Of a DNA stretch of 64,000 bases, positions 1 to 64,000 are shown piece after piece. Position 1 is the first letter of the stretch; the number at the start of each line of letters is the position of its first letter. Both the position numbers and the translations under genes were made by a program. A model generated the notes under the pieces. The model had not been told where the DNA came from. It worked only from the letters and a program-made list of their open reading frames with translations, and ran no database searches. The DNA is from Streptomyces noursei ATCC 11455 (GTDB taxonomy: Bacteria > Actinomycetota > Actinomycetes > Streptomycetales > Streptomycetaceae), in assembly GCF_001704275.1 (NCBI RefSeq), contig NZ_CP011533.1:8246001-8310000 (forward strand), read 5' to 3'.

Positions 1-56
1 CCCTCGTCCTGTGCACCACCGAGATGGGACGCGAACTCCCAGAAGGAGGTTCTGCC

Positions 57-278
57 ATGGCGCAGACCGTTGCCCAGCCGACATCCACCACTCCCGTCGT
101 TCCCGCCACGCTGCCGCTGAAGGCGATCGCTCCGTGGGCGGTCTTCTTCGGCGTTCTGATGCTCGTCCTGCTCTACTTCGTGGGCGCGGAGCAGGGCGCC
201 ACGTCCGTGTTCAGCGGCACCGACGTGCACGAGTGGGTCCACGACGCCCGCCACCTGCTCGGTTTCCCCTGCCACTGA
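57..278 (+). CDS. cbtB: CbtB, small subunit of a CbtAB-type cobalt transporter
   Basis: A 73-residue protein with one membrane segment (about residues 17-37, rich in A, V, F and L). A short C-terminal tail carries a histidine pair and further histidines (HEWVHDARH), the metal-ligand tail typical of CbtB. CbtB works with the larger membrane protein CbtA, encoded 21 bp downstream, and the pair is generally associated with cobalt uptake for cobalamin synthesis. The ATG at 57 is chosen because AGAAGGAGG ends 7 nt upstream; an in-frame ATG at 24 has no such site. CbtAB operons are often preceded by a cobalamin riboswitch, but only 56 bases lie upstream here and none can be judged. Family assignment rests on the tail, the size and the neighbour. 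Confidence 0.88.
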   Translation: MAQTVAQPTSTTPVVPATLPLKAIAPWAVFFGVLMLVLLYFVGAEQGATSVFSGTDVHEWVHDARHLLGFPCH

Positions 279-299
279 CGCAAGGGACGCCCCAGCCGC

Positions 300-1052
300 A
301 TGAACTCCGCAACGGTAAGAAATCTGCTCGTACGAGGCATGCTCGCCGGCCTGGGCGCCGGCGTGCTGGCCCTCGTCGTCGCCTACGTCCTCGGTGAGCC
401 GAGCGTCAACAGCGCGATCGGTTTCGAGGAGGCCCACTCCCACGAGCACGAGATGGAGGTCGTCTCCCGCACTCTGCAGTCCACCGCCGGTCTCGCCACC
501 GGCGTCCTGGTCTACGGAGTGGCCTTCGGCGGCATCGCCGCCCTCGCCTTCTGCTTCGCACTCGGCCGCGTCGGACGCTTCGGCCCCCGGGCCACCGCAC
601 TGCTGCTGTCCGGCACCGCACTGCTGGCCGTGTACGTCGTGCCGTTCCTGAAGTACCCGGCCAACCCGCCGTCGGTGGGCGACCCGGACACCATCGGCAA
701 GCGCACCACGCTGTACTTCCTGATGATGGTGCTCAGCGTCCTCCTGGCGGTCGCCGCCACCCAGCTGGGCAAGCGCCTCGCGCCCAGCCTGGGCACCTGG
801 TGGGCGACCGTGGTCGCGGTGGCCGCCTTCGTCGTCGTGATCGGGCTGGCGTACCAGTTCCTGCCGGTCGTCAACGAGGTGCCGAAGGACTTCCCGGCCG
901 CCCTGCTGTGGCGGTTCCGGCTCTCCGCACTGGCCGTCCAGGCCGTGCTGTGGGGCGGATTCGGGCTGCTCTTCGGTGAGTTGGCCGAGCGGCAGCTGCA
1001 TCCCGCGCCGGCGAGAGCCTCGTCCGGACACACGGTTCCCGCCTCGAACTGA
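300..1052 (+). CDS. cbtA: CbtA, cobalt transporter membrane subunit
   Basis: A 250-residue membrane protein with about six hydrophobic segments (near residues 9-31, 60-85, 97-115, 137-155, 166-187 and 209-228). The first external loop carries a histidine-rich stretch (EEAHSHEHEME, about residues 43-53), as expected of CbtA, and probably binds the metal. It follows cbtB by 21 bp and is presumably co-transcribed with it. A strong hairpin begins 15 bp after the stop codon and should end the transcript. The role in cobalt import is family knowledge; nothing here proves the ion. Confidence 0.88.
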   Translation: MNSATVRNLLVRGMLAGLGAGVLALVVAYVLGEPSVNSAIGFEEAHSHEHEMEVVSRTLQSTAGLATGVLVYGVAFGGIAALAFCFALGRVGRFGPRATALLLSGTALLAVYVVPFLKYPANPPSVGDPDTIGKRTTLYFLMMVLSVLLAVAATQLGKRLAPSLGTWWATVVAVAAFVVVIGLAYQFLPVVNEVPKDFPAALLWRFRLSALAVQAVLWGGFGLLFGELAERQLHPAPARASSGHTVPASN

Positions 1053-1067
1053 ACGGGTTTGGGACAC

Positions 1068-1102
1068 AAAAGGGCCCTTCGGAACTCTCCGAGGGCCCTT
1101 TT
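1068..1102 (+). terminator. Intrinsic terminator after cbtA
   Basis: A near-perfect hairpin: AAAAGGGCCCTTCGGA pairs with TCCGAGGGCCCTTTT across a four-base loop, with A and T tracts at the base. It starts 15 bp after the cbtA stop and could work in both directions. Confidence 0.85.
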
Positions 1103-1218
1103 GCGTTATGCCGGACACGACGACGGAGGTCACGGTCACACACCACGGGCGGGCCGGTCCGGCCCGCCCGATCGGGGCACGGGTCGGGGCCGCCGGAGGC
1201 GACGAGCGGAGGAGCCGT

Positions 1219-1494
1219 ATGGCCAGAACCCCCCAGCCGCGTCACATCACCCTCGGCGGCCGTGCGGCGGTGGCGCTGACCCTTGAGGAGTACGAGCGAC
1301 TGATCGCGAGCCGCCGCCAGATCGGCGGCCAGAGCGCGCGGGTACGGGTGCTCGCCCAGCAGGTCAAACGGACCGAGCGACTGCTCTCGGAGCTGGAGGC
1401 CCTGGTCGGTGGCCCCGACGGCCGCACCGACACCGACCGCCTGCGCCGCGCGATCGCGGAGCTGCTCCGCCGCCACCGGGACGAGGCCCACTGA
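1219..1494 (+). CDS. Small hypothetical protein, possible Phd/YefM-like N-terminus
   Basis: A 91-residue charged protein. The ATG at 1219 follows a GCGGAGGAG ribosome site; longer in-frame readings run back through the cbtA terminator and are unlikely. Residues 10-30 (LGGRAAVALTLEEYERL) loosely resemble the start of Phd/YefM-type antitoxins, where a short strand is followed by an LxxxEYExL helix. The rest is a predicted helix or coiled coil rich in R, E and L. No toxin gene lies beside it, so an antitoxin role is not supported. It sits between cbtA and the convergent phosphatase-like gene, whose 3' end is 27 bp away. No function assigned. Confidence 0.6.
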   Translation: MARTPQPRHITLGGRAAVALTLEEYERLIASRRQIGGQSARVRVLAQQVKRTERLLSELEALVGGPDGRTDTDRLRRAIAELLRRHRDEAH

Positions 1495-1521
1495 CCCCAC
1501 GCGGCACACCCGCCGCAGCCG

Positions 1522-2112
1522 TCAGCTGCCGGGCTCCGCGCCGGAGGCGAGGGCGCGCCCGAGCCGCAGGTTCCAGCGCCCGGACCGACCGCTGACCTCG
1601 GTGGCCGTGAGCGGGGGCACGTCGATCCGCCAGAACGCCTCCTCGGGCGCGCCCAGCACGTGTACCACCACCGCCCGTACGACCTCCGGTTCGACCACGG
1701 CGAGCGTCCTGCCGTCGGCCCGGCCGCAGGCGTCCAGCCACTGCGCGACACGCCCGCACAGGTCCCGCACCGACTCGCCGCCGTGCGGCGCCGCGCCGGG
1801 CTCGGTCAGCCACCGGGCCACCGCCTCGGGCTCGGCCGCCGCCACGTCGTCGAGGGTCCGCCCCGACCAGCGGCCGACGTCCAGGCCCGCGAGCTCCGGG
1901 CCCGACGGGTCGCCGTCGAGGCCGAGCGCCGCGGCCGTCTCCCGACAGCGCACGCTGGGCGAGACACGGACCCGGCCGGCGGCCGGCAGGGCACCGGCCG
2001 CCGCCCTGGCCTGTGCCGCTCCGCCGGCGTCGAGCGAACCGCCGTCGTCGAAGCGGCCCTGCCGCAGCGACGGGCCGATCGCCGGTGAGATGAGGGTGAT
2101 GCGGCTGGTCAC
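1522..2112 (-). CDS. Histidine-phosphatase-fold protein lacking both catalytic histidines
   Basis: A 196-residue protein with the outline of the histidine phosphatase (phosphoglycerate mutase-like) superfamily: an N-terminal strand, an SPSVRCRETAAALG segment that matches the family's SPxxRxxxTA, a GGESVRDL segment, and a late strand before RAVVVHVLG. The RHG triad at the end of strand 1 is replaced by SPA (LISPAIGPSL, residues 8-17). The second catalytic histidine, usually in VxHGGxxR, is replaced in VVEPEVVRAV. It is therefore probably inactive as a phosphatase and may act as a binding or regulatory protein. Start GTG at 2112 follows GCAGGAGGAG. It lies convergent to the cobalt-transport genes; a CobC-like origin (alpha-ribazole phosphatase) is possible but not shown. 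Confidence 0.75.
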   Translation of the reverse strand: MTSRITLISPAIGPSLRQGRFDDGGSLDAGGAAQARAAAGALPAAGRVRVSPSVRCRETAAALGLDGDPSGPELAGLDVGRWSGRTLDDVAAAEPEAVARWLTEPGAAPHGGESVRDLCGRVAQWLDACGRADGRTLAVVEPEVVRAVVVHVLGAPEEAFWRIDVPPLTATEVSGRSGRWNLRLGRALASGAEPGS

Positions 2113-2632
2113 GCGGTGGCTCCTCCTGCTTCGGGCATGGCACTGCGTCCTGCCACGGGATACGGCACGTAGGTGAGTGTCCCGCGGCGGCCCGCACGAC
2201 CGTGATCCCGTGCCGCTCGGCGGACCGTCGCGAACCTCCGCGTCCGGGCCGTTCGGGTGTCGGCAAAAGTAGCATCCGCATCATTCGCGGGTTGCGCGGA
2301 TTCGCGGCCCGCGGCGGTACGGATTCCGCCCGTCGGAGCGGTGGCCCGACGGCCGTCGCGTGCGGCGCCCCGTGCGAACCTCGGCACCACCAGCCTCGGG
2401 TGAACGCCGAGTTCCTCGACCAGTGCGGCCCGGCAGCGCTCCACGAGTCGGGCGCTCACTGATGCGGGTATCGCCTGACTGCTTCGAAGGGGCGAACGGT
2501 CGGTCCTCGGACACGGCTGGCCGAAGACCGACGAAGACCCGGCTTGGTCCGCGCGACTCACCCCGGATTGACGGCAAAGGGCAAGGGGATGGAACGGCTG
2601 AGAGCCGGGCGTGATGTCAGGATCCTCATCCT
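2113..2632. other. 520-bp intergenic stretch without a convincing gene
   Basis: Open frames cross this stretch on both strands but none has a recognisable family or a good start. An AT-richer patch around 2270-2290 on the minus strand may hold the promoter of the phosphatase-like gene. No riboswitch or convincing terminator was seen. Confidence 0.5.
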
Positions 2633-3277
2633 CTAGTGCATGTGATCTTGCTGTACCGCGGTGAGGGCGCGGACGACGAAGACGCCGGCCGCGGCCGCGC
2701 CGACGACGGCCGCATCGACCACCAGCAGCAGGGCCGCGTTCGTATAGGCGCGGGCGATGGCGGCGTCCGTGGTGCCGGCGTACAGGCCCGCTCCGCCCAG
2801 AAAGCCGACCAGCCACAGGCCCCACCACCAGTTCACGGCGCGCGGCAAGCGCTCACCGGGGGCGCTGGCGCGGTGGATGTCCACGACGATCCCCCGGGGA
2901 ATCCACAGGTTGGCGATGGGGACGATCCAGCCTGCGTAGACCCACGGCCAGGCGTAGCGCGGGCGCTGTCCCGACAGGGTGCGCGCGTTGTCCCGGACGC
3001 GCCACAGCCAGGCCAGGAAGGCGAGCGCGCACAGCACCGTGACCGCGTCTCCCACGGCACTGACGACGTGGTACGCGTTCTCCAGCGCGGTCAGCGGGCG
3101 GTGCCGGCCGCCGCCCTGGTCCGGCGGCCCGGACGGCGGCTGTCCGGCCGCGGCGAGCTGGACCTGCCATACGGCCCTGGCCGCCCACGTCGCGCCGGCG
3201 AGGACAAGGGCGGCGACGGCGCAGAGGGCCGCTCCCCGGATCGGGCGCAGGGCGGGCGGTGCCATGCGATCGTTCAC
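2633..3277 (-). CDS. DUF4328 domain membrane protein
   Basis: A 214-residue membrane protein. The start is the GTG at 3277, eight bases after AAAGG; a longer in-frame reading to 3490 lacks hydrophobic or conserved character at its N-terminus. Hydrophobic segments lie near residues 12-32, 70-90, 110-125, 150-170 and 180-200. The pair of motifs YAWPWVYAGWIVPIANLW and PRGIVVDIHRAS, followed by a WWWGLWLVGF segment, is characteristic of DUF4328, a Streptomyces-rich family of unknown function whose members often sit next to signalling genes. It appears to be transcribed alone. No function assigned. Confidence 0.8.
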   Translation of the reverse strand: MNDRMAPPALRPIRGAALCAVAALVLAGATWAARAVWQVQLAAAGQPPSGPPDQGGGRHRPLTALENAYHVVSAVGDAVTVLCALAFLAWLWRVRDNARTLSGQRPRYAWPWVYAGWIVPIANLWIPRGIVVDIHRASAPGERLPRAVNWWWGLWLVGFLGGAGLYAGTTDAAIARAYTNAALLLVVDAAVVGAAAAGVFVVRALTAVQQDHMH

Positions 3278-3740
3278 GCGGTCAACCTTTCGTAGGGGAG
3301 GTGGGGCCCGTCGCGTCCGACACCGACGAACCCGCCTCGCCCCTCGACGAGCGTCGGGCATCGAGGGCGGAGATTCGGGGTGGCCCGTGGGGAGGAGGAA
3401 CTGCTGGCTCTCACCGTGGCGCGCCGTCGCGTCCGGGGCGGGGTCCGAGCGGACCGTCGGGCCACTGTAATCGAAGAGGTCCTTCAGCACGCGCGTACGC
3501 CTCTGGGCGCATCAGACGGGGAGACCGGGCGGATGCGGAGCCGGTGCACGGAGAGCCACCGGGAAAGGCCGCCGGAGCCGGTGGGACGAACGGGGCCGCG
3601 GGCCGGTCACGGCCCTGCCGCCGGGAAGCCGCCGGGGCCGCGCCGAGCCGGCGCCGTGGCTGGTGGCGGAGCCGGACAGCCGCGCGGTGGACCAGCCGGT
3701 GTGCACGGCCGCTGCCCTGCCTCGGTCAGGTCACGGACTC
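3278..3740. other. 463-bp stretch without a convincing gene
   Basis: Bounded by the DUF4328 start and the 3' end of a broken ATPase. Frames on both strands are open but low in complexity (R, G, P and A rich) and unrecognisable. A direct repeat of TCAGGTCACGG at 3726-3736 and 3741-3751 overlaps the end of the ATPase remnant. Confidence 0.45.
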
Positions 3741-4113
3741 TCAGGTCACGGCCTGCTCGGCCCAGATGACCTTGCCTCGGGCGATGTAGCGGTGAGGTGC
3801 TGCTGGTGTCGGTCACTTCGCAGGTCAGCGTCCGGTCGTATAGGAGGCGGACCTTGATCGGGCCGGGGGCGTAGCGGATGGCGTTGGTGATCAGCTCGCT
3901 GAGGATCAGTTCGGTGGTGAACGCCTGCTCGTCCAGCCCCCAGCCGGTCAGCTGTCGGGTGACTTCGGCGCGGGCGTCCGCCACGGCCGAGGGGTGGGAC
4001 GGCAGGTCCCACTCGGCGATGTGTTCGGGATCCGTGAGGCGGGTGCGGGCGACGAGGCGCGACCCCGTCGGCGACAACGGCTCGTCCGCGTCTGCCGCGC
4101 ACCTGATCCACAT
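3741..4113 (-). pseudogene. Broken RsbW/SpoIIE-type anti-sigma ATPase domain
   Basis: Minus-strand translation gives a clear HATPase N-terminal half: SHPSAVADARAEVTRQL, then ELILSELITNAIRYAPGPI (the N box) and TCEVTDTSSTSP. The following DEGGRGL glycine-rich ATP lid and the next strand are missing. Sequence after about 3795 matches the family's C-terminal strand (GKVIWAEQAVT, then stop) only in another frame. An internal deletion has therefore removed some 30 residues and shifted the frame. These domains usually end large GAF/PAS/SpoIIE-phosphatase proteins, so the N-terminal part is probably also lost. An ATG at 4113 (or 4146) could still start translation, but the product would not bind ATP normally. 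Confidence 0.7.
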
Positions 4114-4324
4114 CTTCCGCACGGAGCGATGACATGCGCAGGCCATCGGTATATGGTTCGGGCCACTGTTACCCATGGTGTTGCTCTGACCAACGGTTAA
4201 TTCAGTGGTCGAACGTCTGCAGCGCCCCGGGCGCAGTGCCCCAACCCCCCTCACAACTCTGCTCGCGTGCACCGGATCCGGTCGTGTCGGACCGCGGTCG
4301 TGCGCGCCGCAGAAAGGCATGCCC

Positions 4325-6055
4325 ATGTCCCGAATACGGGTCACGAGACCCGCCGCTCTCACCGCACTGGCAGGCGTAGGTGCCTGTCTGGCGATCGTCG
4401 TGGTGCCGTCCGCGTTCGCGGGCACGACCATCCCGACCGGCGGCAGCTGCACGATCCGCCCCGCGGCCAAGAACTCCGAGGCGCCGCTCAGCTGCCTCGG
4501 CGTCACCGCTTCCCTCGACCATCTGCCTGCTGTCGGCGAGCAGGCCACCCTCACGGTGGACGTCCAGGCACAGGCCGACGTCAAGCACGCCGGCCTGTCC
4601 GTCCAACTTCCGCCCGCCCTCCGAATATCCGGCGGGGGTTCCGGTTTCGTCGAGCCCACGACGGACGCCTTCGGCCAGCACACCAGCCAGACGCTCGCTC
4701 TCACCCCGGGCACCCACAGCGTCACGCTCAAGGTCGAGGCCGTCGCCGCCGGACCCGCCCAGATCCAGGCGGACATCAGCGACATCGACCGCCCCGACCC
4801 GCGCCGCGCCGCGCACGACTCGGTGGAACTCACCGTCGGCACGTCCAAGGGATCCTCCGGCGAGGGCGTCTCGGTCACCAAGGCCGAGGCGGCCCCGGTC
4901 CACCGCCCTGAGCCCGGCGCCCGCACGGCACGGCCGGTCACCCCGAAGTCCCTTGCCCCCGCTCCTGTCCCCGTCCGTGCCTCGGCTGCCTCGGCCCCGG
5001 CCTCCCCGCGCGCCACCGCCGCGGCCACGTCCGACGCCCAGGTCTGCGTCAGCGGCACCTTCCGCAACCGCTTCCAGTCCGCCGAGGGCGGCAGTTGGAA
5101 CGGTAAGGCCAACCGGGACGAGCCGGTCAGCAACGTCAACGTCACCCTGTGGGGCAAGCCGACCGCTGACAGCGGTACGCAGAGGCTCGCCACGGGGATG
5201 ACCGGCAACGGGGACGGCAGGTTCAACCTCTGCTACACCCCGAGCGCCTCCGTCACCCCCCAGGCATGGGTGGAGTTCCAGACCCAGGCCGGACGGATGT
5301 GGTCGGTGGTCGACGGCGGCGGCCACCTCTACGCCACCGCCACGTACTCGATGAACAACATCTCGTCCAGCACCAGCCTGGGCAACGTGTACGCCAACGA
5401 CGGTCAGAGCCGTGCCTGGCACGCCCTCGACACCCTCAACAAGCTGTGGTGGAACCGCGGTTCCACGACCAACTGCTGGGCAAGCAGCCAGCAGGACGGC
5501 CACTGCACCCCGATCACCGTCCAGTGGTACCCCGGCTCCACCGACGGCACGTACTGGAGCACCGGCGAAGACAAGATCCACCTTGCGGACAACGACCCCG
5601 ACTCCGAGCACACCACCGTCCACGAAGCGGGCCACGCCCTCATGGGCAAGCTCTACAAGGGCTGGTGGCCGAACGTGAGCAACTGCTCGCCCCACTACGT
5701 CAACCGCACCTCCTCCACCAGCTGCGGTTGGACCGAGGGCTTCGCCAACGCGGTGGCGTTCCACACCTTCAACGACACCACGTACTTCTGGGGCAACGGC
5801 AGCTCCATGAACCTCGCCAATGACCGCTCCACGAACGGCATCGACCCGGGCGACGCCTGTGAGGCCCGCGTGGCCACCGCGCTGGTCGACCTGTGGTCCC
5901 AGGTCGACGGCGGCTGGATGAAGAGCAACACCATGATGTCCCGGACCTGGCAGTCCAGCTTCCGCGAGTACTTCGTCAACGACCGGCCCGACTACGGCCT
6001 GGACAGCGGCTCGACGGCCCAGAACATCCTCTACAACCACACCATCCAGTACTGA
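4325..6055 (+). CDS. Secreted zinc metalloprotease-like protein (HExxH)
   Basis: A 576-residue secreted protein. The ATG at 4325 follows AGAAAGG by seven bases and gives a signal peptide (MSRIRVTRP, a hydrophobic core, then cleavage near VPSAFAG). Residues 30-180 look like a beta-sandwich domain. Residues 190-240 are a proline/alanine-rich linker. From about 240 to the end is a cysteine-containing catalytic region with HEAGH at about 433-437 and a likely third zinc ligand in GWTEGFAN (E471), a gluzincin-like pattern. N, S, T and W richness is typical of a secreted Streptomyces enzyme. No specific peptidase family was recognised with certainty. It stands alone, ending at a strong hairpin. Confidence 0.75.
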
Positions 6056-6085
6056 CACCGGCTGCTGTCAGCCGGACAGCCCCAG

Positions 6086-6112
6086 GGGCCGGGCCGACTG
6101 TCGGCCCGGCCC
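6086..6112 (+). terminator. Terminator hairpin after the metalloprotease gene
   Basis: A perfect 12-bp stem, GGGCCGGGCCGA with TCGGCCCGGCCC, and a three-base loop, 30 bp after the stop codon. It lies between convergent genes and could serve both. Confidence 0.75.
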
Positions 6113-6152
6113 GTGTCCCGGTGAGCCGGCGTCGGGACGCGACGCCGGACAG

Positions 6153-7061
6153 TCATGACATGGGTTCTGCGGGGCGCAGAAGTGAGACCAGCAACCCGGT
6201 GAACTGTGTTGCCGCCCAGGGGAGTCGACGGCCGGGCATCGTCTGCACCTGGGCTTCGCGGCGGCGGAAGACCGGCTGGTCGAGCGGTGTGTAGACGACG
6301 CCTTCGGCGACCGGGGCCGGATCGCCCAGGTTGCCGACGAGTGCGATACCGCCGCCGGAGCGGACGAACTCGTACTTCGTGGCCATCGCGTCGCAGACCA
6401 GGGCCGGCTGGAAGGTCAGGTTCTCCAGTTGCACACCGGTGTCGAAGAGGTCGCGCTGGGTCGTTCCGGTCGGGGGCAGCGCGAGCGGGTACGCGCACAG
6501 TTCGGCCGGGCCGACCCGTTCCCGGCCCGCGAGTGGGTGTCCGGGCGGGACGATGGCGGCCATCGGTACCGCGACGGAGCACTCGACCCGCACGTCGTGC
6601 TGCGGGCCCATCGCGTAGGTGACGGCGATGTCGGCGATTCCCCCGGCCACCCTGCGGGTCGCCTCCTGGTGGGGCACGCGGTCGAGGTGGAACGTGACGT
6701 CCGGGTGGTCGTGCCTGAAGGTTGCCATCGCGTGCGGCACGAGGCGGCGCGCGAAACCCTCCGAGCGGGCCACGGTGACGTGGCGGGCGTCCGCGCCGCC
6801 ACCCGTGCGCAGTTCGGTCAGGAGCGCGGCGGACTCGGCCTCGCTGCGGCGGGCATGGGCCAGCAGGCGTGAGCCGGCGTCGGTCAGGGTCATTCCGCGC
6901 GGATGCCGGACGAACAGCAGGACGCCGACCCCGGCTTCGAGCTTGGCGATCTGCCGGCTGATCGCCGAGGGGGCGACCAGCAGGTTCTACGCGGCCTCGC
7001 TCACCGCCCCGGTGCGGGCGACTTCGAGAAAGTACGCCAGGCTCACCGGCATGAGCTGCAT
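6153..7061 (-). pseudogene. LysR-type regulator interrupted by an in-frame TAG in the HTH
   Basis: Reading from an ATG at 7061 (preceded by CTGGAGG) gives a normal 302-codon LysR protein. Residues 5-24 read PVSLAYFLEVARTGAVSEAA, then a TAG stop at codon 25 (6987-6989), then NLLVAPSAISRQIAKLE in the same frame. That position is usually Q or a similar residue, so a single CAG to TAG change explains it. The substrate-binding domain downstream is intact, with a serviceable internal ATG at 6893, but the product from there would lack DNA binding. The promoter side faces remnants of an M20 peptidase and a transporter, probably its former targets. A sequencing error cannot be excluded. Confidence 0.75.
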
Positions 7062-7082
7062 CGGACCTCCAGGGGGCGGGGC

Positions 7083-7250
7083 GTACTGCCCAACATCGGC
7101 GGCTCACTGCCCAACCACGTCTTCACCGACATCCTCGGCCTGCCCACGCTGTGGCTGCCGCACTCCTACCCCGGCCGTCTCCAGCACGCCCCCGACGAGC
7201 ACCTGCTCGGCACGATCGCCCGCGAGGGCATCGTGTTGGCGGCCACGCTC
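7083..7250 (+). pseudogene. C-terminal fragment of an M20 family dipeptidase
   Basis: In one frame the segment reads VLPNIGGSLPNHVF, LGLPTLWLPHSY and QHAPDEHLLGTIAREG. This is the very conserved C-terminal part of M20 metallodipeptidases, including the metal-ligand histidine region. Everything upstream is gone: the fragment begins about 20 bp from the LysR start codon. After about 7250 the match ends and sequence of another gene follows. No complete gene is possible here. Confidence 0.7.
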
Positions 7251-7269
7251 CTCCACGCCCTCGGTCACC

Positions 7270-7413
7270 CCTCGACCGGCCGTGACCGGCGTCATCCTCA
7301 CCCTCGGCACTCCGGTCGTGGGCCTGCTCGCCGACCGCTGCGGCCGGCTGCGGATCATGATCCCCGCCGCCGCCCTCATCGGCCTGAGCGCCGTCCCGCT
7401 GTTCAAGCTCGAC
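7270..7413 (+). pseudogene. Internal fragment of an MFS (MHS-type) transporter
   Basis: A frame different from the M20 fragment reads TGVILTLGTPVVGLLADRCG, RLRIMIPAAALIGLSAVPLF. This is a transmembrane segment, the GxLaDRxGR loop and the next transmembrane segment of the metabolite:H+ symporter type of MFS protein. It is only about 45 residues long and is joined directly to sequence of the M20 fragment on one side and of an unrelated protein on the other. Confidence 0.55.
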
Positions 7414-7840
7414 GAGAAGTACCCGCAGCGGGGAGCCAGTGACGGTCTCACCGGCGAGGGCAAGCTCACCTACAAGGTCACGGCGTCCGTGGCCGACGAG
7501 AAGAGCACGACCGAAGGCGGGGAGGTGGGCGGCAAGATCACGCCCAGCATCAGCGGCGGCAACGGATCGGTCGGCGGCGAGGCCGGCTTCACCTACGGCT
7601 ACTCCACCACCTCCACCACCAAGGTGCAGAGCACCCGGGAAACGGACGTCGAGATCGACGTCCCGCAGGGCAAGAAGGGATATCTGGAGGGTCGGGCCAA
7701 CGGCGCCACCTACACCGGCTACAGCGTCGTCCGCGACCTCGACACGGGCAACAACCAGGAACACCTCATAGCCATCCCCGCAAAGGTCTTCATCCAGGCC
7801 GCGGGCAGCAGCAGCCCGGTCACCTGGGTAGCGGCTCAAG
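7414..7840 (+). pseudogene. C-terminal fragment of a beta-rich, possibly pore-forming, protein
   Basis: In the same frame as the transporter fragment, about 140 residues follow that are rich in alternating S, T, G, V and E: LTYKVTASVADEKSTTEGGE, GGKITPSISGGNGSVGGEAG, TYGYSTTSTTKVQSTRETDV, then EIDVPQGKKGYLEGRANGAT. Long S/T-rich amphipathic hairpins followed by a beta strand and a VPQGKKGYL turn are seen in aerolysin/ETX-MTX2-like proteins. The N-terminal part is missing and the frame runs on to a stop at 7947 through unrelated sequence. This is a remnant, and the toxin-fold suggestion is weak. Confidence 0.35.
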
Positions 7841-7961
7841 GCCGCGTAACAGGCCGGCCCGGCCCATGGCCCGGTCCGGGGAGATGCCTATGCTGCTCGC
7901 CGCGCAGTCTGTGTACGAGACGGGTGCGCCACTCCGGCGCCCCATGAGGAAAGGTGCAGTC

Positions 7962-8195
7962 ATGGCCAAGCCTGTTCGCGCGGCCCTGGGGGGCGTGTGG
8001 ATCAAGTGCAGCTTCTGCCAGGGCGATCTGTTCAGGGACCGTGAGGTGAAGCTCAACAGCTCCGGCATGGAGTTCATGAACCTGAGCTGGGCGAACGAGT
8101 CGGCGACCGGGCTGATCTGCTGGAACTGCGGCTATGTCCAACTGTTCGTGAACAGGGACCTCGAACTGTACAAACAGAAGAAGGGTCAGGGGTGA
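7962..8195 (+). CDS. Small zinc-ribbon protein
   Basis: A 77-residue protein with two CxxC knuckles: CSFC (about residues 17-20) and CWNC (about 53-56), followed by GYVQLFVNRDLELY. The arrangement is a simple zinc ribbon. The ATG at 7962 is preferred because GAGGAAAGG lies seven bases upstream; another in-frame ATG at 7944 overlaps that site. The stop codon is inside a hairpin, so translation and termination are close-coupled. Role unknown; such proteins may bind nucleic acid or protein. Confidence 0.7.
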   Translation: MAKPVRAALGGVWIKCSFCQGDLFRDREVKLNSSGMEFMNLSWANESATGLICWNCGYVQLFVNRDLELYKQKKGQG

Positions 8196-8211
8196 CGTAG
8201 GTCACCCCTGA
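8186..8211 (+). terminator. Hairpin over the stop codon of the zinc-ribbon gene
   Basis: Perfect 11-bp stem TCAGGGGTGAC / GTCACCCCTGA with the loop GTAG. The TGA stop lies in its left arm. There is no T tract, but hairpin-only terminators are common in Streptomyces. Confidence 0.65.
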
Positions 8212-8378
8212 GGGTCTGGCGGACGTGATCGGCCACCCACGTGAACGGGGCACCGGCGCCACGCTCCGACCCCGGGCCGGCAGTGGACCACCTGCGCAGG
8301 CTCGGGGTGGGGCGGCGCTTCACCGGACACGGCTGACGGGACCGGAGCGGGGCGGAAGGCGCGGCGCGGCCGGTGGGG

Positions 8379-9653
8379 TCAGGCGCGGCCGGTCGCCAGG
8401 TCCATCAGACGGGCGAGGGCCCGGTCGCCGGAGGCCGATATCCCGTCGTGTTCCCATTCGTTGGTGACCCAGACCCGGGCGGCGCCGATGGTCCGGGCGG
8501 TGTCCAGGGACAGGCCGGCGTCGACGTACATGTCGTCGTGGTAGACGATCGCGGCGAGCGGGACGGTGTTGGCGGCGAGGCGGGCCGGGTCGTACAGCGG
8601 CGGCCAGTCGGTGCGTCGGGCCAGGAGGTCGGCGGCGTCCGTGAAGGGGCGCAGGCCGCGGATGTCCTCGAACATCCAGGGGTAGATCATCTCGCCGGTG
8701 AGCAGGAGCGGGTCGGCGTCCTCGGTGAATTCGGGGAGGGTGTCGAGGGCGCGCGAGGCCGCCCAGGCGGTGGGGCCGGCGCCCTGTCCGTACAAGGTCT
8801 CCTGGAGGACGGCGAAGAGCGGGTTGTCGGTGAAACCGGTCAGGGCCATCACCTGGTAGCGGAAGGTGTCGGTCAACTCGCCTTCGCCGTCGTTGTTCTC
8901 CAGAGCCTCGTCGAGCAGCCAGTGCAGGCGCTCGAACCCGTCGCCCATGCCGAGCAGGAGGCCGAGGGTCCGCAGTCGGCGGACGGTGAGCCGGTCGCCG
9001 TCGGGCAGGCGGACGTCCTGCGCCGCGAGCAGGTCGGCGATGCGGCGCAGGCGCCGGGCGTCGTCGGGGTAGCGGGCGTAGAAGTCGCGGACCCGGTCGC
9101 GTACTCGTGGATAGGTGCGGGCGTACACGTCGTCGGCGGTGGCGGACAGGCCGGGCAGGCCGCCGGCGACGTAGCACGCCTTGAGTCCTTCCGGGGCCTG
9201 GGAGAGGTAGGTGAGGGTGAGGAAGCCGCCGTAGCTCTGGCCGAGGGTTTCCCAAGGGGTGTCGCCGCACAGCTCGCGACGGATCAGTTCGGCGTCCGCG
9301 ACGATCGCGTCCGCCCGGAAGTGGGCCAGGTGGGCGGCGAGTTGGGCCGGCTCCCGGAAGGCGGCGGCGGCTCGCGCCGTGACGGGGGTGGAACGGCCCG
9401 TTCCGCGCTGGTCGAGCAGCAGTACGCGGTGCGTCTTGAGCGCGTGGGCCAGCCAGCCGGGCGACGCGGCCGACGGGCGGGGAGACTTGCCGCCCGGGCC
9501 GCCCTGGAGATACAGCAGCCAGGGCAGCTCCTCGTCGACGCGGGACGGGTCGGCGACCTCACGGGCGAAGACCTGGAGGGTCTCGCCGCCGGGGGTGGTG
9601 TGGTCCAGCGGGACCGTGAAGACGTGATCGACGGTGGCGTACGAGGGATTCAT
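8379..9653 (-). CDS. Prolyl aminopeptidase-like alpha/beta hydrolase (S33)
   Basis: A 424-residue cytoplasmic alpha/beta hydrolase. It shows LLYLQGGPGG (oxyanion-hole GGPG, residues 46-55), DQRGTGRS (about 81-88), the nucleophile elbow GQSYGG (about 138-143) and a late VTNEWEHDG carrying the catalytic histidine. These mark peptidase family S33, larger prolyl aminopeptidase branch, which removes N-terminal proline (often hydroxyproline too) from peptides. It stands alone, next to the hydroxyproline catabolic genes, so a role in trimming imported peptides is a sensible inference. A palindromic LysR-type box lies 50 bp upstream. Confidence 0.85.
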   Translation of the reverse strand: MNPSYATVDHVFTVPLDHTTPGGETLQVFAREVADPSRVDEELPWLLYLQGGPGGKSPRPSAASPGWLAHALKTHRVLLLDQRGTGRSTPVTARAAAAFREPAQLAAHLAHFRADAIVADAELIRRELCGDTPWETLGQSYGGFLTLTYLSQAPEGLKACYVAGGLPGLSATADDVYARTYPRVRDRVRDFYARYPDDARRLRRIADLLAAQDVRLPDGDRLTVRRLRTLGLLLGMGDGFERLHWLLDEALENNDGEGELTDTFRYQVMALTGFTDNPLFAVLQETLYGQGAGPTAWAASRALDTLPEFTEDADPLLLTGEMIYPWMFEDIRGLRPFTDAADLLARRTDWPPLYDPARLAANTVPLAAIVYHDDMYVDAGLSLDTARTIGAARVWVTNEWEHDGISASGDRALARLMDLATGRA

Positions 9654-9702
9654 GCCGATGAGTCTGGAGGGTGCCGGTGAGTCGGGGTAACTCCTGTTTT
9701 GT

Positions 9703-9719
9703 CATAACTCCGGGTTATG
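9703..9719. promoter_or_regulatory. Palindromic LysR-type box upstream of the prolyl aminopeptidase gene
   Basis: CATAAC-TCCGG-GTTATG is a perfect inverted repeat containing T-N11-A, the generic LysR contact pattern. It ends 50 bp before the start codon. A near copy lies ahead of blaA at 38063. The regulator that reads it is unknown. Confidence 0.5.
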
Positions 9720-9735
9720 CGGCGCGCGTTGACGG

Positions 9736-9764
9736 GTCGCAGTCGCAGTCGCAGTCCCAGTCGC
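9736..9764. repeat. Short hexanucleotide tandem repeat
   Basis: GTCGCA occurs three times in tandem, followed by GTCCCA and GTCGC, just beyond the 3' end of the GntR gene. Probably slippage; no function seen. Confidence 0.6.
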
Positions 9765-9776
9765 TCCGGACGCCGG

Positions 9777-10493
9777 TCATCGGGACTTCAGGCGGGCCTT
9801 GAGCCCGCCCGGGGTCGACTCGGGCTCCTGCGTGCCTTCCGCCCACAGTGAGCGCACATGGCCGAGGTGGCGGGTCATGCACTTCTGGGCGCCCTCGGCC
9901 TCCCCCGCCACCATCAGGTCGAGGAGTTCGAGATGCTCCTCGGCCGAGGGGATCAGCTGGTCACGCTCGTCCAGGGCGGTCAGGCCGTACAGGCGGGAGC
10001 GCTTGCGCAGATCGCCGACGGTTTCCACGAGCCGGTCGTTTCCGGCCAGCGCGAGGAGGGAGAGGTGGAAGCGACGGTCCGCCTCCAGGTAGCCGATGAG
10101 GTCGTGTTCGCGGGCGGCGCGGACGATCTCCTGTGCGATCGGGCGCAGTTCCTCCAGGTCCGCGCGGGCGGCGGTGCGGGTGATCCGGCCGACCATGGGG
10201 ACCTCGATGAGGGTGCGGATCTCGGTGTACTGGTCGAGGTCGCGCTCGTTGACCTCGGTGACCCGGAAGCCCTTGTTGCGGACCGGCTCGACCAGGCCCT
10301 CGCGGGCCAGGTCGAGCATCGCCTCGCGCACCGGGGTCGCGGAGATGCCGAAGTCGTCCGCGAGGCCGGGCGCCGAGTACACCTCACCGGGCCGGAGTTC
10401 ACCCGAGATCAGGGCGGCCCGCAGGTGGTGGGCGACCTGGTCGCGCAGCCGCTCCCTGGTGGTGTTGAGGTTGCGCTGCTTGAGGTGGCCCAT
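9777..10493 (-). CDS. GntR-family (FCD) regulator of hydroxyproline catabolism
   Basis: A 238-residue regulator. Residues 12-78 form a GntR winged helix (LRDQVAHHLRAALISGELRP, ATPVREAMLDLAREGLV). Residues 90-215 form an all-helical FCD effector domain with the metal/ligand-type residues of that class (EIRTLIE, HLSLLALAGN, EEHLELLDLM). It is the last gene of a minus-strand block encoding hydroxyproline breakdown, and FCD regulators of such operons usually respond to an intermediate. A strongly palindromic site 55 bp upstream suggests autoregulation. The inducer cannot be read from the sequence. Confidence 0.88.
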   Translation of the reverse strand: MGHLKQRNLNTTRERLRDQVAHHLRAALISGELRPGEVYSAPGLADDFGISATPVREAMLDLAREGLVEPVRNKGFRVTEVNERDLDQYTEIRTLIEVPMVGRITRTAARADLEELRPIAQEIVRAAREHDLIGYLEADRRFHLSLLALAGNDRLVETVGDLRKRSRLYGLTALDERDQLIPSAEEHLELLDLMVAGEAEGAQKCMTRHLGHVRSLWAEGTQEPESTPGGLKARLKSR

Positions 10494-10547
10494 GGTCGTG
10501 GTGTTCCCTTCGTGCCCTGCCCTCCGTCATCGGGCGGTCACCAGCGT

Positions 10548-10562
10548 ACAATGTCACGTTGT
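10548..10562. promoter_or_regulatory. Candidate GntR/FCD operator upstream of its own gene
   Basis: ACAATGTCACGTTGT pairs in six of seven positions around a central base. It fills the gap between the dehydrogenase stop and the regulator. Its half-site GTGACATT recurs ahead of other genes of the pathway. Confidence 0.6.
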
Positions 10563-11954
10563 TTATGCGAGGATCGATGGGAGCGCGGGGGTCAGCGTGT
10601 AGGTGCGCTGCGAGGTGTAGAAGTCCAGGGCGGCGTGTCCCTGCTCGCGTGGGCCGCTGCTGGATGCCTTGGTGCCGCCGAACGGCAGGTGGAAGTCGAC
10701 GCCGCTGGAGGGGGCGTTCACCCGGACCATGCCGGTGTCGAGGTGGTCGAGTCCGTGCAGGGTCGCATCGAGCGTTGCCGTGTGCACCGAGGTGACCAGG
10801 CCGTACGGAACGGAGTTGGTGATGCGCACCGCCTGGGCGAGGTCGTCGGCGGGGAGCAGCGCGGCGAGTGGGCCGAAGACCTCTTCGTGCAGCAGTGGAT
10901 GGCCGGGCGGCAGGTCCGTCACGAGCGCGGGGGCCGCGTACCAGCCGTCGCTCCCGGTGGGGGCGGCGGTGGCCACCGCGGGCAGTCCCCGCCGGGCTTC
11001 GATGACGCGGTCGCGGGCCCGCTCGCTGATGAGGGGGCCGCAGACGGTGGCGGAGTCGGCGGGGTCGCCCACCGCGAGTGCCCGCAGACGCTCGGCCAGT
11101 GCCTCGCGCAGGGGGCCGAGGGCCGCGCCCACCGCGATCACGCGGCTGGTGGCGGTGCACTTCTGGCCCGCGTAGCCGGCGATCGCGGAGGCGATGTGCG
11201 CCGCGGCGGTGTCGATGTCCGCGTCGGGCAGGACGATCGCCGCGTTGAGTCCGCCCATCTCGGCCTGTGCGGGGATGCCGCGTGCGGTGGTGGTGAGGGT
11301 GACTGCCTGGCCGACGACGGTGGAGCCCGTGAAGGAGACGGCATCGGCGGCCGAGACGACGGCGTTGCCCTCGGTAGCGCCGCCGGGCAACACGGTGAAC
11401 ACACCTGTGGGGACGGCCTGTTGGACGATCTCGGCGAGGCGTTGCGCACAGGCGGTGGCTTCCGGCGCGGGTTTGAGGACGACCGTGTTGCCGGTCGCCA
11501 GTGCCGGGGCGGCCTTCCAACTGGGGATCGCGAAGGGGAAGTTCCAGGGGGTGATGAGGCCGGCGACACCGTGTGGACGGCGGCGGGTGAGCAGCAGTCC
11601 GGGGCCCGCGGCCGTCTCGTGGACGACGCCGGTGGGCTCGTAGGGGGCCTGGGCGTAGTACCGCCAGATTGCCGCGGTGCGCGCCACTTCGGCGCGGGCT
11701 TCGGTGACCGGCTTGCCGACCTCCCGCACGGCCAGCGCGGTCAGTTCGTCCGCGGCGGCCTCGACGGCGGCGGCGATCGCGCCGAGCGCGGCCGAGCGGG
11801 CCGCCGCGCCGTCCAGCAGCCAGTGGGGCTGGGCGGCGCGGGCCCGCTCGACGGCACGGGTGGCGGCCCGCGCGCCGGGGGCGGGGACGTGCACGAGGAT
11901 GTCGGACGGGTCGGCCGGGTTGCGGGAGACAACCGGGGGCGGGGCGTCACTCAC
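10563..11954 (-). CDS. NAD(P)-dependent aldehyde dehydrogenase, probable alpha-ketoglutarate semialdehyde dehydrogenase
   Basis: A 463-residue aldehyde dehydrogenase with ITPWNFPFAIPSWK (about residues 123-136), the catalytic glutamate in AEMGGLN, the catalytic cysteine in GQKCTATS, and the EEVFGPL motif. Hydroxyproline breakdown ends in alpha-ketoglutarate semialdehyde (2,5-dioxopentanoate), which such an enzyme oxidises to alpha-ketoglutarate; context makes this the likely substrate. The GTG start at 11954 overlaps the epimerase stop by four bases (GTGA), so translation is coupled. Cofactor preference cannot be decided. Confidence 0.87.
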   Translation of the reverse strand: MSDAPPPVVSRNPADPSDILVHVPAPGARAATRAVERARAAQPHWLLDGAAARSAALGAIAAAVEAAADELTALAVREVGKPVTEARAEVARTAAIWRYYAQAPYEPTGVVHETAAGPGLLLTRRRPHGVAGLITPWNFPFAIPSWKAAPALATGNTVVLKPAPEATACAQRLAEIVQQAVPTGVFTVLPGGATEGNAVVSAADAVSFTGSTVVGQAVTLTTTARGIPAQAEMGGLNAAIVLPDADIDTAAAHIASAIAGYAGQKCTATSRVIAVGAALGPLREALAERLRALAVGDPADSATVCGPLISERARDRVIEARRGLPAVATAAPTGSDGWYAAPALVTDLPPGHPLLHEEVFGPLAALLPADDLAQAVRITNSVPYGLVTSVHTATLDATLHGLDHLDTGMVRVNAPSSGVDFHLPFGGTKASSSGPREQGHAALDFYTSQRTYTLTPALPSILA

Positions 11955-12958
11955 AGGAGAAAACCTCCGGGGAAGGGGTCGTCGGGGTCGAGGAAGTACT
12001 GGGCGGTGCCGGTGATCCAGGCGCGCCCGGTGATCCGCGGTACGACCGCGGGCACCCCGCCGACCTCCGTCTCTTCGGTCAGCCGGCCGGTGAACTCCGT
12101 ACCGATGAAGGACTCGTTGACGAAGTCGCGGTGCAGCGGCAGGGCGCCGCGGGCGTGCAGCTGCGCCATCCGCGCGCTGGTGCCGGTGCCGCACGGTGAG
12201 CGGTCGAACCAACCCGGGTGGATGGCCATGGCGTGCCGCGAGCGGTGTGCGTCGGAGCCGGGGGCGGCGAGATAGACGTGCTTGAGGCCGGCGATCTCGC
12301 GCTGGGCGGGGTGCACGGGCCGGTCGGGCGAGGCGTTGATCGCGTCCATGAGGGCGAGGCCGGCGGCGAGCAGGTCGTCCTTGCGGGCACGGTCGAACGG
12401 CAGCCCCAGCGCGTCGAGTTCGACGAACGCGTAGAAGTTCCCGCCGAAGGCGAGGTCGTAGCTGACCGTGCCGTACCCGGGCACCTCCACCGTCCGGTCC
12501 AGTGCGACGCAGAAGGCGGGCACGTTGGTGAGGGTGGCGGACTTCGCCCTGCCGTCCTCGACGCACACGTCGACGGCGACCAGCCCCGCGGGGGTGTCGA
12601 GGCGGATGGTGGTGACCGGCTCGGTGACGGGCACCATGCCGGTCTCGACGAGGACGGTGGCGACGCCGAGAGTGCCGTGGCCGCACATCGGCAGGAGTCC
12701 GGAGACCTCGATGAACAGGACGCCGTAGTCGGCGTCGGGTCGGGTCGGAGGCTGAAGGATGGCGCCGCTCATGGCGGCGTGCCCGCGCGGCTCGTACATG
12801 AGCAGGGTGCGCAACCGGTCCAGGTGCTCGATGAAGTGGAGCCTGCGCTCTGCCATGGTGGCGCCGGGGAGCACCCCGACGCCGCCGGTGATGACGCGGG
12901 TGGGCATGCCCTCGGTGTGCGAGTCGACGGCGTGGAAGACGTGTCGGGTGCGCATCAA
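11951..12958 (-). CDS. Proline racemase family, probable 4-hydroxyproline 2-epimerase
   Basis: A 335-residue member of the proline racemase family. The first catalytic cysteine is in PMCGHGT and the second in RSPCGTGTSARM. Both cysteines are present, which fits an epimerase or racemase; trans-3-hydroxyproline dehydratases usually have threonine at the first position. It would convert trans-4-hydroxy-L-proline to the D-cis isomer, the first pathway step. The neighbours (DHDPS-type deaminase, semialdehyde dehydrogenase, D-hydroxyproline dehydrogenase) support hydroxyproline rather than proline as the substrate. It lies 42 bp after the deaminase gene and overlaps the dehydrogenase gene. Confidence 0.88.
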   Translation of the reverse strand: MMRTRHVFHAVDSHTEGMPTRVITGGVGVLPGATMAERRLHFIEHLDRLRTLLMYEPRGHAAMSGAILQPPTRPDADYGVLFIEVSGLLPMCGHGTLGVATVLVETGMVPVTEPVTTIRLDTPAGLVAVDVCVEDGRAKSATLTNVPAFCVALDRTVEVPGYGTVSYDLAFGGNFYAFVELDALGLPFDRARKDDLLAAGLALMDAINASPDRPVHPAQREIAGLKHVYLAAPGSDAHRSRHAMAIHPGWFDRSPCGTGTSARMAQLHARGALPLHRDFVNESFIGTEFTGRLTEETEVGGVPAVVPRITGRAWITGTAQYFLDPDDPFPGGFLL

Positions 12959-13000
12959 GTCCCCTTTCTGCGGGTCTCGTTCGGAGAGGGGCAGCCGGGG

Positions 13001-13918
13001 TCAGCGGTGCCCTGTGGCGACGGACTTCTCGGTCGCCGCGCGCACCTCGGCCTCCACCGCGGCGGGCAGCGGCAGGCGCGGCGGCCGGGTGGGGCCGCCG
13101 GGACGGCCGGCGATGTCCATGGACGTCTTGATGGCCTGGACGAACTCGGTCCTGGAGTCCCAGCGCAGCAGCGAGTGCAGGGACGCGTACAGGGGCAGGG
13201 CGGTCCCGATGTCCTTGGTCACCGCGGCGCGGTACAGCTCGACGCAGGTGGCGGGGAAGGCGTTGGGGTAGCCGGCGACCCAGCCGACGGCCCCGGCGAG
13301 CGCGAGTTCGACCAGGACGTCGTCCGCGCCGATCAACAGGTCGAGTTCCGGGGCGAGTTCGGCGATCTGGTAGGCGCGGCGCACATCGCCGCTGAACTCC
13401 TTGACGGCCACGATCGCGCCCTCGCCGTGGAGGCGGGCCAGCAGGGCGGGGGTCAGATCGACCTTGGTGTCGTGGGGGTTGTTGTAGGCGACGACCGGCA
13501 GGCCGGCCCGGGCGACCTCGGCGTAGTGGGCGCGCACGGCGGGCTCGTCGGCGCGGTAGGCGTTCGGCGGGAGCAGCAGGACGCTGCCGCAGCCCTCCTC
13601 GGCGGCCTGCTCGGTCCAGCGGCGGGACTCGGCGCTGCCGTACGCGGCGACGCCCGGCATGACCCGGGCCCCGTCGCCCGCCGCGGCGACGGCGGTGCGC
13701 ACCACACGGGCGCGCTCCTCGTCGGTCAGGGTCTGGTACTCGCCCAGGGAGCCGTTGGGCACGACGCCGTCGCAGCCGCTGTCGATCAACCAGCGGACGT
13801 GGTCGGCGTAGGCGTCGTAGTCGATGGAGAGGTCGTCGCGCAGGGGCAGCGCGGTGGCGACCATGATGCCGCGCCAGGGGCGGTCGGTGCTCCAGGCGGC
13901 GGGGGAGGTGGTGGTCAT
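13001..13918 (-). CDS. DHDPS/NAL family lyase, probable 1-pyrroline-4-hydroxy-2-carboxylate deaminase
   Basis: A 305-residue (beta/alpha)8 aldolase-superfamily protein. The Schiff-base lysine lies in IVAVKEFSGD (about residues 169-178) and the catalytic tyrosine in VVAYNNPHDT. NGSLGEYQTLTDEER takes the place of the GTTGE motif. In hydroxyproline catabolism a member of this family deaminates 1-pyrroline-4-hydroxy-2-carboxylate to alpha-ketoglutarate semialdehyde. The gene lies between the D-hydroxyproline dehydrogenase and epimerase genes, so this role is preferred over dihydrodipicolinate synthesis. A candidate operator lies 18 bp upstream of the ATG and an AGAAGGG ribosome site precedes it. 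Confidence 0.85.
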   Translation of the reverse strand: MTTTSPAAWSTDRPWRGIMVATALPLRDDLSIDYDAYADHVRWLIDSGCDGVVPNGSLGEYQTLTDEERARVVRTAVAAAGDGARVMPGVAAYGSAESRRWTEQAAEEGCGSVLLLPPNAYRADEPAVRAHYAEVARAGLPVVAYNNPHDTKVDLTPALLARLHGEGAIVAVKEFSGDVRRAYQIAELAPELDLLIGADDVLVELALAGAVGWVAGYPNAFPATCVELYRAAVTKDIGTALPLYASLHSLLRWDSRTEFVQAIKTSMDIAGRPGGPTRPPRLPLPAAVEAEVRAATEKSVATGHR

Positions 13919-13935
13919 GAAGGGAACCCTTCTGT

Positions 13936-13950
13936 GGTGTGTGACATTTT
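13936..13950. promoter_or_regulatory. Candidate operator ahead of the deaminase-epimerase-dehydrogenase operon
   Basis: GGTGTGTGACATTTT contains the half-site GTGACATT, identical to that upstream of the GntR gene. It sits in an AT-richer patch directly before the ATG at 13918. Confidence 0.5.
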
Positions 13951-13996
13951 ATGGAGGGGGGGTGAGGGGGCGATCAGGCGGCATGTCGGCCGTCCG

Positions 13997-15532
13997 TCAG
14001 CCGACGGCATCGCTCCCGTCGCTCCGGTCTTCGGGGGCGGCCCCGTCCGACTCGGGGGCGGGCGTTCGGCCGAGGGCGCCGAGCACTCCCAGGGGGAGGG
14101 GAACGGCCAGCGGCCGGCGTTCGGGGGGCGGCGCCGGCTGCGCCCCCCGTGCCTGGGCGGCCAGGCAGGCCACGGCCGTCCCGCACATCCGGCCCTGACA
14201 CCAGCCCATGCCGGCGCGGGTGAGGAGTTTGACGGTCCGGGCGTCCCGGGCACCGTAGTCGGCGACCGCCTCACGAATCCGGCCCGCGGTGACCTCCTCG
14301 CACCGGCACACATCCGTCGCGCCGTCGAGCCACTGCGGCCAGCCGGGGCCGGGGGCGTGGACGGCGGCCATCGCGTCGGCGAAGGCGCGCATGCGTGCGC
14401 GCCGCCGCCGTAGCTCCCGCACCCGCCGGGCGTTGCTCGCCATCGCCCGTCCACGCAGGCGTGCGGCGATCGCGATGCCAGCCAACTCGCCTTCCACCCT
14501 GGCAAGTTGAACGCCACCGACACCGCCGGTCTCGCCCGCGGCCCAGACTCCGGCCACGGAGGTCTCCTGAAGGGCGCCTAGTTCGAGGGCGTGGGTTCCC
14601 TCCACCGTGCGCCGGGTCGTGCAGCCGAGCCCGACGGCGAGTTCGAGCTGTGGGACCAGTCCGTGCCCGACCGCCAGCGCGTCGCACGCGATCCGGTGGC
14701 CGGACCCCCGTACCGGCCGCCACTGGCGGTCGAGCCGGGAGACCGTGACGGCCGCCACCCGGTCCGAGCCGTGCACCTGTGTCACCGCGCTCGACGTCCG
14801 CAGCCGCACCCGGTGCCGCAGCAGCGCCGCGCCGTGGACCGCGGCCTCCACCAGCTTGTGCGGATGGGACAGCAGGGCCCCGGGCCGGCGGGCGTACCCC
14901 AGGTAGTCCGACGCCTCGACCACCGCGGGGACGCGGGCCCCGGCCGCGGCGAGCGACGCGGCGACGGCGAGCAGCAGCGGGCCGCTGCCCGCCACGACCA
15001 CCCTCCTCCCGGGCAGGACCAGACCGGACTTCAGCATCGCCTGCGCGCCACCGGCGCCCACGACCCCCGGCAACGTCCAGCCGGGGAAGGGAAGTTGACG
15101 CTCGTAGGCGCCGGTCGCCAGCAGCACCGCGCGGGCCCGCACTCGGACCGGGCGGTCCCCGTCGCCGTCCGCGCCGGTGACCGCATGCACGTCCCACGAC
15201 CCCTCCGTGTCCGCTGCCCGTGCGACCGTCCAGACGTGGTGTCCGGCGAGATGGGTCACCTCGCCTGCGGCCAGGCGGCGGACCAGGCCGGCGAAGGCGG
15301 GCCAGTCGTGGTGCAGGGCTTCGGGGTGCGCGGCGCCGAGGTCGGGCGAGGGGTGCCGGTAGTACTGTCCGCCCGGCTGCCCGGAAGCGTCCAAGAGGGC
15401 GACGGACAGGCCGAGTTCGGACGCGGTGACGGCGCCCGCGAGCCCCGCGGGGCCCGCGCCGATCACCGCGAGGTCGTACTCCGCACCGTCTTCCAGGCCG
15501 CCTTCCGGGGCGTCAGACGCCGAGTTCGGCAT
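13997..15532 (-). CDS. D-hydroxyproline dehydrogenase-like FAD subunit with BFD [2Fe-2S] domain
   Basis: A 511-residue flavoprotein. An N-terminal Rossmann motif (DLAVIGAGPAGLAGAV) is followed by GGQYYR and LLATGAYERQLPFPGWTLPG, typical of the alpha subunits of heteromeric amino-acid or opine dehydrogenases. A second dinucleotide site (VVVAGSGPLLLAVA) lies mid-protein. A C-terminal BFD-like region has CRCEEVT and CQGRMC, four cysteines for a [2Fe-2S] cluster. The tail after about residue 455 is proline-rich. It overlaps the [2Fe-2S] subunit gene by 20 bp. With the [2Fe-2S] and DAO-family subunits it should form a membrane-chain-linked D-hydroxyproline dehydrogenase (compare LhpBEF). Opine oxidase is the alternative. 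Confidence 0.85.
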   Translation of the reverse strand: MPNSASDAPEGGLEDGAEYDLAVIGAGPAGLAGAVTASELGLSVALLDASGQPGGQYYRHPSPDLGAAHPEALHHDWPAFAGLVRRLAAGEVTHLAGHHVWTVARAADTEGSWDVHAVTGADGDGDRPVRVRARAVLLATGAYERQLPFPGWTLPGVVGAGGAQAMLKSGLVLPGRRVVVAGSGPLLLAVAASLAAAGARVPAVVEASDYLGYARRPGALLSHPHKLVEAAVHGAALLRHRVRLRTSSAVTQVHGSDRVAAVTVSRLDRQWRPVRGSGHRIACDALAVGHGLVPQLELAVGLGCTTRRTVEGTHALELGALQETSVAGVWAAGETGGVGGVQLARVEGELAGIAIAARLRGRAMASNARRVRELRRRRARMRAFADAMAAVHAPGPGWPQWLDGATDVCRCEEVTAGRIREAVADYGARDARTVKLLTRAGMGWCQGRMCGTAVACLAAQARGAQPAPPPERRPLAVPLPLGVLGALGRTPAPESDGAAPEDRSDGSDAVG

Positions 15533-15833
15533 GGCCGTGTCCCTCCTGGGTGGTGACGGTGTCTCCGGGGCGGGCCGGGACCAGGCAGGCCCGGCGGTTG
15601 GGCCGGCCGTTGACGGTGGCGAGGCAGTCGTAGCACTGGCCGATGCCGCAGAACGCGCCGCGCGGCCGGCCGCCGACGCGGGTGGTGCGCCAGGCGAGGA
15701 TGCCCGCGGCCCAGAGTGCGGCGGCGAGTGACTGTCCGGGCAGCGCGGTGACCGGCCGCCCGTCGAAGGTGATCTCGAACGCGTCGTCAGTCGCCGCGCC
15801 GACGAGTGCGGCGGGGCTGCGGTCACGCGCCAT
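15513..15833 (-). CDS. [2Fe-2S] ferredoxin-like subunit of the hydroxyproline dehydrogenase
   Basis: A 106-residue protein with the plant-type [2Fe-2S] pattern: CGIGQCYDC (C-x4-C-x2-C), then NGRPNRRAC. The start at ATG 15833, after GAAGGGAGC, is preferred over the upstream in-frame ATG at 15884. Small subunits of this kind carry electrons between the FAD subunits of heteromeric amino-acid dehydrogenases. It begins 44 bp after the DAO-family gene and overlaps the large FAD gene by 20 bp, so the three products are probably made together. Confidence 0.87.
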   Translation of the reverse strand: MARDRSPAALVGAATDDAFEITFDGRPVTALPGQSLAAALWAAGILAWRTTRVGGRPRGAFCGIGQCYDCLATVNGRPNRRACLVPARPGDTVTTQEGHGHAELGV

Positions 15834-15877
15834 GGCGCGGCTCCCTTCGGGGCGGGCGGCATGGGCCACCGGGGATG

Positions 15878-17056
15878 TCAGCACGCTTCACGTTCACGTC
15901 CACCTGCGCCTTCACCGAACCGTTCGGGCCGGAACGGGCGGACGTCCAGGGGAGGTTCGCCGCCGGCCGCCAGCGCGGCGACGATCTGCCCGGTGGCCGG
16001 AGCGAGACCGACGCCCGCCCCTTCGTGGCCGCAGGCGTGCAGCAGTCCCGGCCGGCGCGGGTCGGAGCCGATCGCGGGCAGGTGGTCGGGCAGGTACGGG
16101 CGGAACCCGGCGTAGGTGCGCATGGCCCGCACCGTGCCGAGTACCGGGAACAGCCGCACCGCCTGCGCCGCGAGGCGGTGCAGCGCCTCCACGGACAGCG
16201 TGCGGTCGAAGCCCACGCGCTCCCGGCTCGCGCCGATCAGGACGGGGCCGGCCGGGGTGCCCTCGACGACCGCGGAGGTCTGCAGGGCCGCCGAGCCGCT
16301 GGCGACATCGGCGACATAGTCGGCCGAGTACACCTTGCGCCGCACCACCCGCGGCAGCGGCTCGGTGACCAGGACGAAACCCCGCCGCGGACGCACCGGC
16401 AGCGTTACGCCCGCGATCCGGGCCAGCTCACCGCCCCACGCTCCCGCCGCGTTCACCACGCACGGCGCGTGGAGGTCGCCGGAGGGCGTGCGTACCCCCC
16501 GCACCCGACCGCCCGTCGTGGTGAGGATCCCGGTGACGGCCTCGCCGAGCCGTAGCCGCACCCGGCTGCCGGCCGCACGCAGCAAATGGGCGGCGGCCAG
16601 CGCGGGTTGCACCTGTGCGTCCTGTGGATAGTGGACACCGCCGGCGAGGCCGGGGGCCAGATGCGGCTCCAGGTCACCGAGCCGGTCGCCCGGCACCGCT
16701 TCGGCGCTGACACCGGCCTGCGCCTGCCGCGCGGCGAACGTCCGCAGCGCGGCCAGGTCCTCCTCGCCGGAGGCGACGACCAGACCGCCCTTAGCCTCGT
16801 ACTCGATCCGCGGCGGGAGCGCCTCGCCCAGCTCGCGCCACAATGACGTGGACAGCTGGGCCAGTTCGAGTTCGGGGCCGGGCTCCTTGTCGGAGACCAG
16901 GAGGTTGCCTTCGCCGGCGCCGGTGGTCCCGCCGGCGACGGGGCCGCGGTCGATCACGGTGACGTCCAGGCCGCGCCGGGCGGCGTAGTGGGCACAGGCG
17001 GCGCCGATCACGCCCGCGCCGACGACGATGAGATCCGAAGAGTGTCTCGTGGGCAC
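15878..17056 (-). CDS. DAO-family FAD oxidoreductase subunit of D-hydroxyproline dehydrogenase
   Basis: A 392-residue glycine-oxidase/D-amino-acid-oxidase family flavoprotein. The dinucleotide motif is DLIVVGAGVIGAACAHYAAR at residues 8-27, and the family's closing CGHEGAGVGLAPATGQ lies near residue 350. This is probably the catalytic (beta-type) subunit that oxidises D-cis-4-hydroxyproline to 1-pyrroline-4-hydroxy-2-carboxylate. It is first of a three-gene block with the [2Fe-2S] and BFD-type subunits. GTG start at 17056. It diverges from the peptide transporter operon, with two copies of a shared motif in between. Confidence 0.86.
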   Translation of the reverse strand: MPTRHSSDLIVVGAGVIGAACAHYAARRGLDVTVIDRGPVAGGTTGAGEGNLLVSDKEPGPELELAQLSTSLWRELGEALPPRIEYEAKGGLVVASGEEDLAALRTFAARQAQAGVSAEAVPGDRLGDLEPHLAPGLAGGVHYPQDAQVQPALAAAHLLRAAGSRVRLRLGEAVTGILTTTGGRVRGVRTPSGDLHAPCVVNAAGAWGGELARIAGVTLPVRPRRGFVLVTEPLPRVVRRKVYSADYVADVASGSAALQTSAVVEGTPAGPVLIGASRERVGFDRTLSVEALHRLAAQAVRLFPVLGTVRAMRTYAGFRPYLPDHLPAIGSDPRRPGLLHACGHEGAGVGLAPATGQIVAALAAGGEPPLDVRPFRPERFGEGAGGREREAC

Positions 17057-17062
17057 GTCAGT

Positions 17063-17077
17063 AATATTTCACATTGC
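17063..17077. promoter_or_regulatory. Candidate operator ahead of the hydroxyproline dehydrogenase genes
   Basis: On the minus strand it reads GCAATGTGAAATATT, matching CAATGT and GTGA of the operator near the GntR gene. It starts seven bases from the GTG at 17056. Confidence 0.42.
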
Positions 17078-17172
17078 ACCTGCCTTGCCAAGGGTCCCGC
17101 GTGGCGGGAGATCGCCGGACCCGGATCTGCGGGTGCGGTCTCAACTCCCTTGCGACGCACCCCTTGTGCAGT

Positions 17173-17187
17173 GCAATTTCACATTAC
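17173..17187. promoter_or_regulatory. Candidate operator and promoter ahead of the ABC transporter
   Basis: GCAATTTCACATTAC, a partial palindrome whose complement carries TGTGAAATT. The adjoining TACTATTTTACA is strikingly AT-rich for this genome and could hold the -10 element of the substrate-binding protein gene at 17246. Confidence 0.45.
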
Positions 17188-17245
17188 TATTTTACAGTCC
17201 ACTCCGGCCGTACGCGGCTCCCGACTGTTCTCGGAGTGACCACTG

Positions 17246-18988
17246 ATGAACAAGCGAACTTCCCTCGTCGCCGTCCCACTGGCGGCGGCCCTCGCCCTCG
17301 GAGCAACCGGCTGCTCCGGCGGCAACGCCGCGGGCGGCGAGGGCCGCGGCGCAAACCCCGCCCTCCTCAACCACGCCGCCGTCGTCGGCGGCGCCCCGAA
17401 GCGGGGCGGCACCCTCACCGTCCTGTCCAACCAGGACTTCACGCACCTCGACCCGGCCCGCAACTGGGTCATGAACGACATGGACTTCGGCACCCGGCTG
17501 CTCTACCGCACCCTGGTGACGTACCAGGCGGCGCCCGGCGCCAAGGGCGGCAAGCTGGTCCCCGACCTCGCCACCGATCTCGGGACCTCCTCCAACGGCG
17601 CCAAGACCTGGACCTTCCACCTGAAGAAGGGCGTCAGGTACGAGGACGGCACGCCCGTCACCGCGCAGGACATCAAGTACAACGTCGAGCGGTCCTTCTC
17701 GCCCGACCTGCCGGGCGGCTCCGACTACGCGGCCCGCTATCTCGCCGACGCCGACGGCTACAAGGGCCCGGCCGAGGGCAAGCACCTCGACTCCGTCAGG
17801 GCGCCGGACGACCACACCCTCGTCTTCGAACTCCGCAGGCCGTTCGCCGAGTTCCCCAACGCCACCGTCATGCCGACCTTCGCACCGGTACCCGAGAAGC
17901 GGGACACCGGGCCGCGCTACGACAACCGGCCGTTCTCCTCGGGCCCGTACGAGGTCAAGTCGTACGAGCGGGCCAAGCGGCTCGTCCTGGTCCGCAATCC
18001 GTACTGGGACCCGAAGACCGACGTGGTGCGCAAGGCGTACCCGGACCGACTGGTCGTGACGATCGGGCTGAAGCCCAACCAGATCGACGACCGGATGATC
18101 GCCGACCAGGGCGCGGACTCCTCCGCCGTCCCCTGGTACGCGCTGCGTCCGGAGAGCGCCGCCAAGGTCCTGTCGAACGCCGAGGCCAGACGGCGGCTGC
18201 TCGCCGAGTCGATGAACTGCACGGACATGGTCCAGATGGACACCGGGCGGGCTCCGTTCGACAACGTGAAGGTCCGCCAGGCGGTGCAGTACGCGCTCGA
18301 CAAGGACGCGATCCTGACCGCGTCCGGCGGACCGGCCTTCAACGACCTGTCCACCGCGTACATGCCCGCCGCGCTCTTCGGCGGCAGACAACCCGACACC
18401 CTGAGGATTCCCGCCACCGGAGACCCCGCCGAGGCCCGACGACTGCTCAAGGAGGCGGGTGAGCCGGACGGCTTCGCCACCGAGATCACCGTCTCCTCCG
18501 GCGACAAGGGCCGCGCCGAGGCGATCCAGGAGTCCCTGGCCAAGGCGGGCATCAAGGTCACCATCAACACCGTCGACCCATCGGCGTTCTACGCCACCAT
18601 CGGGGACACCAAGAACCGCACCGACCTGGTCTACACCGGTTGGTGTCCCGACTACGCCTCCGGCTCGACCTTCCTCCCCTTCGTCTTCGACGGCCGCTAC
18701 ATCAAGGAGAAGGGCAACACCGGCAATCACTCCCTCTTCCGCGACGAGCCGACCATGCGGCGGATGGACGAGATCGCCGCGATGACCGACGCCCGCCGGG
18801 CCGACGAGGCGTGGCAGCGGCTCGACGGTGAGATCCTCAAGCAGGCGCCGGCCGTCCCGGTCCTGGTGCGCCGCTGGCCCCTCGTGCTCGGCGGCAACAT
18901 CGCCGGCGCCTACGGCCACACCTCCTACGGCGGCCAGCTCGACTATGCCTCCGTGGGTCTCAAGGACCCCTCCAAGAGCCAGAGTTGA
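17246..18988 (+). CDS. Oligopeptide ABC transporter substrate-binding lipoprotein
   Basis: A 580-residue SBP family 5 protein. The lipoprotein signal is MNKRTSLVAVPLAAALALGA with lipobox GATGC (Cys 23), followed by a G/A-rich tether. Family features are GGTLTVLSNQDFTHLDPARN, LATDLGTSSNGAKTWTFHLK and KGVRYEDGTPVTAQDIKYNV (about residues 55-150). It should deliver peptides to the permeases encoded downstream. It is divergent from the hydroxyproline dehydrogenase genes and shares their upstream motif, so hydroxyproline peptides are the likely cargo (inference). Confidence 0.9.
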   Translation: MNKRTSLVAVPLAAALALGATGCSGGNAAGGEGRGANPALLNHAAVVGGAPKRGGTLTVLSNQDFTHLDPARNWVMNDMDFGTRLLYRTLVTYQAAPGAKGGKLVPDLATDLGTSSNGAKTWTFHLKKGVRYEDGTPVTAQDIKYNVERSFSPDLPGGSDYAARYLADADGYKGPAEGKHLDSVRAPDDHTLVFELRRPFAEFPNATVMPTFAPVPEKRDTGPRYDNRPFSSGPYEVKSYERAKRLVLVRNPYWDPKTDVVRKAYPDRLVVTIGLKPNQIDDRMIADQGADSSAVPWYALRPESAAKVLSNAEARRRLLAESMNCTDMVQMDTGRAPFDNVKVRQAVQYALDKDAILTASGGPAFNDLSTAYMPAALFGGRQPDTLRIPATGDPAEARRLLKEAGEPDGFATEITVSSGDKGRAEAIQESLAKAGIKVTINTVDPSAFYATIGDTKNRTDLVYTGWCPDYASGSTFLPFVFDGRYIKEKGNTGNHSLFRDEPTMRRMDEIAAMTDARRADEAWQRLDGEILKQAPAVPVLVRRWPLVLGGNIAGAYGHTSYGGQLDYASVGLKDPSKSQS

Positions 18989-19004
18989 AGGGGGACACCC
19001 CATC

Positions 19005-19970
19005 ATGTCCGCTTCCCCATCCGCGCCGACCGCCCCGGACAGGGCCCCGGAACCGGCAGCCGAACCTCCAGTGCCGAGCAGTCCCTGGCAACTGCTCCGC
19101 CGTGAGCTGCGCCGCCGGACCTCCGTCACGGTCTCCCTCGTCGTCATCGGGCTCTTTCTCGTCATGGCGTCCGCCGCCCCGCTGCTGAGCGCGCTCGGCG
19201 GCTGGTCGCCCGACACGTTCGACAAGTCCGCCGTCGATCCGTACCTGGGCGGCATGCCCATCGGGCCACTCGGCGGCATGTCCGCGCACCACTGGCTGGG
19301 CGTCGAACCGGTCACCGGACGCGACCTGTTGGCCCGGGTCGTGCACGGCGCCCAGGTCTCCCTGCTCATCGCACTCACGGCCACCGCGATCGTCGTGGTC
19401 GCCGGGACGGTGGCCGGGATCGCGGCCGGCTACTTCGGCGGCCGCACCGACGCGGTGCTGTCCCGCCTGATGGACCTCACCATGTCCTTCCCGTCCCTGA
19501 TCTTCATGATCGCGATGATGTCGGTGGCCAAGGACGTCAACCGGATCCTGCTGATGACCGCCGTCATCGGCCTGTTCGGCTGGCCCGGGATCGCCCGTGT
19601 GGTGCGCGGTCAGACCCTCTCGCTCAAACACCGCGAGTACGTCGATGCGGCCCGGGTCGGCGGCTCCGGGCCCTGGCGGATCCTCACCCACGACATCCTC
19701 CCGGGCGTCGCGGGACCCGTCATCGCCTACACCACCCTGATCATCCCCGGAATGATCGCCACCGAGGCCGCCCTGAGCTACCTGGGCGTCGGGGTCCGCC
19801 CACCCACTCCGTCCTGGGGCCAGATGATCGCCGCGAGCGTCGCCTTCTACGACACCGACCCGATGTACTTCGTCATCCCGAGCGCCTGTCTGTTCCTGAC
19901 CGTGCTCGCCTTCACGCTCCTCGGCGACGCCCTGCGCGACGTCCTCGACCCGAGAGGAGGCCGCGCGTGA
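19005..19970 (+). CDS. Oligopeptide ABC transporter permease, DppC type
   Basis: A 321-residue permease. An N-terminal cytoplasmic tail rich in P and A precedes the first membrane helix (about residues 45-65). HHWLGVEPVTGRDLLARVVHG is the family motif leading into the five-helix transport domain (residues 105-320). The EAA loop includes EYVDAARVGGSGPWRILTHDI. The ATG at 19005 follows GAAGGGGG. The 3' end overlaps the second permease gene by four bases. The DppC-type gene lies before the DppB-type gene, the reverse of the usual order. Confidence 0.9.
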   Translation: MSASPSAPTAPDRAPEPAAEPPVPSSPWQLLRRELRRRTSVTVSLVVIGLFLVMASAAPLLSALGGWSPDTFDKSAVDPYLGGMPIGPLGGMSAHHWLGVEPVTGRDLLARVVHGAQVSLLIALTATAIVVVAGTVAGIAAGYFGGRTDAVLSRLMDLTMSFPSLIFMIAMMSVAKDVNRILLMTAVIGLFGWPGIARVVRGQTLSLKHREYVDAARVGGSGPWRILTHDILPGVAGPVIAYTTLIIPGMIATEAALSYLGVGVRPPTPSWGQMIAASVAFYDTDPMYFVIPSACLFLTVLAFTLLGDALRDVLDPRGGRA

Positions 19971-20953
19971 TCCTCTACACCCTGCGCCGCCTCGCCGGCG
20001 TCATCGGTGTGCTGATCGCCGTCGCCGCCGTCACCTTCCTCATCTTCTACGTCCTGCCCTCCGACCCCGCCGCCGCGGCCTGCGGCAAGTCCTGCAGTGC
20101 CGCGCGCCTGGCGGCGATCCGCGCACACATGGGCCTCGACGAACCCGTGTGGCGGCAGTTCTGGGACTTCCTCTCCGGCATCTTCACCGGCCGCACCCTG
20201 GGCAGCGGCCAGTACACCCTGCGCTGCGACTTCCCCTGCCTGGGCTACTCGTACGAGAACAGCGAAGCGGTCTGGGACCTCCTGATGAACCGCCTGCCGG
20301 TATCCGCCTCACTCGCCCTGGGCGCGGCGGTGCTGTGGCTGGCACTCGGACTGAGCGCCGGGGTGGCCGCGGCCCTGCGCAAGAACACGCTCACCGACCG
20401 CGTGCTGATGGTCGGCGCGGTCGGCGCCGCCTCGCTGCCGGTCTACTTCACCTCGATGATGCTGATCTACGGCCTCATCCGGGTGGCCGGGCTGTTCCCG
20501 TATCCGAACTACGTGCCCTTCGGCGACGATCCCGCCCGCTGGGCGTCCAACCTGCTGCTGCCCTGGCTGGCGCTTGCCCTCCTCTACGCGGCCATGTACG
20601 CCCGCCAGAGCCGCAGTTCGATGATCGAAGCGATGGCGGAGCCGTACATGCGCACCGCCCGTGCCAAGGGCCTGCCGCGCCGCACCGTGGTCATCAAGCA
20701 CGGGCTGCGATCCGGCATGACGCCGATCCTCACCCTGTTCGGCATGGACCTCGGCGGGCTGCTCGCCGGCGCGGTGATCACCGAGTCCCTCTTCGGGCTC
20801 CCGGGCATCGGGCAGCTCTTCTACGGCGCCCTGTCCAGTGGCGACCAGCCGGTGATCCTCGGAGTGACCCTGCTCGCCGCCGCCTTCATCGTCGTCGCCA
20901 ACCTGGCCGTGGACCTGCTCTATGCCGTCGTCGACCCCCGAGTGAGGCTGTGA
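19967..20953 (+). CDS. Oligopeptide ABC transporter permease, DppB type
   Basis: A 328-residue permease. The N-terminal helix (residues 8-28) leads into LPSDPAAAACGKSCSAARLA, with a short cysteine-containing insert, then MGLDEPVWRQFWDFLSGIFT, typical of DppB. Six membrane helices are evident and the EAA loop contains EPYMRTARAKGLPRRTVVIK. The GTG start overlaps the upstream stop (GTGA) and its own stop shares one base with the next ATG (TGATG), so the operon is tightly coupled. Confidence 0.9.
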   Translation: MILYTLRRLAGVIGVLIAVAAVTFLIFYVLPSDPAAAACGKSCSAARLAAIRAHMGLDEPVWRQFWDFLSGIFTGRTLGSGQYTLRCDFPCLGYSYENSEAVWDLLMNRLPVSASLALGAAVLWLALGLSAGVAAALRKNTLTDRVLMVGAVGAASLPVYFTSMMLIYGLIRVAGLFPYPNYVPFGDDPARWASNLLLPWLALALLYAAMYARQSRSSMIEAMAEPYMRTARAKGLPRRTVVIKHGLRSGMTPILTLFGMDLGGLLAGAVITESLFGLPGIGQLFYGALSSGDQPVILGVTLLAAAFIVVANLAVDLLYAVVDPRVRL

Positions 20954-22040
20954 TGGCCGTCGAACACCGTCCGGCCGTCGAGGCCGCCGACACCGAACCG
21001 CTCCTTTCCGTAAGGGACTTGACGGTCGTCTTCCCCACCCCTGACGGCCCGGTGCGCGCCGTCGACCGCCTCTCCTTCGACGTCGGCCGCGGCCGGACGC
21101 TCGGCATCGTCGGCGAGTCCGGCTCCGGCAAGTCCGTCACCTCGATGGCCGTGATGGGCCTGCACACCGACGCCGAGGTCACCGGTTCCGTCGTCCTGGA
21201 CGGAACCGAACTGACCGTACTCGCCGAGCGCGAGCTGAACCGGCTGCGCGGCCGACGGATGGCGATGGTCTTCCAGGACCCGCTCTCCAGCCTGCACCCC
21301 TACTACACGGTGGGCGAGCAGATCGCCGAGCACCACCGGGTGCACTTCGGCTCGCGCCGTGCCACGGCCCGCCGACGGGCCGTGGAGATGCTCGCCGAAG
21401 TCGGCATCCCCGAGCCGGCGCGCCGGGCGGGCGAGTACCCGCACCAGTTCTCCGGCGGCATGCGGCAGCGCGTGATGATCGCCATGGCGCTGGCCTGCGA
21501 GCCCGACCTGCTCATCGCGGACGAACCGACCACCGCGCTGGACGTCACCGTCCAGGCCCAGATCCTGGAGCTGATCGCCCGGATCCAGCAGGAACGCTCC
21601 CTCGCCGTCGTCCTGATCACCCACGACCTCGGTGTGGTCGCCCGGGTCGCCCACGAGGTCCTGGTGATGTACGGCGGCCGGGCCGCCGAACGGGCCCCGG
21701 CCGAGACCCTGTTCGCAGCCCCGGCCCACCCCTACACGCGCGGCCTGCTCGACTCGCTCCCCAGGCTCGACGACACCGACGACGCGCCGCTGCGCACCAT
21801 TCCCGGCAGCCCGCCCTCGCTGCTCACCCCCGCACCGGGCTGCGCCTTCGCGCCCCGCTGCTCGCGCACGACGGCAGCCGGCGCGGACACCCGGGAGCGT
21901 TGCGAGCGGCTCCGGCCCCGCCTGGCCCGCTCCGGCGACCACGCGGTGGCCTGCCATCTGCCGCTCGGCCCGGCCGCAGCACCCGACGCCCCCGAACACC
22001 CGCGGAGCGAGGGCCCGGACCCGATCCGAAAGGCCACACC

Positions 22041-22044
<4 letters not shown>
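20953..22044 (+). CDS. Oligopeptide ABC transporter ATPase, DppD type
   Basis: A 363-residue ATPase with Walker A GESGSGKS (about residues 55-62), Q-loop [12 protein letters not shown], signature FSGGMRQR, Walker [13 protein letters not shown] and switch histidine ITHDLG. The C-terminal oligopeptide domain with four cysteines ([19 protein letters not shown]) is present. It works with the DppF-type ATPase encoded next, with which it overlaps by ATGA. Confidence 0.92.
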
Positions 22045-23063
<1,019 letters not shown>

Positions 23064-23102
23064 GCCGGAACCGGACGCGTCGACCGGACGCGTTGACCGG
23101 AG

Positions 23103-23146
23103 ACGGTTGTGCCCTGACACCACTCCCGGTGCCAGGGCACAACCGT
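23103..23146. terminator. Bidirectional terminator between the importer and the M6 protease gene
   Basis: A perfect 14-bp stem ACGGTTGTGCCCTG / CAGGGCACAACCGT with a 16-base loop, between convergent genes. Confidence 0.8.
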
Positions 23147-23176
23147 CGTCGCCGACTGCCGTTCCTGCGACGCGAC

Positions 23177-24427
23177 TTACGACTTGGTCAGGCGCACCGT
23201 GTCCCCGGCGCCATCCGCCTGGAGCACGTCGATCCGCACCCCCGCGCCGGGATCGGTGAACGACTGACCGGCCTTGTACGGTGCGTCGTCCAGGGGCCGG
23301 CAGCCGCTCGGCGGGGTGGCGCCGGGCTTGGCGTCCATGACCTGGACGGGGCCCTTGCCGGTCTCGACGGACGAGTCGACCCTGTAGACCAGGGCGCCGG
23401 TCGCGCACAGGCCCGCATCCGCCCGGACCGCGCGCCGGGACTCGACCACGTAGGCCGATGTGGGCCCGGTGCGGATCACGGCCATCTTCGTGCCGTCGCC
23501 GTACTCGACGGCGGTGAGGCGGACCGTGTCGCTGCCCGCCGAGGCCCGACAGACGACCTGGTCGTCGCGGGTCCAGCCGAGTTTCCACGACTCCCAGCCG
23601 AAGTACTGCGGCCCGGCGCCGCTGATCAGGCCCATGACGTCCCAGCCGCCCACGAAGCGGTGGGCGTCGTCGCGCACGTCGAACGCGTACAGATCGGGCA
23701 GCCCGAAGGTGTGCGCGGTCTCGTGGCCGATCAGCTTCGGACCCCAGTGCCACATGTCCTGGCCGAAGGTGACGGACCACTTGATGCGCTTGCCGTCGGC
23801 GACGACGCCGGGTGTGCCCGGCTCGTAGATGTACGTCGGCGTGAAGGAGATGGCCGAGGCGTTCCTCGTCGGCATGACGTACACCATGTCGTACCGGGAG
23901 AAGTCCACGCCCGGGTCCGCGGCGGCCACCGCGTCCCTGATGTACGCCTCGTGCGTCTCGTGGCTGAAGCCGCGCTGGAAGTGGTAGTCCGTGGAGTCGT
24001 GGGGCATCCGCACCCAGTGCGGGTACTGGGTGATGGCCAACCACGCCTTGCCGTACGACGCCTGCCACACCCAGTCCGCGCCAGGCGTGACCTGCGCGGC
24101 GTCGTCGGCCGGGGACTCGGTGGCAGGGGCGTCCGGGAAGTCCACGAAGATCATGGCGGCCTTGACGGTCCCGGCGGGGCGCTGGAAGACGGAGTAGTCG
24201 GTGTGGTGGCCCTCGTCCGTCCACCCGGTCGTGCCCGGCAGCGCACAGGCGGCGGCGTGGCCCCGGGACGGGGGCGGCGTGGACACGGCCTTGGACGCCG
24301 GGGACGCCCGCTCGGACATCGGGGACGCCTTGGCGTGCGTCATCCCGCAGACGACCAGCAGCAGACCGGCGAGCACCGCGGACAGCAGCGCCGCTCGCCT
24401 CCCGGGGGATATGGCCAGGAATCTCAC
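23177..24427 (-). CDS. Secreted M6-family (immune inhibitor A-like) metalloprotease
   Basis: A 416-residue secreted protease. GTG start at 24427, nine bases after GGAGG, gives a signal peptide (VRFLAISPGRRAALLSAVLA, then a hydrophobic core to about residue 33). An N-terminal strand AAMIFVDFPDAPA and the zinc site HETAHTFGLPDLY (near residue 235) with GGWDVMG downstream match the M6 metalloprotease domain. A C-terminal beta-rich part follows. It converges on the importer operon and shares that system's upstream motif, so it may supply peptides for uptake. It diverges from a LysR gene. Confidence 0.87.
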   Translation of the reverse strand: MRFLAISPGRRAALLSAVLAGLLLVVCGMTHAKASPMSERASPASKAVSTPPPSRGHAAACALPGTTGWTDEGHHTDYSVFQRPAGTVKAAMIFVDFPDAPATESPADDAAQVTPGADWVWQASYGKAWLAITQYPHWVRMPHDSTDYHFQRGFSHETHEAYIRDAVAAADPGVDFSRYDMVYVMPTRNASAISFTPTYIYEPGTPGVVADGKRIKWSVTFGQDMWHWGPKLIGHETAHTFGLPDLYAFDVRDDAHRFVGGWDVMGLISGAGPQYFGWESWKLGWTRDDQVVCRASAGSDTVRLTAVEYGDGTKMAVIRTGPTSAYVVESRRAVRADAGLCATGALVYRVDSSVETGKGPVQVMDAKPGATPPSGCRPLDDAPYKAGQSFTDPGAGVRIDVLQADGAGDTVRLTKS

Positions 24428-24449
24428 GGCCGGAAACCTCCACGTGGGT

Positions 24450-24464
24450 AGGGTGTGACATTTC
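24450..24464. promoter_or_regulatory. Candidate GntR-type site upstream of the M6 protease
   Basis: AGGGTGTGACATTTC carries GTGACATT, the half-site found upstream of the GntR gene and of the deaminase operon. It is 23 bp from the protease start and 64 bp from the divergent LysR start. Confidence 0.45.
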
Positions 24465-24527
24465 GCATAAGACTGAGGGGCATGACGCCCTGCCGGGAAC
24501 CTCCCACCGGTCCATAACATCCGCGCC

Positions 24528-25544
24528 ATGGATCTGGAGATTCGGCACCTGCGGGTGGTGTGCGCCATTGCCGAGGCCGGCAGTCTGACCCGGGCCGCCG
24601 CGGCGCTGCGGATGACCCAGCCGGGCCTGAGCGCCCAGCTGCGGCGTATCGAAACCCTCCTGGGCGGCACGCTGTTCGACCGCAGACGTGCGGGGGCCGC
24701 GCCCACGCCGCTGGGCGATCTCGTCCTCTCCCGGGCACACGCCATCCTGCCGGGCGTCGACCAGCTCCTCGCCGACACCGACCGGGCCGTACGGCGCGCC
24801 ACGGCCCCCACCCGTCTGCGCATCGGCTCCGTCGGCGCCCCGCTCCTCGGCCATCTCCTGCTTGCCGTAAGGGAGTCGATGCCCGACGCGGAGGTGACCT
24901 CTCGTTGCCAGTACGCCCCCGCCCCGTTGCTCGACGACCTCGGCGCCGGCCGTCTGGAAGCCGCAGTCCTCGGCGACCACCCAGGCCAGGAATCCCCGCC
25001 CCGCGACGGGGTGCTCCTGCACCCGCTCGTCACGGAGCCCGTCTTCGCGCTGCTGCCCGCGACCCACCCGCTGGCCGGCCAGGAAGAGGTCAGCCTGGTC
25101 CGGCTGGCCGAAGAGGACTGGGCCGCGCCCCGGCCGGACAGCGACCGCACGCGGGAGTACTGGTCGTCCATCTTCACTCTGGCCGACCGCCATCCCCGTA
25201 TCCCGTATGAGGCCGAGGGGCGGCAGCTGGTCGAGATCGTCCGCGCGGGCCTGGCGGTGAGCCTGTGCCAGGCCACCTTCATCGAAGTACCCGGCGTCGC
25301 CGTCCGCGCGCTGACCGGAAACCCGTTGTGGTACCGCCATGTGCTGGCCTGGCGCCGGGACGGCCCGCTGGCCCGGCACGGAGAGGCGATCCTGCGGCGC
25401 GTGGGCGACGGCTACCTGGGTAGCTGCGCCGCCAGCCCCGCATACGCGCGCTGGCGGGAACGGCACCCGGAGAGGGCGCAGCCGCTGGGGTCGTCGTCGG
25501 CGATCGGTGCGTTGGACGCGGGTGCCGGTCCTTCCCCGCAGTGA
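24528..25544 (+). CDS. LysR-family transcriptional regulator
   Basis: A 338-residue LysR protein. The N-terminal winged helix reads MDLEIRHLRVVCAIAEAGSL, TRAAAALRMTQPGLSAQLRR (residues 1-40). The effector domain starts with TRLRIGSVGAPLLGHLLLAV (about 93-112). A 25-residue G/S/A-rich tail follows. It diverges from the M6 protease gene with a 100-bp shared upstream region, so the protease is its first candidate target. The inducer is unknown. Confidence 0.88.
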   Translation: MDLEIRHLRVVCAIAEAGSLTRAAAALRMTQPGLSAQLRRIETLLGGTLFDRRRAGAAPTPLGDLVLSRAHAILPGVDQLLADTDRAVRRATAPTRLRIGSVGAPLLGHLLLAVRESMPDAEVTSRCQYAPAPLLDDLGAGRLEAAVLGDHPGQESPPRDGVLLHPLVTEPVFALLPATHPLAGQEEVSLVRLAEEDWAAPRPDSDRTREYWSSIFTLADRHPRIPYEAEGRQLVEIVRAGLAVSLCQATFIEVPGVAVRALTGNPLWYRHVLAWRRDGPLARHGEAILRRVGDGYLGSCAASPAYARWRERHPERAQPLGSSSAIGALDAGAGPSPQ

Positions 25545-25882
25545 TCACCGGCTCGATCAGGGCTCCCGAGGGGCATGCGACGAACAACTCGCCCACAAGG
25601 CCCCGATCCGGCCGCCGGCCTCGTACGCGGGACCAGGGCAGCGGGCGGTGCCGGCGACCGCCGGGTAGCCCGGCGCCCCGCCCCGGCGCCCGCCGCCCGC
25701 CGCCCGCCGCACCCGGTCCGTCGGTCACGTCAGCGAGATTTCATCGACATGACATCGCCCGGCGACAGACTTCCCCACGTCGCCTCGGGGCGTTGGGGCG
25801 TCCTCGTCCCGGGCCCGGGCCATGGGACCTGACCATGGCGCTCCCGGCGGCGAAATCGGAACGGAAAAAGGCGAGTTGCCCC
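25545..25882. other. 338-bp intergenic region upstream of the kinase operon
   Basis: No gene recognised. It should hold the promoter of the three-gene block that follows. An in-frame ATG at 25835 could extend the first gene of that block by 16 residues. Confidence 0.5.
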
Positions 25883-26794
25883 GTGAGTGAGACTTCCCAG
25901 CCGGACCCCCGCAAGGGCTACGTCGAGAACCGCCCCACCCAGCCCCTCCGGCAGGGGGCGCCCGGCGGGGCGCCGGCGGCGCAGGCCCCGGACCAGGCAG
26001 TGCCGCCCATGCCGGGCCAGGCACCGTCGCCGGTCCCGGGCGGGGCGCCGGGTGTGCCCTCGGCCTGGTCGCAGCCGGCCCCGTCGACGCTGCCGGACGG
26101 CGGCGCTCCGGCCGCGGGGCGCCCGCCCCGCGGTGCCCGGCCGTGGCTGATCGGCGGCGGCGCGGCGCTGGCCGTGGCCGCGGTCGTCGGCGTGGCTCTC
26201 GCCCTGTCGGGGGGCGACGGCACCGGTACCGCGGCGGGGCAGGCCCCCGGCGGAGCCGTCACCTCGCCGGGCCCGGGGGCCGGGGCGCCGGAGGGGAAGA
26301 CCTACACCAAGGCGCCCGAGGGCTGCCAGCTGATCAAGGCGGCCACCGTCGCCCGTATCGCGCCCGGAACCGAGTGCAAGCCCTCGCAGTTCGACAACGC
26401 CACCATGGCGGCGACGATCACCAGGATGCCGGGCTGGAAGACGCCCTTCGGTTCCGGCGGCGCGATGCTGCACATGAACGTGGACCTCACGGTCGGCCCG
26501 GCGGCGAAGAGCCTGTACGACATGAAGAAGCATTCCGCGCTCTTCGCCCTGGCCAAGATGCGCAAGGTCACCGACTCGCGGTCGATCGGCGGCTTCGGCG
26601 ACGAGGCATACCTCGTCCACGGCGTCGACAAGCCACCGATGAACCTGGCCGAGGCGACGGTGATCGTCCGCTCGGGCAACGCCGCCTACACCGTGAGCTA
26701 CACCTACGATCCCGGGCGCTCCGGCATCAACCAGCAGCAGGCCGAGGACGCCGCCCTCGCCGCCGCCCGTGACGTGCTCGGCTCGCTCAGCTGA
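25883..26794 (+). CDS. Membrane-anchored hypothetical protein with P/A-rich cytoplasmic tail
   Basis: A protein of about 303 residues from the GTG at 25883. An ATG at 25835 is an alternative; neither has a strong ribosome site. The first 90 residues are proline-, alanine- and glutamine-rich. One membrane helix follows (RPWLIGGGAALAVAAVVGVA, about 89-108), then a T/G/A-rich linker and an external domain of about 165 residues with two cysteines (EGCQLIKAA, GTECKPS). The topology of low-complexity inside, one helix and external domain is common in Streptomyces proteins next to Ser/Thr kinases. It ends 14 bp before the first kinase gene and is probably its partner or substrate. No family recognised. 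Confidence 0.7.
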   Translation: MSETSQPDPRKGYVENRPTQPLRQGAPGGAPAAQAPDQAVPPMPGQAPSPVPGGAPGVPSAWSQPAPSTLPDGGAPAAGRPPRGARPWLIGGGAALAVAAVVGVALALSGGDGTGTAAGQAPGGAVTSPGPGAGAPEGKTYTKAPEGCQLIKAATVARIAPGTECKPSQFDNATMAATITRMPGWKTPFGSGGAMLHMNVDLTVGPAAKSLYDMKKHSALFALAKMRKVTDSRSIGGFGDEAYLVHGVDKPPMNLAEATVIVRSGNAAYTVSYTYDPGRSGINQQQAEDAALAAARDVLGSLS

Positions 26795-26808
26795 CCCGCC
26801 ACCGCGCA

Positions 26809-29028
26809 GTGGACACACCCCAGCACGGCCGCGGCGACGACGCCACGCTCCGGCAGCCCCCTCCGCAGCCCACCCGACCGCAGCCGCACCCGTCGGCCCC
26901 GCAGCAGCAGGGCCCCGGCCGGATCGGCCCCTACGAGGTCTTCCAACTCCTCGGCGAGGGCGGCATGGGCCGGGTCTTCCTCGCCAGATCGCCGGGCTCG
27001 CGCCTGGTCGCGTTGAAGGTCATCCGGCCCGAGTACGCCGAGACGCCGGACTTCCGCGGGCGCTTCCGGCGCGAGGCGGACGCCGCCCGCAAGGTGAGCG
27101 GCTTCTTCACCCCGCCGGTGCTCGACGCGGACGCCGACGCCCCCCAACCCTGGCTGGCCACCGCCTACATCCCCGCACCGTCCCTGCACGACGTGGTACG
27201 CCGCTTCGGCGTGCTGCCCGACCCGGCCCTGCGGGCACTGGGCACGGGCCTCGCCGAGGCGCTGCTGGCCATCCACACCGCCGGCGTCGTCCACCGCGAC
27301 CTCAAGCCCGCGAACGTCCTGGTGGCCGAAGACGGCCCGCGCGTCATCGACTTCGGCATCAGCCGGGCCGCGGACGCCACGCAGCTGACCCGGACGGGCA
27401 CCGTCATGGGCACGCCCGGCTTCATGGCCCCCGAGCAGATCGTGTCGAGCCGCGAGGCCGGTCCGGCGGCCGACGTCTTCTCCCTCGGCTGCGTCCTGGT
27501 CTTCGCGGCCACCGGGCAGGGCCCCTTCGGCGCGGGCAGCCCCACCGAGGTCGTCTACCGGGCCGTGCACGCCCCGCCGCAGCTCACCGGCGTACCCGAC
27601 GCGCTGCGTCCCCTGGTGACGGCCTGCCTGGCCAAGGACCCGGCGGGCCGGCCGGCCACCACCGCGGTGCTGACCGCGTTGGGCACCACCGACCCCGCCG
27701 CGCTGCTCGTACCGGGACTGCGGGAGGACCTCGCCACGCGAGCGGCACACGCCGGCGTCCTGGTCACCGCGCCTCCGGTGCCGGTCACCCCGCTGGAGGC
27801 GACGGCGGCCCCGAGCCGGCCGAGCCGCCGCCGCTTCGTATGGCTCGCGCTGGCCGGCGGCGCCGCCGCGGCGGCCGCCGGCACCGCGGCCCTGGCCGGC
27901 GGGCGAGCGAAGCCCGACGGCGCCCCGGGCCGGCCCGCGGGCGCCACGATCGGGCCGGGCGCCACGGTGCCCGCAGGTCCGGCGCCGCAGTGGTCGCGCC
28001 CGCTGCGGCAGCTGCAGAACGGTCAGTTGAGGCTGCTCGGCGACACCCTCGTACGGTGGGACCGGACCACCGCGATCGGCTACCACGCCACGAGCGGAGC
28101 GGAGCGCTGGACCGCCGCGCCCCGCATGCCGTCCGACGTCAGCGGCAGGCCCGAATGGCTCGGGGTGCGGGGATCGACGCTGTTCGCGGCGGCCCTGGGC
28201 GACCGCGGCTATCTGCTCGGCCTGGACGGCAGCGGCGCCCTGAAGTTCAGCCACGCGGTCACCGAGCGGCCACCGGGCGGCTTCCCCGCCCAGATCAACG
28301 ACGTCTTCCACGCCACCGATGCGGTCGCCCTCCTCGGCACCAGCGGCGACACGGGCTACGGCGTCTCGGCGGTGGACCTCGCCGCGGGGAAGGTGCTGTG
28401 GTCCCGCAAGGTGGCCGGCAGCGACTTCCACGCCCACTCCGACGGCCGCACCTGCTTCCTGCACGACGCCGGCGACCTGCACGGCCTGGACCTGCGGACC
28501 GGCACGGTGCGCTGGACGGTCCGGGACGTGCTGCGGCCCGGCGACTACCCGGACCTGACCACCGACGGGAACGCGCTGCTCGTCACCAGCACCAAGGTGC
28601 AGGCGTTCCGCGCCACCGACGGCCGGACGCTGTGGACCGCCGTCGACGAGCCGACCCGCCTCGACCGGACCACGGTCCTGGGCACGACGGCCTACGCCAT
28701 CGACGGCCAGGGCACCGTCTTCGCCCTCGACACCCGCAGCGGCAAGCAGCGGTGGCACACCGCGAGCCCGCTGTCCCTGGCTCCCGCCGGAGCATCCGAC
28801 CCGGGCCCGGCCGTCTCCGCGTCCCTGCTGGCCTACCCCCTGTTCGGCGCCGACACCCCGGGCTTCTTGGTGCTGGGCGCCGCGGACGGCAAGGTCCTCT
28901 GGGCGCACCGGGCCTCCGGTGCCGAGGCCGGCGACAAGACCACCGCGTGGCGCGTGCAGATCAGCGGCACCACCCTCTACGCGGCATCCGACACCACCCT
29001 GTACGCCTTCCGGAGCGACCCCAGATGA
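26809..29028 (+). CDS. Ser/Thr protein kinase with C-terminal PQQ-like beta-propeller (first of two)
   Basis: A 739-residue membrane kinase. A P/Q-rich N-terminus (1-40) precedes the kinase domain (42-305): LGEGGMGRVF, VALKVI, HRDLKPANVL, DFGISRAAD, GTPGFMAPEQ. A basic stretch RPSRRRFVW leads into the membrane helix LALAGGAAAAAAGTAALAGG (about 344-363). The remaining 375 residues contain repeats with L-DG-TG--RWT cores, the PQQ-type propeller blade, expected outside the cell as sensor. The GTG start has weak upstream pairing. The stop overlaps the second kinase start by ATGA. The regions rich in alternative open frames here are shadows. Confidence 0.88.
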   Translation: MDTPQHGRGDDATLRQPPPQPTRPQPHPSAPQQQGPGRIGPYEVFQLLGEGGMGRVFLARSPGSRLVALKVIRPEYAETPDFRGRFRREADAARKVSGFFTPPVLDADADAPQPWLATAYIPAPSLHDVVRRFGVLPDPALRALGTGLAEALLAIHTAGVVHRDLKPANVLVAEDGPRVIDFGISRAADATQLTRTGTVMGTPGFMAPEQIVSSREAGPAADVFSLGCVLVFAATGQGPFGAGSPTEVVYRAVHAPPQLTGVPDALRPLVTACLAKDPAGRPATTAVLTALGTTDPAALLVPGLREDLATRAAHAGVLVTAPPVPVTPLEATAAPSRPSRRRFVWLALAGGAAAAAAGTAALAGGRAKPDGAPGRPAGATIGPGATVPAGPAPQWSRPLRQLQNGQLRLLGDTLVRWDRTTAIGYHATSGAERWTAAPRMPSDVSGRPEWLGVRGSTLFAAALGDRGYLLGLDGSGALKFSHAVTERPPGGFPAQINDVFHATDAVALLGTSGDTGYGVSAVDLAAGKVLWSRKVAGSDFHAHSDGRTCFLHDAGDLHGLDLRTGTVRWTVRDVLRPGDYPDLTTDGNALLVTSTKVQAFRATDGRTLWTAVDEPTRLDRTTVLGTTAYAIDGQGTVFALDTRSGKQRWHTASPLSLAPAGASDPGPAVSASLLAYPLFGADTPGFLVLGAADGKVLWAHRASGAEAGDKTTAWRVQISGTTLYAASDTTLYAFRSDPR

Positions 29029-31160
29029 CGACGACGCCCAGCACGCGGACCGACACCGCTGTCACCCACATCGGCCCGTACCGCGTGATGCGGGAACTCG
29101 GCGCGGGCGGCATGGGCCGCGTCTACCTGGCCGCGTCGCGCAGCGGCCGCGCCGTCGCCGTCAAGGTCGTCCGCTCCGAACTGAGCGCCGACCACGACTT
29201 CCGACGACGCTTCAAGGCCGAGGTGGACGCGGCCCGCGCCGTCGGCGGCGCCTTCACCGCGCCCGTCGTGGACGCCGACCCCGACGGGCCGCAGCCCTGG
29301 CTGGCCACCGCGTACGTCCCGGGCCCCGCGCTGTCCGACGCCATCGAGGCGCACGGGCCCATGCCCGAGGCCACCCTGCGGGTGCTCGGCGCGGGCCTGG
29401 CCGAGGCACTGGCCGCCATCCACCGTGCGGGGCTGATCCACCGCGACCTCAAGCCGTCCAACATCCTGCTCACCTTCGACGGGCCCCGCGTCATCGACTT
29501 CGGCATCAGCCGGGCCGTCGACGGCACCGTGCTCACCGCGCAGGGCCAGATCATCGGTTCGCCGGGCTTCATGTCGCCCGAGCAGTCCACCGGAGCCGAA
29601 CTCACGCCCGCGAGCGACGTGTTCGCCCTGGGCGCCGTGCTCGCCTACGCCGCCACCGGCAATCCGCCCTTCGGCACCGGAGCGGCCCACGCCCTGCTCT
29701 ACCGCGCCACCCATGAGGCGCCCGTGCTGGACGGCGTCCCGCACGGCCTGCTCGGCACCGTCGCCGCCTGCCTCGACAAGGACCCGGCCCGCCGGCCGAC
29801 CATCGCGCAGCTGCAGCAGTGGCTGCGCCCCACCGGTACCGCGGGCTGGCTCGGCGCGGTCGAGCTCCAGGTGGCCGAGTCGGAGCGCAGCTTCCAGGAG
29901 GAGGTGCGCACGTCCCTGGTCAGCCGGCGCCGGATGTTGTTCGGCGGCGCGGCGCTCGCCGTGGCCGCCGCCACCGGAGGCACCTTCCTGCTGCTCCGCT
30001 CGCGCGACGGCGACCCGCCCGCAGGCCCCGAACTCTCCTGGACCGCCGACCTCCCACAGCCCGACATGGACCTCATGGCGGTGACTTCGTCCACGCTGCT
30101 GTGCGCCGGGAAGACCTCGGGCGCCTGCTTCGACCGGGCCAGGGGCACGCTCCTGTGGAAGGACCTCAGCGGTCAGAACACCGCCGCCCGCGCCGACGAC
30201 CAACGCGTCTACACCGTGCGCACAGACGGCAGGGTCCACGCCGTCGACGGCCGCACCGGGAAGGAGCGTTGGACGGCGCCCCCGACCGGAACGGGCGCGC
30301 CGCACCTGGAGTTCGCGGGCGGCTCACTGGTCGTGACCATGGACAACGGCGGGCGCTTCCAGGGCCTCGACGCCGCGACCGGCGCCGTGCGCTGGCAGGC
30401 ACCGATCAAGGGCGGACTGGCGGTGGTCGGCACCACCCCGACGGGCCGGGTGATCGTCTGGGGCGGCGCCGGGCAGACGTCCACCACCGCGACGCTCAAC
30501 GGATACACCGCCCTCGCCCCGGACACCGGGACCGCGCTGTGGTCGAAGGACCTCGTCGCCCTCTACCCGCCGGCCAAGGGCAAGGTGCTCTACGCCATCG
30601 ACGGCGACATGAACCTGCTGGGCCTCGATCCGGCCGACGGCGCCACGCGCTGGCGCCAGCGCACACAACTGCCGCCGACGAACAGCCAGTTCATGATGTA
30701 CGAAGGGTCCCTGCGGCTGCACGACGACATCCTGTTCTGCTACCCGGGCACCGGCGCCAGCGGCGCCACCAGCGGGCTGCTCGCGGCCTTCGACCCGACG
30801 ACGGGAAAGGCCCTGTGGAGCGTGCGGACCGCCGCCCGGGGAAGTCGTGGCTACGACCGGTCCGGTGGCACCGTCTGCTATCTCGACACGGTCCTGCACG
30901 CCGTCGACGCCCGTACCGGGGCGGCCCGTTGGACGGCCGGCGCCGGCCTCGGCACGCTGCAGTTCCTGGGCGCGGCGGGCGAGCTGTTCCTCGCCGCGGC
31001 ACCCAAGGGGCTGTACGGCTTCCACGCCGAGACCGGCCGGCAGGTCTGGCAGTACCCGGTCAGCGGCGGCTCCGGCTCCTGGTCGGCGTTCCCCGTCGAC
31101 GACCGGATCTTCGCCAGCCGGTCCGGCAAGCTCTTCTGCTTCACCCTGCCCAAGGCGTAG
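29025..31160 (+). CDS. Ser/Thr protein kinase with C-terminal PQQ-like beta-propeller (second of two)
   Basis: A 711-residue paralogue of the preceding kinase: kinase domain 17-275 (LGAGGMGRVYLA, VAVKVV, HRDLKPSNIL, DFGISRAVDG, GSPGFMSPEQ), membrane helix about 307-325 (MLFGGAALAVAAATGGTFLL), then an extracellular propeller with repeats such as ALDAATGAVRW and TALAPDTGTALW. Translation is coupled to the first kinase through ATGA. The two probably arose by tandem duplication and may act as a heteromeric sensor pair. A hairpin closes the operon. Confidence 0.88.
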   Translation: MTTTPSTRTDTAVTHIGPYRVMRELGAGGMGRVYLAASRSGRAVAVKVVRSELSADHDFRRRFKAEVDAARAVGGAFTAPVVDADPDGPQPWLATAYVPGPALSDAIEAHGPMPEATLRVLGAGLAEALAAIHRAGLIHRDLKPSNILLTFDGPRVIDFGISRAVDGTVLTAQGQIIGSPGFMSPEQSTGAELTPASDVFALGAVLAYAATGNPPFGTGAAHALLYRATHEAPVLDGVPHGLLGTVAACLDKDPARRPTIAQLQQWLRPTGTAGWLGAVELQVAESERSFQEEVRTSLVSRRRMLFGGAALAVAAATGGTFLLLRSRDGDPPAGPELSWTADLPQPDMDLMAVTSSTLLCAGKTSGACFDRARGTLLWKDLSGQNTAARADDQRVYTVRTDGRVHAVDGRTGKERWTAPPTGTGAPHLEFAGGSLVVTMDNGGRFQGLDAATGAVRWQAPIKGGLAVVGTTPTGRVIVWGGAGQTSTTATLNGYTALAPDTGTALWSKDLVALYPPAKGKVLYAIDGDMNLLGLDPADGATRWRQRTQLPPTNSQFMMYEGSLRLHDDILFCYPGTGASGATSGLLAAFDPTTGKALWSVRTAARGSRGYDRSGGTVCYLDTVLHAVDARTGAARWTAGAGLGTLQFLGAAGELFLAAAPKGLYGFHAETGRQVWQYPVSGGSGSWSAFPVDDRIFASRSGKLFCFTLPKA

Positions 31161-31233
31161 CTGCCGGTGGGTGTGCCGGCTCCCCCGGTGCCGGCGCCGG
31201 GGTGCCATGCGTCGGGCGCGCCCGCGACGGGCC

Positions 31234-31270
31234 GAGGGCGGGAAGCGCCGAAGCAGCACTTCCCGCCCTC
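31234..31270 (+). terminator. Terminator hairpin after the kinase pair
   Basis: Perfect 12-bp stem GAGGGCGGGAAG / CTTCCCGCCCTC with a 13-base loop, 73 bp after the stop. Confidence 0.7.
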
Positions 31271-31351
31271 TCCTGGCGGTTCCGACGGCCCCCTCGACCG
31301 CCGGGTGCCACCGGGCCCCTCAGCCCGGTGGTGCCAGGCGTCTCGATCCCG

Positions 31352-31760
31352 CTACCCGGCGTGGGCGCCGCGGTCGGCCGCGCGGCCCGGCGCGAGGTGG
31401 CGGGCGTAGGCGTCGGAGGTGAAGAACGGCGGCAGCGCGTCGGCGAGCGCCGTCCAGCGCGACGGCCCCCTGTCCGCGCAGCCAGGCATCGAAGTAGCCC
31501 AGCGCGACCGCGGTGTTCGTCCGGACCCCGTCCGGCGTGGGCGGCCCGCTGGTCCGGCGCACCGACAGCAGGTCCGCCGCCGTCACCGCCACCTCGTCCC
31601 GGGTGCGGTCCAGCTGGTGCGGGCGCGCGCCCAGCACCTCGTCGAACGCCGCCCGGCACACCGGCACCAGGCCGGGATGGGCCACCCAGGCCCAGTCGAA
31701 GCCGTCCTCGGCCTCGCGTTCCTTGTCCAGCCGCACCGTGGCGAGCGCCGCCGCGGCGGC
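31352..31760 (-). pseudogene. Malate synthase remnant (aceB-like)
   Basis: On the minus strand, residues such as WVAHPGLVPVCRAAFDEVLG, RPHQLDRTRDEVAVTAADLL and GYFDAWLRGQGAVALDG match the C-terminal third of malate synthase A. At about 31447 the reading jumps frame, and the enzyme's extreme C-terminus follows (LPPFFTSDAYARHLAPG, stop at 31352). More than 100 residues in between, including the usual HNLMEDAATAEISR block, are deleted, and so is the whole N-terminal two thirds. The remnant abuts a fragment of a ScfR-type regulator on the other strand. Confidence 0.75.
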
Positions 31761-31766
31761 TGAGGG

Positions 31767-32011
31767 GAACCGGGCAAGACCTTCGCCATCGGCCTCGGCT
31801 GCGAGCTCCGGCACGCCCACCGGCTGGTCTACTCCGACGGCCTGGACCTCGCCAACGCCTCGGCCGCCACCCCCATCGGCATGGGCTGCCGGGTCTGCGA
31901 ACGCCTCGACTGCCCGCAGCGGGGGCCGCCCCACCCCCCGACCGCCCCCTCCGCATCGACCAGCACACCAGCACCTTCGTCCCCTACCCGGTGACGGATC
32001 CCGCGCCCTGA
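31767..32011 (+). pseudogene. C-terminal remnant of a ScfR/RamB-type (DUF2083) regulator
   Basis: The plus strand reads [49 protein letters not shown], then in another frame [20 protein letters not shown] and a stop. These are the signature C-terminal residues of short-chain fatty acyl regulators with the GCRVCxRxDC motif, relatives of RamB, which controls the glyoxylate bypass. The frame change falls in a run of C and A-C bases near 31930. The XRE helix-turn-helix half is missing. With the malate synthase remnant next door, this is a deleted glyoxylate-shunt locus. Confidence 0.72.
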
Positions 32012-32020
32012 CGACAGGCC

Positions 32021-32791
32021 CTAGCGACGCTCGGCGATCACATGCAGCAGCGCCGCCACCCGGCGATAGGGATCGGTGCGGCCGGCACGTTCCTCGCAGC
32101 GGAGAACGGCGTCGAGCGTCGCCGCGTCCGGCAGTGCCGCATCCGACGCGGCGGCGTCGGTGAACACCCGCACCCCGTACCACTGCCGCACCGGCATCGC
32201 ACGCCGTGCCAACGCCGCCGCAAGCTCCTCCAGCCGATCGGCACGCGCCCGCACACCGATTCGGTTGCGGTAGGAGTCGCCCTCGAACGCCTGCTCCACG
32301 CCCTCCCAGTCGGCCAGCAGGCCGGGCCGCATCGCCAGGGCATCGCCGTTGCGCACCAGCAGCGAGACGATCCCGCCCGGCGCCAGGACCCGCCCGACGG
32401 CGTCCAACAGCGGACCGGGATCCGCGAAATACATCAACACGCCCTGGCACAGCACCACATCGAAACCGGACGGCGCGAAGAGATCGGCCAACCGCTCGGC
32501 GTCCCCTTCGACCAGCCGCACCCGGTCGCCGACCTCCACCGGCGCCTCGGCCAACGCGGCGCGGAAGTCGTCGAGGAGCCGGGGCGAGGCGTCCAGCCCG
32601 GTCACCATGTGTCCCCGACGGGCCAGCCGCAGGGCCTGGGTGCCCTGACCGCAACCGACGTCCAGCACCCGCCGCGGCGGCAGGTCCGGCAGATGCGCGG
32701 CGAGCTGCCGGGAGACCAGTTCCTGGCGCACGACCTGCCGCAGCGTGCCCAGACGAGCCCGCCACTCCGCTTCCCCCGCCGAGAAACCCAC
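32021..32791 (-). CDS. Class I SAM-dependent methyltransferase
   Basis: A 256-residue methyltransferase. SAM motif I is RVLDVGCGQGTQALRLARRG (about residues 43-62), the acidic end of strand 2 is VTGLDAS, and motif III/IV is FDVVLCQGVLMYFADPG followed by VLAPGGIVSLLVRNGDA. GTG start at 32791, ten bases after GGAGG. The substrate is not evident; it resembles CmoA/SmtA-like cytosolic enzymes in outline. It is transcribed alone and diverges from the small gene at 32930. Confidence 0.82.
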   Translation of the reverse strand: MGFSAGEAEWRARLGTLRQVVRQELVSRQLAAHLPDLPPRRVLDVGCGQGTQALRLARRGHMVTGLDASPRLLDDFRAALAEAPVEVGDRVRLVEGDAERLADLFAPSGFDVVLCQGVLMYFADPGPLLDAVGRVLAPGGIVSLLVRNGDALAMRPGLLADWEGVEQAFEGDSYRNRIGVRARADRLEELAAALARRAMPVRQWYGVRVFTDAAASDAALPDAATLDAVLRCEERAGRTDPYRRVAALLHVIAERR

Positions 32792-32929
32792 GCCCGCATC
32801 GCCTCCTCCGTCGTACGATCCACGCGGAGCGTAGTCGCGCGCGTCGCGCGGCCCAAGCGTTCGATTCCGGTCCCTCGGACGGAAATCGCCCCCGTGACAG
32901 CGGTGGGCCGGTCCGCGATCGTAGGGTGC

Positions 32930-33226
32930 ATGAGTTCCGAAGAAGCCCAGATGCGGGAAGCCGTCCGCGCGTTGGCCGGGGCATTGGAGACGATGCTCAA
33001 CCTGATCAGGGCCGACGCGCTGCCCACCACCCCGGAGGCCCGCACCCTCATGCGGAAGGCGATGGCCTTTCTCGACGCGTCGACCGGCCGGATCGTCGGC
33101 TCCGAGCGGTCCGAGGAGATCCTCTCCGTGGCCACCGCCGTCAACAAGCTGATCGACTCGGTGCGCGAGCAGATCCTCGACGACGCCGTCGCGGCCTCGC
33201 CGGTGCCCGACCACCCGAACATGTGA
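32930..33226 (+). CDS. Small helical hypothetical protein
   Basis: A 98-residue, mostly helical protein (MSSEEAQMREAVRALAGALE, TMLNLIRADALPTTPEARTL). There are no cysteines, membrane segments or recognised domain. The ATG at 32930 lies beyond a GTAGGG of modest quality. It is divergent from the methyltransferase and 92 bp ahead of the alpha/beta hydrolase, with which it may be co-transcribed. No function assigned. Confidence 0.6.
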   Translation: MSSEEAQMREAVRALAGALETMLNLIRADALPTTPEARTLMRKAMAFLDASTGRIVGSERSEEILSVATAVNKLIDSVREQILDDAVAASPVPDHPNM

Positions 33227-33318
33227 CAGCCCGCCCGCCCGCCGCCGCGGCCGTGGCCCGCTCGGCGGCGTTCATCCGCTGCCCCGGTCGCCCACGGGCT
33301 CCGGCGAGGAGTGATCGG

Positions 33319-34143
33319 ATGCCGTACATCGACGTGCCGGAGGCCCGACTCTGGGTGGAGGACAGCGGCGGCGACGGCCCGCCGCTCGTGCTGTTGCACG
33401 CCCTGGCCGGCAACGGCACCTGCTGGGCCGAGCAGCGCCCGCTGTTCGAGGCCGCCGGCCACCGGGTCGTCACCTACGACATGCGCGGCTTCGGCCGGAC
33501 CCGCTCGGCCCCCGAGCACCAGGCCGCCGGATCCATGACGGCCGACCTCGAAGCCCTGGTGGACGCACTCGGACTGCCGCGGTTCTCGCTCGTCGGCACC
33601 GCGCGCGGCGCCGTCTGCGCCACCGAGTACGCCCTCGACAACCCGACCCGCCTGGCCGCGCTCGTCGTCTCCACCAGCTATTGCGGGCTCGTCGATCCCG
33701 CATCCGTCCGATTCCGCGCCCGGTACGTCGATCCCGACCTCCCCCGGCTCCCGACCGAGGAGAAGGAACTGGGCCGGACCTACCGCGCGGCCCACCCCGA
33801 AGGAGTGCGCCGCTTCCTGGCGATGACACGGGGCAGCGACTCCCGGGACCACGGCTCCTACCAGTCCGTACGCGAACCCCTGACCCTGACGCGCCTGGCA
33901 CGCCTGCCGTCCGTCCCGGTGCTGGTGCTCGCCGGCGACGAGGACCGCTACGCCCCGCCGCCGGTCATGCAGCGGGTGGCCGACCACCTGCCGAACGCAG
34001 AGTTCCACCTCATGCCGTACGCCGGACACAGCGCCTACTGGGAACAACCACAGGAGTGGAACCGCCGGGTGCGGAACTTTCTGCGCCACCACGCCTTGGT
34101 ACGGCCTGGGCACGACGGAGACGAAGCGATGGCCGAGCGCTGA
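33319..34143 (+). CDS. Alpha/beta hydrolase with the nucleophile serine replaced by alanine
   Basis: A 274-residue alpha/beta hydrolase. LVLLHALAGNGTCW (oxyanion region, about 23-36), YDMRGFGRTR (53-62), the acid in LVLAGDEDRYAPP and the histidine in PYAGHSAYWEQP are all recognisable. The nucleophile elbow, normally GxSxG, reads GTARG here, with Ala at about residue 95. The enzyme may therefore be catalytically silent, or use a chemistry that does not need a serine. The rest of the fold is well kept, so it is probably a functional protein rather than a decaying one. ATG at 33319 follows GAGGAG. A 3-oxoadipate enol-lactonase or RsbQ-like ancestry is possible. Confidence 0.78.
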   Translation: MPYIDVPEARLWVEDSGGDGPPLVLLHALAGNGTCWAEQRPLFEAAGHRVVTYDMRGFGRTRSAPEHQAAGSMTADLEALVDALGLPRFSLVGTARGAVCATEYALDNPTRLAALVVSTSYCGLVDPASVRFRARYVDPDLPRLPTEEKELGRTYRAAHPEGVRRFLAMTRGSDSRDHGSYQSVREPLTLTRLARLPSVPVLVLAGDEDRYAPPPVMQRVADHLPNAEFHLMPYAGHSAYWEQPQEWNRRVRNFLRHHALVRPGHDGDEAMAER

Positions 34144-34174
34144 TGGGCGGGCGGAGGGTCGGAAGGTCGGAGGG

Positions 34175-34735
34175 TCAGCGGATCTCGGTCAACCCCTGGG
34201 TGTCGAGGGGGAGTTTCCACGCATTGCGGCGGTGTACGGCGTCGAGCGTGCGGTGGAGGGGCGAGGGCGGCACGGCCAGCACCGGGCAGCGGGCGTGCGC
34301 GAGGCAGTAGCGGCCCACCGAGGGCCACATCGCCCGACGCAGTCGCCCGCGCGGACCTGCCCCGATCACGAGCAGGTCGTCGGGCTGATCGGCGACCGCC
34401 AGCAGGACCGTGCCCGGCTTGCCGAGCACGACCAGCCGCTCCAGCGGAACCCCGGGTCCGGCGCTGCCGAAGGCGGTATCGAGGGCCTCGGTGAGCCGGT
34501 CGGCCGCCATGCCGCGCCAGGCGGCGGTGCTCGTCGGGCAGGGGCCGCCGCGATGGGGGATGTCGCCGCCCGGCGGCTCCCAGGCCAGCACGGCCGACAG
34601 CGCCGCGCCCCTGACGCGCGCCTCGGAGGCCGCCCGGTGCAGAGCGGTCAGACTTCCCAGCGAACCACTCACACCCGCCACGACGCGTAGGGCAGGTCTG
34701 CTCATGAGGTCGGCTCTCATGGGGTTGGCTCTCAT
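34175..34735 (-). CDS. Universal stress protein (UspA) family
   Basis: A 186-residue protein with a single Usp domain: LRVVAGVSGSLGSLTALHRA (about residues 15-34), VVLGKPGTVLLAVADQPDDL and LLVIGAGPRGRLRRAMWPSV, followed by CPVLAVPP. The ATP-binding G-x2-G-x9-G pattern is partly kept (GAGPRGRLRRAMWPSVG). The ATG at 34735 is preferred because AAGGAG lies eight bases upstream; ATGs at 34720 and 34705 lack one. The 28 residues after CPVLAVPP are an unusual tail. It is monocistronic. Confidence 0.82.
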   Translation of the reverse strand: MRANPMRADLMSRPALRVVAGVSGSLGSLTALHRAASEARVRGAALSAVLAWEPPGGDIPHRGGPCPTSTAAWRGMAADRLTEALDTAFGSAGPGVPLERLVVLGKPGTVLLAVADQPDDLLVIGAGPRGRLRRAMWPSVGRYCLAHARCPVLAVPPSPLHRTLDAVHRRNAWKLPLDTQGLTEIR

Positions 34736-34891
34736 GGGTTCAGCTCCTTGCGCTCTGCCACGTCCACTTCTCTGCCATCGAAGCGACCGCGGCCAGGCGA
34801 TCGCGCGGTGTTGGCGGGTCCCTTGCGTGGGGACGGGGGTCTCTGACGGTTCCATGACGCCTCCCGGTCGTTTTCCCGCTGCCGAGGCGCG

Positions 34892-35668
34892 TCAGGCGAC
34901 GAGTCCGGCCGTGTGCCGTACCGGCTGCCCCGTGGCATGGTGCACGTACTCGTCCGCCAGGCGGAAGCCGGCGGTCCAGGCGAGCAGCCGACTGGGACGG
35001 TTGTCGCGGGAGCAGGTCCAACTCGGGATGTGCCCACGGGCGGCGATGTCCCGGCACAGCGCGGTGACGCAGGCCAGGGCCAGTCGCTGCCGTCGATGTT
35101 CGGGGAGGGTCACGCAGGCGACGTCCTCGTACCTGGTGCCGCGGAAGTACGTACAGGCAACGGCGACGACCCGTCCCTCCTGGAAGGCGGCCCAGCCGTG
35201 TCCGGAGGCGGCGAGCCCGGCCGGGCCGCCCCAACTGGCATGGATCCAGGCGGCGTCCGCGCCCAGCGCGCCCACCGCCTCGGCGTCCTGGGGAAGCAGA
35301 CGGCGCACCTTCACACCACGGGGCGGGCGCGTGGCGGCCAGCGGCTCGCGCTGGAGATACACCATCCGCTCCCAGGGCACGAGCAGATCGAACGAACTGC
35401 CCAGGAGCGGCAGGAAGCGGTCGGGCGCCTGGGCGTAGTGCGCGGCGAACCCGGCCAGGGAGAGGGGGGCCAGCGCGGTGGGGTCCCCGCGGAACAGCAC
35501 GTGGTCGGCGCAGGAGACGGCCACGGCACGTGGGGCGTGGACACGGTCGGCCCACCAGCGACCGGTGCCCGCGAGAAGCGCGTGCTCGGCCAGGGCGGCC
35601 GCTCCGGGGGGACCGTCGACGAACCAGTCGGCGCAGTGCGGGAGCTGACTGGGAAAGACTTCGATCAC
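34892..35668 (-). CDS. GNAT-family acetyltransferase
   Basis: A 258-residue protein. The C-terminal half (about residues 140-258) is a GNAT domain: VRRLLPQDAEAVGAL at its start, AAFQEGRVVAVACTYFRGTR for the central strands, TLPEHRRQRLALACVTALCR in place of the usual Q/RxxGxG/A acetyl-CoA loop (the glycines are partly lost), and CSRDNRPSRLLAWTAGFRLADEY at the end. The N-terminal 130 residues form a leading domain seen in GCN5-related proteins of Streptomyces. GTG start at 35668 after AAGGAAA. The acceptor is unknown. Confidence 0.78.
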   Translation of the reverse strand: MIEVFPSQLPHCADWFVDGPPGAAALAEHALLAGTGRWWADRVHAPRAVAVSCADHVLFRGDPTALAPLSLAGFAAHYAQAPDRFLPLLGSSFDLLVPWERMVYLQREPLAATRPPRGVKVRRLLPQDAEAVGALGADAAWIHASWGGPAGLAASGHGWAAFQEGRVVAVACTYFRGTRYEDVACVTLPEHRRQRLALACVTALCRDIAARGHIPSWTCSRDNRPSRLLAWTAGFRLADEYVHHATGQPVRHTAGLVA

Positions 35669-36111
35669 AGGCGTTTCCTTGTGGCTGTCGCGGGGCCGGA
35701 CCTCGGATCCAGGACCTTGGGTGTCGGACCTCGGATCCCGGGCCTCGGGTCCGCCCCGCTCGGTGGATCTGTCCTCTTCTTCGCGTTGCGGCTCGGCACG
35801 CTGAATGGTCGTCAGGTGGTGTGGCCGACGAACGGTCGAGGGGTGACTGCGGCGCGGGGAAACGGGGTTCATCCGGCGTCGCAGCAGGATGCGGGAGACG
35901 CGTCAGCGGGAGGCGGACGTCTCCGGGCAGCGCGATGCGCGAGACGGCCCCATCGGATGAGGCGGGTGGTCGAGCGGGAGCCAGACGCTTTTCACCCCGC
36001 CATCGAATGCCATGCCGCAGCCCGCCGCAAGGGCCCTTCACGCCTCTTGACGTCCCCCTGATGAACTGCGGTTTCGCGCGAAATGGTGCCGCGATCCGGC
36101 CGGCCGGGGCG
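35669..36111. other. 443-bp intergenic stretch
   Basis: No gene recognised. It carries the direct repeat described separately and the likely promoter of the GNAT gene. Confidence 0.5.
35697..35738. repeat. Direct repeat upstream of the GNAT gene
   Basis: CGGACCTCGGATCC occurs at 35697-35710 and again at 35725-35738, 28 bp apart, with a degenerate third copy just after. It could be an operator or simple slippage. Confidence 0.5.
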
Positions 36112-37047
36112 TCAACGACGCAGCGCCTCGAAGGCCAGCCGGGCGCTGGTGCCGATCACCAGGTCGATGTCCGGCGCGAGGTTGGCCCGGCGGTCGGAGC
36201 GGGTGAGCGCGGCCATCGCGACCCGGTCGCCGAGCTCGGATTCCACCACACCGATCTCGTGGCGCAGGTGCAGAAAGGTGCCGGTCTTGCCGCTCACCCT
36301 GATGGTGTCCGCACGCAGTTCGCTGGCCAGGCGATGGGTGAATACCTGATGCCCCATCACCCGACGCAGTTCCGCGGTCGCGTCGGGATGGGCGATGTCG
36401 TCCCGCCAGACCCGTTGCAGCAGGTCGACCAGGCCGGTGGCGGTGCCGACGTTGGCGTGCGCCGGATCCAACGTCTCGATGGTGTGCCGCCCCGAGTGGT
36501 CGTCGCGGATGGCCAGCTCCAGGGCGAGCGAGAAGTCGTTGCCGGCGGCTCCGGCGGCGCACTCGTACATGCGGTTGAGCCGGTGGCGCAGACGGATGCC
36601 CGTGCATCCCCATGCGCGCAGGCGGGCGTCGACCTCCTCCGCCGGGACGAGGCCGAACAGCGTGTCGGCGGCGGCGTTGTCGCTCACCGAGAGCATCAGC
36701 AGCAGGAGGTCGCCGACGGCCACGGTGGCCGGGTGGCGGAACGCCGCCAGCCCGGTGGGCCCGACGCTGCTGGTGGCGGGGTCGACGAGCACGGGACGGG
36801 CCGCGTCGAGCTCCCCGGTCGCGATCCGGTCCAGCGTGACGAGGGCGAGCGGGACCTTGGCCACCGAGGCGAGTGGCACCGACTCCTCGACGTCGAAGCC
36901 GAGTTGCTCGCCGGTGTCGATGTGCCGGGCCAGGAACGAGCCGCGGACACCAAGGTCCGCCCACTCCGCGGCGATCGCCTCGGCCACGTCGAAGAGGTCC
37001 GCGTCGTCGGCGACACAGGCGGGACCGGGCGTGTGGCGGGCGCTCAT
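36112..37047 (-). CDS. blaB: BlaB-like penicillin-recognising regulatory protein
   Basis: A 311-residue protein of the class A beta-lactamase fold without a signal peptide. SVAK is at residues 61-64, SDN at 122-124 and SGKTGT near 240. This matches BlaB of Streptomyces cacaoi, which with the LysR protein BlaA is needed for beta-lactamase induction. The intracellular location fits a sensor rather than a resistance enzyme. The ATG overlaps the blaA stop by four bases, so the two are translated together. A plain serine hydrolase is the alternative. Confidence 0.82.
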   Translation of the reverse strand: MSARHTPGPACVADDADLFDVAEAIAAEWADLGVRGSFLARHIDTGEQLGFDVEESVPLASVAKVPLALVTLDRIATGELDAARPVLVDPATSSVGPTGLAAFRHPATVAVGDLLLLMLSVSDNAAADTLFGLVPAEEVDARLRAWGCTGIRLRHRLNRMYECAAGAAGNDFSLALELAIRDDHSGRHTIETLDPAHANVGTATGLVDLLQRVWRDDIAHPDATAELRRVMGHQVFTHRLASELRADTIRVSGKTGTFLHLRHEIGVVESELGDRVAMAALTRSDRRANLAPDIDLVIGTSARLAFEALRR

Positions 37048-38054
37048 CCGTGTGCCGCCAGTCGGGACCGGCCGTCCTCGCCCACGGCCCGGGCCACCGC
37101 CGCGGTCGGCTCGTCCGGCACGGCGCCCACCGCGGTGGCCAACAGCGCGCACAGCCACTGCGGCACCTTCGCCGGGCCACGGCCACGGTGCGCCGCGCGC
37201 AGGTCGTAACCCCGGTGCAGCGACACATCGCCCAGCGCGGCCCAGCGCGCTCCGTGCTGTCGGGCGAACGGCTCGGCGCAGAGCAGCGTCGCCTGTCCGG
37301 CGAGGGTCTCGGCGAGCGCGGTCGCCATCGGCCCGGCCGGCCGGACCGTGGACTCCGGCAGTCCGGCCCGCGCGACGGCACGGCGCAGCCGGTCCTGCGC
37401 ATAGCCGACGTGGTCCTCGACCGTGGTGAGGATCGGGACGGCCGCCGGCCGCCGGTGTCCCGCACCGCTGACCCGCCGCGGACGCAGATCCTCCAGGTGG
37501 ACGGTGCGCCGACGCGTCCGCGGTGGGTCCGCCGGCGACGCGGGGCGCGCGCCGTCCGGCGTCTCCGAGGGCGCGGAGGCCAGGCCGAGCGGCACCCGCA
37601 GCGGGGCGTGCTCCGGGGGTACCCGTACCAGTGCGTACGCCAGCGAGCTGTCGGCGAGGCCCGCCTCGCGTTCCGCCGGCGGCAACTCCCGCATGCCGAG
37701 CGTGGTGCCGCGCTCGACCCCGGCGCGGATGACCCGCGCCAGCGCGGCCGGACCGCAGTCCGCCGGCACGCCGACGCCGCACGCCGCCGACCGCCGGGCC
37801 GACCGGGCCACATGCCGCAGCCGCTGGGCCCGGTCCAGGACGTCCCGGGCGTACGGCAGCAGGAGGACGCCCAGTTCGGTGGTCGCGACCTGGCGCCGCG
37901 AACGGTCGAAGAGCTGGCCCTCGAAGTGTGCCTCCAGCGTCTTGATGCGCCGGCTGAGCAGGGGCTGGGCGATGCCGAGCCGCTCGGCGGCGCGCGAGAA
38001 GCTCGCCTCGTCGACGGCGGCGACATACGCCTCAAGGTGTGCGAGCAGGTCCAT
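37044..38054 (-). CDS. blaA: BlaA-like LysR regulator of beta-lactamase
   Basis: A 336-residue LysR protein: MDLLAHLEAYVAAVDEASFS, RAAERLGIAQPLLSRRIKTL (HTH, residues 1-40), then the effector domain from about residue 90. It diverges from the beta-lactamase gene, with a T-N11-A palindrome in the shared region, and is coupled to blaB by an ATGA overlap. The arrangement blaB-blaA / blaL is that known from S. cacaoi, where BlaA activates transcription of the structural gene when a beta-lactam is present. Confidence 0.85.
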   Translation of the reverse strand: MDLLAHLEAYVAAVDEASFSRAAERLGIAQPLLSRRIKTLEAHFEGQLFDRSRRQVATTELGVLLLPYARDVLDRAQRLRHVARSARRSAACGVGVPADCGPAALARVIRAGVERGTTLGMRELPPAEREAGLADSSLAYALVRVPPEHAPLRVPLGLASAPSETPDGARPASPADPPRTRRRTVHLEDLRPRRVSGAGHRRPAAVPILTTVEDHVGYAQDRLRRAVARAGLPESTVRPAGPMATALAETLAGQATLLCAEPFARQHGARWAALGDVSLHRGYDLRAAHRGRGPAKVPQWLCALLATAVGAVPDEPTAAVARAVGEDGRSRLAAHG

Positions 38055-38062
38055 CCTGGAGT

Positions 38063-38079
38063 CATATCAAGAAGTTATG
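38063..38079. promoter_or_regulatory. Candidate BlaA-binding LysR box
   Basis: CATATC-AAGAA-GTTATG, an inverted repeat with one mismatch that includes T-N11-A, 9 bp from blaA and 122 bp from the beta-lactamase start. It is well placed for autoregulation and divergent activation. Confidence 0.55.
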
Positions 38080-38201
38080 AGGCATTCAATCTTCACTCTT
38101 GGACATGGGTGCGGGCCGGCTGCTTCGCTGTTCCTCGTCGGAGCTTCGCTCGGTCGGGGCTCCGAGAACTTCCCCCTGGACGAAACCGGAGACCCTCGCA
38201 C

Positions 38202-39119
38202 ATGACCAGTGCCAGCCCGCTGCACCGACGCGGCCTGCTCAAGGCCGGCCTCGCCGCGTCCACCGCCGTACTCGCCTCCGCCGCGTCGTCGTCGGCCGCC
38301 TCGGCCGCTGGCTCCGGCCAACTGCGTGGTGCGGCCGCGGAGTTGCGTGATCTGGAGCGGCGGTACGCGGCGCGCCTCGGGGTGTACGCGCGCAACGCCC
38401 GCACCGGTCAGGTCGTCGCCCATCGCGCGCAGGAGTGGTTCGCGATGTGCTCGACCTTCAAGACGGTCGCCGCCGCCGCGGTCCTCCGCGACCACGCGCA
38501 CTGCGCGCCGCTGGACAAGGTGATCCACTATCCGGCCAGGGACATCCTGCCGTACTCGCCGAAGACCCAGGAGCACGTGGACACCGGCATGACGGTGGGC
38601 GATCTGTGCGCCGCCACGATCCAGTACAGCGACAACGCGGCCGGCAACCTCCTCCTGCGCCAGCTCGGCGGGCCCGAGGGCCTCACCCGGTTCTTCCGGT
38701 CGATCGGCGACCCGACCAGCCGGCTCGACCGCTGGGAGCCCGATCTCAACACCGCCGTCCCCGGCGACCCGCGCGACACCACCACGCCCGAGGCGCTCGG
38801 CACCAGCTACGGGCGGCTGGCGCTGGGCCGGGCGCTGACCCACGACGCGCGCGAGCAACTCGTCACCTGGCTCAAGGGCAACACCACCAGCGAGCATCGG
38901 TTCCGCGCCGGACTGCCGCAACACTGGGTGGTCGGCGACAAGACAGGCACCGGTGACTACGCGTCCGCCAACGACGTCGGTGTGGCCTGGACCGGCCGGA
39001 GCACCCCGATCGTGCTGGCCGTACTGTCGACGAAATCCACCAAGGACGCCCCGGTGGACGAGGCGCTGATCGCGGACGCGGCGCGCATCGTCGCGCGCAC
39101 CCTCGCCCCCGGCGAGTGA
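38202..39119 (+). CDS. blaL: Class A beta-lactamase
   Basis: A 305-residue exported enzyme. A twin-arginine-like signal (HRRGLLKAGLAASTAVLASA) suggests Tat export. Catalytic motifs are complete: STFK (residues 84-87), SDN (143-145), the acylation/deacylation glutamate in RWEPDLN (E179) and DKTGTG (246-251). It hydrolyses beta-lactams outside the cell. ATG at 38202 is close to CGGAGACC. It is divergent from blaA-blaB, which probably regulate it. A large hairpin lies about 200 bp downstream. Confidence 0.92.
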   Translation: MTSASPLHRRGLLKAGLAASTAVLASAASSSAASAAGSGQLRGAAAELRDLERRYAARLGVYARNARTGQVVAHRAQEWFAMCSTFKTVAAAAVLRDHAHCAPLDKVIHYPARDILPYSPKTQEHVDTGMTVGDLCAATIQYSDNAAGNLLLRQLGGPEGLTRFFRSIGDPTSRLDRWEPDLNTAVPGDPRDTTTPEALGTSYGRLALGRALTHDAREQLVTWLKGNTTSEHRFRAGLPQHWVVGDKTGTGDYASANDVGVAWTGRSTPIVLAVLSTKSTKDAPVDEALIADAARIVARTLAPGE

Positions 39120-39327
39120 CGACCGCCCTCCACCAGGCGGTTTCGCCGCGCGCCGCGGACAGTCGCGGTCCTGCTCGTCCCCGCCCTCACCCGACGCGCG
39201 GACGACCACTGGTCGGACCGGGAAGTTGGTGTGCCCGACGCCCCGCGGACAACTGACGTCGAGCGGTGTCGGGCGGATACAAGACACCCACCTCACCGCC
39301 GGCGCGCGACACCATTGGCCGGAATGG

Positions 39328-39371
39328 CGCCGACGGCGCCCCGTCGAACACCCGACGGGGCGCCGTCGGCG
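39328..39371. terminator. Very long perfect hairpin after the beta-lactamase gene
   Basis: A 19-bp uninterrupted stem, left arm CGCCGACGGCGCCCCGTCG, with a six-base loop AACACC. It is probably the terminator of the beta-lactamase transcript, or an insulator ahead of the cluster that follows. Confidence 0.65.
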
Positions 39372-39972
39372 ATTCCCGGCGGTAACATCGAGATGTGGTC
39401 GTGGAGTGCGCCCAACTTTCGCACCGGGCCCGCCATTTCAAGCGATGTGGCGACGCGGCGAAAGGTCTCCGCGACGGCGGGACGACCGCCGTACCGCGCT
39501 GCCGCGCTTGAATCATCGAGCAATCCCGTTGGCCGATTCACACGTGTCCAAATGATGAGGGCGTCCTAAAACTTCGTCTTCCGGCCGCGCAGACGTCCGA
39601 TTATGGTGATCGCCAACGCCAGGAGCGACGGCCGCACCTGGATCGACCGTTGGGATCGATTCTCGTGGCGCCGCCGTAACGGAGAGATTGGGAGTTCAAC
39701 AGGCGCACTCATATTCCCCCCTCGCGAAGAAGCTGATACCCCCCACGCTGTCGGCCCGGCTGTTCTTCGACGTTGCAGCCGACTCCGCCGTCCTCACGGC
39801 CTGTTCCACACCCATCTTGAACCGAATCCGGACGCGATCCTGAGCACGACCGACGACTCGGCGGTCAGAAGGTCGCAAGAATACATCCATTCACGCTGGT
39901 CAGGGCGCCCTGCCCTGGGCAGCGGGGAGACCGCCTGCTTGTCGTCGATCGAAGTCGAGGAGAGTCTCACCC
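39372..39972. other. 600-bp AT-richer region upstream of the cluster regulator
   Basis: No gene family recognised. Base composition is lower in GC than the neighbours (for example around 39535-39575). It probably contains the promoter of the small gene and LysR gene that follow. In-frame extension of the LysR gene back to 39603 is possible but its translation looks non-coding. Confidence 0.45.
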
Positions 39973-40164
39973 ATGGTCACCGCCGGCCTGCGCCGGACTC
40001 CGGTCGAGTTACCCCGCCGCGCCCCGGCCCGCCGGACCTTCGACCTGCACATGGTCCGTCGGCAGCGCGTCACCCATGTCCGTACGGCCCTCGGCGGCAG
40101 TGTCGCCGAATGCGAGGTGCGCGCGGCCAGAATCCGGAAAAAGCCCTCCGGACGTGCACTGTGA
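39973..40164 (+). CDS. Short basic protein coupled to the cluster's LysR gene
   Basis: A 63-residue, arginine-rich peptide (MVTAGLRRTPVELPRRAPAR). A GAGGAG ribosome site precedes the ATG, and the TGA stop overlaps the GTG start of the LysR gene (GTGA). This is the usual form of translational coupling in this genome and the main reason to list it. No family recognised. It may be a leader that sets LysR translation, or a chance frame. Confidence 0.4.
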   Translation: MVTAGLRRTPVELPRRAPARRTFDLHMVRRQRVTHVRTALGGSVAECEVRAARIRKKPSGRAL

Positions 40165-41090
40165 TAGATCACCTGGGCTTCAGTCTCACGCAACTGCGTT
40201 ACTTCGTGGTGTCCGCGGAAGTGGGCAACATATCGGAGGCGGCGGAGAAGCTGAGCGCGTCGCAGTCCACCGTTTCCTCGGCCGTGATGAGGCTGGAACG
40301 CCAACTGGGCGTGCAACTCCTGCTCCGTCATCACGCCCGTGGGGTCACGCTCACGCCGAGCGGCCGGCACCTGCTGCGCGAGGCACGCGCACTGTTGGGG
40401 CAGGCCCGGAGCCTGAAGGCGCGCGGCGATGCCCTGGCGGGTGACACCGCCGGCCCCCTCGACGTGGGATTCCTCTCCTCGCTCGCCCCGTTCCTGCTGC
40501 CCCCGGTCCACCGGATGACACGAGAGCGGTATGCGGCGCTGCAACTGAACGTTCTGGAGGCGTCCGCCGGGCAACTCCTGACCTTCCTGCAAGACGGCCG
40601 ATGCGAAGTAGTCGTGACCTATGACTTCTTGGCGGGTGAGGCCAGGTTCCGTCCGCTGGTCGCCCTGCCGATGCATGCGCTGTTGGCCGATGACGACCCG
40701 ATGAGCGCGGCCGGTTCGCTCGGTCTGGACGAACTGGCCGCCCGCCCGCTCGTCACCTTGGACGACCCGGCCGTTCTCCGACACCGCGAAGCGGTGTTCG
40801 CCGACCGTGGCGTCCGCATGCCGCGGGTGATCACGACGACGAGTCTGGAGACGCTGCGGGGGCTGGTGGCCGCCGGCGCCGGCTTCGGCCTGATGTATCA
40901 ACGCGCCGCGCACACCTCGACGTTGGACGGTGGAACGGTGTGCGCGGTCGAGATCGCCGGTGAGGTGCCTTCGGCTTCGCTCGGCGTGGCCATGATGCCC
41001 GATCTGACCATGAGCAGTCGCGGTAGGGCCTTCCTCCAAGTGCTGAGGTCGGTGGTTTCGCTCGGCTGCGGTGTGAAATCGATTGCATGA
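40161..41090 (+). CDS. LysR-type regulator, probably of the glutarimide-type cluster
   Basis: A 309-residue LysR protein from the GTG at 40161: LGFSLTQLRYFVVSAEVGNI, SEAAEKLSASQSTVSSAVMR (HTH, residues 5-44), RHHARGVTLTPSGRHLLREA, and the effector domain starting with GPLDVGFLSSLAPFLLPPVH (about 96-115). It is immediately upstream of the acyltransferase gene and in the same direction, with a palindromic site between them. It is therefore the likely pathway-specific regulator, though LysR activators usually diverge from their targets. Confidence 0.85.
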   Translation: MIDHLGFSLTQLRYFVVSAEVGNISEAAEKLSASQSTVSSAVMRLERQLGVQLLLRHHARGVTLTPSGRHLLREARALLGQARSLKARGDALAGDTAGPLDVGFLSSLAPFLLPPVHRMTRERYAALQLNVLEASAGQLLTFLQDGRCEVVVTYDFLAGEARFRPLVALPMHALLADDDPMSAAGSLGLDELAARPLVTLDDPAVLRHREAVFADRGVRMPRVITTTSLETLRGLVAAGAGFGLMYQRAAHTSTLDGGTVCAVEIAGEVPSASLGVAMMPDLTMSSRGRAFLQVLRSVVSLGCGVKSIA

Positions 41091-41139
41091 CCCGGAAGGT
41101 CCCGCGGTGCGGCGCTGGCGAAACGATGTGAGCCTGGTC

Positions 41140-41155
41140 GAAGTGAGCTTACTTC
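41140..41155. promoter_or_regulatory. Palindromic site between the LysR gene and the PKS operon
   Basis: GAAGTGAGCTTACTTC pairs in seven of eight positions. It is 50 bp beyond the LysR stop and about 107 bp ahead of the acyltransferase start, a typical activator distance. Confidence 0.5.
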
Positions 41156-41261
41156 CACCGGAGTTGGCGTCGAGTTCCGCCGTGTGATGCCGGCGCTTTC
41201 CTAGCTTTTTGAATCCGGACGATGACCCCTCTCGCAGGCTGTCGCAAGATAAAGGAGTGTC

Positions 41262-42107
41262 GTGCTGGCGGTTATGTTTGCAGGCCAGGGAAGCCAGGAA
41301 AAGGGAATGGGGGGTGAGGTGTTCGAGCGCTATCCGGGGCTGGTGCAGTTCGCCTCGGATGTGCTGGGGTACGACCTCGTTTCCTTGTGCACCGAGGATC
41401 CGGACCACTTATTGGCCCGCACGGAATACACCCAGCCGGCGCTCTATGCGGTCAACGCGCTGCGTACGTTCGAGCGGGTGCACCGCGAGGACCGGCCGGC
41501 CGACTGCTATCTGGGGCACAGCCTGGGCGAGTACAACGCCCTGCTCGCCGCCGGTGTCTTCGACTTCGAAACGGGGCTGCGGCTGGTCGCCAAGCGCGGC
41601 GAGCTGATGGCGGCGGCCTCCGACGGCGGCATGACCGCGGTGATGGACACACCGGCGGAGAAGCTGCTGCAGATCCTCGCGGACGACGGTGTCGACGGTG
41701 TCGACATCGCCGGTTTCAACACCGGCTCGCAGGTCGTCATCGCAGCCACACCCCCCGTACTGACCGCGGCGCACGACTGCCTGGCACGCCGGGAGATCCG
41801 CTTCGTGCCACTGAAGGTGAGTGCGCCGTTCCACTCCCGGTACATGGAGCCGGCCCGGGTGCGATTCGCCGAATTCCTGACGCAGTTCAGCTTCGCCGAA
41901 CCCGCCACCCCGGTCATCTCCAACGTCACCGCCCGGCCGTACGAGCCGGGACAGACGGCCCGCATGCTCGCGGAACAGCTGGTGACCCCGGTGCGGTGGA
42001 CCGACAGCGTCCGCACCCTGCTCGACGGCGACGACGGGCTGGAATTCGACGAAATAGGGGGCCTGGCCCTCTCCCACATGGTGTACAAGATCAAGGCTGG
42101 AGCGTGA
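41262..42107 (+). CDS. Discrete trans-acting malonyl-CoA acyltransferase
   Basis: A 281-residue stand-alone AT. FAGQGSQEKGMG is at the N-terminus, GHSLGEYNALLAAG holds the nucleophile (Ser 87), and APFHSRYM the catalytic histidine (His 191). The PFHS motif and overall form match the malonyl-specific ATs of trans-AT polyketide synthases. It should load malonyl units onto all the PKS carrier domains, which have no AT of their own, and onto the discrete ACP. GTG at 41262 follows AAAGGAG. The stop is two bases before the ACP start. Equivalent genes open the AT-ACP-amidotransferase sets of glutarimide clusters. Confidence 0.92.
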   Translation: MLAVMFAGQGSQEKGMGGEVFERYPGLVQFASDVLGYDLVSLCTEDPDHLLARTEYTQPALYAVNALRTFERVHREDRPADCYLGHSLGEYNALLAAGVFDFETGLRLVAKRGELMAAASDGGMTAVMDTPAEKLLQILADDGVDGVDIAGFNTGSQVVIAATPPVLTAAHDCLARREIRFVPLKVSAPFHSRYMEPARVRFAEFLTQFSFAEPATPVISNVTARPYEPGQTARMLAEQLVTPVRWTDSVRTLLDGDDGLEFDEIGGLALSHMVYKIKAGA

Positions 42108-42110
42108 CTG

Positions 42111-42359
42111 ATGACGACGACGGACAGCATCCGTAAGTACCTGGAGGACCGTTTCCTCTTCGAGTTCGACGACACGATCACCCCGGACACCGACCTGTTC
42201 AAGGCAGGTGTCATCGACTCGTTCGGCTACGTCAGGATGATGAAGTTCCTGGAGTCCGAGTTCTCCCTGAAGATCACCTCGGAGGACATCCTCACCAACG
42301 TCTTCGTCTCGCTGAACGCGATCGACGGATTCGTCCAGAAGAAGATCTCCGCGAGCTAG
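42111..42359 (+). CDS. Discrete acyl carrier protein (starter ACP)
   Basis: An 82-residue ACP. The phosphopantetheine serine is Ser 37 in VIDSFGYVRM (DSF in place of the usual DSL). The acidic N-terminal helix and LEFEFSLKI-like third helix are normal. It starts three bases after the AT stop and ends 11 bp before the amidotransferase gene. In glutarimide pathways a free ACP carries the malonyl unit that the amidotransferase converts to malonamyl, the starter that gives the imide nitrogen. The same role is inferred here. Confidence 0.9.
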   Translation: MTTTDSIRKYLEDRFLFEFDDTITPDTDLFKAGVIDSFGYVRMMKFLESEFSLKITSEDILTNVFVSLNAIDGFVQKKISAS

Positions 42360-42370
42360 AAGGACGGATC

Positions 42371-44365
42371 ATGTGCGGGTTGGCTGGATTCCTCTCGACC
42401 TCGGTGCATCCCGATGCCACCGCCGGGGTCATCACCTCGATGCTGTCGAACATTCGTCACCGCGGGCCGGACGAGGCCGGCTACTACTTGGATGACGGCA
42501 TCGCCATGGGCGCGGTGCGGCTGGCCATCGTGGATCCAGCCGACGGCTCGCAACCCATGAGCGACCCCTCGGGGCGCTACTGGATCTGCTTCAACGGCGA
42601 GATCTACAACCACATCGAGCTCCGCGCGGAACTCGCCCGGCTCGGGCGGCCGTTCCGCACCGACCACTCCGACACCGAAGTGGTGCTCCAGGCATGGATC
42701 CAGTGGGGGTCGGACTGCTTCACCCGCTTCAACGGCGCCTTCGCGGTGGCCATCAGGGACGCGCTGACCGGCGACCTCGTACTGGCCCGCGACCGGTACG
42801 GCAAACGCCCGCTGTTCTACGCCGACCACGGCGATGACTTCCTCTTCGCGTCCGAGATGAAGGCGTTCCGCGCCTTTCCCGGATTCCGATTCGCACTCGA
42901 CCCGAGCGAGCTGGCCACCACCTTCGGGGTGTGGACGCCGCTGCCCGACCGCACGCCGTTCCACGGCATCCGCCAGCTGCCGACGGCCTCGGTGCTGACC
43001 CTCAGCGGGGGACGCCGCTCCCTGCGGGCCTACGAGGACCTCGGCTTCGACGTCCCGGCCTTCGACGGCACCGAGGCCGAGGCGATCGACTTCGTCCGGG
43101 ACACCCTGCGCACCAGCGTGGAGATGCGCCTGCGCACCGACGTCGAGGTCGGCGTCTACCTCAGCGGCGGCCTGGACTCCTCGATCGTGACGAGGCTGGC
43201 CACCCGGCTCTCCCCGCACCAGGTCCGCACGTTCTCCGTGGCGTTCCAGGACAGGACGTTCGACGAGTCCGACAGCCAGTCCCTGGTCGCCGAGCACCTG
43301 GGCACCCTGCACTGCACGGTCCCGATCACCAGCGCGGACATCACCGACAACTTCCCGGCCGCGGTGTACCACGCCGAGGTCCCCACCTTCCGCACCTCGT
43401 TCGTGCCGATGTTCCTGCTGTCCCGGCACGTGCGCGACGCCGGCATCAAGACCATCCTCAGCGGCGAGGGCGCCGACGAGGCGTTCCTGGGCTACTCGCT
43501 GTTCCGCGAGACCCTGCTGCGCGAGCAGTGGAACGAGCTGCCCGACGACGAGCGCCGCACCAGGCTGGCCAACCTGCACCCGGAACTGGCGCACTTCGGT
43601 CCCGCCCACCAGGCCCATCTGCTCGGCCTGTACCAGCAGTTCTCGGAGGAACGGCTGCCGGGCCTGTTCTCCCACGAGATGCGCTACCAGAACGGCCGGT
43701 TCGCGGCGCGTCTGCTCGCCGACCGCCGCGACCCGTTCGCCGATCTGCTCGACCTGGTCGCCGCGGCGCCCGGCTACGCGGGCATGTCCGCCGTGCACAA
43801 GGCCCAGTGGCTGGAGTACAAGACGCTGCTGGCCGGATTCCTGCTGTCCACGCAGGGGGAGCGCGCCGCGCTGGCGCACAGCGTCGAGAACCGCTGCCCG
43901 TTCCTGGACCCGGCCGTGGTGCGCGCCGCCGCGTCGGTCAACCTCCGCTACGACGACGGCCAGACCGAGAAGGCCATCCTGAAGAAGGCGTTCCGCGCCG
44001 AACTCCCGGAGTGGACCACCAGCCGTCCCAAGCAGCCCTACCGCGCGCCGGGCAGTGCCGCGTTCAAGGACAGCCGTCCGGAGTACCTGGAACTCCTCTT
44101 GTCCGACCGTGAGTTGGCCAAGATCGACTGCCTGGACCACACGTTCGCCCGCCGCCTGGTTGACAAGATCATGTCCTCGCCGGTCGAGGAGATCAGCACC
44201 AAGGAGGACCAGACCTTCGTGTATCTGCTGACCACAGCGGTGCTCAACCAACAGTTCGTGCTCGACGACGGGAGCGGGCGGCACGGCGCGTCGGTGCCCG
44301 GGGACCTGGACCTGCGGGTGACCGTCGACAACCGCCGTGCCGTGCAGAAGGTGGGGGAGCGCTGA
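42371..44365 (+). CDS. AsnB-type glutamine amidotransferase, probable malonyl-ACP amidase for glutarimide
   Basis: A 664-residue class II amidotransferase. Met-Cys start (MCGLAGF) supplies the Ntn nucleophile. RHRGPDEAG, FNGEIYN and ARDRYGKRPLFYA mark the glutaminase domain (1-220). The synthetase domain shows YLSGGLDSS (PP-loop, about residue 258), GEGADEAFLGYS and the late KAILKKAFR. In glutarimide polyketide clusters this protein amidates the malonyl starter. Its place between the ACP and the PKS genes supports that over asparagine supply. The stop overlaps the PKS ATG by one base (TGATG). It has the full family length plus a C-terminal tail of about 35 residues. Confidence 0.9.
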   Translation: MCGLAGFLSTSVHPDATAGVITSMLSNIRHRGPDEAGYYLDDGIAMGAVRLAIVDPADGSQPMSDPSGRYWICFNGEIYNHIELRAELARLGRPFRTDHSDTEVVLQAWIQWGSDCFTRFNGAFAVAIRDALTGDLVLARDRYGKRPLFYADHGDDFLFASEMKAFRAFPGFRFALDPSELATTFGVWTPLPDRTPFHGIRQLPTASVLTLSGGRRSLRAYEDLGFDVPAFDGTEAEAIDFVRDTLRTSVEMRLRTDVEVGVYLSGGLDSSIVTRLATRLSPHQVRTFSVAFQDRTFDESDSQSLVAEHLGTLHCTVPITSADITDNFPAAVYHAEVPTFRTSFVPMFLLSRHVRDAGIKTILSGEGADEAFLGYSLFRETLLREQWNELPDDERRTRLANLHPELAHFGPAHQAHLLGLYQQFSEERLPGLFSHEMRYQNGRFAARLLADRRDPFADLLDLVAAAPGYAGMSAVHKAQWLEYKTLLAGFLLSTQGERAALAHSVENRCPFLDPAVVRAAASVNLRYDDGQTEKAILKKAFRAELPEWTTSRPKQPYRAPGSAAFKDSRPEYLELLLSDRELAKIDCLDHTFARRLVDKIMSSPVEEISTKEDQTFVYLLTTAVLNQQFVLDDGSGRHGASVPGDLDLRVTVDNRRAVQKVGER

Positions 44366-47300
44366 TGGCTGCCGACGACATCGCGATCATCGGGCTCGCA
44401 CTGCGGTTCCCCGGTTCCGACACGCTGGTCGAGCTGTTCGACCACCTCGCGGCGGGCCGCTCGCTGATCACCGAGGTGCCCGCCGAACGGTGGTCAAAGG
44501 AACGTTACTTCGGCGATCCGCGCAGCGGCGAGGAGAAGACCAACAGCGTCTGGGCCGGCTTCATCGAGAACGCCGACCGCTTCGACGCGGCCTTCTTCAA
44601 CATCTCGCCGCGCGAGGCGGAGACGATGGATCCGCAGCAGCGGTTCGCGCTGGAGCTGGCCTGGCAGGCCATCGAGGACGCCGGCTACCGGGCGGGCACG
44701 CTCGCCGGCAGCCGCACGGGCGTCTTCATGGGCGTGTGCCACGGCGACTACGCCGAGCTGATCGAGCGCGACGACGTGCCGACCGACGTCTACTTCCCGA
44801 CCGGCACCGCGTACTCGATCGTGGCCAACCGCCTGTCGTACTTCTTCGACTTCCACGGCCCCAGCATCGCCAACGACACCGCCTGCTCCAGCTCCCTGGT
44901 CTCGCTCTACGAGGCGGTTTCCGCACTGCACAACGGCGACTGCGACCTGGCGCTGGCCGGTGGCGTCAACCTGTGCTGGTCGCCGAAGCTGTTCGTGGCG
45001 TTCAGCAAGGCCAGCATGCTCTCGCCCACCGGCACCTCGCACGCCTTCGACGAGGGCGCCGACGGATTCGTCCGGGGCGAGGGCGGCGCCGTCCTGCTGC
45101 TCAAGCCGCTGGCCCGGGCCGTGGCGGACCGCGACCCGGTGCACGCGGTGATCAAGAGCGTCGGCACCAACCACGGCGGCAAGACCAACTCGCTGACCGT
45201 GACCAACCCGACCGCGCAGGCCACCCTGATCGAGGACGTCTACACCCGCGCCGGGATCGCGCCGGAGACCGTCGGCTACATCGAGGCCCACGGGCCGGGC
45301 ACACCGGTCGGCGACCCGATCGAGATCCTCGGCCTCACCCGCGCCTTCCGGAACCTGCACGAGGCCAACGGGACCGAACCCCGGCCGGGCAGCACCGGCA
45401 TCGGCTCGGTGAAGACCAACATCGGTCACCTGGAGTCGGCCGCCGGCGTGGCGGGCGTGGTGAAGGTGATCGGCGCGATGGCCGCCGGGACCCTGCCGGC
45501 GACGGTCAACTTCCGCACCCAGAACCAGCTGATCGACCTGGACGGCAGCCCGTTCTACATCGTCGGCGACACCCAGCCGTGGCCGGCCGACGAGGGGACA
45601 CCGCGCCGGGCGGGCGTCAGCTCGTTCGGCTTCGGCGGCACCAACGCCCATGTACTGCTGGAGGAACCGACCCGCGAGGAACCGGCCCGCGAGGAACTTC
45701 GTGACGAGCCGGCCCGTGCGGAGTCGGCCGCCGAGGCGCCGGGACCGTACGTCATCCCGCTCTCGGCGAAGAAGCCGGAGCGGTTGCGCGCGCTGGCCGA
45801 CCAGCTGCGGGACCACCTGCGGGCCCCGGAGAGCGCGCTGCGGCCGCGCCAGTCGCTGGCCGACATCGCGCACACCCTCCAGGTCGGCCGGGAGCCGATG
45901 GCGGCCCGGGCCGTGCTCGTCGTCGCGGACCGGGAGCAGCTCGTCGACGCGCTGGCGTCGGTGACCGACGGCGAGGTGCACAACCCCGCCGAGGCCGGCC
46001 CGGACACGGTCGCCGCGGCCGAGGAGTGGGTGCGCGGGGGAACCGCCGACTGGCCCCACGACCCCGAGGCACACCGCGTCCGGCTGCCCACCTACCCCTT
46101 CGCCCGCGACCGGCACTGGTACCGCACCCCGGCGGCCGGGACGCCGGACCCCGCGGCGCTGCACCCGCTCGTCCACCGCAACACCTCCGATCTGGCGCAA
46201 CAGCGCTACACCAGCACCTTCACCGGGTCCGAGCCCTTCCTCGCCTCCCACCAGGTGCGCGGCGCGCGCGTGTTGCCCGCGGTCGCGTACCTGGAAATGG
46301 CGCGGGCCGCGGTGGAGTCCGCGGCGACCGGGGACGGGGCGGTCCGGCTGCGCGACGTGGCGTGGATGCGGCCGATCGTCGTGGACGAGCCGGTCGACGT
46401 GCACATCGGACTGACCCCGCGCGGCGACACGATCGCGTTCGAGTTCCTCCAGGGCGAGACGACCCACAGCGTGGGCTCCGCCGAGCTCGTCACCGTGCCG
46501 GAGCCGTCGCCCCTGGACCTGGACGCCCTGCGCGCGTCCTGCGCGACCCCGCGCGACCCCGACGAGATGTACGCCCAACTCGACGCCCAGGGACTGGAAT
46601 ACGGGCCGGACATGCGCGCGCTGCGCGACGTCTGGGTGGGGCAGGACGAGGCGCTCGCCCGCATCCAGACCACCGCGGCCGACGGATGCGTGCTGCCGCC
46701 GAGCCTCCTGGACGCCGCCTTCCAGACCTCCGTGCTCCTGATGGGCGAGAGCACCGGCCCGACCCTGGCCTTCGCCCTCGACGAGCTCCAGGTCCACCGG
46801 CCCTGCCCGTCCGAGACCTGGGCCTGGGTCCGACGCAGCGGCGACTCCGGGGCGCTCGCCAAGTTCGACATCGACCTGTGCGACCGCGACGGCGTGATCA
46901 GCGCCAGCCTGCGCGGCCTCGCCCAGCGCACCACCGACGCCGGCCCGCGCGTCGTCACCGCGACCACGCGGTGGATCGACCGGGCGACGAACCCGGCCGA
47001 CGGCTCCCGCACCACACACTCCGTGACCCTGCCGGAGATCGCTCCGGCCCGTCCGGCCGACGGCGTCGAGGCCATGACGGAGCAGGTGTTCGCCGAGGTC
47101 CAGCAGCTGCTCGCGGCCGGCCCCAAGGGCGAGCACCGGTTCCTGGCACTGGTCGACGCCCGGGTGCCGGCGCACCTCCACGCCCCGCTGACCGGCCTGT
47201 TCCGCACCGTCGCCCTGGAGAACCCGCTCGTCTCGGGCCGCATCGTCCGGGTCACGGGCCTGGCCGCGGCCTCCCCGGAACAGGTCGCGCGGATCGTCCG

Positions 47301-50300
47301 CGAGGAAGGCGCCGACGACTCCGCCGACACCGAGGTCCGCTACTCCGCCGACGGCACCCGGCAGGTGCGGGAGCCCGTCGAGACGCAGCTCGGTGCCGGT
47401 CCCCGGGTGCCCGAGCTGCGGGCCGGCGGGGTGTACTGGGTCACCGGTGGCCTCGGCGGCATCGGCCCGCACCTCGCCCGCTACTTCGGCCGCGCGGAGG
47501 CGACGGTCGTGCTCAGCGGTCGCTCCACGGCCGGCTCCGTCGCGGCGCTGCGGGCCGAGGGCGTCGACGCGCACTACCTGCCGGTCGACGTGGCCGATGC
47601 CCAGGCCGTGCGGGACGCGGTCGCCACGCTCGTGCGGGAGCACGGTTCGCTCGACGGCGTCGTGCACGCCGCCGGTGTGCTGCGCGACCAGTACCTGCTG
47701 CGCAAGGACCTCGCCGACGTCCCCCTGGTGACCGCGCCGAAGGTCCGCGGCACGCTCAACCTCGACGCCGCCACCCGCCATCTCGACCTGGACTTCTTCG
47801 CGCTGTTCTCCTCGGTCGCCAGTGTCTACGGCAATCCGGGGCAGTCCGACTACGCGGCGGCCAACGCCTTCCTGGACGCCTTCGCCGAGCACCGGCAGTC
47901 GCTGGTCGAGGCGGGGGAGCGCAGCGGGCGGACCGTCGCCGTCAGCTGGCCGCTGTGGGCCGACGGCGGCATGACCGTGGACGAGGTCACCCGGGAGTCG
48001 ATGCGCCGCGAGCGCGGGTGGCAGCCCCTGCCCACCGAGGACGGGCTGCGCGCCTTCGGCCGGTCCCTGCTCGCCGACGCCCCCGCGCACCTCGTCGTCG
48101 CCTACGGTGCCGAGGCCACCCTCGGCGCGGCCCGCCGCGCGGCGCCGGTGCCGGTGGCCTCGTCCGGCGGCGTGGTGGAGGGCGACCGGGCCGGCGCGGG
48201 CGACCTCCAGGCGCGGGCCGAGGACCTGCTCAAGGGCGTCGTCGCCGAGGTCCTCCGGCACGCCCCGGAAGACCTGGAGTCGACCACCAACCTGATCGAG
48301 TACGGCATCGACTCGCTGAGCATCCTGGGGGTGACCGCCCAACTGGAGAAGCTGTTCGGGCCGTTGTCCAAGACGATCTTCTTCGAGTACCTCAACATCG
48401 CGGACGTGGCCGCGCACTTCGTGGAGTCGCGGCGCGAACAACTGGAAGCCGTGCTGGGCAAGACGGAGCCGGCGCAGACGCCGGAAGCACGACGGGACAC
48501 CCCTGCCGAGCGGCCCAGCGCCCCGGCGACGCGGTTCGACGACGCGGCCGGGCCCGCCACCGCAAGAGTCCGCGAACCCGCCTCCGAGCCCGCCACCGCG
48601 GGCGCCTCCTTACGCGGCGCACGCGACGACCGGCACGACATCGCGATCATCGGCGTGTCCGGGCGCTACCCCGGCGCCGACACGATGGACGAGCTGTGGG
48701 AGCTGCTGGAGAACGGCCGGCACACCTTCGAGGAGATCCCCGCCGACCGCTGGGACCACGAGGCCGTCCACGACAGCGACCGCGCCGTGCTCGGCAAGAG
48801 CGTGATCAGGACGGGAACCTTCCTCCGCGACATCGACGCCTTCGACCCCCGCTACTTCCGCATCTCCAAGCGCGAGGCCGAGCAGATGTCCCCGGAGGTG
48901 CGGCTGTTCCTCCAGGCCGGCGTGCAGGCGCTGGAGGACGCCGGTTACTCGAAGGAGACCATCCACCGCCGCTACCAGGGCGACGTCGGCGTGCTCGTGG
49001 GCACCATGAGCAACCACTACAACCTCTACGGCTTCCAGAACGGCCTGACCCGGGGCGCGCCGCAGAGCGGCAGCTACACCGGGACGATCCCCAACATGCT
49101 GTCCTACTTCTACGGCCTGACCGGGCCGTCGCTCTTCGTGGACACCATGTGCTCGGCCTCGTCCACGTGCGTGCACCAGGCCGTCCAGATGCTGCGGGCC
49201 GGCGAGTGCCGGATGGTGGTCGCCGGCGGCATCAACCTCATGCTGCACCCGTACAACCTGATCGCCTCGTCGCAGGAGCACTTCACCACCGGCACCTCCG
49301 ACGTCATCCGCAGCTTCGGCCGGGGCGTGGACGGCACCATCCTCGGCGAGGGCGTCGGCGCGGTCGTGCTCAAGCCGCTGGTCGACGCCGAGCGCGACGG
49401 CGACCAGGTGTACGCCGTCATCAAGGGCACCGCTCTGTCCAATGCCGGCACCCGCAACGGCTTCACCGTGCCGAACCCGGGCATGCAGGCGCACGCGATC
49501 GAGAAGGCGGTCGCGGACGCCGCCGTCGACCCCAGGACGATCAGCTACGTCGAGGGGCACGGCTCGGGCACCGCGCTGGGCGACCCGATCGAGGTCCGCG
49601 CGCTGACCACGGCGTACCGCAAGCACACCCCGGACCGGCAGTTCTGTGCGCTCGGATCGGTCAAGGCCAACATGGGGCACCTGCTGGCGGCGGCCGGCAT
49701 GATCGGGCTGGCCAAGGTGCTGCTGCAGTTCCGGCACGGCAAGCTGGCGCCGTCCCTGCACAGCACGGAACTGAACCCGGACATCGACTTCACCGACACG
49801 CCGTTCCGGGTGCAGCAGACGCTCGCCGACTGGCAGCCCCCGGTCACCGTGGTGGACGGCCGGGAGGTCGCCCACCCCCGCCGGGCCGGCATCACCTCGA
49901 TCGGCGCCGGCGGCATGAACTCGCACATCATTCTGGAGGAGTACCCCGAACGTCCGGCCCGCCGGGAGCCGTTCGGCGAGCAGCTCTTCGTGTTCTCCGC
50001 GATGAACGAGGCCGCGCTCGGGCGCTATCTGGCCTCCTTCCGCGACTACCTCGCCGGGGCGCCGGAGGCCGATCTCCCCGACATCGCCTTCACCCTGCGC
50101 GTGGGCAAGAACGAACTGGCCCACCGCTGGGCGTTCGTCGCGGCGGACAAGCGGTCCGCGCTGGCGGCCGTCGACGGCTACCTCGCCGGGCGCCGGGAGC
50201 TGCCCGCGCACGACCTCGCGACGACCTGGGTCGCCGGCAGGAGCGTCGACTGGGACCAACTGCCCACGGCACGCCGGGTGTCGCTGCCGGCGTACCCGTT

Positions 50301-53300
50301 CGAGAAGGTGCGGTGCTGGGTCGAGCAGACCGAGGGCGCGCCGTCCGTGCTGGCCCCGCTGGCATTGCGGGAGCGGCTGCACCCGTTCCTGGGGCGCAAC
50401 GCGTCCGACGTCCGCGGCCTGCGCTACGCGACGGACGTCCACCTCGACGACCTGCTCGACTACGGCTACCGCCGGGACAAGGCGCCGGCCGTCGTGCCCA
50501 CCTTCGCCGTGGACCTCGCGCTGGCCACCGCGAAGGTCAGCGGATTCGCCGCACAGGCGTCGGTCCACGACCTGCGCGTGCTGCGGCCCGTCGACTGGTC
50601 CGCGACCCGGCGGCTGGTCACGGAGTTCGCCGACGGCCACGGCGTCGTACGGACCGACGACGGGTCGGCGGCCGTGGAGTTCACCGTGCGGGCCGCCACG
50701 CCGCCGTCCGGTCGGATCGACCTGGCCGGCCTGCGGCAGGTGCGCACGCGGGAGCAGTTCCTGGCGGAGCTGGCCGACGGCGGGCTGGACTACAAGCCGG
50801 CGTCGTGCGCGGTCGACGGCGTGTTCCGCACGCCGGACGAACGGACCGTGCTGCGGGTCGGCCGGCCCGCGTTCCAACAGGACCACGCGCGGCGCAACGT
50901 CACCGTGGAGCCGCACGTCCTGGCCGCCCTCGCCCAGGGCGTGCAGTGGGAGGCCCGGCGTGCCGGTGCACCGGACTGGGCCCGGACCGCGCTCAACCAC
51001 GTCGCGGAGATCCACGTGCGGGCCGGCGTGCCGGTCGCACACGTGCTCTTCGAAGCCGACCGGATCGTCCTGGCCGACGAAACGGGCGAGGTCGTCGGGG
51101 AGTTGACCGGCGCGCGGCGCGGCGTCGGAGGGACGACGCCGGCCGACCGTCCGGTACCGCAGGCCGCCCCGGCACGCGTCGAACCGGAGCCGGTGAGCGT
51201 CGAGCCGGTGGCATCGCCCGTGCCGGCCGTCGTGGACGTGCTGCGGTCCATCGCCGCCGACATCCTCAAGTTCGCGCCGGAGGAGCTCGACCCGCGCACC
51301 GGTCTGGACGCGTTCGGCTTCGCCTCCATCTCGCTGGTGGCCTTCGCCAAGGAGATCCACGAGCGGTTCGGCGTCACGATCAGCCCGGCGGTCTTCTTCG
51401 ACGTCAACACGCTTCAGGCACTGGGCACCTACCTCGCCGACGAGCACGGCGTCACGGTCGAGGCCCGGCCGCCGCGGCCGGTCCGTGTCGAGGAGCGGCC
51501 CGAGCCGGTCCGCGCCGAGGCCCGGCCGGAGCCGGCCGGCGACGCGGCCGATCCGCGTATGCCGATCGCCGTCATCGGCGCGGCGGGGCGCTTCCCGGGC
51601 GCCCGCGACCTGGACGAGTACTGGGCGAACCTGGTGGCCGGCAAGGACTCCGTCACCGCCTTCCCGCTGCACCGGTACGACGAGAACCAGCGCCGGACCA
51701 TCGCCGACCAGGACTTCCCCCAGCGGGTCGGAGCCCTGGACGACATCGACGCCTTCGACGCCGGCTTCTTCCGCATCCTGCCGCGCGAGGCCGATCTGAT
51801 GGACCCGCAGCACCGCCTCGCGCTGGAGACGGTGTGGCAGGCACTGGAGGACAGCGCGTACCGGCCGGCGGACCTGCCCACCACCACGGGCGTGTTCCTC
51901 GGTGTCTCGGGCAACGACTACGCGACCCTGCTCACCTCGCTCGGTGTGGCACCGGACGCCTTCACCGCGACCGGGACGACGCACTCGATCCTGGCCAACC
52001 GCATCTCCTATCTGCTCGATGTGCGCGGCCCGAGCGAACCGATCGACACGGCCTGCTCCAGCTCGCTGGTGGCGGTGCACCGGGCGATGGAGGCGATCCG
52101 TTCCGGCGCCTGTGACATGGCCGTCGCGGGCGGGGTGAACGTGCTGCTCAGCACGGACGCGTTCGTCAGCGCGCACCGCGCGGGCATGCTCAGCCCGGAC
52201 GGCCTGTGCAAGACCTTCGACGCCGACGCAAACGGCTATGTGCGGGGCGAGGGCGTCGGGGCGGTCGTGCTCAAGCCGTTGGCCGCGGCGGAGCGCGACG
52301 GCGACGCGATCCTCGGCGTGCTCCGGGGCAGCGCGTGCAACCACGGCGGCCGGGCGAACTCGCTGACCGCGCCGAACGCCGACGCCCAGGCCGAGCTGGT
52401 GACGACCGCCCTCGGCGACCTCGACCCGGACACCGTCGGCTACCTGGAGACGCACGGCACGGGCACGGCCCTCGGCGATCCGGTGGAGGTCCGCGCGCTG
52501 CGCACGGCGTTCCGCCGGCTGGGACGCCGTGACGACGGCGCGTGCGGCCTCGGTTCGGTCAAGACCAACATCGGCCACCTGGAGTCGGCCGCCGGCATCG
52601 CCGGACTGCTGAAGGTGCTGCTCGCGCTGAAGCACGGTGTGCTGCCGGCGACCCAACACGTCCAGCAGGTCAACCCGTACATCGAACTGGCCGACGGCCC
52701 GTTCCACATCGTGCGGGACAACGAGCCCTGGGCGCGTCCCCGCAACCGTGACGGCAGCCCCGCGCCGCGGCGCGCCGGGGTGAGCAGCTTCGGGTTCGGC
52801 GGCGTCAACGCCCATGTCGTCGTCGAGGAATACGTTCCCCGCGACCAGGACGGGGAGACCGCCGCCACGGTGGCGGTGCCGCTGTCGGCCCGTACCCGGG
52901 AGCAGTTGACCGCCCGCGCCCGGGACCTGCTGTCCTACCTGGAGAGGTCGGACGACGTCCCGCTGCGGTCCGTCGCGTGGAGCCTGCAGATCGGCCGCGA
53001 GGAGATGGCGGAACGCGTCGGCTGGGTCGTCTCGTCGCGTGCCGAACTCCTCGACCGGCTGCGGGCGTTCGTCACCACCGGCGACCGCGGGAGCGGCGAG
53101 GGGCCGATCGGGGAGTGGATCGACGGCGCCACCGTCGACTGGCGCGCGACGTTCGGCGGCACACCGCCCCGGCGCGTGCGGCTGCCCGGATACCCCTTCG
53201 CCCGGGACCGGTTCTGGATCCCCGGCACCAGGCACCTTCCCGGCACCGAGCAGCCCTCCGGGGCCGGGCGAGGTCCCCGCACCGAGCAACCCGGCGGCGA

Positions 53301-56300
53301 CACGCAGGAGATCGGCACGGTCCTGCTGACGCCGCGGTGGACGCCGACGCCCGCGGCCGCGACCGGCCGGTACGACCGGCGCGTCGTGGTGCTGTGCGGG
53401 ATCGACGGGTCCGTGCCCGGCGCGCTCCACCTGGACACCGTCAAGCGGCGGCCGGAGAGCCGGTTCCGCGACCTGTCGTGGCAGCTGCTGGAGACCGTCC
53501 GCGGCCTCGACACCCGGGCCGGCACCACCTTGGTGCAGGTCGTCACCGACGACATCGCCCTGGCCGGCCTGCTGCGGACCGTCGCCAAGGAGAACCCCCG
53601 GATCGCCGGCCAGGTCATCGGCCTCGATGACGCCGGCGGCACCGACGTGGCCGCCGTCGTGGCGGAGAACGCCGAGGCCACCGACGATCTCGTGGTCTAC
53701 CGCGACGGTGTCCGGCACACGCGCACCTGGGCGCCGGCCGCGCCTGCGAGCACGGCGGCCGACACGCCGTGGCGCGACGGCGGCAGGTACCTGATCACCG
53801 GCGGCGCCGGCGGTATCGGCGCCCGCCTGGCCCGCCGGATCGCCGCGGACGTGCGGCGACCGACCCTGGTACTGGCCGGCCGGTCGCCCGGCGACGGCCG
53901 GGTGGACCGCCTGCTCGCCGAGTTGCGGCAGGCCGGCGCGGACGCGCGGTATGTGCGCGCCGACGTCTCCCGTTGGGAGGAGGTGCGGCACCTCGTCGCC
54001 GAGGCGGGCGAACTCACCGGGATCGTGCATGCCGCCGGCGTGGTCCGGGACGCGCTGCTCGCGGACAAGACCGTCGAGCAGTGGGACGAGGTGCTCGCGA
54101 CCAAGGTGGACGGTCTGGTGCACCTCGACCGGGCCACCGAGCACTGCCCGCTGGAGTTCCTGCTGACGTTCTCCTCGGGCGCCGCGCTCACCGGCAACCC
54201 CGGCCAGTCCGACTACGCGACCGCCAACGCCTTCCTCGACGAGTTCGCCGCCGTGCGCAACACGCGGGTCGCCGAGGGACGGCGCCGCGGGCGCACGCTG
54301 TCGCTGGCGTGGCCGCTCTGGGAGGACGGCGGCATGCGGGTGGACGACCGTGCTCGGGCATATCTGTGGGAGGACCGGGGGTTGGCCCCGATGCCCACGG
54401 AGGAGGGGCTCACGGCCCTGCTCGACGCCTGGCACACCGGGGCGGACCAGGTGTGGGTGCATCACGGCGACCCGCGGCGGGCGCGGCAGAGTGCGCCGGC
54501 CGCGACACCCCGGCCGGCCGCGGCCCGACCGGTCGCGACACGCCCCGTGCCCACCGCGGACCCGGACGTCCTGGACCATCTCCTCACGGTGTTCGCCGAG
54601 GTCACCGGTCTCGCGCCGGGTTCGGTCGACCCCGACCGCCCGCTCGTCGAGGTCGGCCTGGACTCGATGATGGTCCTCCAGCTCAACCGGGAGCTGATCC
54701 GGACCCATCCCGACGTCTCCTCGACGATCTTCTTCGAGCAGCCGACCCTTCGGGGGGTCGCCGGCCAACTCACCGGCCACCGGCCGGAACCGGCCCGGCA
54801 GCACTCGACCGGCACCACCGACACGCCGACCACACCCACTGTCACCACCGTCACCGCCGACACGCCGACCGGCCGCGCCGAACCGCCGGCCGCCGGCACC
54901 GACGAGCCGATCGCGATCATCGGGCTGAGCGGGCGCTACCCCGGTGCCGCCGACCCGGACCAGTTCTGGGACAACCTCCGGGCCGGCCGCGACTGCGTCC
55001 GGGAGGTGGACCGCTGGCCGCTGGACGGCTTCTTCGAACCGGACCGCAACACGGCGGTCGCCACCGGCCGCAGCTACAGCAAGTGGGGCGGCTTCCTGGA
55101 CGACTTCGCCGCGTTCGACCCCAGGTTCTTCGGCATCGCCCCGCGCGACGCCTACGCCATGGACCCGCAGGAGCGGCTCTTCGTCCAGGCCGCGTGGGAA
55201 GTCCTGGAGGACGCGGGCTACACCAGGGCACGCCTGGCCGACCGCCACGGCCACGGGGTCGGGGTGTTCGCGGGCGTCACCAAGGTCGGCCACGCCCGGC
55301 ACGACGTGGGCCGACTGCCCTCGGGCGAACTCGTGGTGCCCGGCCTGTCGTTCGCCTCGCTGAGCGCCCGCGCCTCCTACCTGCTGGACCTGCGCGGACC
55401 GAGCCTGACCATCGACACCATGTGCTCGGCGTCGCTGACCGCGATCCACGAGGCGTGCGAGCAACTCCGGCGCGGCGCCTGCGAGGTGGCGATCGCCGGC
55501 GGCGTGAACCTCTACACCCATCCGCTGGACTACGTCGAACTGTGCCGCTCCGGCATGCTCTCGCCCGACCGGCACTGCCGCAGCTTCGGCGCCGGCGGCC
55601 ACGGGTTCGTGCCCGGTGAGGGCGTCGGATGCGTGCTCCTCAAGCCGCTGTCCCGGGCGGAGGCCGACGGGGACCGGGTGCTCGCGGTGATCCGCGGCTC
55701 CAGCGTCAACCACGGCGGCCGCACCACCGGCTACACCGTGCCGAGCCCGGTCGCCCAGGCGGATCTGGTCCGACAGGCGCTCGACCGGGCCGGGGTCCAC
55801 GCGCGGGAGGTCAGTTACGTCGAGGCGCACGGCACCGGCACCGAACTGGGCGACCCGATCGAGATCACGGGTCTGACCACGGCGTTCGAGCAGGACACCG
55901 CCGACCGACAGTACTGCGCGATCGGCTCGGTGAAGTCGGGCATCGGCCACCTGGAGGCCGCGGCCGGAGTGGCCGGCCTGACCAAGGTGCTGCTCCAGAT
56001 GCGGCACCGGCAGCTCGTGCCGACCCTGCACGCCGAACGACTCAATCCGAACATCACCTTCGAGCGGACCCCGTTCCGCGTCCAGCGCGAGCTGAGCCCG
56101 TGGCACTCCGAGGGCCCGCGGATCGCTGCGGTGTCCTCGTTCGGGGCCGGCGGCTCGAACGCGCACCTGATCGTCGAGGAGTATCCCGTGCAGCCGACCA
56201 ACGGCCCGACGAACACCGCAGAACAGGTCGTCGCCCTCTCGGCGAGGACTCCCGAGCAGCTCACCGCGTCCCTCGACCGGTTGGCCGGGTTCCTCGACCG

Positions 56301-59300
56301 CAACCCGGACACCGACCTCGCCGACCTGGCCTTCACGCTCCAGGTCGGACGGGAGGCGATGACCGAGCGGTACGCGGTCGCGGTGTCGTCCACCGCGGAA
56401 CTGAGGACCAGCCTGCGTGCCGGCCGGGGACACCGGGGTACCGTCGAGGCTTCCGGCGGTCTGCTCGCCGAGATCACCGACGACGGCGATCTCCAGGAGC
56501 TGCTGGTGCGGCGGTGGATCGCCGCCGGCAAGCTGTCCAAGCTGGCGGCGCTGTGGGCCTCGGGCGTCGCGGTGGACTGGGAGCGCCTGCACCAGGGCGC
56601 GCCGCGCCGGGTGGTGTCGCTGCCGACCTATCCGTTCGCCAAGGACCGGTTCTGGATCGGCGACCTGACCCGGACGGCGCCCGCATCGGTCGCGGCCCCG
56701 GCCGCCGAGCCCGTCGTCGAACGCGCCGCCCGACCCGCCGCCGCACCCGTCGTCGTGGAGCCGGCCGCCGTGGCGCCCGTTGCCGCGGAGCCCGCAGCCG
56801 CGCCCCCCGCCGTCGGGCGCCGGAACCTGGACGAGATCGTGCCCGCCGTGGTGCGCGAGAAGATCGCCCGCGCGCTGGCGCTGGAGGTCGCCGAGATCGA
56901 GGGCGGCCTGGCGTTCGCCGACTACGGCCTGGACTCGATCCTGGCGATCCGCGTGGTGCACCAGCTCAACGAGGCGCTGTCGCTGGACCTCCCGACCAGC
57001 GTGGTCTTCGACTTCAGCACCGCCGACCGGCTGACCGCACACCTGCTCACCACGTACCGGGACACCCTTGCCTACACGGAGGGCGCCGCGGACACGGCGT
57101 CGGAGCCGGCGGACGCCCCGCAGACGACGGGCGAGCCGGTGCCGGTGCCGGTGCCGGTGCCGGTGCCGACCGGGCGCCGGGCGGACGAGCGCGTCAGCGG
57201 GGAGCGCGGACCGATCGCGGTGATCGGCATGAGCGGCCGGTTCGCCGGCGCCGACTCGCTGGACGAACTGTGGACGCACCTGGCCGACGGCGACGACCTG
57301 GTCACCGGGACGACCCGGTTCGACCTCGACGGAGTGAGCAGCTGCACCCGGGGCGGATTCCTCGACCGCATCGACGAGTTCGACGCGATGTTCTTCAACA
57401 TCTCCGGCACCGAGGCCACGGTGATGGACCCCCAGCAGCGGCTGCTGCTCGAAGAGTCCTGGAAGGCGTTGGAGGATGCCGGATACGCCGGGCAGATGGG
57501 CCGGCGGCGCTGCGGCGTGTACGTCGGAGCCTGGGCGGGGGACTACCAGGGGCTGCTCGACCCGGACGCCCCGGCGCAGACCCTGTGGGGCAACATGACG
57601 TCGGTCATCCCGAGCCGGGTGTCCTACTTCCTCGACCTCAAGGGCCCGGCGATCGCCGTCGACACCTCGTGCTCCAGCTCGCTGGTGGCGATCGACCTGG
57701 CGTGCAAGGGCCTCTGGTCCGGTGAGACCTCGATGGCGCTGGCGGGCGGGGTGTTCCTCCAGTCCACGCCGCGGCTGTACGGGCTCGCGGGCCGCGCCGG
57801 CATGCTCTCGCCGACCGGGCGCTGCCACACCTTCGACCACCGCGCCGACGGCTTCGTGCCCGGTGAGGGCGTCGGGGTCGTGGTGCTCAAGCGCCTCGCG
57901 GACGCGCTGGCCGACGGCGACCACATCCACGGCGTGATCAAGGCCAGCGGGGTCAACCAGGACGGCGCCACCAACGGCATCACCGCGCCGAGTTCGCTCT
58001 CCCAGGAGAGCCTGCTCCGCGAGGTGTACGAGCGGTTCGACGTCGACGTGACGCGGATCGGGCTCGTCGAGGCGCACGGCACCGGCACCAAGCTCGGCGA
58101 CCCCATCGAGTTCCAGGCACTCGACCGTGCCTTCCGCGCCCACACCGACAGGACGGAGTACTGCGCGGTCGGCTCCTTGAAGACCAACATCGGCCACACC
58201 CAGTTCGCGGCCGGCGTCGCGGGCGTGCTGAAGGTGCTGCTGGCCCTCAAGCACCGGCAGATCCCCGCCTCGCTGCACTTCGAGACCGCCAACGAGGCGA
58301 TCCCCCTCGCCGGCAGCCCGTTCTACCTGAGCACCCGCACCCACGCCTGGGAGGCGCCGGCCGGCGCGCCGCGCTGCGGTGTGGTGAGTTCCTTCGGCGC
58401 CAGCGGGACCAACGCACACCTCGTGCTCGAAGAGGCGCCGCCCGTCGCGCGCACCGCGACCCCGCACAGGGCCCACACCGTGGTCCTCTCGGCGCGCACC
58501 GAGCAGCAACTCGACGAGCAGAAGCGCCGGTTGGCGGCCCACCTGCGCGCCGACGCCGCGATCGACCTCGGCGACCTCGCGTTCACGTTGGCCGTCGGCC
58601 GGCAGCGCTTCGCGCACCGGTTCGCCTGTGTGGTCCGGGACCGCGAGGAGTTGATCCAGGTCCTCGACGGCACGGTCCCGGCCCGCCTGCCCGCCGAGGA
58701 GCCGATACCGGCCGAGGGGCGCCGCATCCCGCTGCCCACCTACCCGTTCGCCCGCGACCGGTACTGGCCCGCGGCGGCCGGCGACGACCGGGTGACGCTG
58801 ACCCGGGAACACGGCCTGCTGCGCGACCACGTGGTACAGGGCCGCCACATCCTGCCCGCGGTCGCCTCCCTCGAACTGGCCCGCAAGGCGGTCGGCACCG
58901 TCCCGGTGCGGATGCGCAACGTGACGTGGGTGCAGCCGCTGGAGGTAGCCGACACCCCGGTGGAGGCCCGGGTGACGGTGCGCGCGACCGGCAGGGGCGC
59001 CCACCGCTTCGAGATCGCCACCGGCGACACCGTGTGCTGCGAAGGCAGCATCACGCCGTCCGACGCCCCGCGCCCGGCCCGGGCCGACCTGGCCGCACTG
59101 CGCGCGGACTGCCGGGAGACCGTCTCCGGCGACCGCATCCACGACGCCCTGGTGTCGATGGGCATCGACCACGGCCCGTCGCTCCGGGCGATCCGGCAGG
59201 CACACGTCGGCTCCGGGCTCGTCCTGGCCGAACTGGCGCTGCCCGACGGGGCGGAGCCGGGGGTGCTGACACCCGCGATGCTGGACTCGGCGATCCAGTC

Positions 59301-62300
59301 GGCGGTGGCGGCCCACCTCACCGGGATGCGGGACACCGCCGTGCCGTTCGCCCTGGACCAGCTGGACGCGTTCGCCCCGTGCACGCCGACGATGTGGGCG
59401 ATCGTGCGGGGCGGCGGCTCCGGACCGCTCGACAAGCTGGACATCGACCTGGTGGACGCCGACGGCGAGGTCTGCGTGCGGCTGACCGGATACACCTCGC
59501 GCCGCACGGTCCAGGCCGAACCCGCGCTGTTCGCTCCCGTGTGGGACCCGATCACCGCGGCCGAAGCGCCGGTGCCGTCCGGCACCGACCGGGTCCTGGT
59601 CGTCGGCGGGCCCGCACCGTTCGACACCGCCCTGACCTGGCCGTTGCCGCCCTCGGCGACCGTCGAGGAGGCGACCGCCGCGCTGCGCGCCCTCGGCCCC
59701 GTCGACCACCTGGTCTGGGCCGCGCCCGAGACCAAACTCGAACCCACCGACGCCCCCGGGCACGTCGCCGCCCAGAACGACGGCGTCGTCGCGGCGTTCC
59801 GCATGATCAAGGCGCTGCTCGCCGCCGGATACGACGCCCGGCCGCTGGGGATCACACTGGTCACGATCCGCGCCCTCGCCACCCACGCCCACGACGCCGT
59901 CCAGCCGGCACACGCCGGACTCCACGGCCTGTTCGGGTCGTTGGGGCGGGAGTACGGGCAGTGGACCGTGCGCCGCGTCGACCTCGACACCCCCGAATGG
60001 CCGGCCGATCTCACGGCGCTGCCCGCGCAGTCACCCGACGACGCCTGGGCCCGCCGCGCCGGCCAATGGCTGGCCCGACACTGGGCGCCCTGCGCGGCAC
60101 CGGCGAAACCGGTCTACCGCGAGGGCGGCGTCTACGTCGTGATCGGCGGCGCCGGCGGCCTGGGCACGGCCTGGACCCAGCACGTGGTGCAGCACTTCGG
60201 CGCGCACGTCACCTGGATCGGCCGCAGCGCGCACGACGCGTCCGTGGACGACAAGCTGCGCGCCATCACCGGACGCGGCACCGTCCGCTACCTCAGCGCC
60301 GACGCAGGGGACCCGGCCGCGCTGCGCCGGGCCGTCGCCGAGGTCAGGCAGCGGCACCCGCGGATCGACGGGGTGGTGCAGGCCGCACTCGTCCTGCGGG
60401 ACAGCACCTTCGCCAGGATGGACGAGGCGACGCTCCGCGCCGGACTCGCGGCCAAGATCGACGTCACGACCGCGATGGCCGAGGTCTTCGACGGCGAGCC
60501 CCTGGACTTCGCGGTGCTGCTGTCGTCGATGCAGTCCTTCACGACCGCCGCCGGCCAGGGCAACTACGCGGCCGGATGCACCTTCAGCGACGCCTATGCG
60601 CACGCCCTCGGCCAGCACTGGGACACACCGGTCAAGGTCATGAACTGGGGGTGGTGGGGCGACCGCGGGAGCGTCACCTCCGCGTTCTACCGGGAGCGGC
60701 TGAGCCGGGTCGGACTGGTGTCGATCGAGCCGCACGAGGGGCTCGCCGCCCTGGACACGCTGCTCGGCGGGGACCAGCGGCAGCTCGCGTTCATCAAGAC
60801 CAACCAGCACAACACCCTGGCCAACTTCGACCGCGGCACCCAGGTCACCGTGCACGAGCCGACGCCCTCCCGGGTCCGCGGCGAGCTGCTGCTCACCTCC
60901 GACGGCGTGGACGGCCGCATGGACGGGGTCGTGCGGTGGCGCCGAACCGAGCGCGACCCGTGGTTGGCCAAGGTCCTGGCGGCGCAGCTGGCGTCCCTCG
61001 ACCACGGCGAGATCCTGCCGTTGTACGCCGACTGGTTGGCGCACGCCGAGCAGGTCGGGGTGCCGGCCGAGCCGGTGGAGGTGGTGCTGGCGCAGTGGGA
61101 CCGGCAGTGCGAGCTGTGGTCGACCGACGCCCACCGCACGGCCGAGCTGCGGCTGGTCTCCGCCACGCTCAGGGCCCTGCCGGACGTCCTGACCGGCCGG
61201 ATCCGACCCACCGACGTCATCTTCCCGCGCGGCTCCATGGAGCTGGTGGAGGGCTGCTACCGGGACAACCCGGCCGCCGACCTGTTCAACCAGGCCATGG
61301 CCCGCGCCGCCGTGGACATCGTCACGGAGCGGCTGCGCCACGAACCCGGTGCGCGGCTGCGGATCCTGGAGATCGGCGCCGGCACCGGCGGCACCAGCAG
61401 CGGGATGTTCGCCGCGCTCAAGCCGTACCAGGACAGCATCGAGAGCTACGTCTACACGGACCTGTCGAAGGCGTTCCTCAACCACGCACGGGCCACGTAC
61501 GGGCCGGACGTGCCGTACCTGGACTGCCGGCTGCTCAACATCGAGCAGCCGCTGGCCGGGCAGGACGTCGCGGAGGGCGGTTTCGACCTGGTGATCGCCG
61601 CCAACGTGCTGCACGCGACCCGGGACACCCGCAACACCCTGCGCAACGCAAAGGCCGCCCTGCGGGCCGGCGGATGGCTGCTGCTCAACGAGCTGTCGGC
61701 GTTCGACCTCTTCAGCCACCTGACGTTCGGGCTGCTGGAGGGCTGGTGGCTGTTCGACGACCGGTCGCTGCGGATCCCCGGCTCGCCGGCGCTGTCGCCC
61801 GAGAGCTGGCGGGACGTGCTGACCGGAGAGGGATTCGGCACCGTCGTCTTCCCGCTGTCGCAGGCGCTGCCGCTGGGGCAGCAGGTCATCGCGGCGGAGA
61901 GCGACGGCGTGGCACGGCAAGGACTGGCCGGCGCGGCCAAAGGGCGCGCCCGGCAGGGGACGAGCACCCCGAAGGCGGGGGCGCGGCCCGGCGCCGGCGG
62001 CGCGGAGCGCACGGTGCAGGCACCGCGATCCGAGCCCGCGCCTGCCCCGGTGTCCGGCACCGCGGTCGTCGCCCCTGAGGCGGCTCCGGTCCCGGCGCCC
62101 CGGCCCGCACCCGCCCCGGTGGTGAGCCCCGAGCCGGCGCCCGCCGCCACCCCCGCAGCGGTGTCCGACCCGTCCGCGGTCATCCTCGACAAGGCCGCCG
62201 CCGTCCTGGGCATCCCGGCCGACCGGATCGACACCTCGGCCCGGCTCACCGACTACGGCCTGGACTCGATCCTGGTCCTCCAGCTGACCAACGCCCTGCG

Positions 62301-63672
62301 CGAGGAGTTCGGCGACGACGTCTCCTCCACCCTGCTCTTCGAGGTGGAGTCCATCGACGGCCTGTGCGCCCACTTCGCGGGCCCGGCCGGCGAACGGTGG
62401 AACCTCTCGCGCGGGCAGCTGACCATGTACCGGGACCAGCGACGCTGCCCGGAGTCGACCGCCTACCATCTCCCGCTCCTCTTCGAGATCCACGGCGACC
62501 TGGACGAGGCGGCACTGGAGCGGGCGATCCGCGCGCAGACGGCACTCCACCCGGTGCTGAGCGCGGTCCTCGGCGAGCGGGACGGCGAGCCATACCTGGA
62601 CATCGACCCGACCAGGGTGCCGTCGTTCGAGCGGATCGACATCGCGGCCGCCTCGCGCGTCGCCCAACTGGCCAGGCTGCGGGAGCTGGTCAACATCCCG
62701 TTCGACCTGGCGACGGGCCCGCTGGTCCGGACGCACCTGGTGACCCTCCCCGGTCGACGCCGGCTGCTGATGATCACCGCGCACCACATCCTGCTGGACG
62801 GTACGTCGACCGCGGTCCTGGTCCGCACGCTCAAGGACGCCTACCGGGGCGGGGGGAACCCGAGCCGGGCCGCCTACGGCGACTTCGTCGCCTGGGAGGA
62901 GGCGCTGCTGACCGGCCCACGGGCCGCGCGGCACCGCGACTACTGGGTCGGTGAGTTGGCGGCCCCGCGCAGGGCGCTCGCGCTGCCGTACGACCGGCCG
63001 TACGACCCGGAGCGGCTGCCCCGCGTGGACACGGTGACGTTCACGCTGCCGCCGGCACTGGCCACCGCACTCGCCGACACGGCACGGGAACACCGGGTCA
63101 GCGTGGCGACCGTGCTCTTCGCGACGTACGCGCGGTTCCTGCACGAGCTGACCGGACAGGACGACCTGATCCTGGGCATGACCGCCGCCGCCCGCTACGA
63201 GCAGCGGTTCCAGGACGTGGTCGGCCAGTTCGCCAACTGCCTGCCGATCCGCTGCGCGGTCACCGGCGGCCTCCCCGAACTGCTCGGTCCGCTCCAGCGC
63301 AAGGTGGTCGCCGGCATCGAGCACGGCGCCTACCCCTTGCTGGAGATCACCCGGGCGCTGGGGGCGGAGGACGAGCCGCTGGTACTGACCAACTTCCTGT
63401 TCCAGAACTTCGACGGCGCCGAACTGCTCACCAACGACGCGCCGGCCGGTCAGGGCGAGTTGGACCTGCGGCGGTTCGACGACCTGCCGTACGCCGGAGA
63501 GTACGTACTGTCCGCGGAGTTCTACCGGGAGGGCGCGGGCTACAAGGTGTTCCTCAAGTACGACACCCATGTCTTCAACGAAGCCACGGCGCGCCGTATG
63601 AGGGACGAGTGGCACGCGATCATCCGGGATGAACTGGGCCGGCACGGCGGGACGGCGGAACCGGACGCGTAG
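44365..63672 (+). CDS. Five-module trans-AT (AT-less) type I PKS with C-terminal condensation domain, glutarimide type
   Basis: A 6,435-residue protein with no AT domain. Order: KS1-DH1-KR1-ACP1, KS2-B-ACP2, KS3-KR3-ACP3, KS4-ACP4, KS5-DH5-KR5-cMT-ACP5, then a condensation domain. KS active-site cysteines: 174, 1596, 2564, 3687, 4436. ACP serines: 1317, 2321, 3434, 4191, 5968. KS2 and KS4 read DTMCSAS in place of DTACSSS. With the preceding AT, ACP and amidotransferase, module 1 would make an unsaturated malonamyl chain. Module 2 would add a malonyl branch by Michael addition, leading to glutarimide closure. Collinearity then gives CH-OH (module 3), ketone (module 4) and a methylated alkene (module 5). 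The chain has 13 carbons plus one C-methyl. No thioesterase is encoded. Confidence 0.93.
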   Translation: MAADDIAIIGLALRFPGSDTLVELFDHLAAGRSLITEVPAERWSKERYFGDPRSGEEKTNSVWAGFIENADRFDAAFFNISPREAETMDPQQRFALELAWQAIEDAGYRAGTLAGSRTGVFMGVCHGDYAELIERDDVPTDVYFPTGTAYSIVANRLSYFFDFHGPSIANDTACSSSLVSLYEAVSALHNGDCDLALAGGVNLCWSPKLFVAFSKASMLSPTGTSHAFDEGADGFVRGEGGAVLLLKPLARAVADRDPVHAVIKSVGTNHGGKTNSLTVTNPTAQATLIEDVYTRAGIAPETVGYIEAHGPGTPVGDPIEILGLTRAFRNLHEANGTEPRPGSTGIGSVKTNIGHLESAAGVAGVVKVIGAMAAGTLPATVNFRTQNQLIDLDGSPFYIVGDTQPWPADEGTPRRAGVSSFGFGGTNAHVLLEEPTREEPAREELRDEPARAESAAEAPGPYVIPLSAKKPERLRALADQLRDHLRAPESALRPRQSLADIAHTLQVGREPMAARAVLVVADREQLVDALASVTDGEVHNPAEAGPDTVAAAEEWVRGGTADWPHDPEAHRVRLPTYPFARDRHWYRTPAAGTPDPAALHPLVHRNTSDLAQQRYTSTFTGSEPFLASHQVRGARVLPAVAYLEMARAAVESAATGDGAVRLRDVAWMRPIVVDEPVDVHIGLTPRGDTIAFEFLQGETTHSVGSAELVTVPEPSPLDLDALRASCATPRDPDEMYAQLDAQGLEYGPDMRALRDVWVGQDEALARIQTTAADGCVLPPSLLDAAFQTSVLLMGESTGPTLAFALDELQVHRPCPSETWAWVRRSGDSGALAKFDIDLCDRDGVISASLRGLAQRTTDAGPRVVTATTRWIDRATNPADGSRTTHSVTLPEIAPARPADGVEAMTEQVFAEVQQLLAAGPKGEHRFLALVDARVPAHLHAPLTGLFRTVALENPLVSGRIVRVTGLAAASPEQVARIVREEGADDSADTEVRYSADGTRQVREPVETQLGAGPRVPELRAGGVYWVTGGLGGIGPHLARYFGRAEATVVLSGRSTAGSVAALRAEGVDAHYLPVDVADAQAVRDAVATLVREHGSLDGVVHAAGVLRDQYLLRKDLADVPLVTAPKVRGTLNLDAATRHLDLDFFALFSSVASVYGNPGQSDYAAANAFLDAFAEHRQSLVEAGERSGRTVAVSWPLWADGGMTVDEVTRESMRRERGWQPLPTEDGLRAFGRSLLADAPAHLVVAYGAEATLGAARRAAPVPVASSGGVVEGDRAGAGDLQARAEDLLKGVVAEVLRHAPEDLESTTNLIEYGIDSLSILGVTAQLEKLFGPLSKTIFFEYLNIADVAAHFVESRREQLEAVLGKTEPAQTPEARRDTPAERPSAPATRFDDAAGPATARVREPASEPATAGASLRGARDDRHDIAIIGVSGRYPGADTMDELWELLENGRHTFEEIPADRWDHEAVHDSDRAVLGKSVIRTGTFLRDIDAFDPRYFRISKREAEQMSPEVRLFLQAGVQALEDAGYSKETIHRRYQGDVGVLVGTMSNHYNLYGFQNGLTRGAPQSGSYTGTIPNMLSYFYGLTGPSLFVDTMCSASSTCVHQAVQMLRAGECRMVVAGGINLMLHPYNLIASSQEHFTTGTSDVIRSFGRGVDGTILGEGVGAVVLKPLVDAERDGDQVYAVIKGTALSNAGTRNGFTVPNPGMQAHAIEKAVADAAVDPRTISYVEGHGSGTALGDPIEVRALTTAYRKHTPDRQFCALGSVKANMGHLLAAAGMIGLAKVLLQFRHGKLAPSLHSTELNPDIDFTDTPFRVQQTLADWQPPVTVVDGREVAHPRRAGITSIGAGGMNSHIILEEYPERPARREPFGEQLFVFSAMNEAALGRYLASFRDYLAGAPEADLPDIAFTLRVGKNELAHRWAFVAADKRSALAAVDGYLAGRRELPAHDLATTWVAGRSVDWDQLPTARRVSLPAYPFEKVRCWVEQTEGAPSVLAPLALRERLHPFLGRNASDVRGLRYATDVHLDDLLDYGYRRDKAPAVVPTFAVDLALATAKVSGFAAQASVHDLRVLRPVDWSATRRLVTEFADGHGVVRTDDGSAAVEFTVRAATPPSGRIDLAGLRQVRTREQFLAELADGGLDYKPASCAVDGVFRTPDERTVLRVGRPAFQQDHARRNVTVEPHVLAALAQGVQWEARRAGAPDWARTALNHVAEIHVRAGVPVAHVLFEADRIVLADETGEVVGELTGARRGVGGTTPADRPVPQAAPARVEPEPVSVEPVASPVPAVVDVLRSIAADILKFAPEELDPRTGLDAFGFASISLVAFAKEIHERFGVTISPAVFFDVNTLQALGTYLADEHGVTVEARPPRPVRVEERPEPVRAEARPEPAGDAADPRMPIAVIGAAGRFPGARDLDEYWANLVAGKDSVTAFPLHRYDENQRRTIADQDFPQRVGALDDIDAFDAGFFRILPREADLMDPQHRLALETVWQALEDSAYRPADLPTTTGVFLGVSGNDYATLLTSLGVAPDAFTATGTTHSILANRISYLLDVRGPSEPIDTACSSSLVAVHRAMEAIRSGACDMAVAGGVNVLLSTDAFVSAHRAGMLSPDGLCKTFDADANGYVRGEGVGAVVLKPLAAAERDGDAILGVLRGSACNHGGRANSLTAPNADAQAELVTTALGDLDPDTVGYLETHGTGTALGDPVEVRALRTAFRRLGRRDDGACGLGSVKTNIGHLESAAGIAGLLKVLLALKHGVLPATQHVQQVNPYIELADGPFHIVRDNEPWARPRNRDGSPAPRRAGVSSFGFGGVNAHVVVEEYVPRDQDGETAATVAVPLSARTREQLTARARDLLSYLERSDDVPLRSVAWSLQIGREEMAERVGWVVSSRAELLDRLRAFVTTGDRGSGEGPIGEWIDGATVDWRATFGGTPPRRVRLPGYPFARDRFWIPGTRHLPGTEQPSGAGRGPRTEQPGGDTQEIGTVLLTPRWTPTPAAATGRYDRRVVVLCGIDGSVPGALHLDTVKRRPESRFRDLSWQLLETVRGLDTRAGTTLVQVVTDDIALAGLLRTVAKENPRIAGQVIGLDDAGGTDVAAVVAENAEATDDLVVYRDGVRHTRTWAPAAPASTAADTPWRDGGRYLITGGAGGIGARLARRIAADVRRPTLVLAGRSPGDGRVDRLLAELRQAGADARYVRADVSRWEEVRHLVAEAGELTGIVHAAGVVRDALLADKTVEQWDEVLATKVDGLVHLDRATEHCPLEFLLTFSSGAALTGNPGQSDYATANAFLDEFAAVRNTRVAEGRRRGRTLSLAWPLWEDGGMRVDDRARAYLWEDRGLAPMPTEEGLTALLDAWHTGADQVWVHHGDPRRARQSAPAATPRPAAARPVATRPVPTADPDVLDHLLTVFAEVTGLAPGSVDPDRPLVEVGLDSMMVLQLNRELIRTHPDVSSTIFFEQPTLRGVAGQLTGHRPEPARQHSTGTTDTPTTPTVTTVTADTPTGRAEPPAAGTDEPIAIIGLSGRYPGAADPDQFWDNLRAGRDCVREVDRWPLDGFFEPDRNTAVATGRSYSKWGGFLDDFAAFDPRFFGIAPRDAYAMDPQERLFVQAAWEVLEDAGYTRARLADRHGHGVGVFAGVTKVGHARHDVGRLPSGELVVPGLSFASLSARASYLLDLRGPSLTIDTMCSASLTAIHEACEQLRRGACEVAIAGGVNLYTHPLDYVELCRSGMLSPDRHCRSFGAGGHGFVPGEGVGCVLLKPLSRAEADGDRVLAVIRGSSVNHGGRTTGYTVPSPVAQADLVRQALDRAGVHAREVSYVEAHGTGTELGDPIEITGLTTAFEQDTADRQYCAIGSVKSGIGHLEAAAGVAGLTKVLLQMRHRQLVPTLHAERLNPNITFERTPFRVQRELSPWHSEGPRIAAVSSFGAGGSNAHLIVEEYPVQPTNGPTNTAEQVVALSARTPEQLTASLDRLAGFLDRNPDTDLADLAFTLQVGREAMTERYAVAVSSTAELRTSLRAGRGHRGTVEASGGLLAEITDDGDLQELLVRRWIAAGKLSKLAALWASGVAVDWERLHQGAPRRVVSLPTYPFAKDRFWIGDLTRTAPASVAAPAAEPVVERAARPAAAPVVVEPAAVAPVAAEPAAAPPAVGRRNLDEIVPAVVREKIARALALEVAEIEGGLAFADYGLDSILAIRVVHQLNEALSLDLPTSVVFDFSTADRLTAHLLTTYRDTLAYTEGAADTASEPADAPQTTGEPVPVPVPVPVPTGRRADERVSGERGPIAVIGMSGRFAGADSLDELWTHLADGDDLVTGTTRFDLDGVSSCTRGGFLDRIDEFDAMFFNISGTEATVMDPQQRLLLEESWKALEDAGYAGQMGRRRCGVYVGAWAGDYQGLLDPDAPAQTLWGNMTSVIPSRVSYFLDLKGPAIAVDTSCSSSLVAIDLACKGLWSGETSMALAGGVFLQSTPRLYGLAGRAGMLSPTGRCHTFDHRADGFVPGEGVGVVVLKRLADALADGDHIHGVIKASGVNQDGATNGITAPSSLSQESLLREVYERFDVDVTRIGLVEAHGTGTKLGDPIEFQALDRAFRAHTDRTEYCAVGSLKTNIGHTQFAAGVAGVLKVLLALKHRQIPASLHFETANEAIPLAGSPFYLSTRTHAWEAPAGAPRCGVVSSFGASGTNAHLVLEEAPPVARTATPHRAHTVVLSARTEQQLDEQKRRLAAHLRADAAIDLGDLAFTLAVGRQRFAHRFACVVRDREELIQVLDGTVPARLPAEEPIPAEGRRIPLPTYPFARDRYWPAAAGDDRVTLTREHGLLRDHVVQGRHILPAVASLELARKAVGTVPVRMRNVTWVQPLEVADTPVEARVTVRATGRGAHRFEIATGDTVCCEGSITPSDAPRPARADLAALRADCRETVSGDRIHDALVSMGIDHGPSLRAIRQAHVGSGLVLAELALPDGAEPGVLTPAMLDSAIQSAVAAHLTGMRDTAVPFALDQLDAFAPCTPTMWAIVRGGGSGPLDKLDIDLVDADGEVCVRLTGYTSRRTVQAEPALFAPVWDPITAAEAPVPSGTDRVLVVGGPAPFDTALTWPLPPSATVEEATAALRALGPVDHLVWAAPETKLEPTDAPGHVAAQNDGVVAAFRMIKALLAAGYDARPLGITLVTIRALATHAHDAVQPAHAGLHGLFGSLGREYGQWTVRRVDLDTPEWPADLTALPAQSPDDAWARRAGQWLARHWAPCAAPAKPVYREGGVYVVIGGAGGLGTAWTQHVVQHFGAHVTWIGRSAHDASVDDKLRAITGRGTVRYLSADAGDPAALRRAVAEVRQRHPRIDGVVQAALVLRDSTFARMDEATLRAGLAAKIDVTTAMAEVFDGEPLDFAVLLSSMQSFTTAAGQGNYAAGCTFSDAYAHALGQHWDTPVKVMNWGWWGDRGSVTSAFYRERLSRVGLVSIEPHEGLAALDTLLGGDQRQLAFIKTNQHNTLANFDRGTQVTVHEPTPSRVRGELLLTSDGVDGRMDGVVRWRRTERDPWLAKVLAAQLASLDHGEILPLYADWLAHAEQVGVPAEPVEVVLAQWDRQCELWSTDAHRTAELRLVSATLRALPDVLTGRIRPTDVIFPRGSMELVEGCYRDNPAADLFNQAMARAAVDIVTERLRHEPGARLRILEIGAGTGGTSSGMFAALKPYQDSIESYVYTDLSKAFLNHARATYGPDVPYLDCRLLNIEQPLAGQDVAEGGFDLVIAANVLHATRDTRNTLRNAKAALRAGGWLLLNELSAFDLFSHLTFGLLEGWWLFDDRSLRIPGSPALSPESWRDVLTGEGFGTVVFPLSQALPLGQQVIAAESDGVARQGLAGAAKGRARQGTSTPKAGARPGAGGAERTVQAPRSEPAPAPVSGTAVVAPEAAPVPAPRPAPAPVVSPEPAPAATPAAVSDPSAVILDKAAAVLGIPADRIDTSARLTDYGLDSILVLQLTNALREEFGDDVSSTLLFEVESIDGLCAHFAGPAGERWNLSRGQLTMYRDQRRCPESTAYHLPLLFEIHGDLDEAALERAIRAQTALHPVLSAVLGERDGEPYLDIDPTRVPSFERIDIAAASRVAQLARLRELVNIPFDLATGPLVRTHLVTLPGRRRLLMITAHHILLDGTSTAVLVRTLKDAYRGGGNPSRAAYGDFVAWEEALLTGPRAARHRDYWVGELAAPRRALALPYDRPYDPERLPRVDTVTFTLPPALATALADTAREHRVSVATVLFATYARFLHELTGQDDLILGMTAAARYEQRFQDVVGQFANCLPIRCAVTGGLPELLGPLQRKVVAGIEHGAYPLLEITRALGAEDEPLVLTNFLFQNFDGAELLTNDAPAGQGELDLRRFDDLPYAGEYVLSAEFYREGAGYKVFLKYDTHVFNEATARRMRDEWHAIIRDELGRHGGTAEPDA
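44377..48432 (+). other. PKS module 1: KS-DH-KR-ACP
   Basis: KS1 (residues 5-435) has DTACSSSL at Cys 174, but its first histidine motif reads EAHGPGTPVG instead of HGTGT. DH1 (about 599-858) has HQVRGARVLP (His 629) and LPPSLLDAAFQTS. KR1 (about 1023-1205) has GGLGGIG and the SYN-type pair SSVASVYG / QSDYAAAN. ACP1 holds Ser 1317 in YGIDSLS. The set would extend a malonamyl starter to a 2-alkenoyl chain. Confidence 0.85.
48637..51460 (+). other. PKS module 2: KS-B-ACP (branching module)
   Basis: KS2 (residues 1425-1860) has DTMCSASST (Cys 1596), GHGSGT and NMGHLLAAAG. The 250-residue region at about 2005-2253 has a DH-like double hot-dog outline (LHPFLGRNASDVRGLRY) but no HxxxGxxxxP motif, and no D/Q motif. 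It fits the B (branching) domain of rhizoxin and glutarimide PKSs, which helps the Michael addition of malonyl to the alkene. ACP2 reads GFASIS, with Ala in place of the conserved Asp before Ser 2321. Confidence 0.8.
51562..54777 (+). other. PKS module 3: KS-KR-ACP
   Basis: KS3 (residues 2400-2822) is canonical: DTACSSSL (Cys 2564), THGTGT, NIGHLESAAG. KR3 (about 3140-3330) has GGAGGIG, SSGAALTGN and QSDYATAN. ACP3 carries Ser 3434 in GLDSMMV. It should give the hydroxyl next to the glutarimide methylene. Confidence 0.85.
54907..57060 (+). other. PKS module 4: KS-ACP
   Basis: KS4 (residues 3515-3940) has DTMCSASLT (Cys 3687), EAHGTGT and GIGHLEAAAG, so all three catalytic residues are present. 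After the post-KS linker (LPTYPFAKDRFW) only a P/A/V-rich stretch separates it from ACP4 (Ser 4191, YGLDSIL). With no reductive or methyl domain, the beta carbon should stay a ketone. Confidence 0.83.
57136..57168 (+). repeat. In-frame hexanucleotide repeat in the PKS linker
   Basis: CCGGTG is repeated five and a half times, coding a PV dipeptide run in the linker between modules 4 and 5. It could vary in length by slippage without shifting the frame. Confidence 0.8.
57211..62397 (+). other. PKS module 5: KS-DH-KR-cMT-ACP
   Basis: KS5 (residues 4283-4691) has DTSCSSSLV (Cys 4436), EAHGTGT and NIGHTQFAAG. DH5 (4813-5050) has HVVQGRHILP (His 4822) and LTPAMLDSAIQS. KR5 (about 5254-5430) has GGAGGLG, SSMQSF and QGNYAAG. 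The C-methyltransferase (about 5530-5848) has LEIGAGTGGTS near residue 5665. ACP5 carries Ser 5968. It should yield an alpha-methyl, alpha,beta-unsaturated thioester. Confidence 0.85.
62398..63669 (+). other. C-terminal NRPS-type condensation domain of the PKS
   Basis: Residues about 6012-6435. The catalytic motif HHILLDG is intact (His 6140-6141). Flanking condensation motifs are seen: QLTMYRDQ at the start, RTHLVTLPGRRRLLMITAHH, and VGQFANCLPIRC late. No adenylation or carrier domain follows. It may release the chain by ester or amide formation, or by an internal cyclisation. Confidence 0.85.
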
Positions 63673-63687
63673 CAGCGGGTGAACGGG

Positions 63688-63724
63688 CCGGGCCGCGGAG
63701 ACGTTCGACGTCTCCGCGGCCCGG
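63688..63724. terminator. Terminator hairpin between the PKS and the reductase gene
   Basis: A perfect 17-bp stem, left arm CCGGGCCGCGGAGACGT, with a three-base loop TCG, between convergent genes 16 bp after the PKS stop. Confidence 0.8.
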
Positions 63725-63754
63725 CTGCGGTGTCCGCCCCGTAGAAGAGAGGGG

Positions 63755-64000
63755 TCAGACCAGGGTCTGGAGCACGGCGGGGTCGTAGGCGACGGTCCGG
63801 TCCAGTTCACCGCGCAGCGCCTTCGCCGCCCAGTCCGGGTTGGCCAGCAGCGTCCGGCCCACCGCGACGAGGTCGAACTCGTCGCGCTCCAGGCGCGCCA
63901 CCAGCTCCTCGATGCCGGCCAGGCCGGCCTCCTTGGTGAGGCCCTGGGCGAACTCGCCTTCCCCGTACTGCCGGTCCAGGCCCACCGAGCCGACCGTCAC
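63755..64000 (-). CDS. Old Yellow Enzyme-type NADH:flavin oxidoreductase, partial (C-terminal end)
   Basis: The last 81 codons of a gene whose start lies beyond the window. GIEELVARLERDEFDLVAVG, then RTLLANPDWAAKALRGE, is the conserved end of OYE-family alkene reductases, after the FMN phosphate-binding loop. It converges on the PKS, separated by a terminator. Ene reductases occur in clusters that reduce enone or phenol-like polyketides, so it may belong to the pathway, but the orientation leaves this open. Confidence 0.75.
   Translation of the reverse strand: MTVGSVGLDRQYGEGEFAQGLTKEAGLAGIEELVARLERDEFDLVAVGRTLLANPDWAAKALRGELDRTVAYDPAVLQTLV

Follow-up and report, generated by a model that had tools for sequence, protein, structure and literature searches.

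In the classic cycloheximide (chx) cluster of strain YIM56141 and Streptomyces griseus, discrete AT, ACP and amidotransferase (AMT) genes accompany a five-module AT-less polyketide synthase (PKS) and chxF–chxJ; a thioesterase ends the PKS and chxF lies between the PKS and chxG (PMC4853412, PMC7546818). Section 19 of the former describes ChxG as an enoylreductase, ChxH as a ketoreductase, ChxI as a P450 and ChxJ as a three-domain carboxylic acid reductase. Already in 2016, the same section counted S. noursei ATCC 11455 among the cycloheximide-like clusters, with a PKS ending in a condensation (C) domain. The form given there for ATCC 11455, Streptomyces sp. 769 and Saccharopolyspora flava DSM 44771 has chxA–chxC, a five-module PKS ending in C, chxF elsewhere than between the PKS and chxG, and adjoining chxG–chxJ (PMC4853412). 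S. noursei has also been named as a source of cycloheximide and actiphenol in a study of ATCC 11455 that lists both as putative mass matches (PMC9557299). The 2016 paper assigns orfX, the stand-alone C-domain gene of strain 2AW, to a toolkit of tailoring genes, as an extra member, with an evolutionary history separate from that of the PKS (PMC4853412). Its passages on orfX draw no link to a PKS C domain, and no other account of orfX was found in the literature searched.

The locus analyzed here has all the listed features of the C-terminated form and is very probably the published ATCC 11455 cluster, with no known difference. Compared with S. flava, where no chxF match was found in the 36 kb examined, its core proteins show about 74% mean identity. 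With the classic cluster it shares the AT, ACP, AMT, five-module AT-less PKS, chxF–chxJ and the same compounds, but neither the thioesterase nor the position of chxF. The split clusters of the 2AW type (G019, TSRI0281) possess chxF–chxJ homologues at 71–82% identity, but their thioesterase-type PKS is located on another contig and their orfX is, in our reading, a shortened PKS relic. Since the ATCC 11455 cluster has been described and the species named as a source of the compounds, the identity of the cluster is already known; the new part is our reading of orfX and of the replacement of the PKS core.

The C-terminated PKS locus of S. noursei ATCC 11455

The window, the whole stretch of 64,000 nucleotides that was analyzed, holds the core genes and the C-terminal end of the chxG homologue; the other tailoring genes follow just beyond its end (Table 1). 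The preliminary description had placed discrete AT, ACP and AsnB-type amidotransferase genes in front of a single AT-less PKS, and the Pfam and NCBIfam matches and the ORF coordinates agree with this order and strand. All four genes are on one strand, and the start of the PKS shares one base with the AMT stop. The AT scored 263.1 bits against the TIGR00128 cut-off of 260.9, and the AMT combines an N-terminal glutamine amidotransferase (GATase) domain with an Asn_synthase domain. For the ACP, the automatic reading frame used for annotation opens at 42108. The PKS is one protein, as claimed, and no AT domain was matched by Pfam in the six pieces into which it was divided.

Table 1. Features of the locus, in the numbering of the window; coordinates beyond its end continue this numbering (e.g., second P450 = L010:17014-18303, offset 54000).
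Feature	Coordinates	Strand	Details
chxF homologue, LysR-type regulator	39603-41090	+	PF03466/PF00126
AT, chxA-like, discrete malonyl AT, FabD-type transacylase	41262-42107	+	PF00698; NCBIfam TIGR00128
ACP, chxB-like, discrete, 82 residues	42111-42359	+	PF00550; start read from sequence
AMT, chxC-like, AsnB-type amidotransferase	42371-44365	+	PF13537 + PF00733 (259 bits)
PKS, AT-less, five modules, terminal C domain	44365-63672	+	6,435 aa
Module 1	44374-48417	+	KS 44374-45654 (end approximate), DH 46162-46938, KR 47428-47964, ACP 48226-48417
Module 2	48637-51435	+	KS 48637-49914 (end approximate), B about 50335-51114, ACP 51238-51435
Module 3	51562-54765	+	KS, KR 53782-54327, ACP 54577-54765
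Module 4	54904-57045	+	KS 54904-56184 (end approximate), ACP 56848-57045
KS4 tip + post-KS4 linker	56173-56640	+	Piece recurring at the orfX N-terminus in four relatives
Module 5	57211-62361	+	KS, DH 58798-59523, KR 60127-60660, MT 61366-61680, ACP 62179-62361
Terminal condensation domain	62404-63627	+	HHILLDG motif 62782-62802
chxG homologue, OYE-type ene-reductase	63755-64867	-	63755-64000 in the window (C-terminal end)
chxH-like SDR	65124-65897		Outside the window
chxI-like P450	66037-67233		Outside the window
chxJ-like carboxylic acid reductase	67390-70791		Outside the window; NF041592, 1832 bits (cut-off 1300)
Second P450	71014-72303		Outside the window, after the chxJ homologue

By Pfam, the PKS reads KS-DH-KR-ACP, KS-(B)-ACP, KS-KR-ACP, KS-ACP, KS-DH-KR-MT-ACP and a terminal Condensation domain (PF00668, 219 bits), and a pattern search found the catalytic Cys and the two His motifs in five of five KS domains. 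No MT was found by Pfam in module 4. The first two modules are thus KS-DH-KR-ACP and KS-B-ACP, as first proposed, the B domain occupying in module 2 the place in which Pfam matched no DH. Positions 4-237 of a 265-position profile built from 19 orthologous domains aligned with the RhiE B domain (4kc5; E 2.7e-6), which the single sequence matched weakly (E 0.004). From the predicted model of the domain, which is poor (pLDDT 64) and falls within the DH-like folds (4kc5 being the match ranked 34), the general DH-like fold alone was used. Judged from the profile match and this fold, the B domain of module 2 is homologous to the RhiE branching domain. The B domain of RhiE carries out Michael-type branching. 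Like the KS-B didomain of RhiE (rhizoxin), module 2 has a KS followed by a B domain, most of which is covered by the profile match; unlike in RhiE, the substrate and product are others, and the match amounts to 30 bits only. The whole module 2 matches RhiE and, with a higher score, 7zma (“putative polyketide synthase”).

In a phylogenetic tree, a 100/100 branch separates the AMTs of 22 glutarimide clusters from seven S. noursei paralogues; the tree used seven of the 16 other Asn_synthase matches of the genome, leaving nine aside, and included no reference primary asparagine synthetase. The assignment to the glutarimide family made in the preliminary description is therefore supported by both the AMT tree and the B-domain homology. 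Two of the Asn-synthase matches, at 127376-128521 and 9687364-9688509 of the single contig of 9,815,884 bp that makes up the genome, have equal scores and mirror each other exactly from both chromosome ends, an arrangement that points to terminal inverted repeats some 128 kb or more in length.

The family assignment can be sharpened with the help of the neighboring genes. The OYE reductase, SDR, P450 and carboxylic acid reductase match chxG, chxH, chxI and chxJ by order and type, and in 17 other genomes, S. flava included, the corresponding sets are 64–86% identical. Upstream of the PKS operon lies a LysR-type gene that we name chxF because it is homologous to the LysR gene between the PKS and chxG of other clusters, the place given for chxF in the published section (PMC4853412). 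In the thioesterase-type clusters compared, chxF is indeed found there; the identity is 67–77% in the 13 relatives in which it was detected. The automatic ORF carries about 170–190 surplus N-terminal residues, and candidate starts are at 40110 (ATG) and 40161 (GTG).

Because homologues of chxF–chxJ adjoin the core, the region 41262-63672 is almost certainly the cycloheximide/actiphenol cluster of S. noursei, of the type in which a condensation domain ends the PKS, and not an unspecified small glutarimide cluster. Very probably, cycloheximide and actiphenol are the putative products of these genes. An uncharacterized small glutarimide cluster was ruled out, as the tailoring genes sit just past the end of the window. 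All genes of the original inventory are real, but that inventory lacked the C domain at the PKS end and the tailoring genes, most of which lie outside the window. The view that this is one of the simplest assembly lines of its type is fair; it is not unusual, however, the five-module block being a conserved core of the family according to section 19 of PMC4853412.

The closest named genome is that of S. noursei A-2-1, with a main common stretch of 26,986 bp at 97.1% identity. The second P450 is 94% identical in A-2-1; elsewhere, it has matches at 32–36% or a short one at 52% in Kitasatospora MAA19. The genome also encodes a cyclodipeptide synthase identical in 238 of 238 aligned residues to AlbC of 3oqv, which we take to be the AlbC structure from S. 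noursei. At 26769-31160 of the window, a frame of 1,463 residues combines a Ser/Thr kinase domain with PQQ-type beta-propeller repeats.

Relatives of the cluster and the origin of orfX

A ChxG homologue with at least 78% identity is present in 10 of 392 Streptomyces genomes, S. noursei ATCC 11455 included, the next value being 70%. A contig scan with this homologue covered the best 80 of 381 loci, and the tailoring set adjoins in 11 of these 80 (L013-L021, L026, L027). AMT homologues (E 1e-150) were found in 20/20 genomes selected. After removal of the near-duplicates G393 (AMT score equal to that of G358) and G397 (coordinates equal to those of G075), 19 genomes, including ATCC 11455, were compared; AMT, KS1–KS5 and G, H, I and J are present in all of them. 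A C-terminated PKS occurs in eight (S. noursei ATCC 11455 and A-2-1, MAA19, MJM8645, G175 and three Saccharopolyspora, one of which, G401, was scored as C-type although its C domain sits on a separate contig from the rest of the PKS). The other 11 have a thioesterase-type tail, called by Pfam in six (6/6 tested positive, all orfX strains among them) and by the appearance of the tail in five; four of the 11 (G019, TSRI0281, G149 and G100) also have orfX, which lies between chxF and chxG.

Three more clusters with a C domain next to a ChxG homologue were found in G617, G517 and G588, the last of which lacks the PKS front (contig end) and was used in the tailoring tree only. A C domain like that of S. 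noursei (E 1e-60) is encoded in nine of the 392 Streptomyces genomes: S. noursei ATCC 11455, G175, the orfX strains G019, G100 and G149, and four without a close ChxG. A search of 394 family genomes at E 1e-150 yielded no new orfX copies; six genomes matched (S. noursei included, and G539 and G567, the same records as MAA19 and MJM8645), with frames of 1,711–7,159 aa. In G370 (L126:7607-15871, minus strand), a 2,754-residue PKS frame comprises the stretch from the post-KS4 linker onward, that is, module 5 and the C domain only; the amidotransferase and modules 1–4 were absent from the 20 kb examined. It may represent a further case of an assembly line cut at this position.

Our evidence on orfX comes from G019, TSRI0281, G149 and G100, strain 2AW itself being absent from the data. 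In all four genomes, orfX consists of the KS4 tip, the post-KS4 linker and a C domain in one frame. The orfX linkers are 83, 83, 69 and 68% identical to the PKS linker of S. noursei, while the linkers of the 11 thioesterase-type PKSs, including those of the orfX strains themselves, reach 49–56% and those of the three Saccharopolyspora C-types 47–52%. In the linker tree, the four orfX and the five Streptomyces/Kitasatospora C-type linkers form one set (100/99). The homology at the left end of orfX begins within about four codons of the same KS4-end position (4/4), and an in-frame GTG there is a possible start in G019, TSRI0281 and G100. In the stretch that joins linker and C domain, orfX of TSRI0281 and G019 retains a piece of 40 residues that is collinear with the latter half of ACP5 and lacks the ACP5 serine. 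These pieces score 65 and 51 against ACP5 and 19–28 against the other four ACPs, and such ACP5 scores were reached by 0 and 2 of 5000 shuffles, respectively; the piece is gone from orfX of G149 and G100. The chxF and chxG matches are 22,540–22,672 bp apart in the five Streptomyces/Kitasatospora C-type clusters, 1,906–2,098 bp in the four orfX clusters and 99–527 bp in the six clusters without orfX in which both were detected.

Linker identity, ACP5 pieces and chxF–chxG spacing together argue that orfX is what remained of a noursei-type operon after deletion. We are thus highly confident that the stand-alone C-domain gene of the 2AW type descends from a noursei-like PKS by in-frame deletions, and that a separately evolved thioesterase-type glutarimide core, perhaps first acting in trans, replaced the lost one. 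The deletions would have taken out AT-ACP-AMT-KS1..KS4 and ACP4..half of ACP5, while the linker and C domain stayed. The opposite course, a free C-domain gene later fused to a PKS, was ruled out, because orfX carries PKS pieces other than the C domain. A shared left boundary favors a single deletion; the trees leave one or two, since the orfX linkers group together at 56/78 only, the orfX C domains fall apart in the best tree and come together in only 6% of the bootstrap trees, and the thioesterase-types are divided into two clades in the tailoring tree. Near chxG of the seven thioesterase-type genomes without orfX, no linker or C-domain remnant was accepted (tblastn, 3.2-kb stretches), the best E value among the matches listed being 0.006.

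By a simple Nei-Gojobori count, dN/dS is 0.26–0.46 in the orfX C domains (six pairs) and 0.30–0.50 in the fused C domains (10 pairs). The orfX linkers show 0.24–1.11, with five of six pairs at 0.61–1.11, and the C-type linkers 0.14–0.48. The C domain of orfX thus seems to be still working, and its linker drifting. As the linkers of the thioesterase-type PKSs are loosely held too (median pN/pS 0.53, 36 pairs), the high values in orfX linkers are a weak sign of decay.

Histories of the core and tailoring genes

The core tree (AMT and KS1–KS5, 22 rows) was built from glutarimide-type clusters only, including those of S. noursei A-2-1 and S. flava, and without ltm, mgs or smd sequences. A branch with 92/99 support has the eight C-types on one side, and the five Streptomyces/Kitasatospora C-types group together (100/100). 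The tailoring data (ChxG, H, I and J) reject a clade of these five (p-AU 0.0026), a clade of all eight C-types (p-AU 0.0027) and a clade of the 11 thioesterase-types (p-AU 0.0031); the core data, in turn, reject the tailoring grouping (p-AU 0.0026). In the tailoring tree (22 rows, Saccharopolyspora as outgroup), the thioesterase-types form two clades among the C-types, and the deepest forks are weak (83/82, one open). Mean identities to S. noursei in core versus tailoring proteins are 87–90% and 80–81% for the C-type Streptomyces/Kitasatospora, 73–74% and 77–82% for the orfX strains, 72–75% and 73–83% for the seven thioesterase-types without orfX, and 74% and 69–70% for Saccharopolyspora.

With the Saccharopolyspora root, the position of the thioesterase-types in two clades among C-types points to the C-terminated state as the older one here, and to either two replacements or one with later recombination. 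The published model differs. According to PMC4853412, the tailoring genes and orfX evolved separately from any glutarimide PKS, so that the 2AW layout would be ancestral and orfX a spare tool that was later lost. This would fit the location of the tailoring set on a different contig from the PKS in G019 and TSRI0281, and no C-domain gene was found in the examined stretches of 7 of 11 thioesterase-type clusters. However, a free tool would not hold pieces of a PKS, and orfX holds the linker in four of four cases and half of ACP5 in two of four; moreover, the deepest divergences in the tailoring tree are among C-types, although these forks are weak and depend on Saccharopolyspora as the chosen outgroup. 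We therefore regard the toolkit model as highly improbable, although its in-trans step may be right. It is likely, instead, that the tailoring genes evolved alongside a C-terminated PKS and that this PKS was deleted, leaving orfX as a fossil that selection kept as a stand-alone enzyme; a separately evolved thioesterase core would then have taken its place on at least one and possibly two occasions, initially perhaps in trans, with no free toolkit joining a glutarimide PKS.

The terminal C domain and the proposed pathway

In the proposed pathway, the AT would put malonate on the ACP, and the amidotransferase would convert it to the malonamyl starter (malonamyl-ACP). Module 1 would perform extension, reduction and dehydration; the KS and B domains of module 2 would add the next malonyl unit by Michael addition, imide closure giving the glutarimide. 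Modules 3–5 would contribute beta-hydroxy, beta-keto and methyl-ene units, and the single methyltransferase presumably installs both C-methyls. Following the published proposal together with our own reading of the genes, ChxJ would reduce the acid to the aldehyde, ring closure would lead to actiphenol, and ChxG, ChxH and ChxI would yield cycloheximide. One methyltransferase motif was observed per PKS, in S. noursei and in the other PKSs compared, yet cycloheximide bears two C-methyls; two methyls for one methyltransferase are a gap in the scheme.

The terminal domain has the HHxxxDG active site and the fold of a C domain, and the PKS, which has no terminal thioesterase, ends in PF00668, as in the published condensation-domain form. 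The protein stops 14 residues past the Pfam match with no acceptor carrier domain after C, and chxG is next on the other strand. Glutarimide-type five-module PKSs ending in a C domain were also observed in G111 (L132:4490-14109) and G060 (L128:4994-15666), each preceding an NRPS that comprises condensation, adenylation, carrier and methyltransferase domains; G303 is similar by gene order. No chx tailoring genes were found in the 36–40 kb examined around the G111 and G060 PKSs. The NRPS of G111 opens with its own C domain (residues 1–451), which places two C domains in tandem across the protein boundary; three C stretches in G060 indicate that the same is probably true there.

As no thioesterase was found among the 18 annotated proteins of the cluster and its flanks (a few of the chosen frames may not be genes), release is left to the C domain or to ChxJ. 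In our estimate, the chances are even that the terminal C domain offloads the C15 chain and so replaces the thioesterase of other producers. It is possible, and we put it forward tentatively, that the domain does not release the chain at all and modifies the ACP5-bound intermediate (e.g., isomerizes or pre-cyclizes it) or passes it to the carrier of ChxJ, which reduces it off. ChxJ does possess carrier and reductase domains of its own, and an acceptor carrier domain is missing behind the C domain. The C domain is constrained beside a thioesterase in four strains, so that the orfX C domain may have a function other than, or besides, release; the PKS-terminal C domain of G111, which precedes an NRPS starting with its own C, fits on-line modification as well. 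Against this stand the missing thioesterase in S. noursei and the reports of S. griseus and YIM56141 as cycloheximide producers with the thioesterase-ending type of PKS (PMC4853412, PMC7546818), so that the C domain does not seem necessary for any unique step. A different product, such as a streptimidone-like glutarimide or the C15 acid as an ester or amide, would agree with the usual role of C domains in joining an acyl group to an amine or alcohol, with the second P450 after chxJ, and with the several products that the same five-module core gives according to section 19 of PMC4853412. We nevertheless consider it very unlikely, in view of the complete chxG–chxJ set with its counterparts in 17 genomes and of the report of the species as a source of both compounds (PMC9557299).

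Taken jointly, the identity of the cluster, a working pathway and the descent of orfX with replacement of the core make up an explanation that we hold to be very likely. The comparison reverses the published account of the origin of the cycloheximide pathway, and the deletion steps of an assembly-line swap are still readable in the DNA. In addition, one five-module line with one set of tailoring genes occurs with either a thioesterase or a condensation ending, which makes the role of the C domain testable by mutation.
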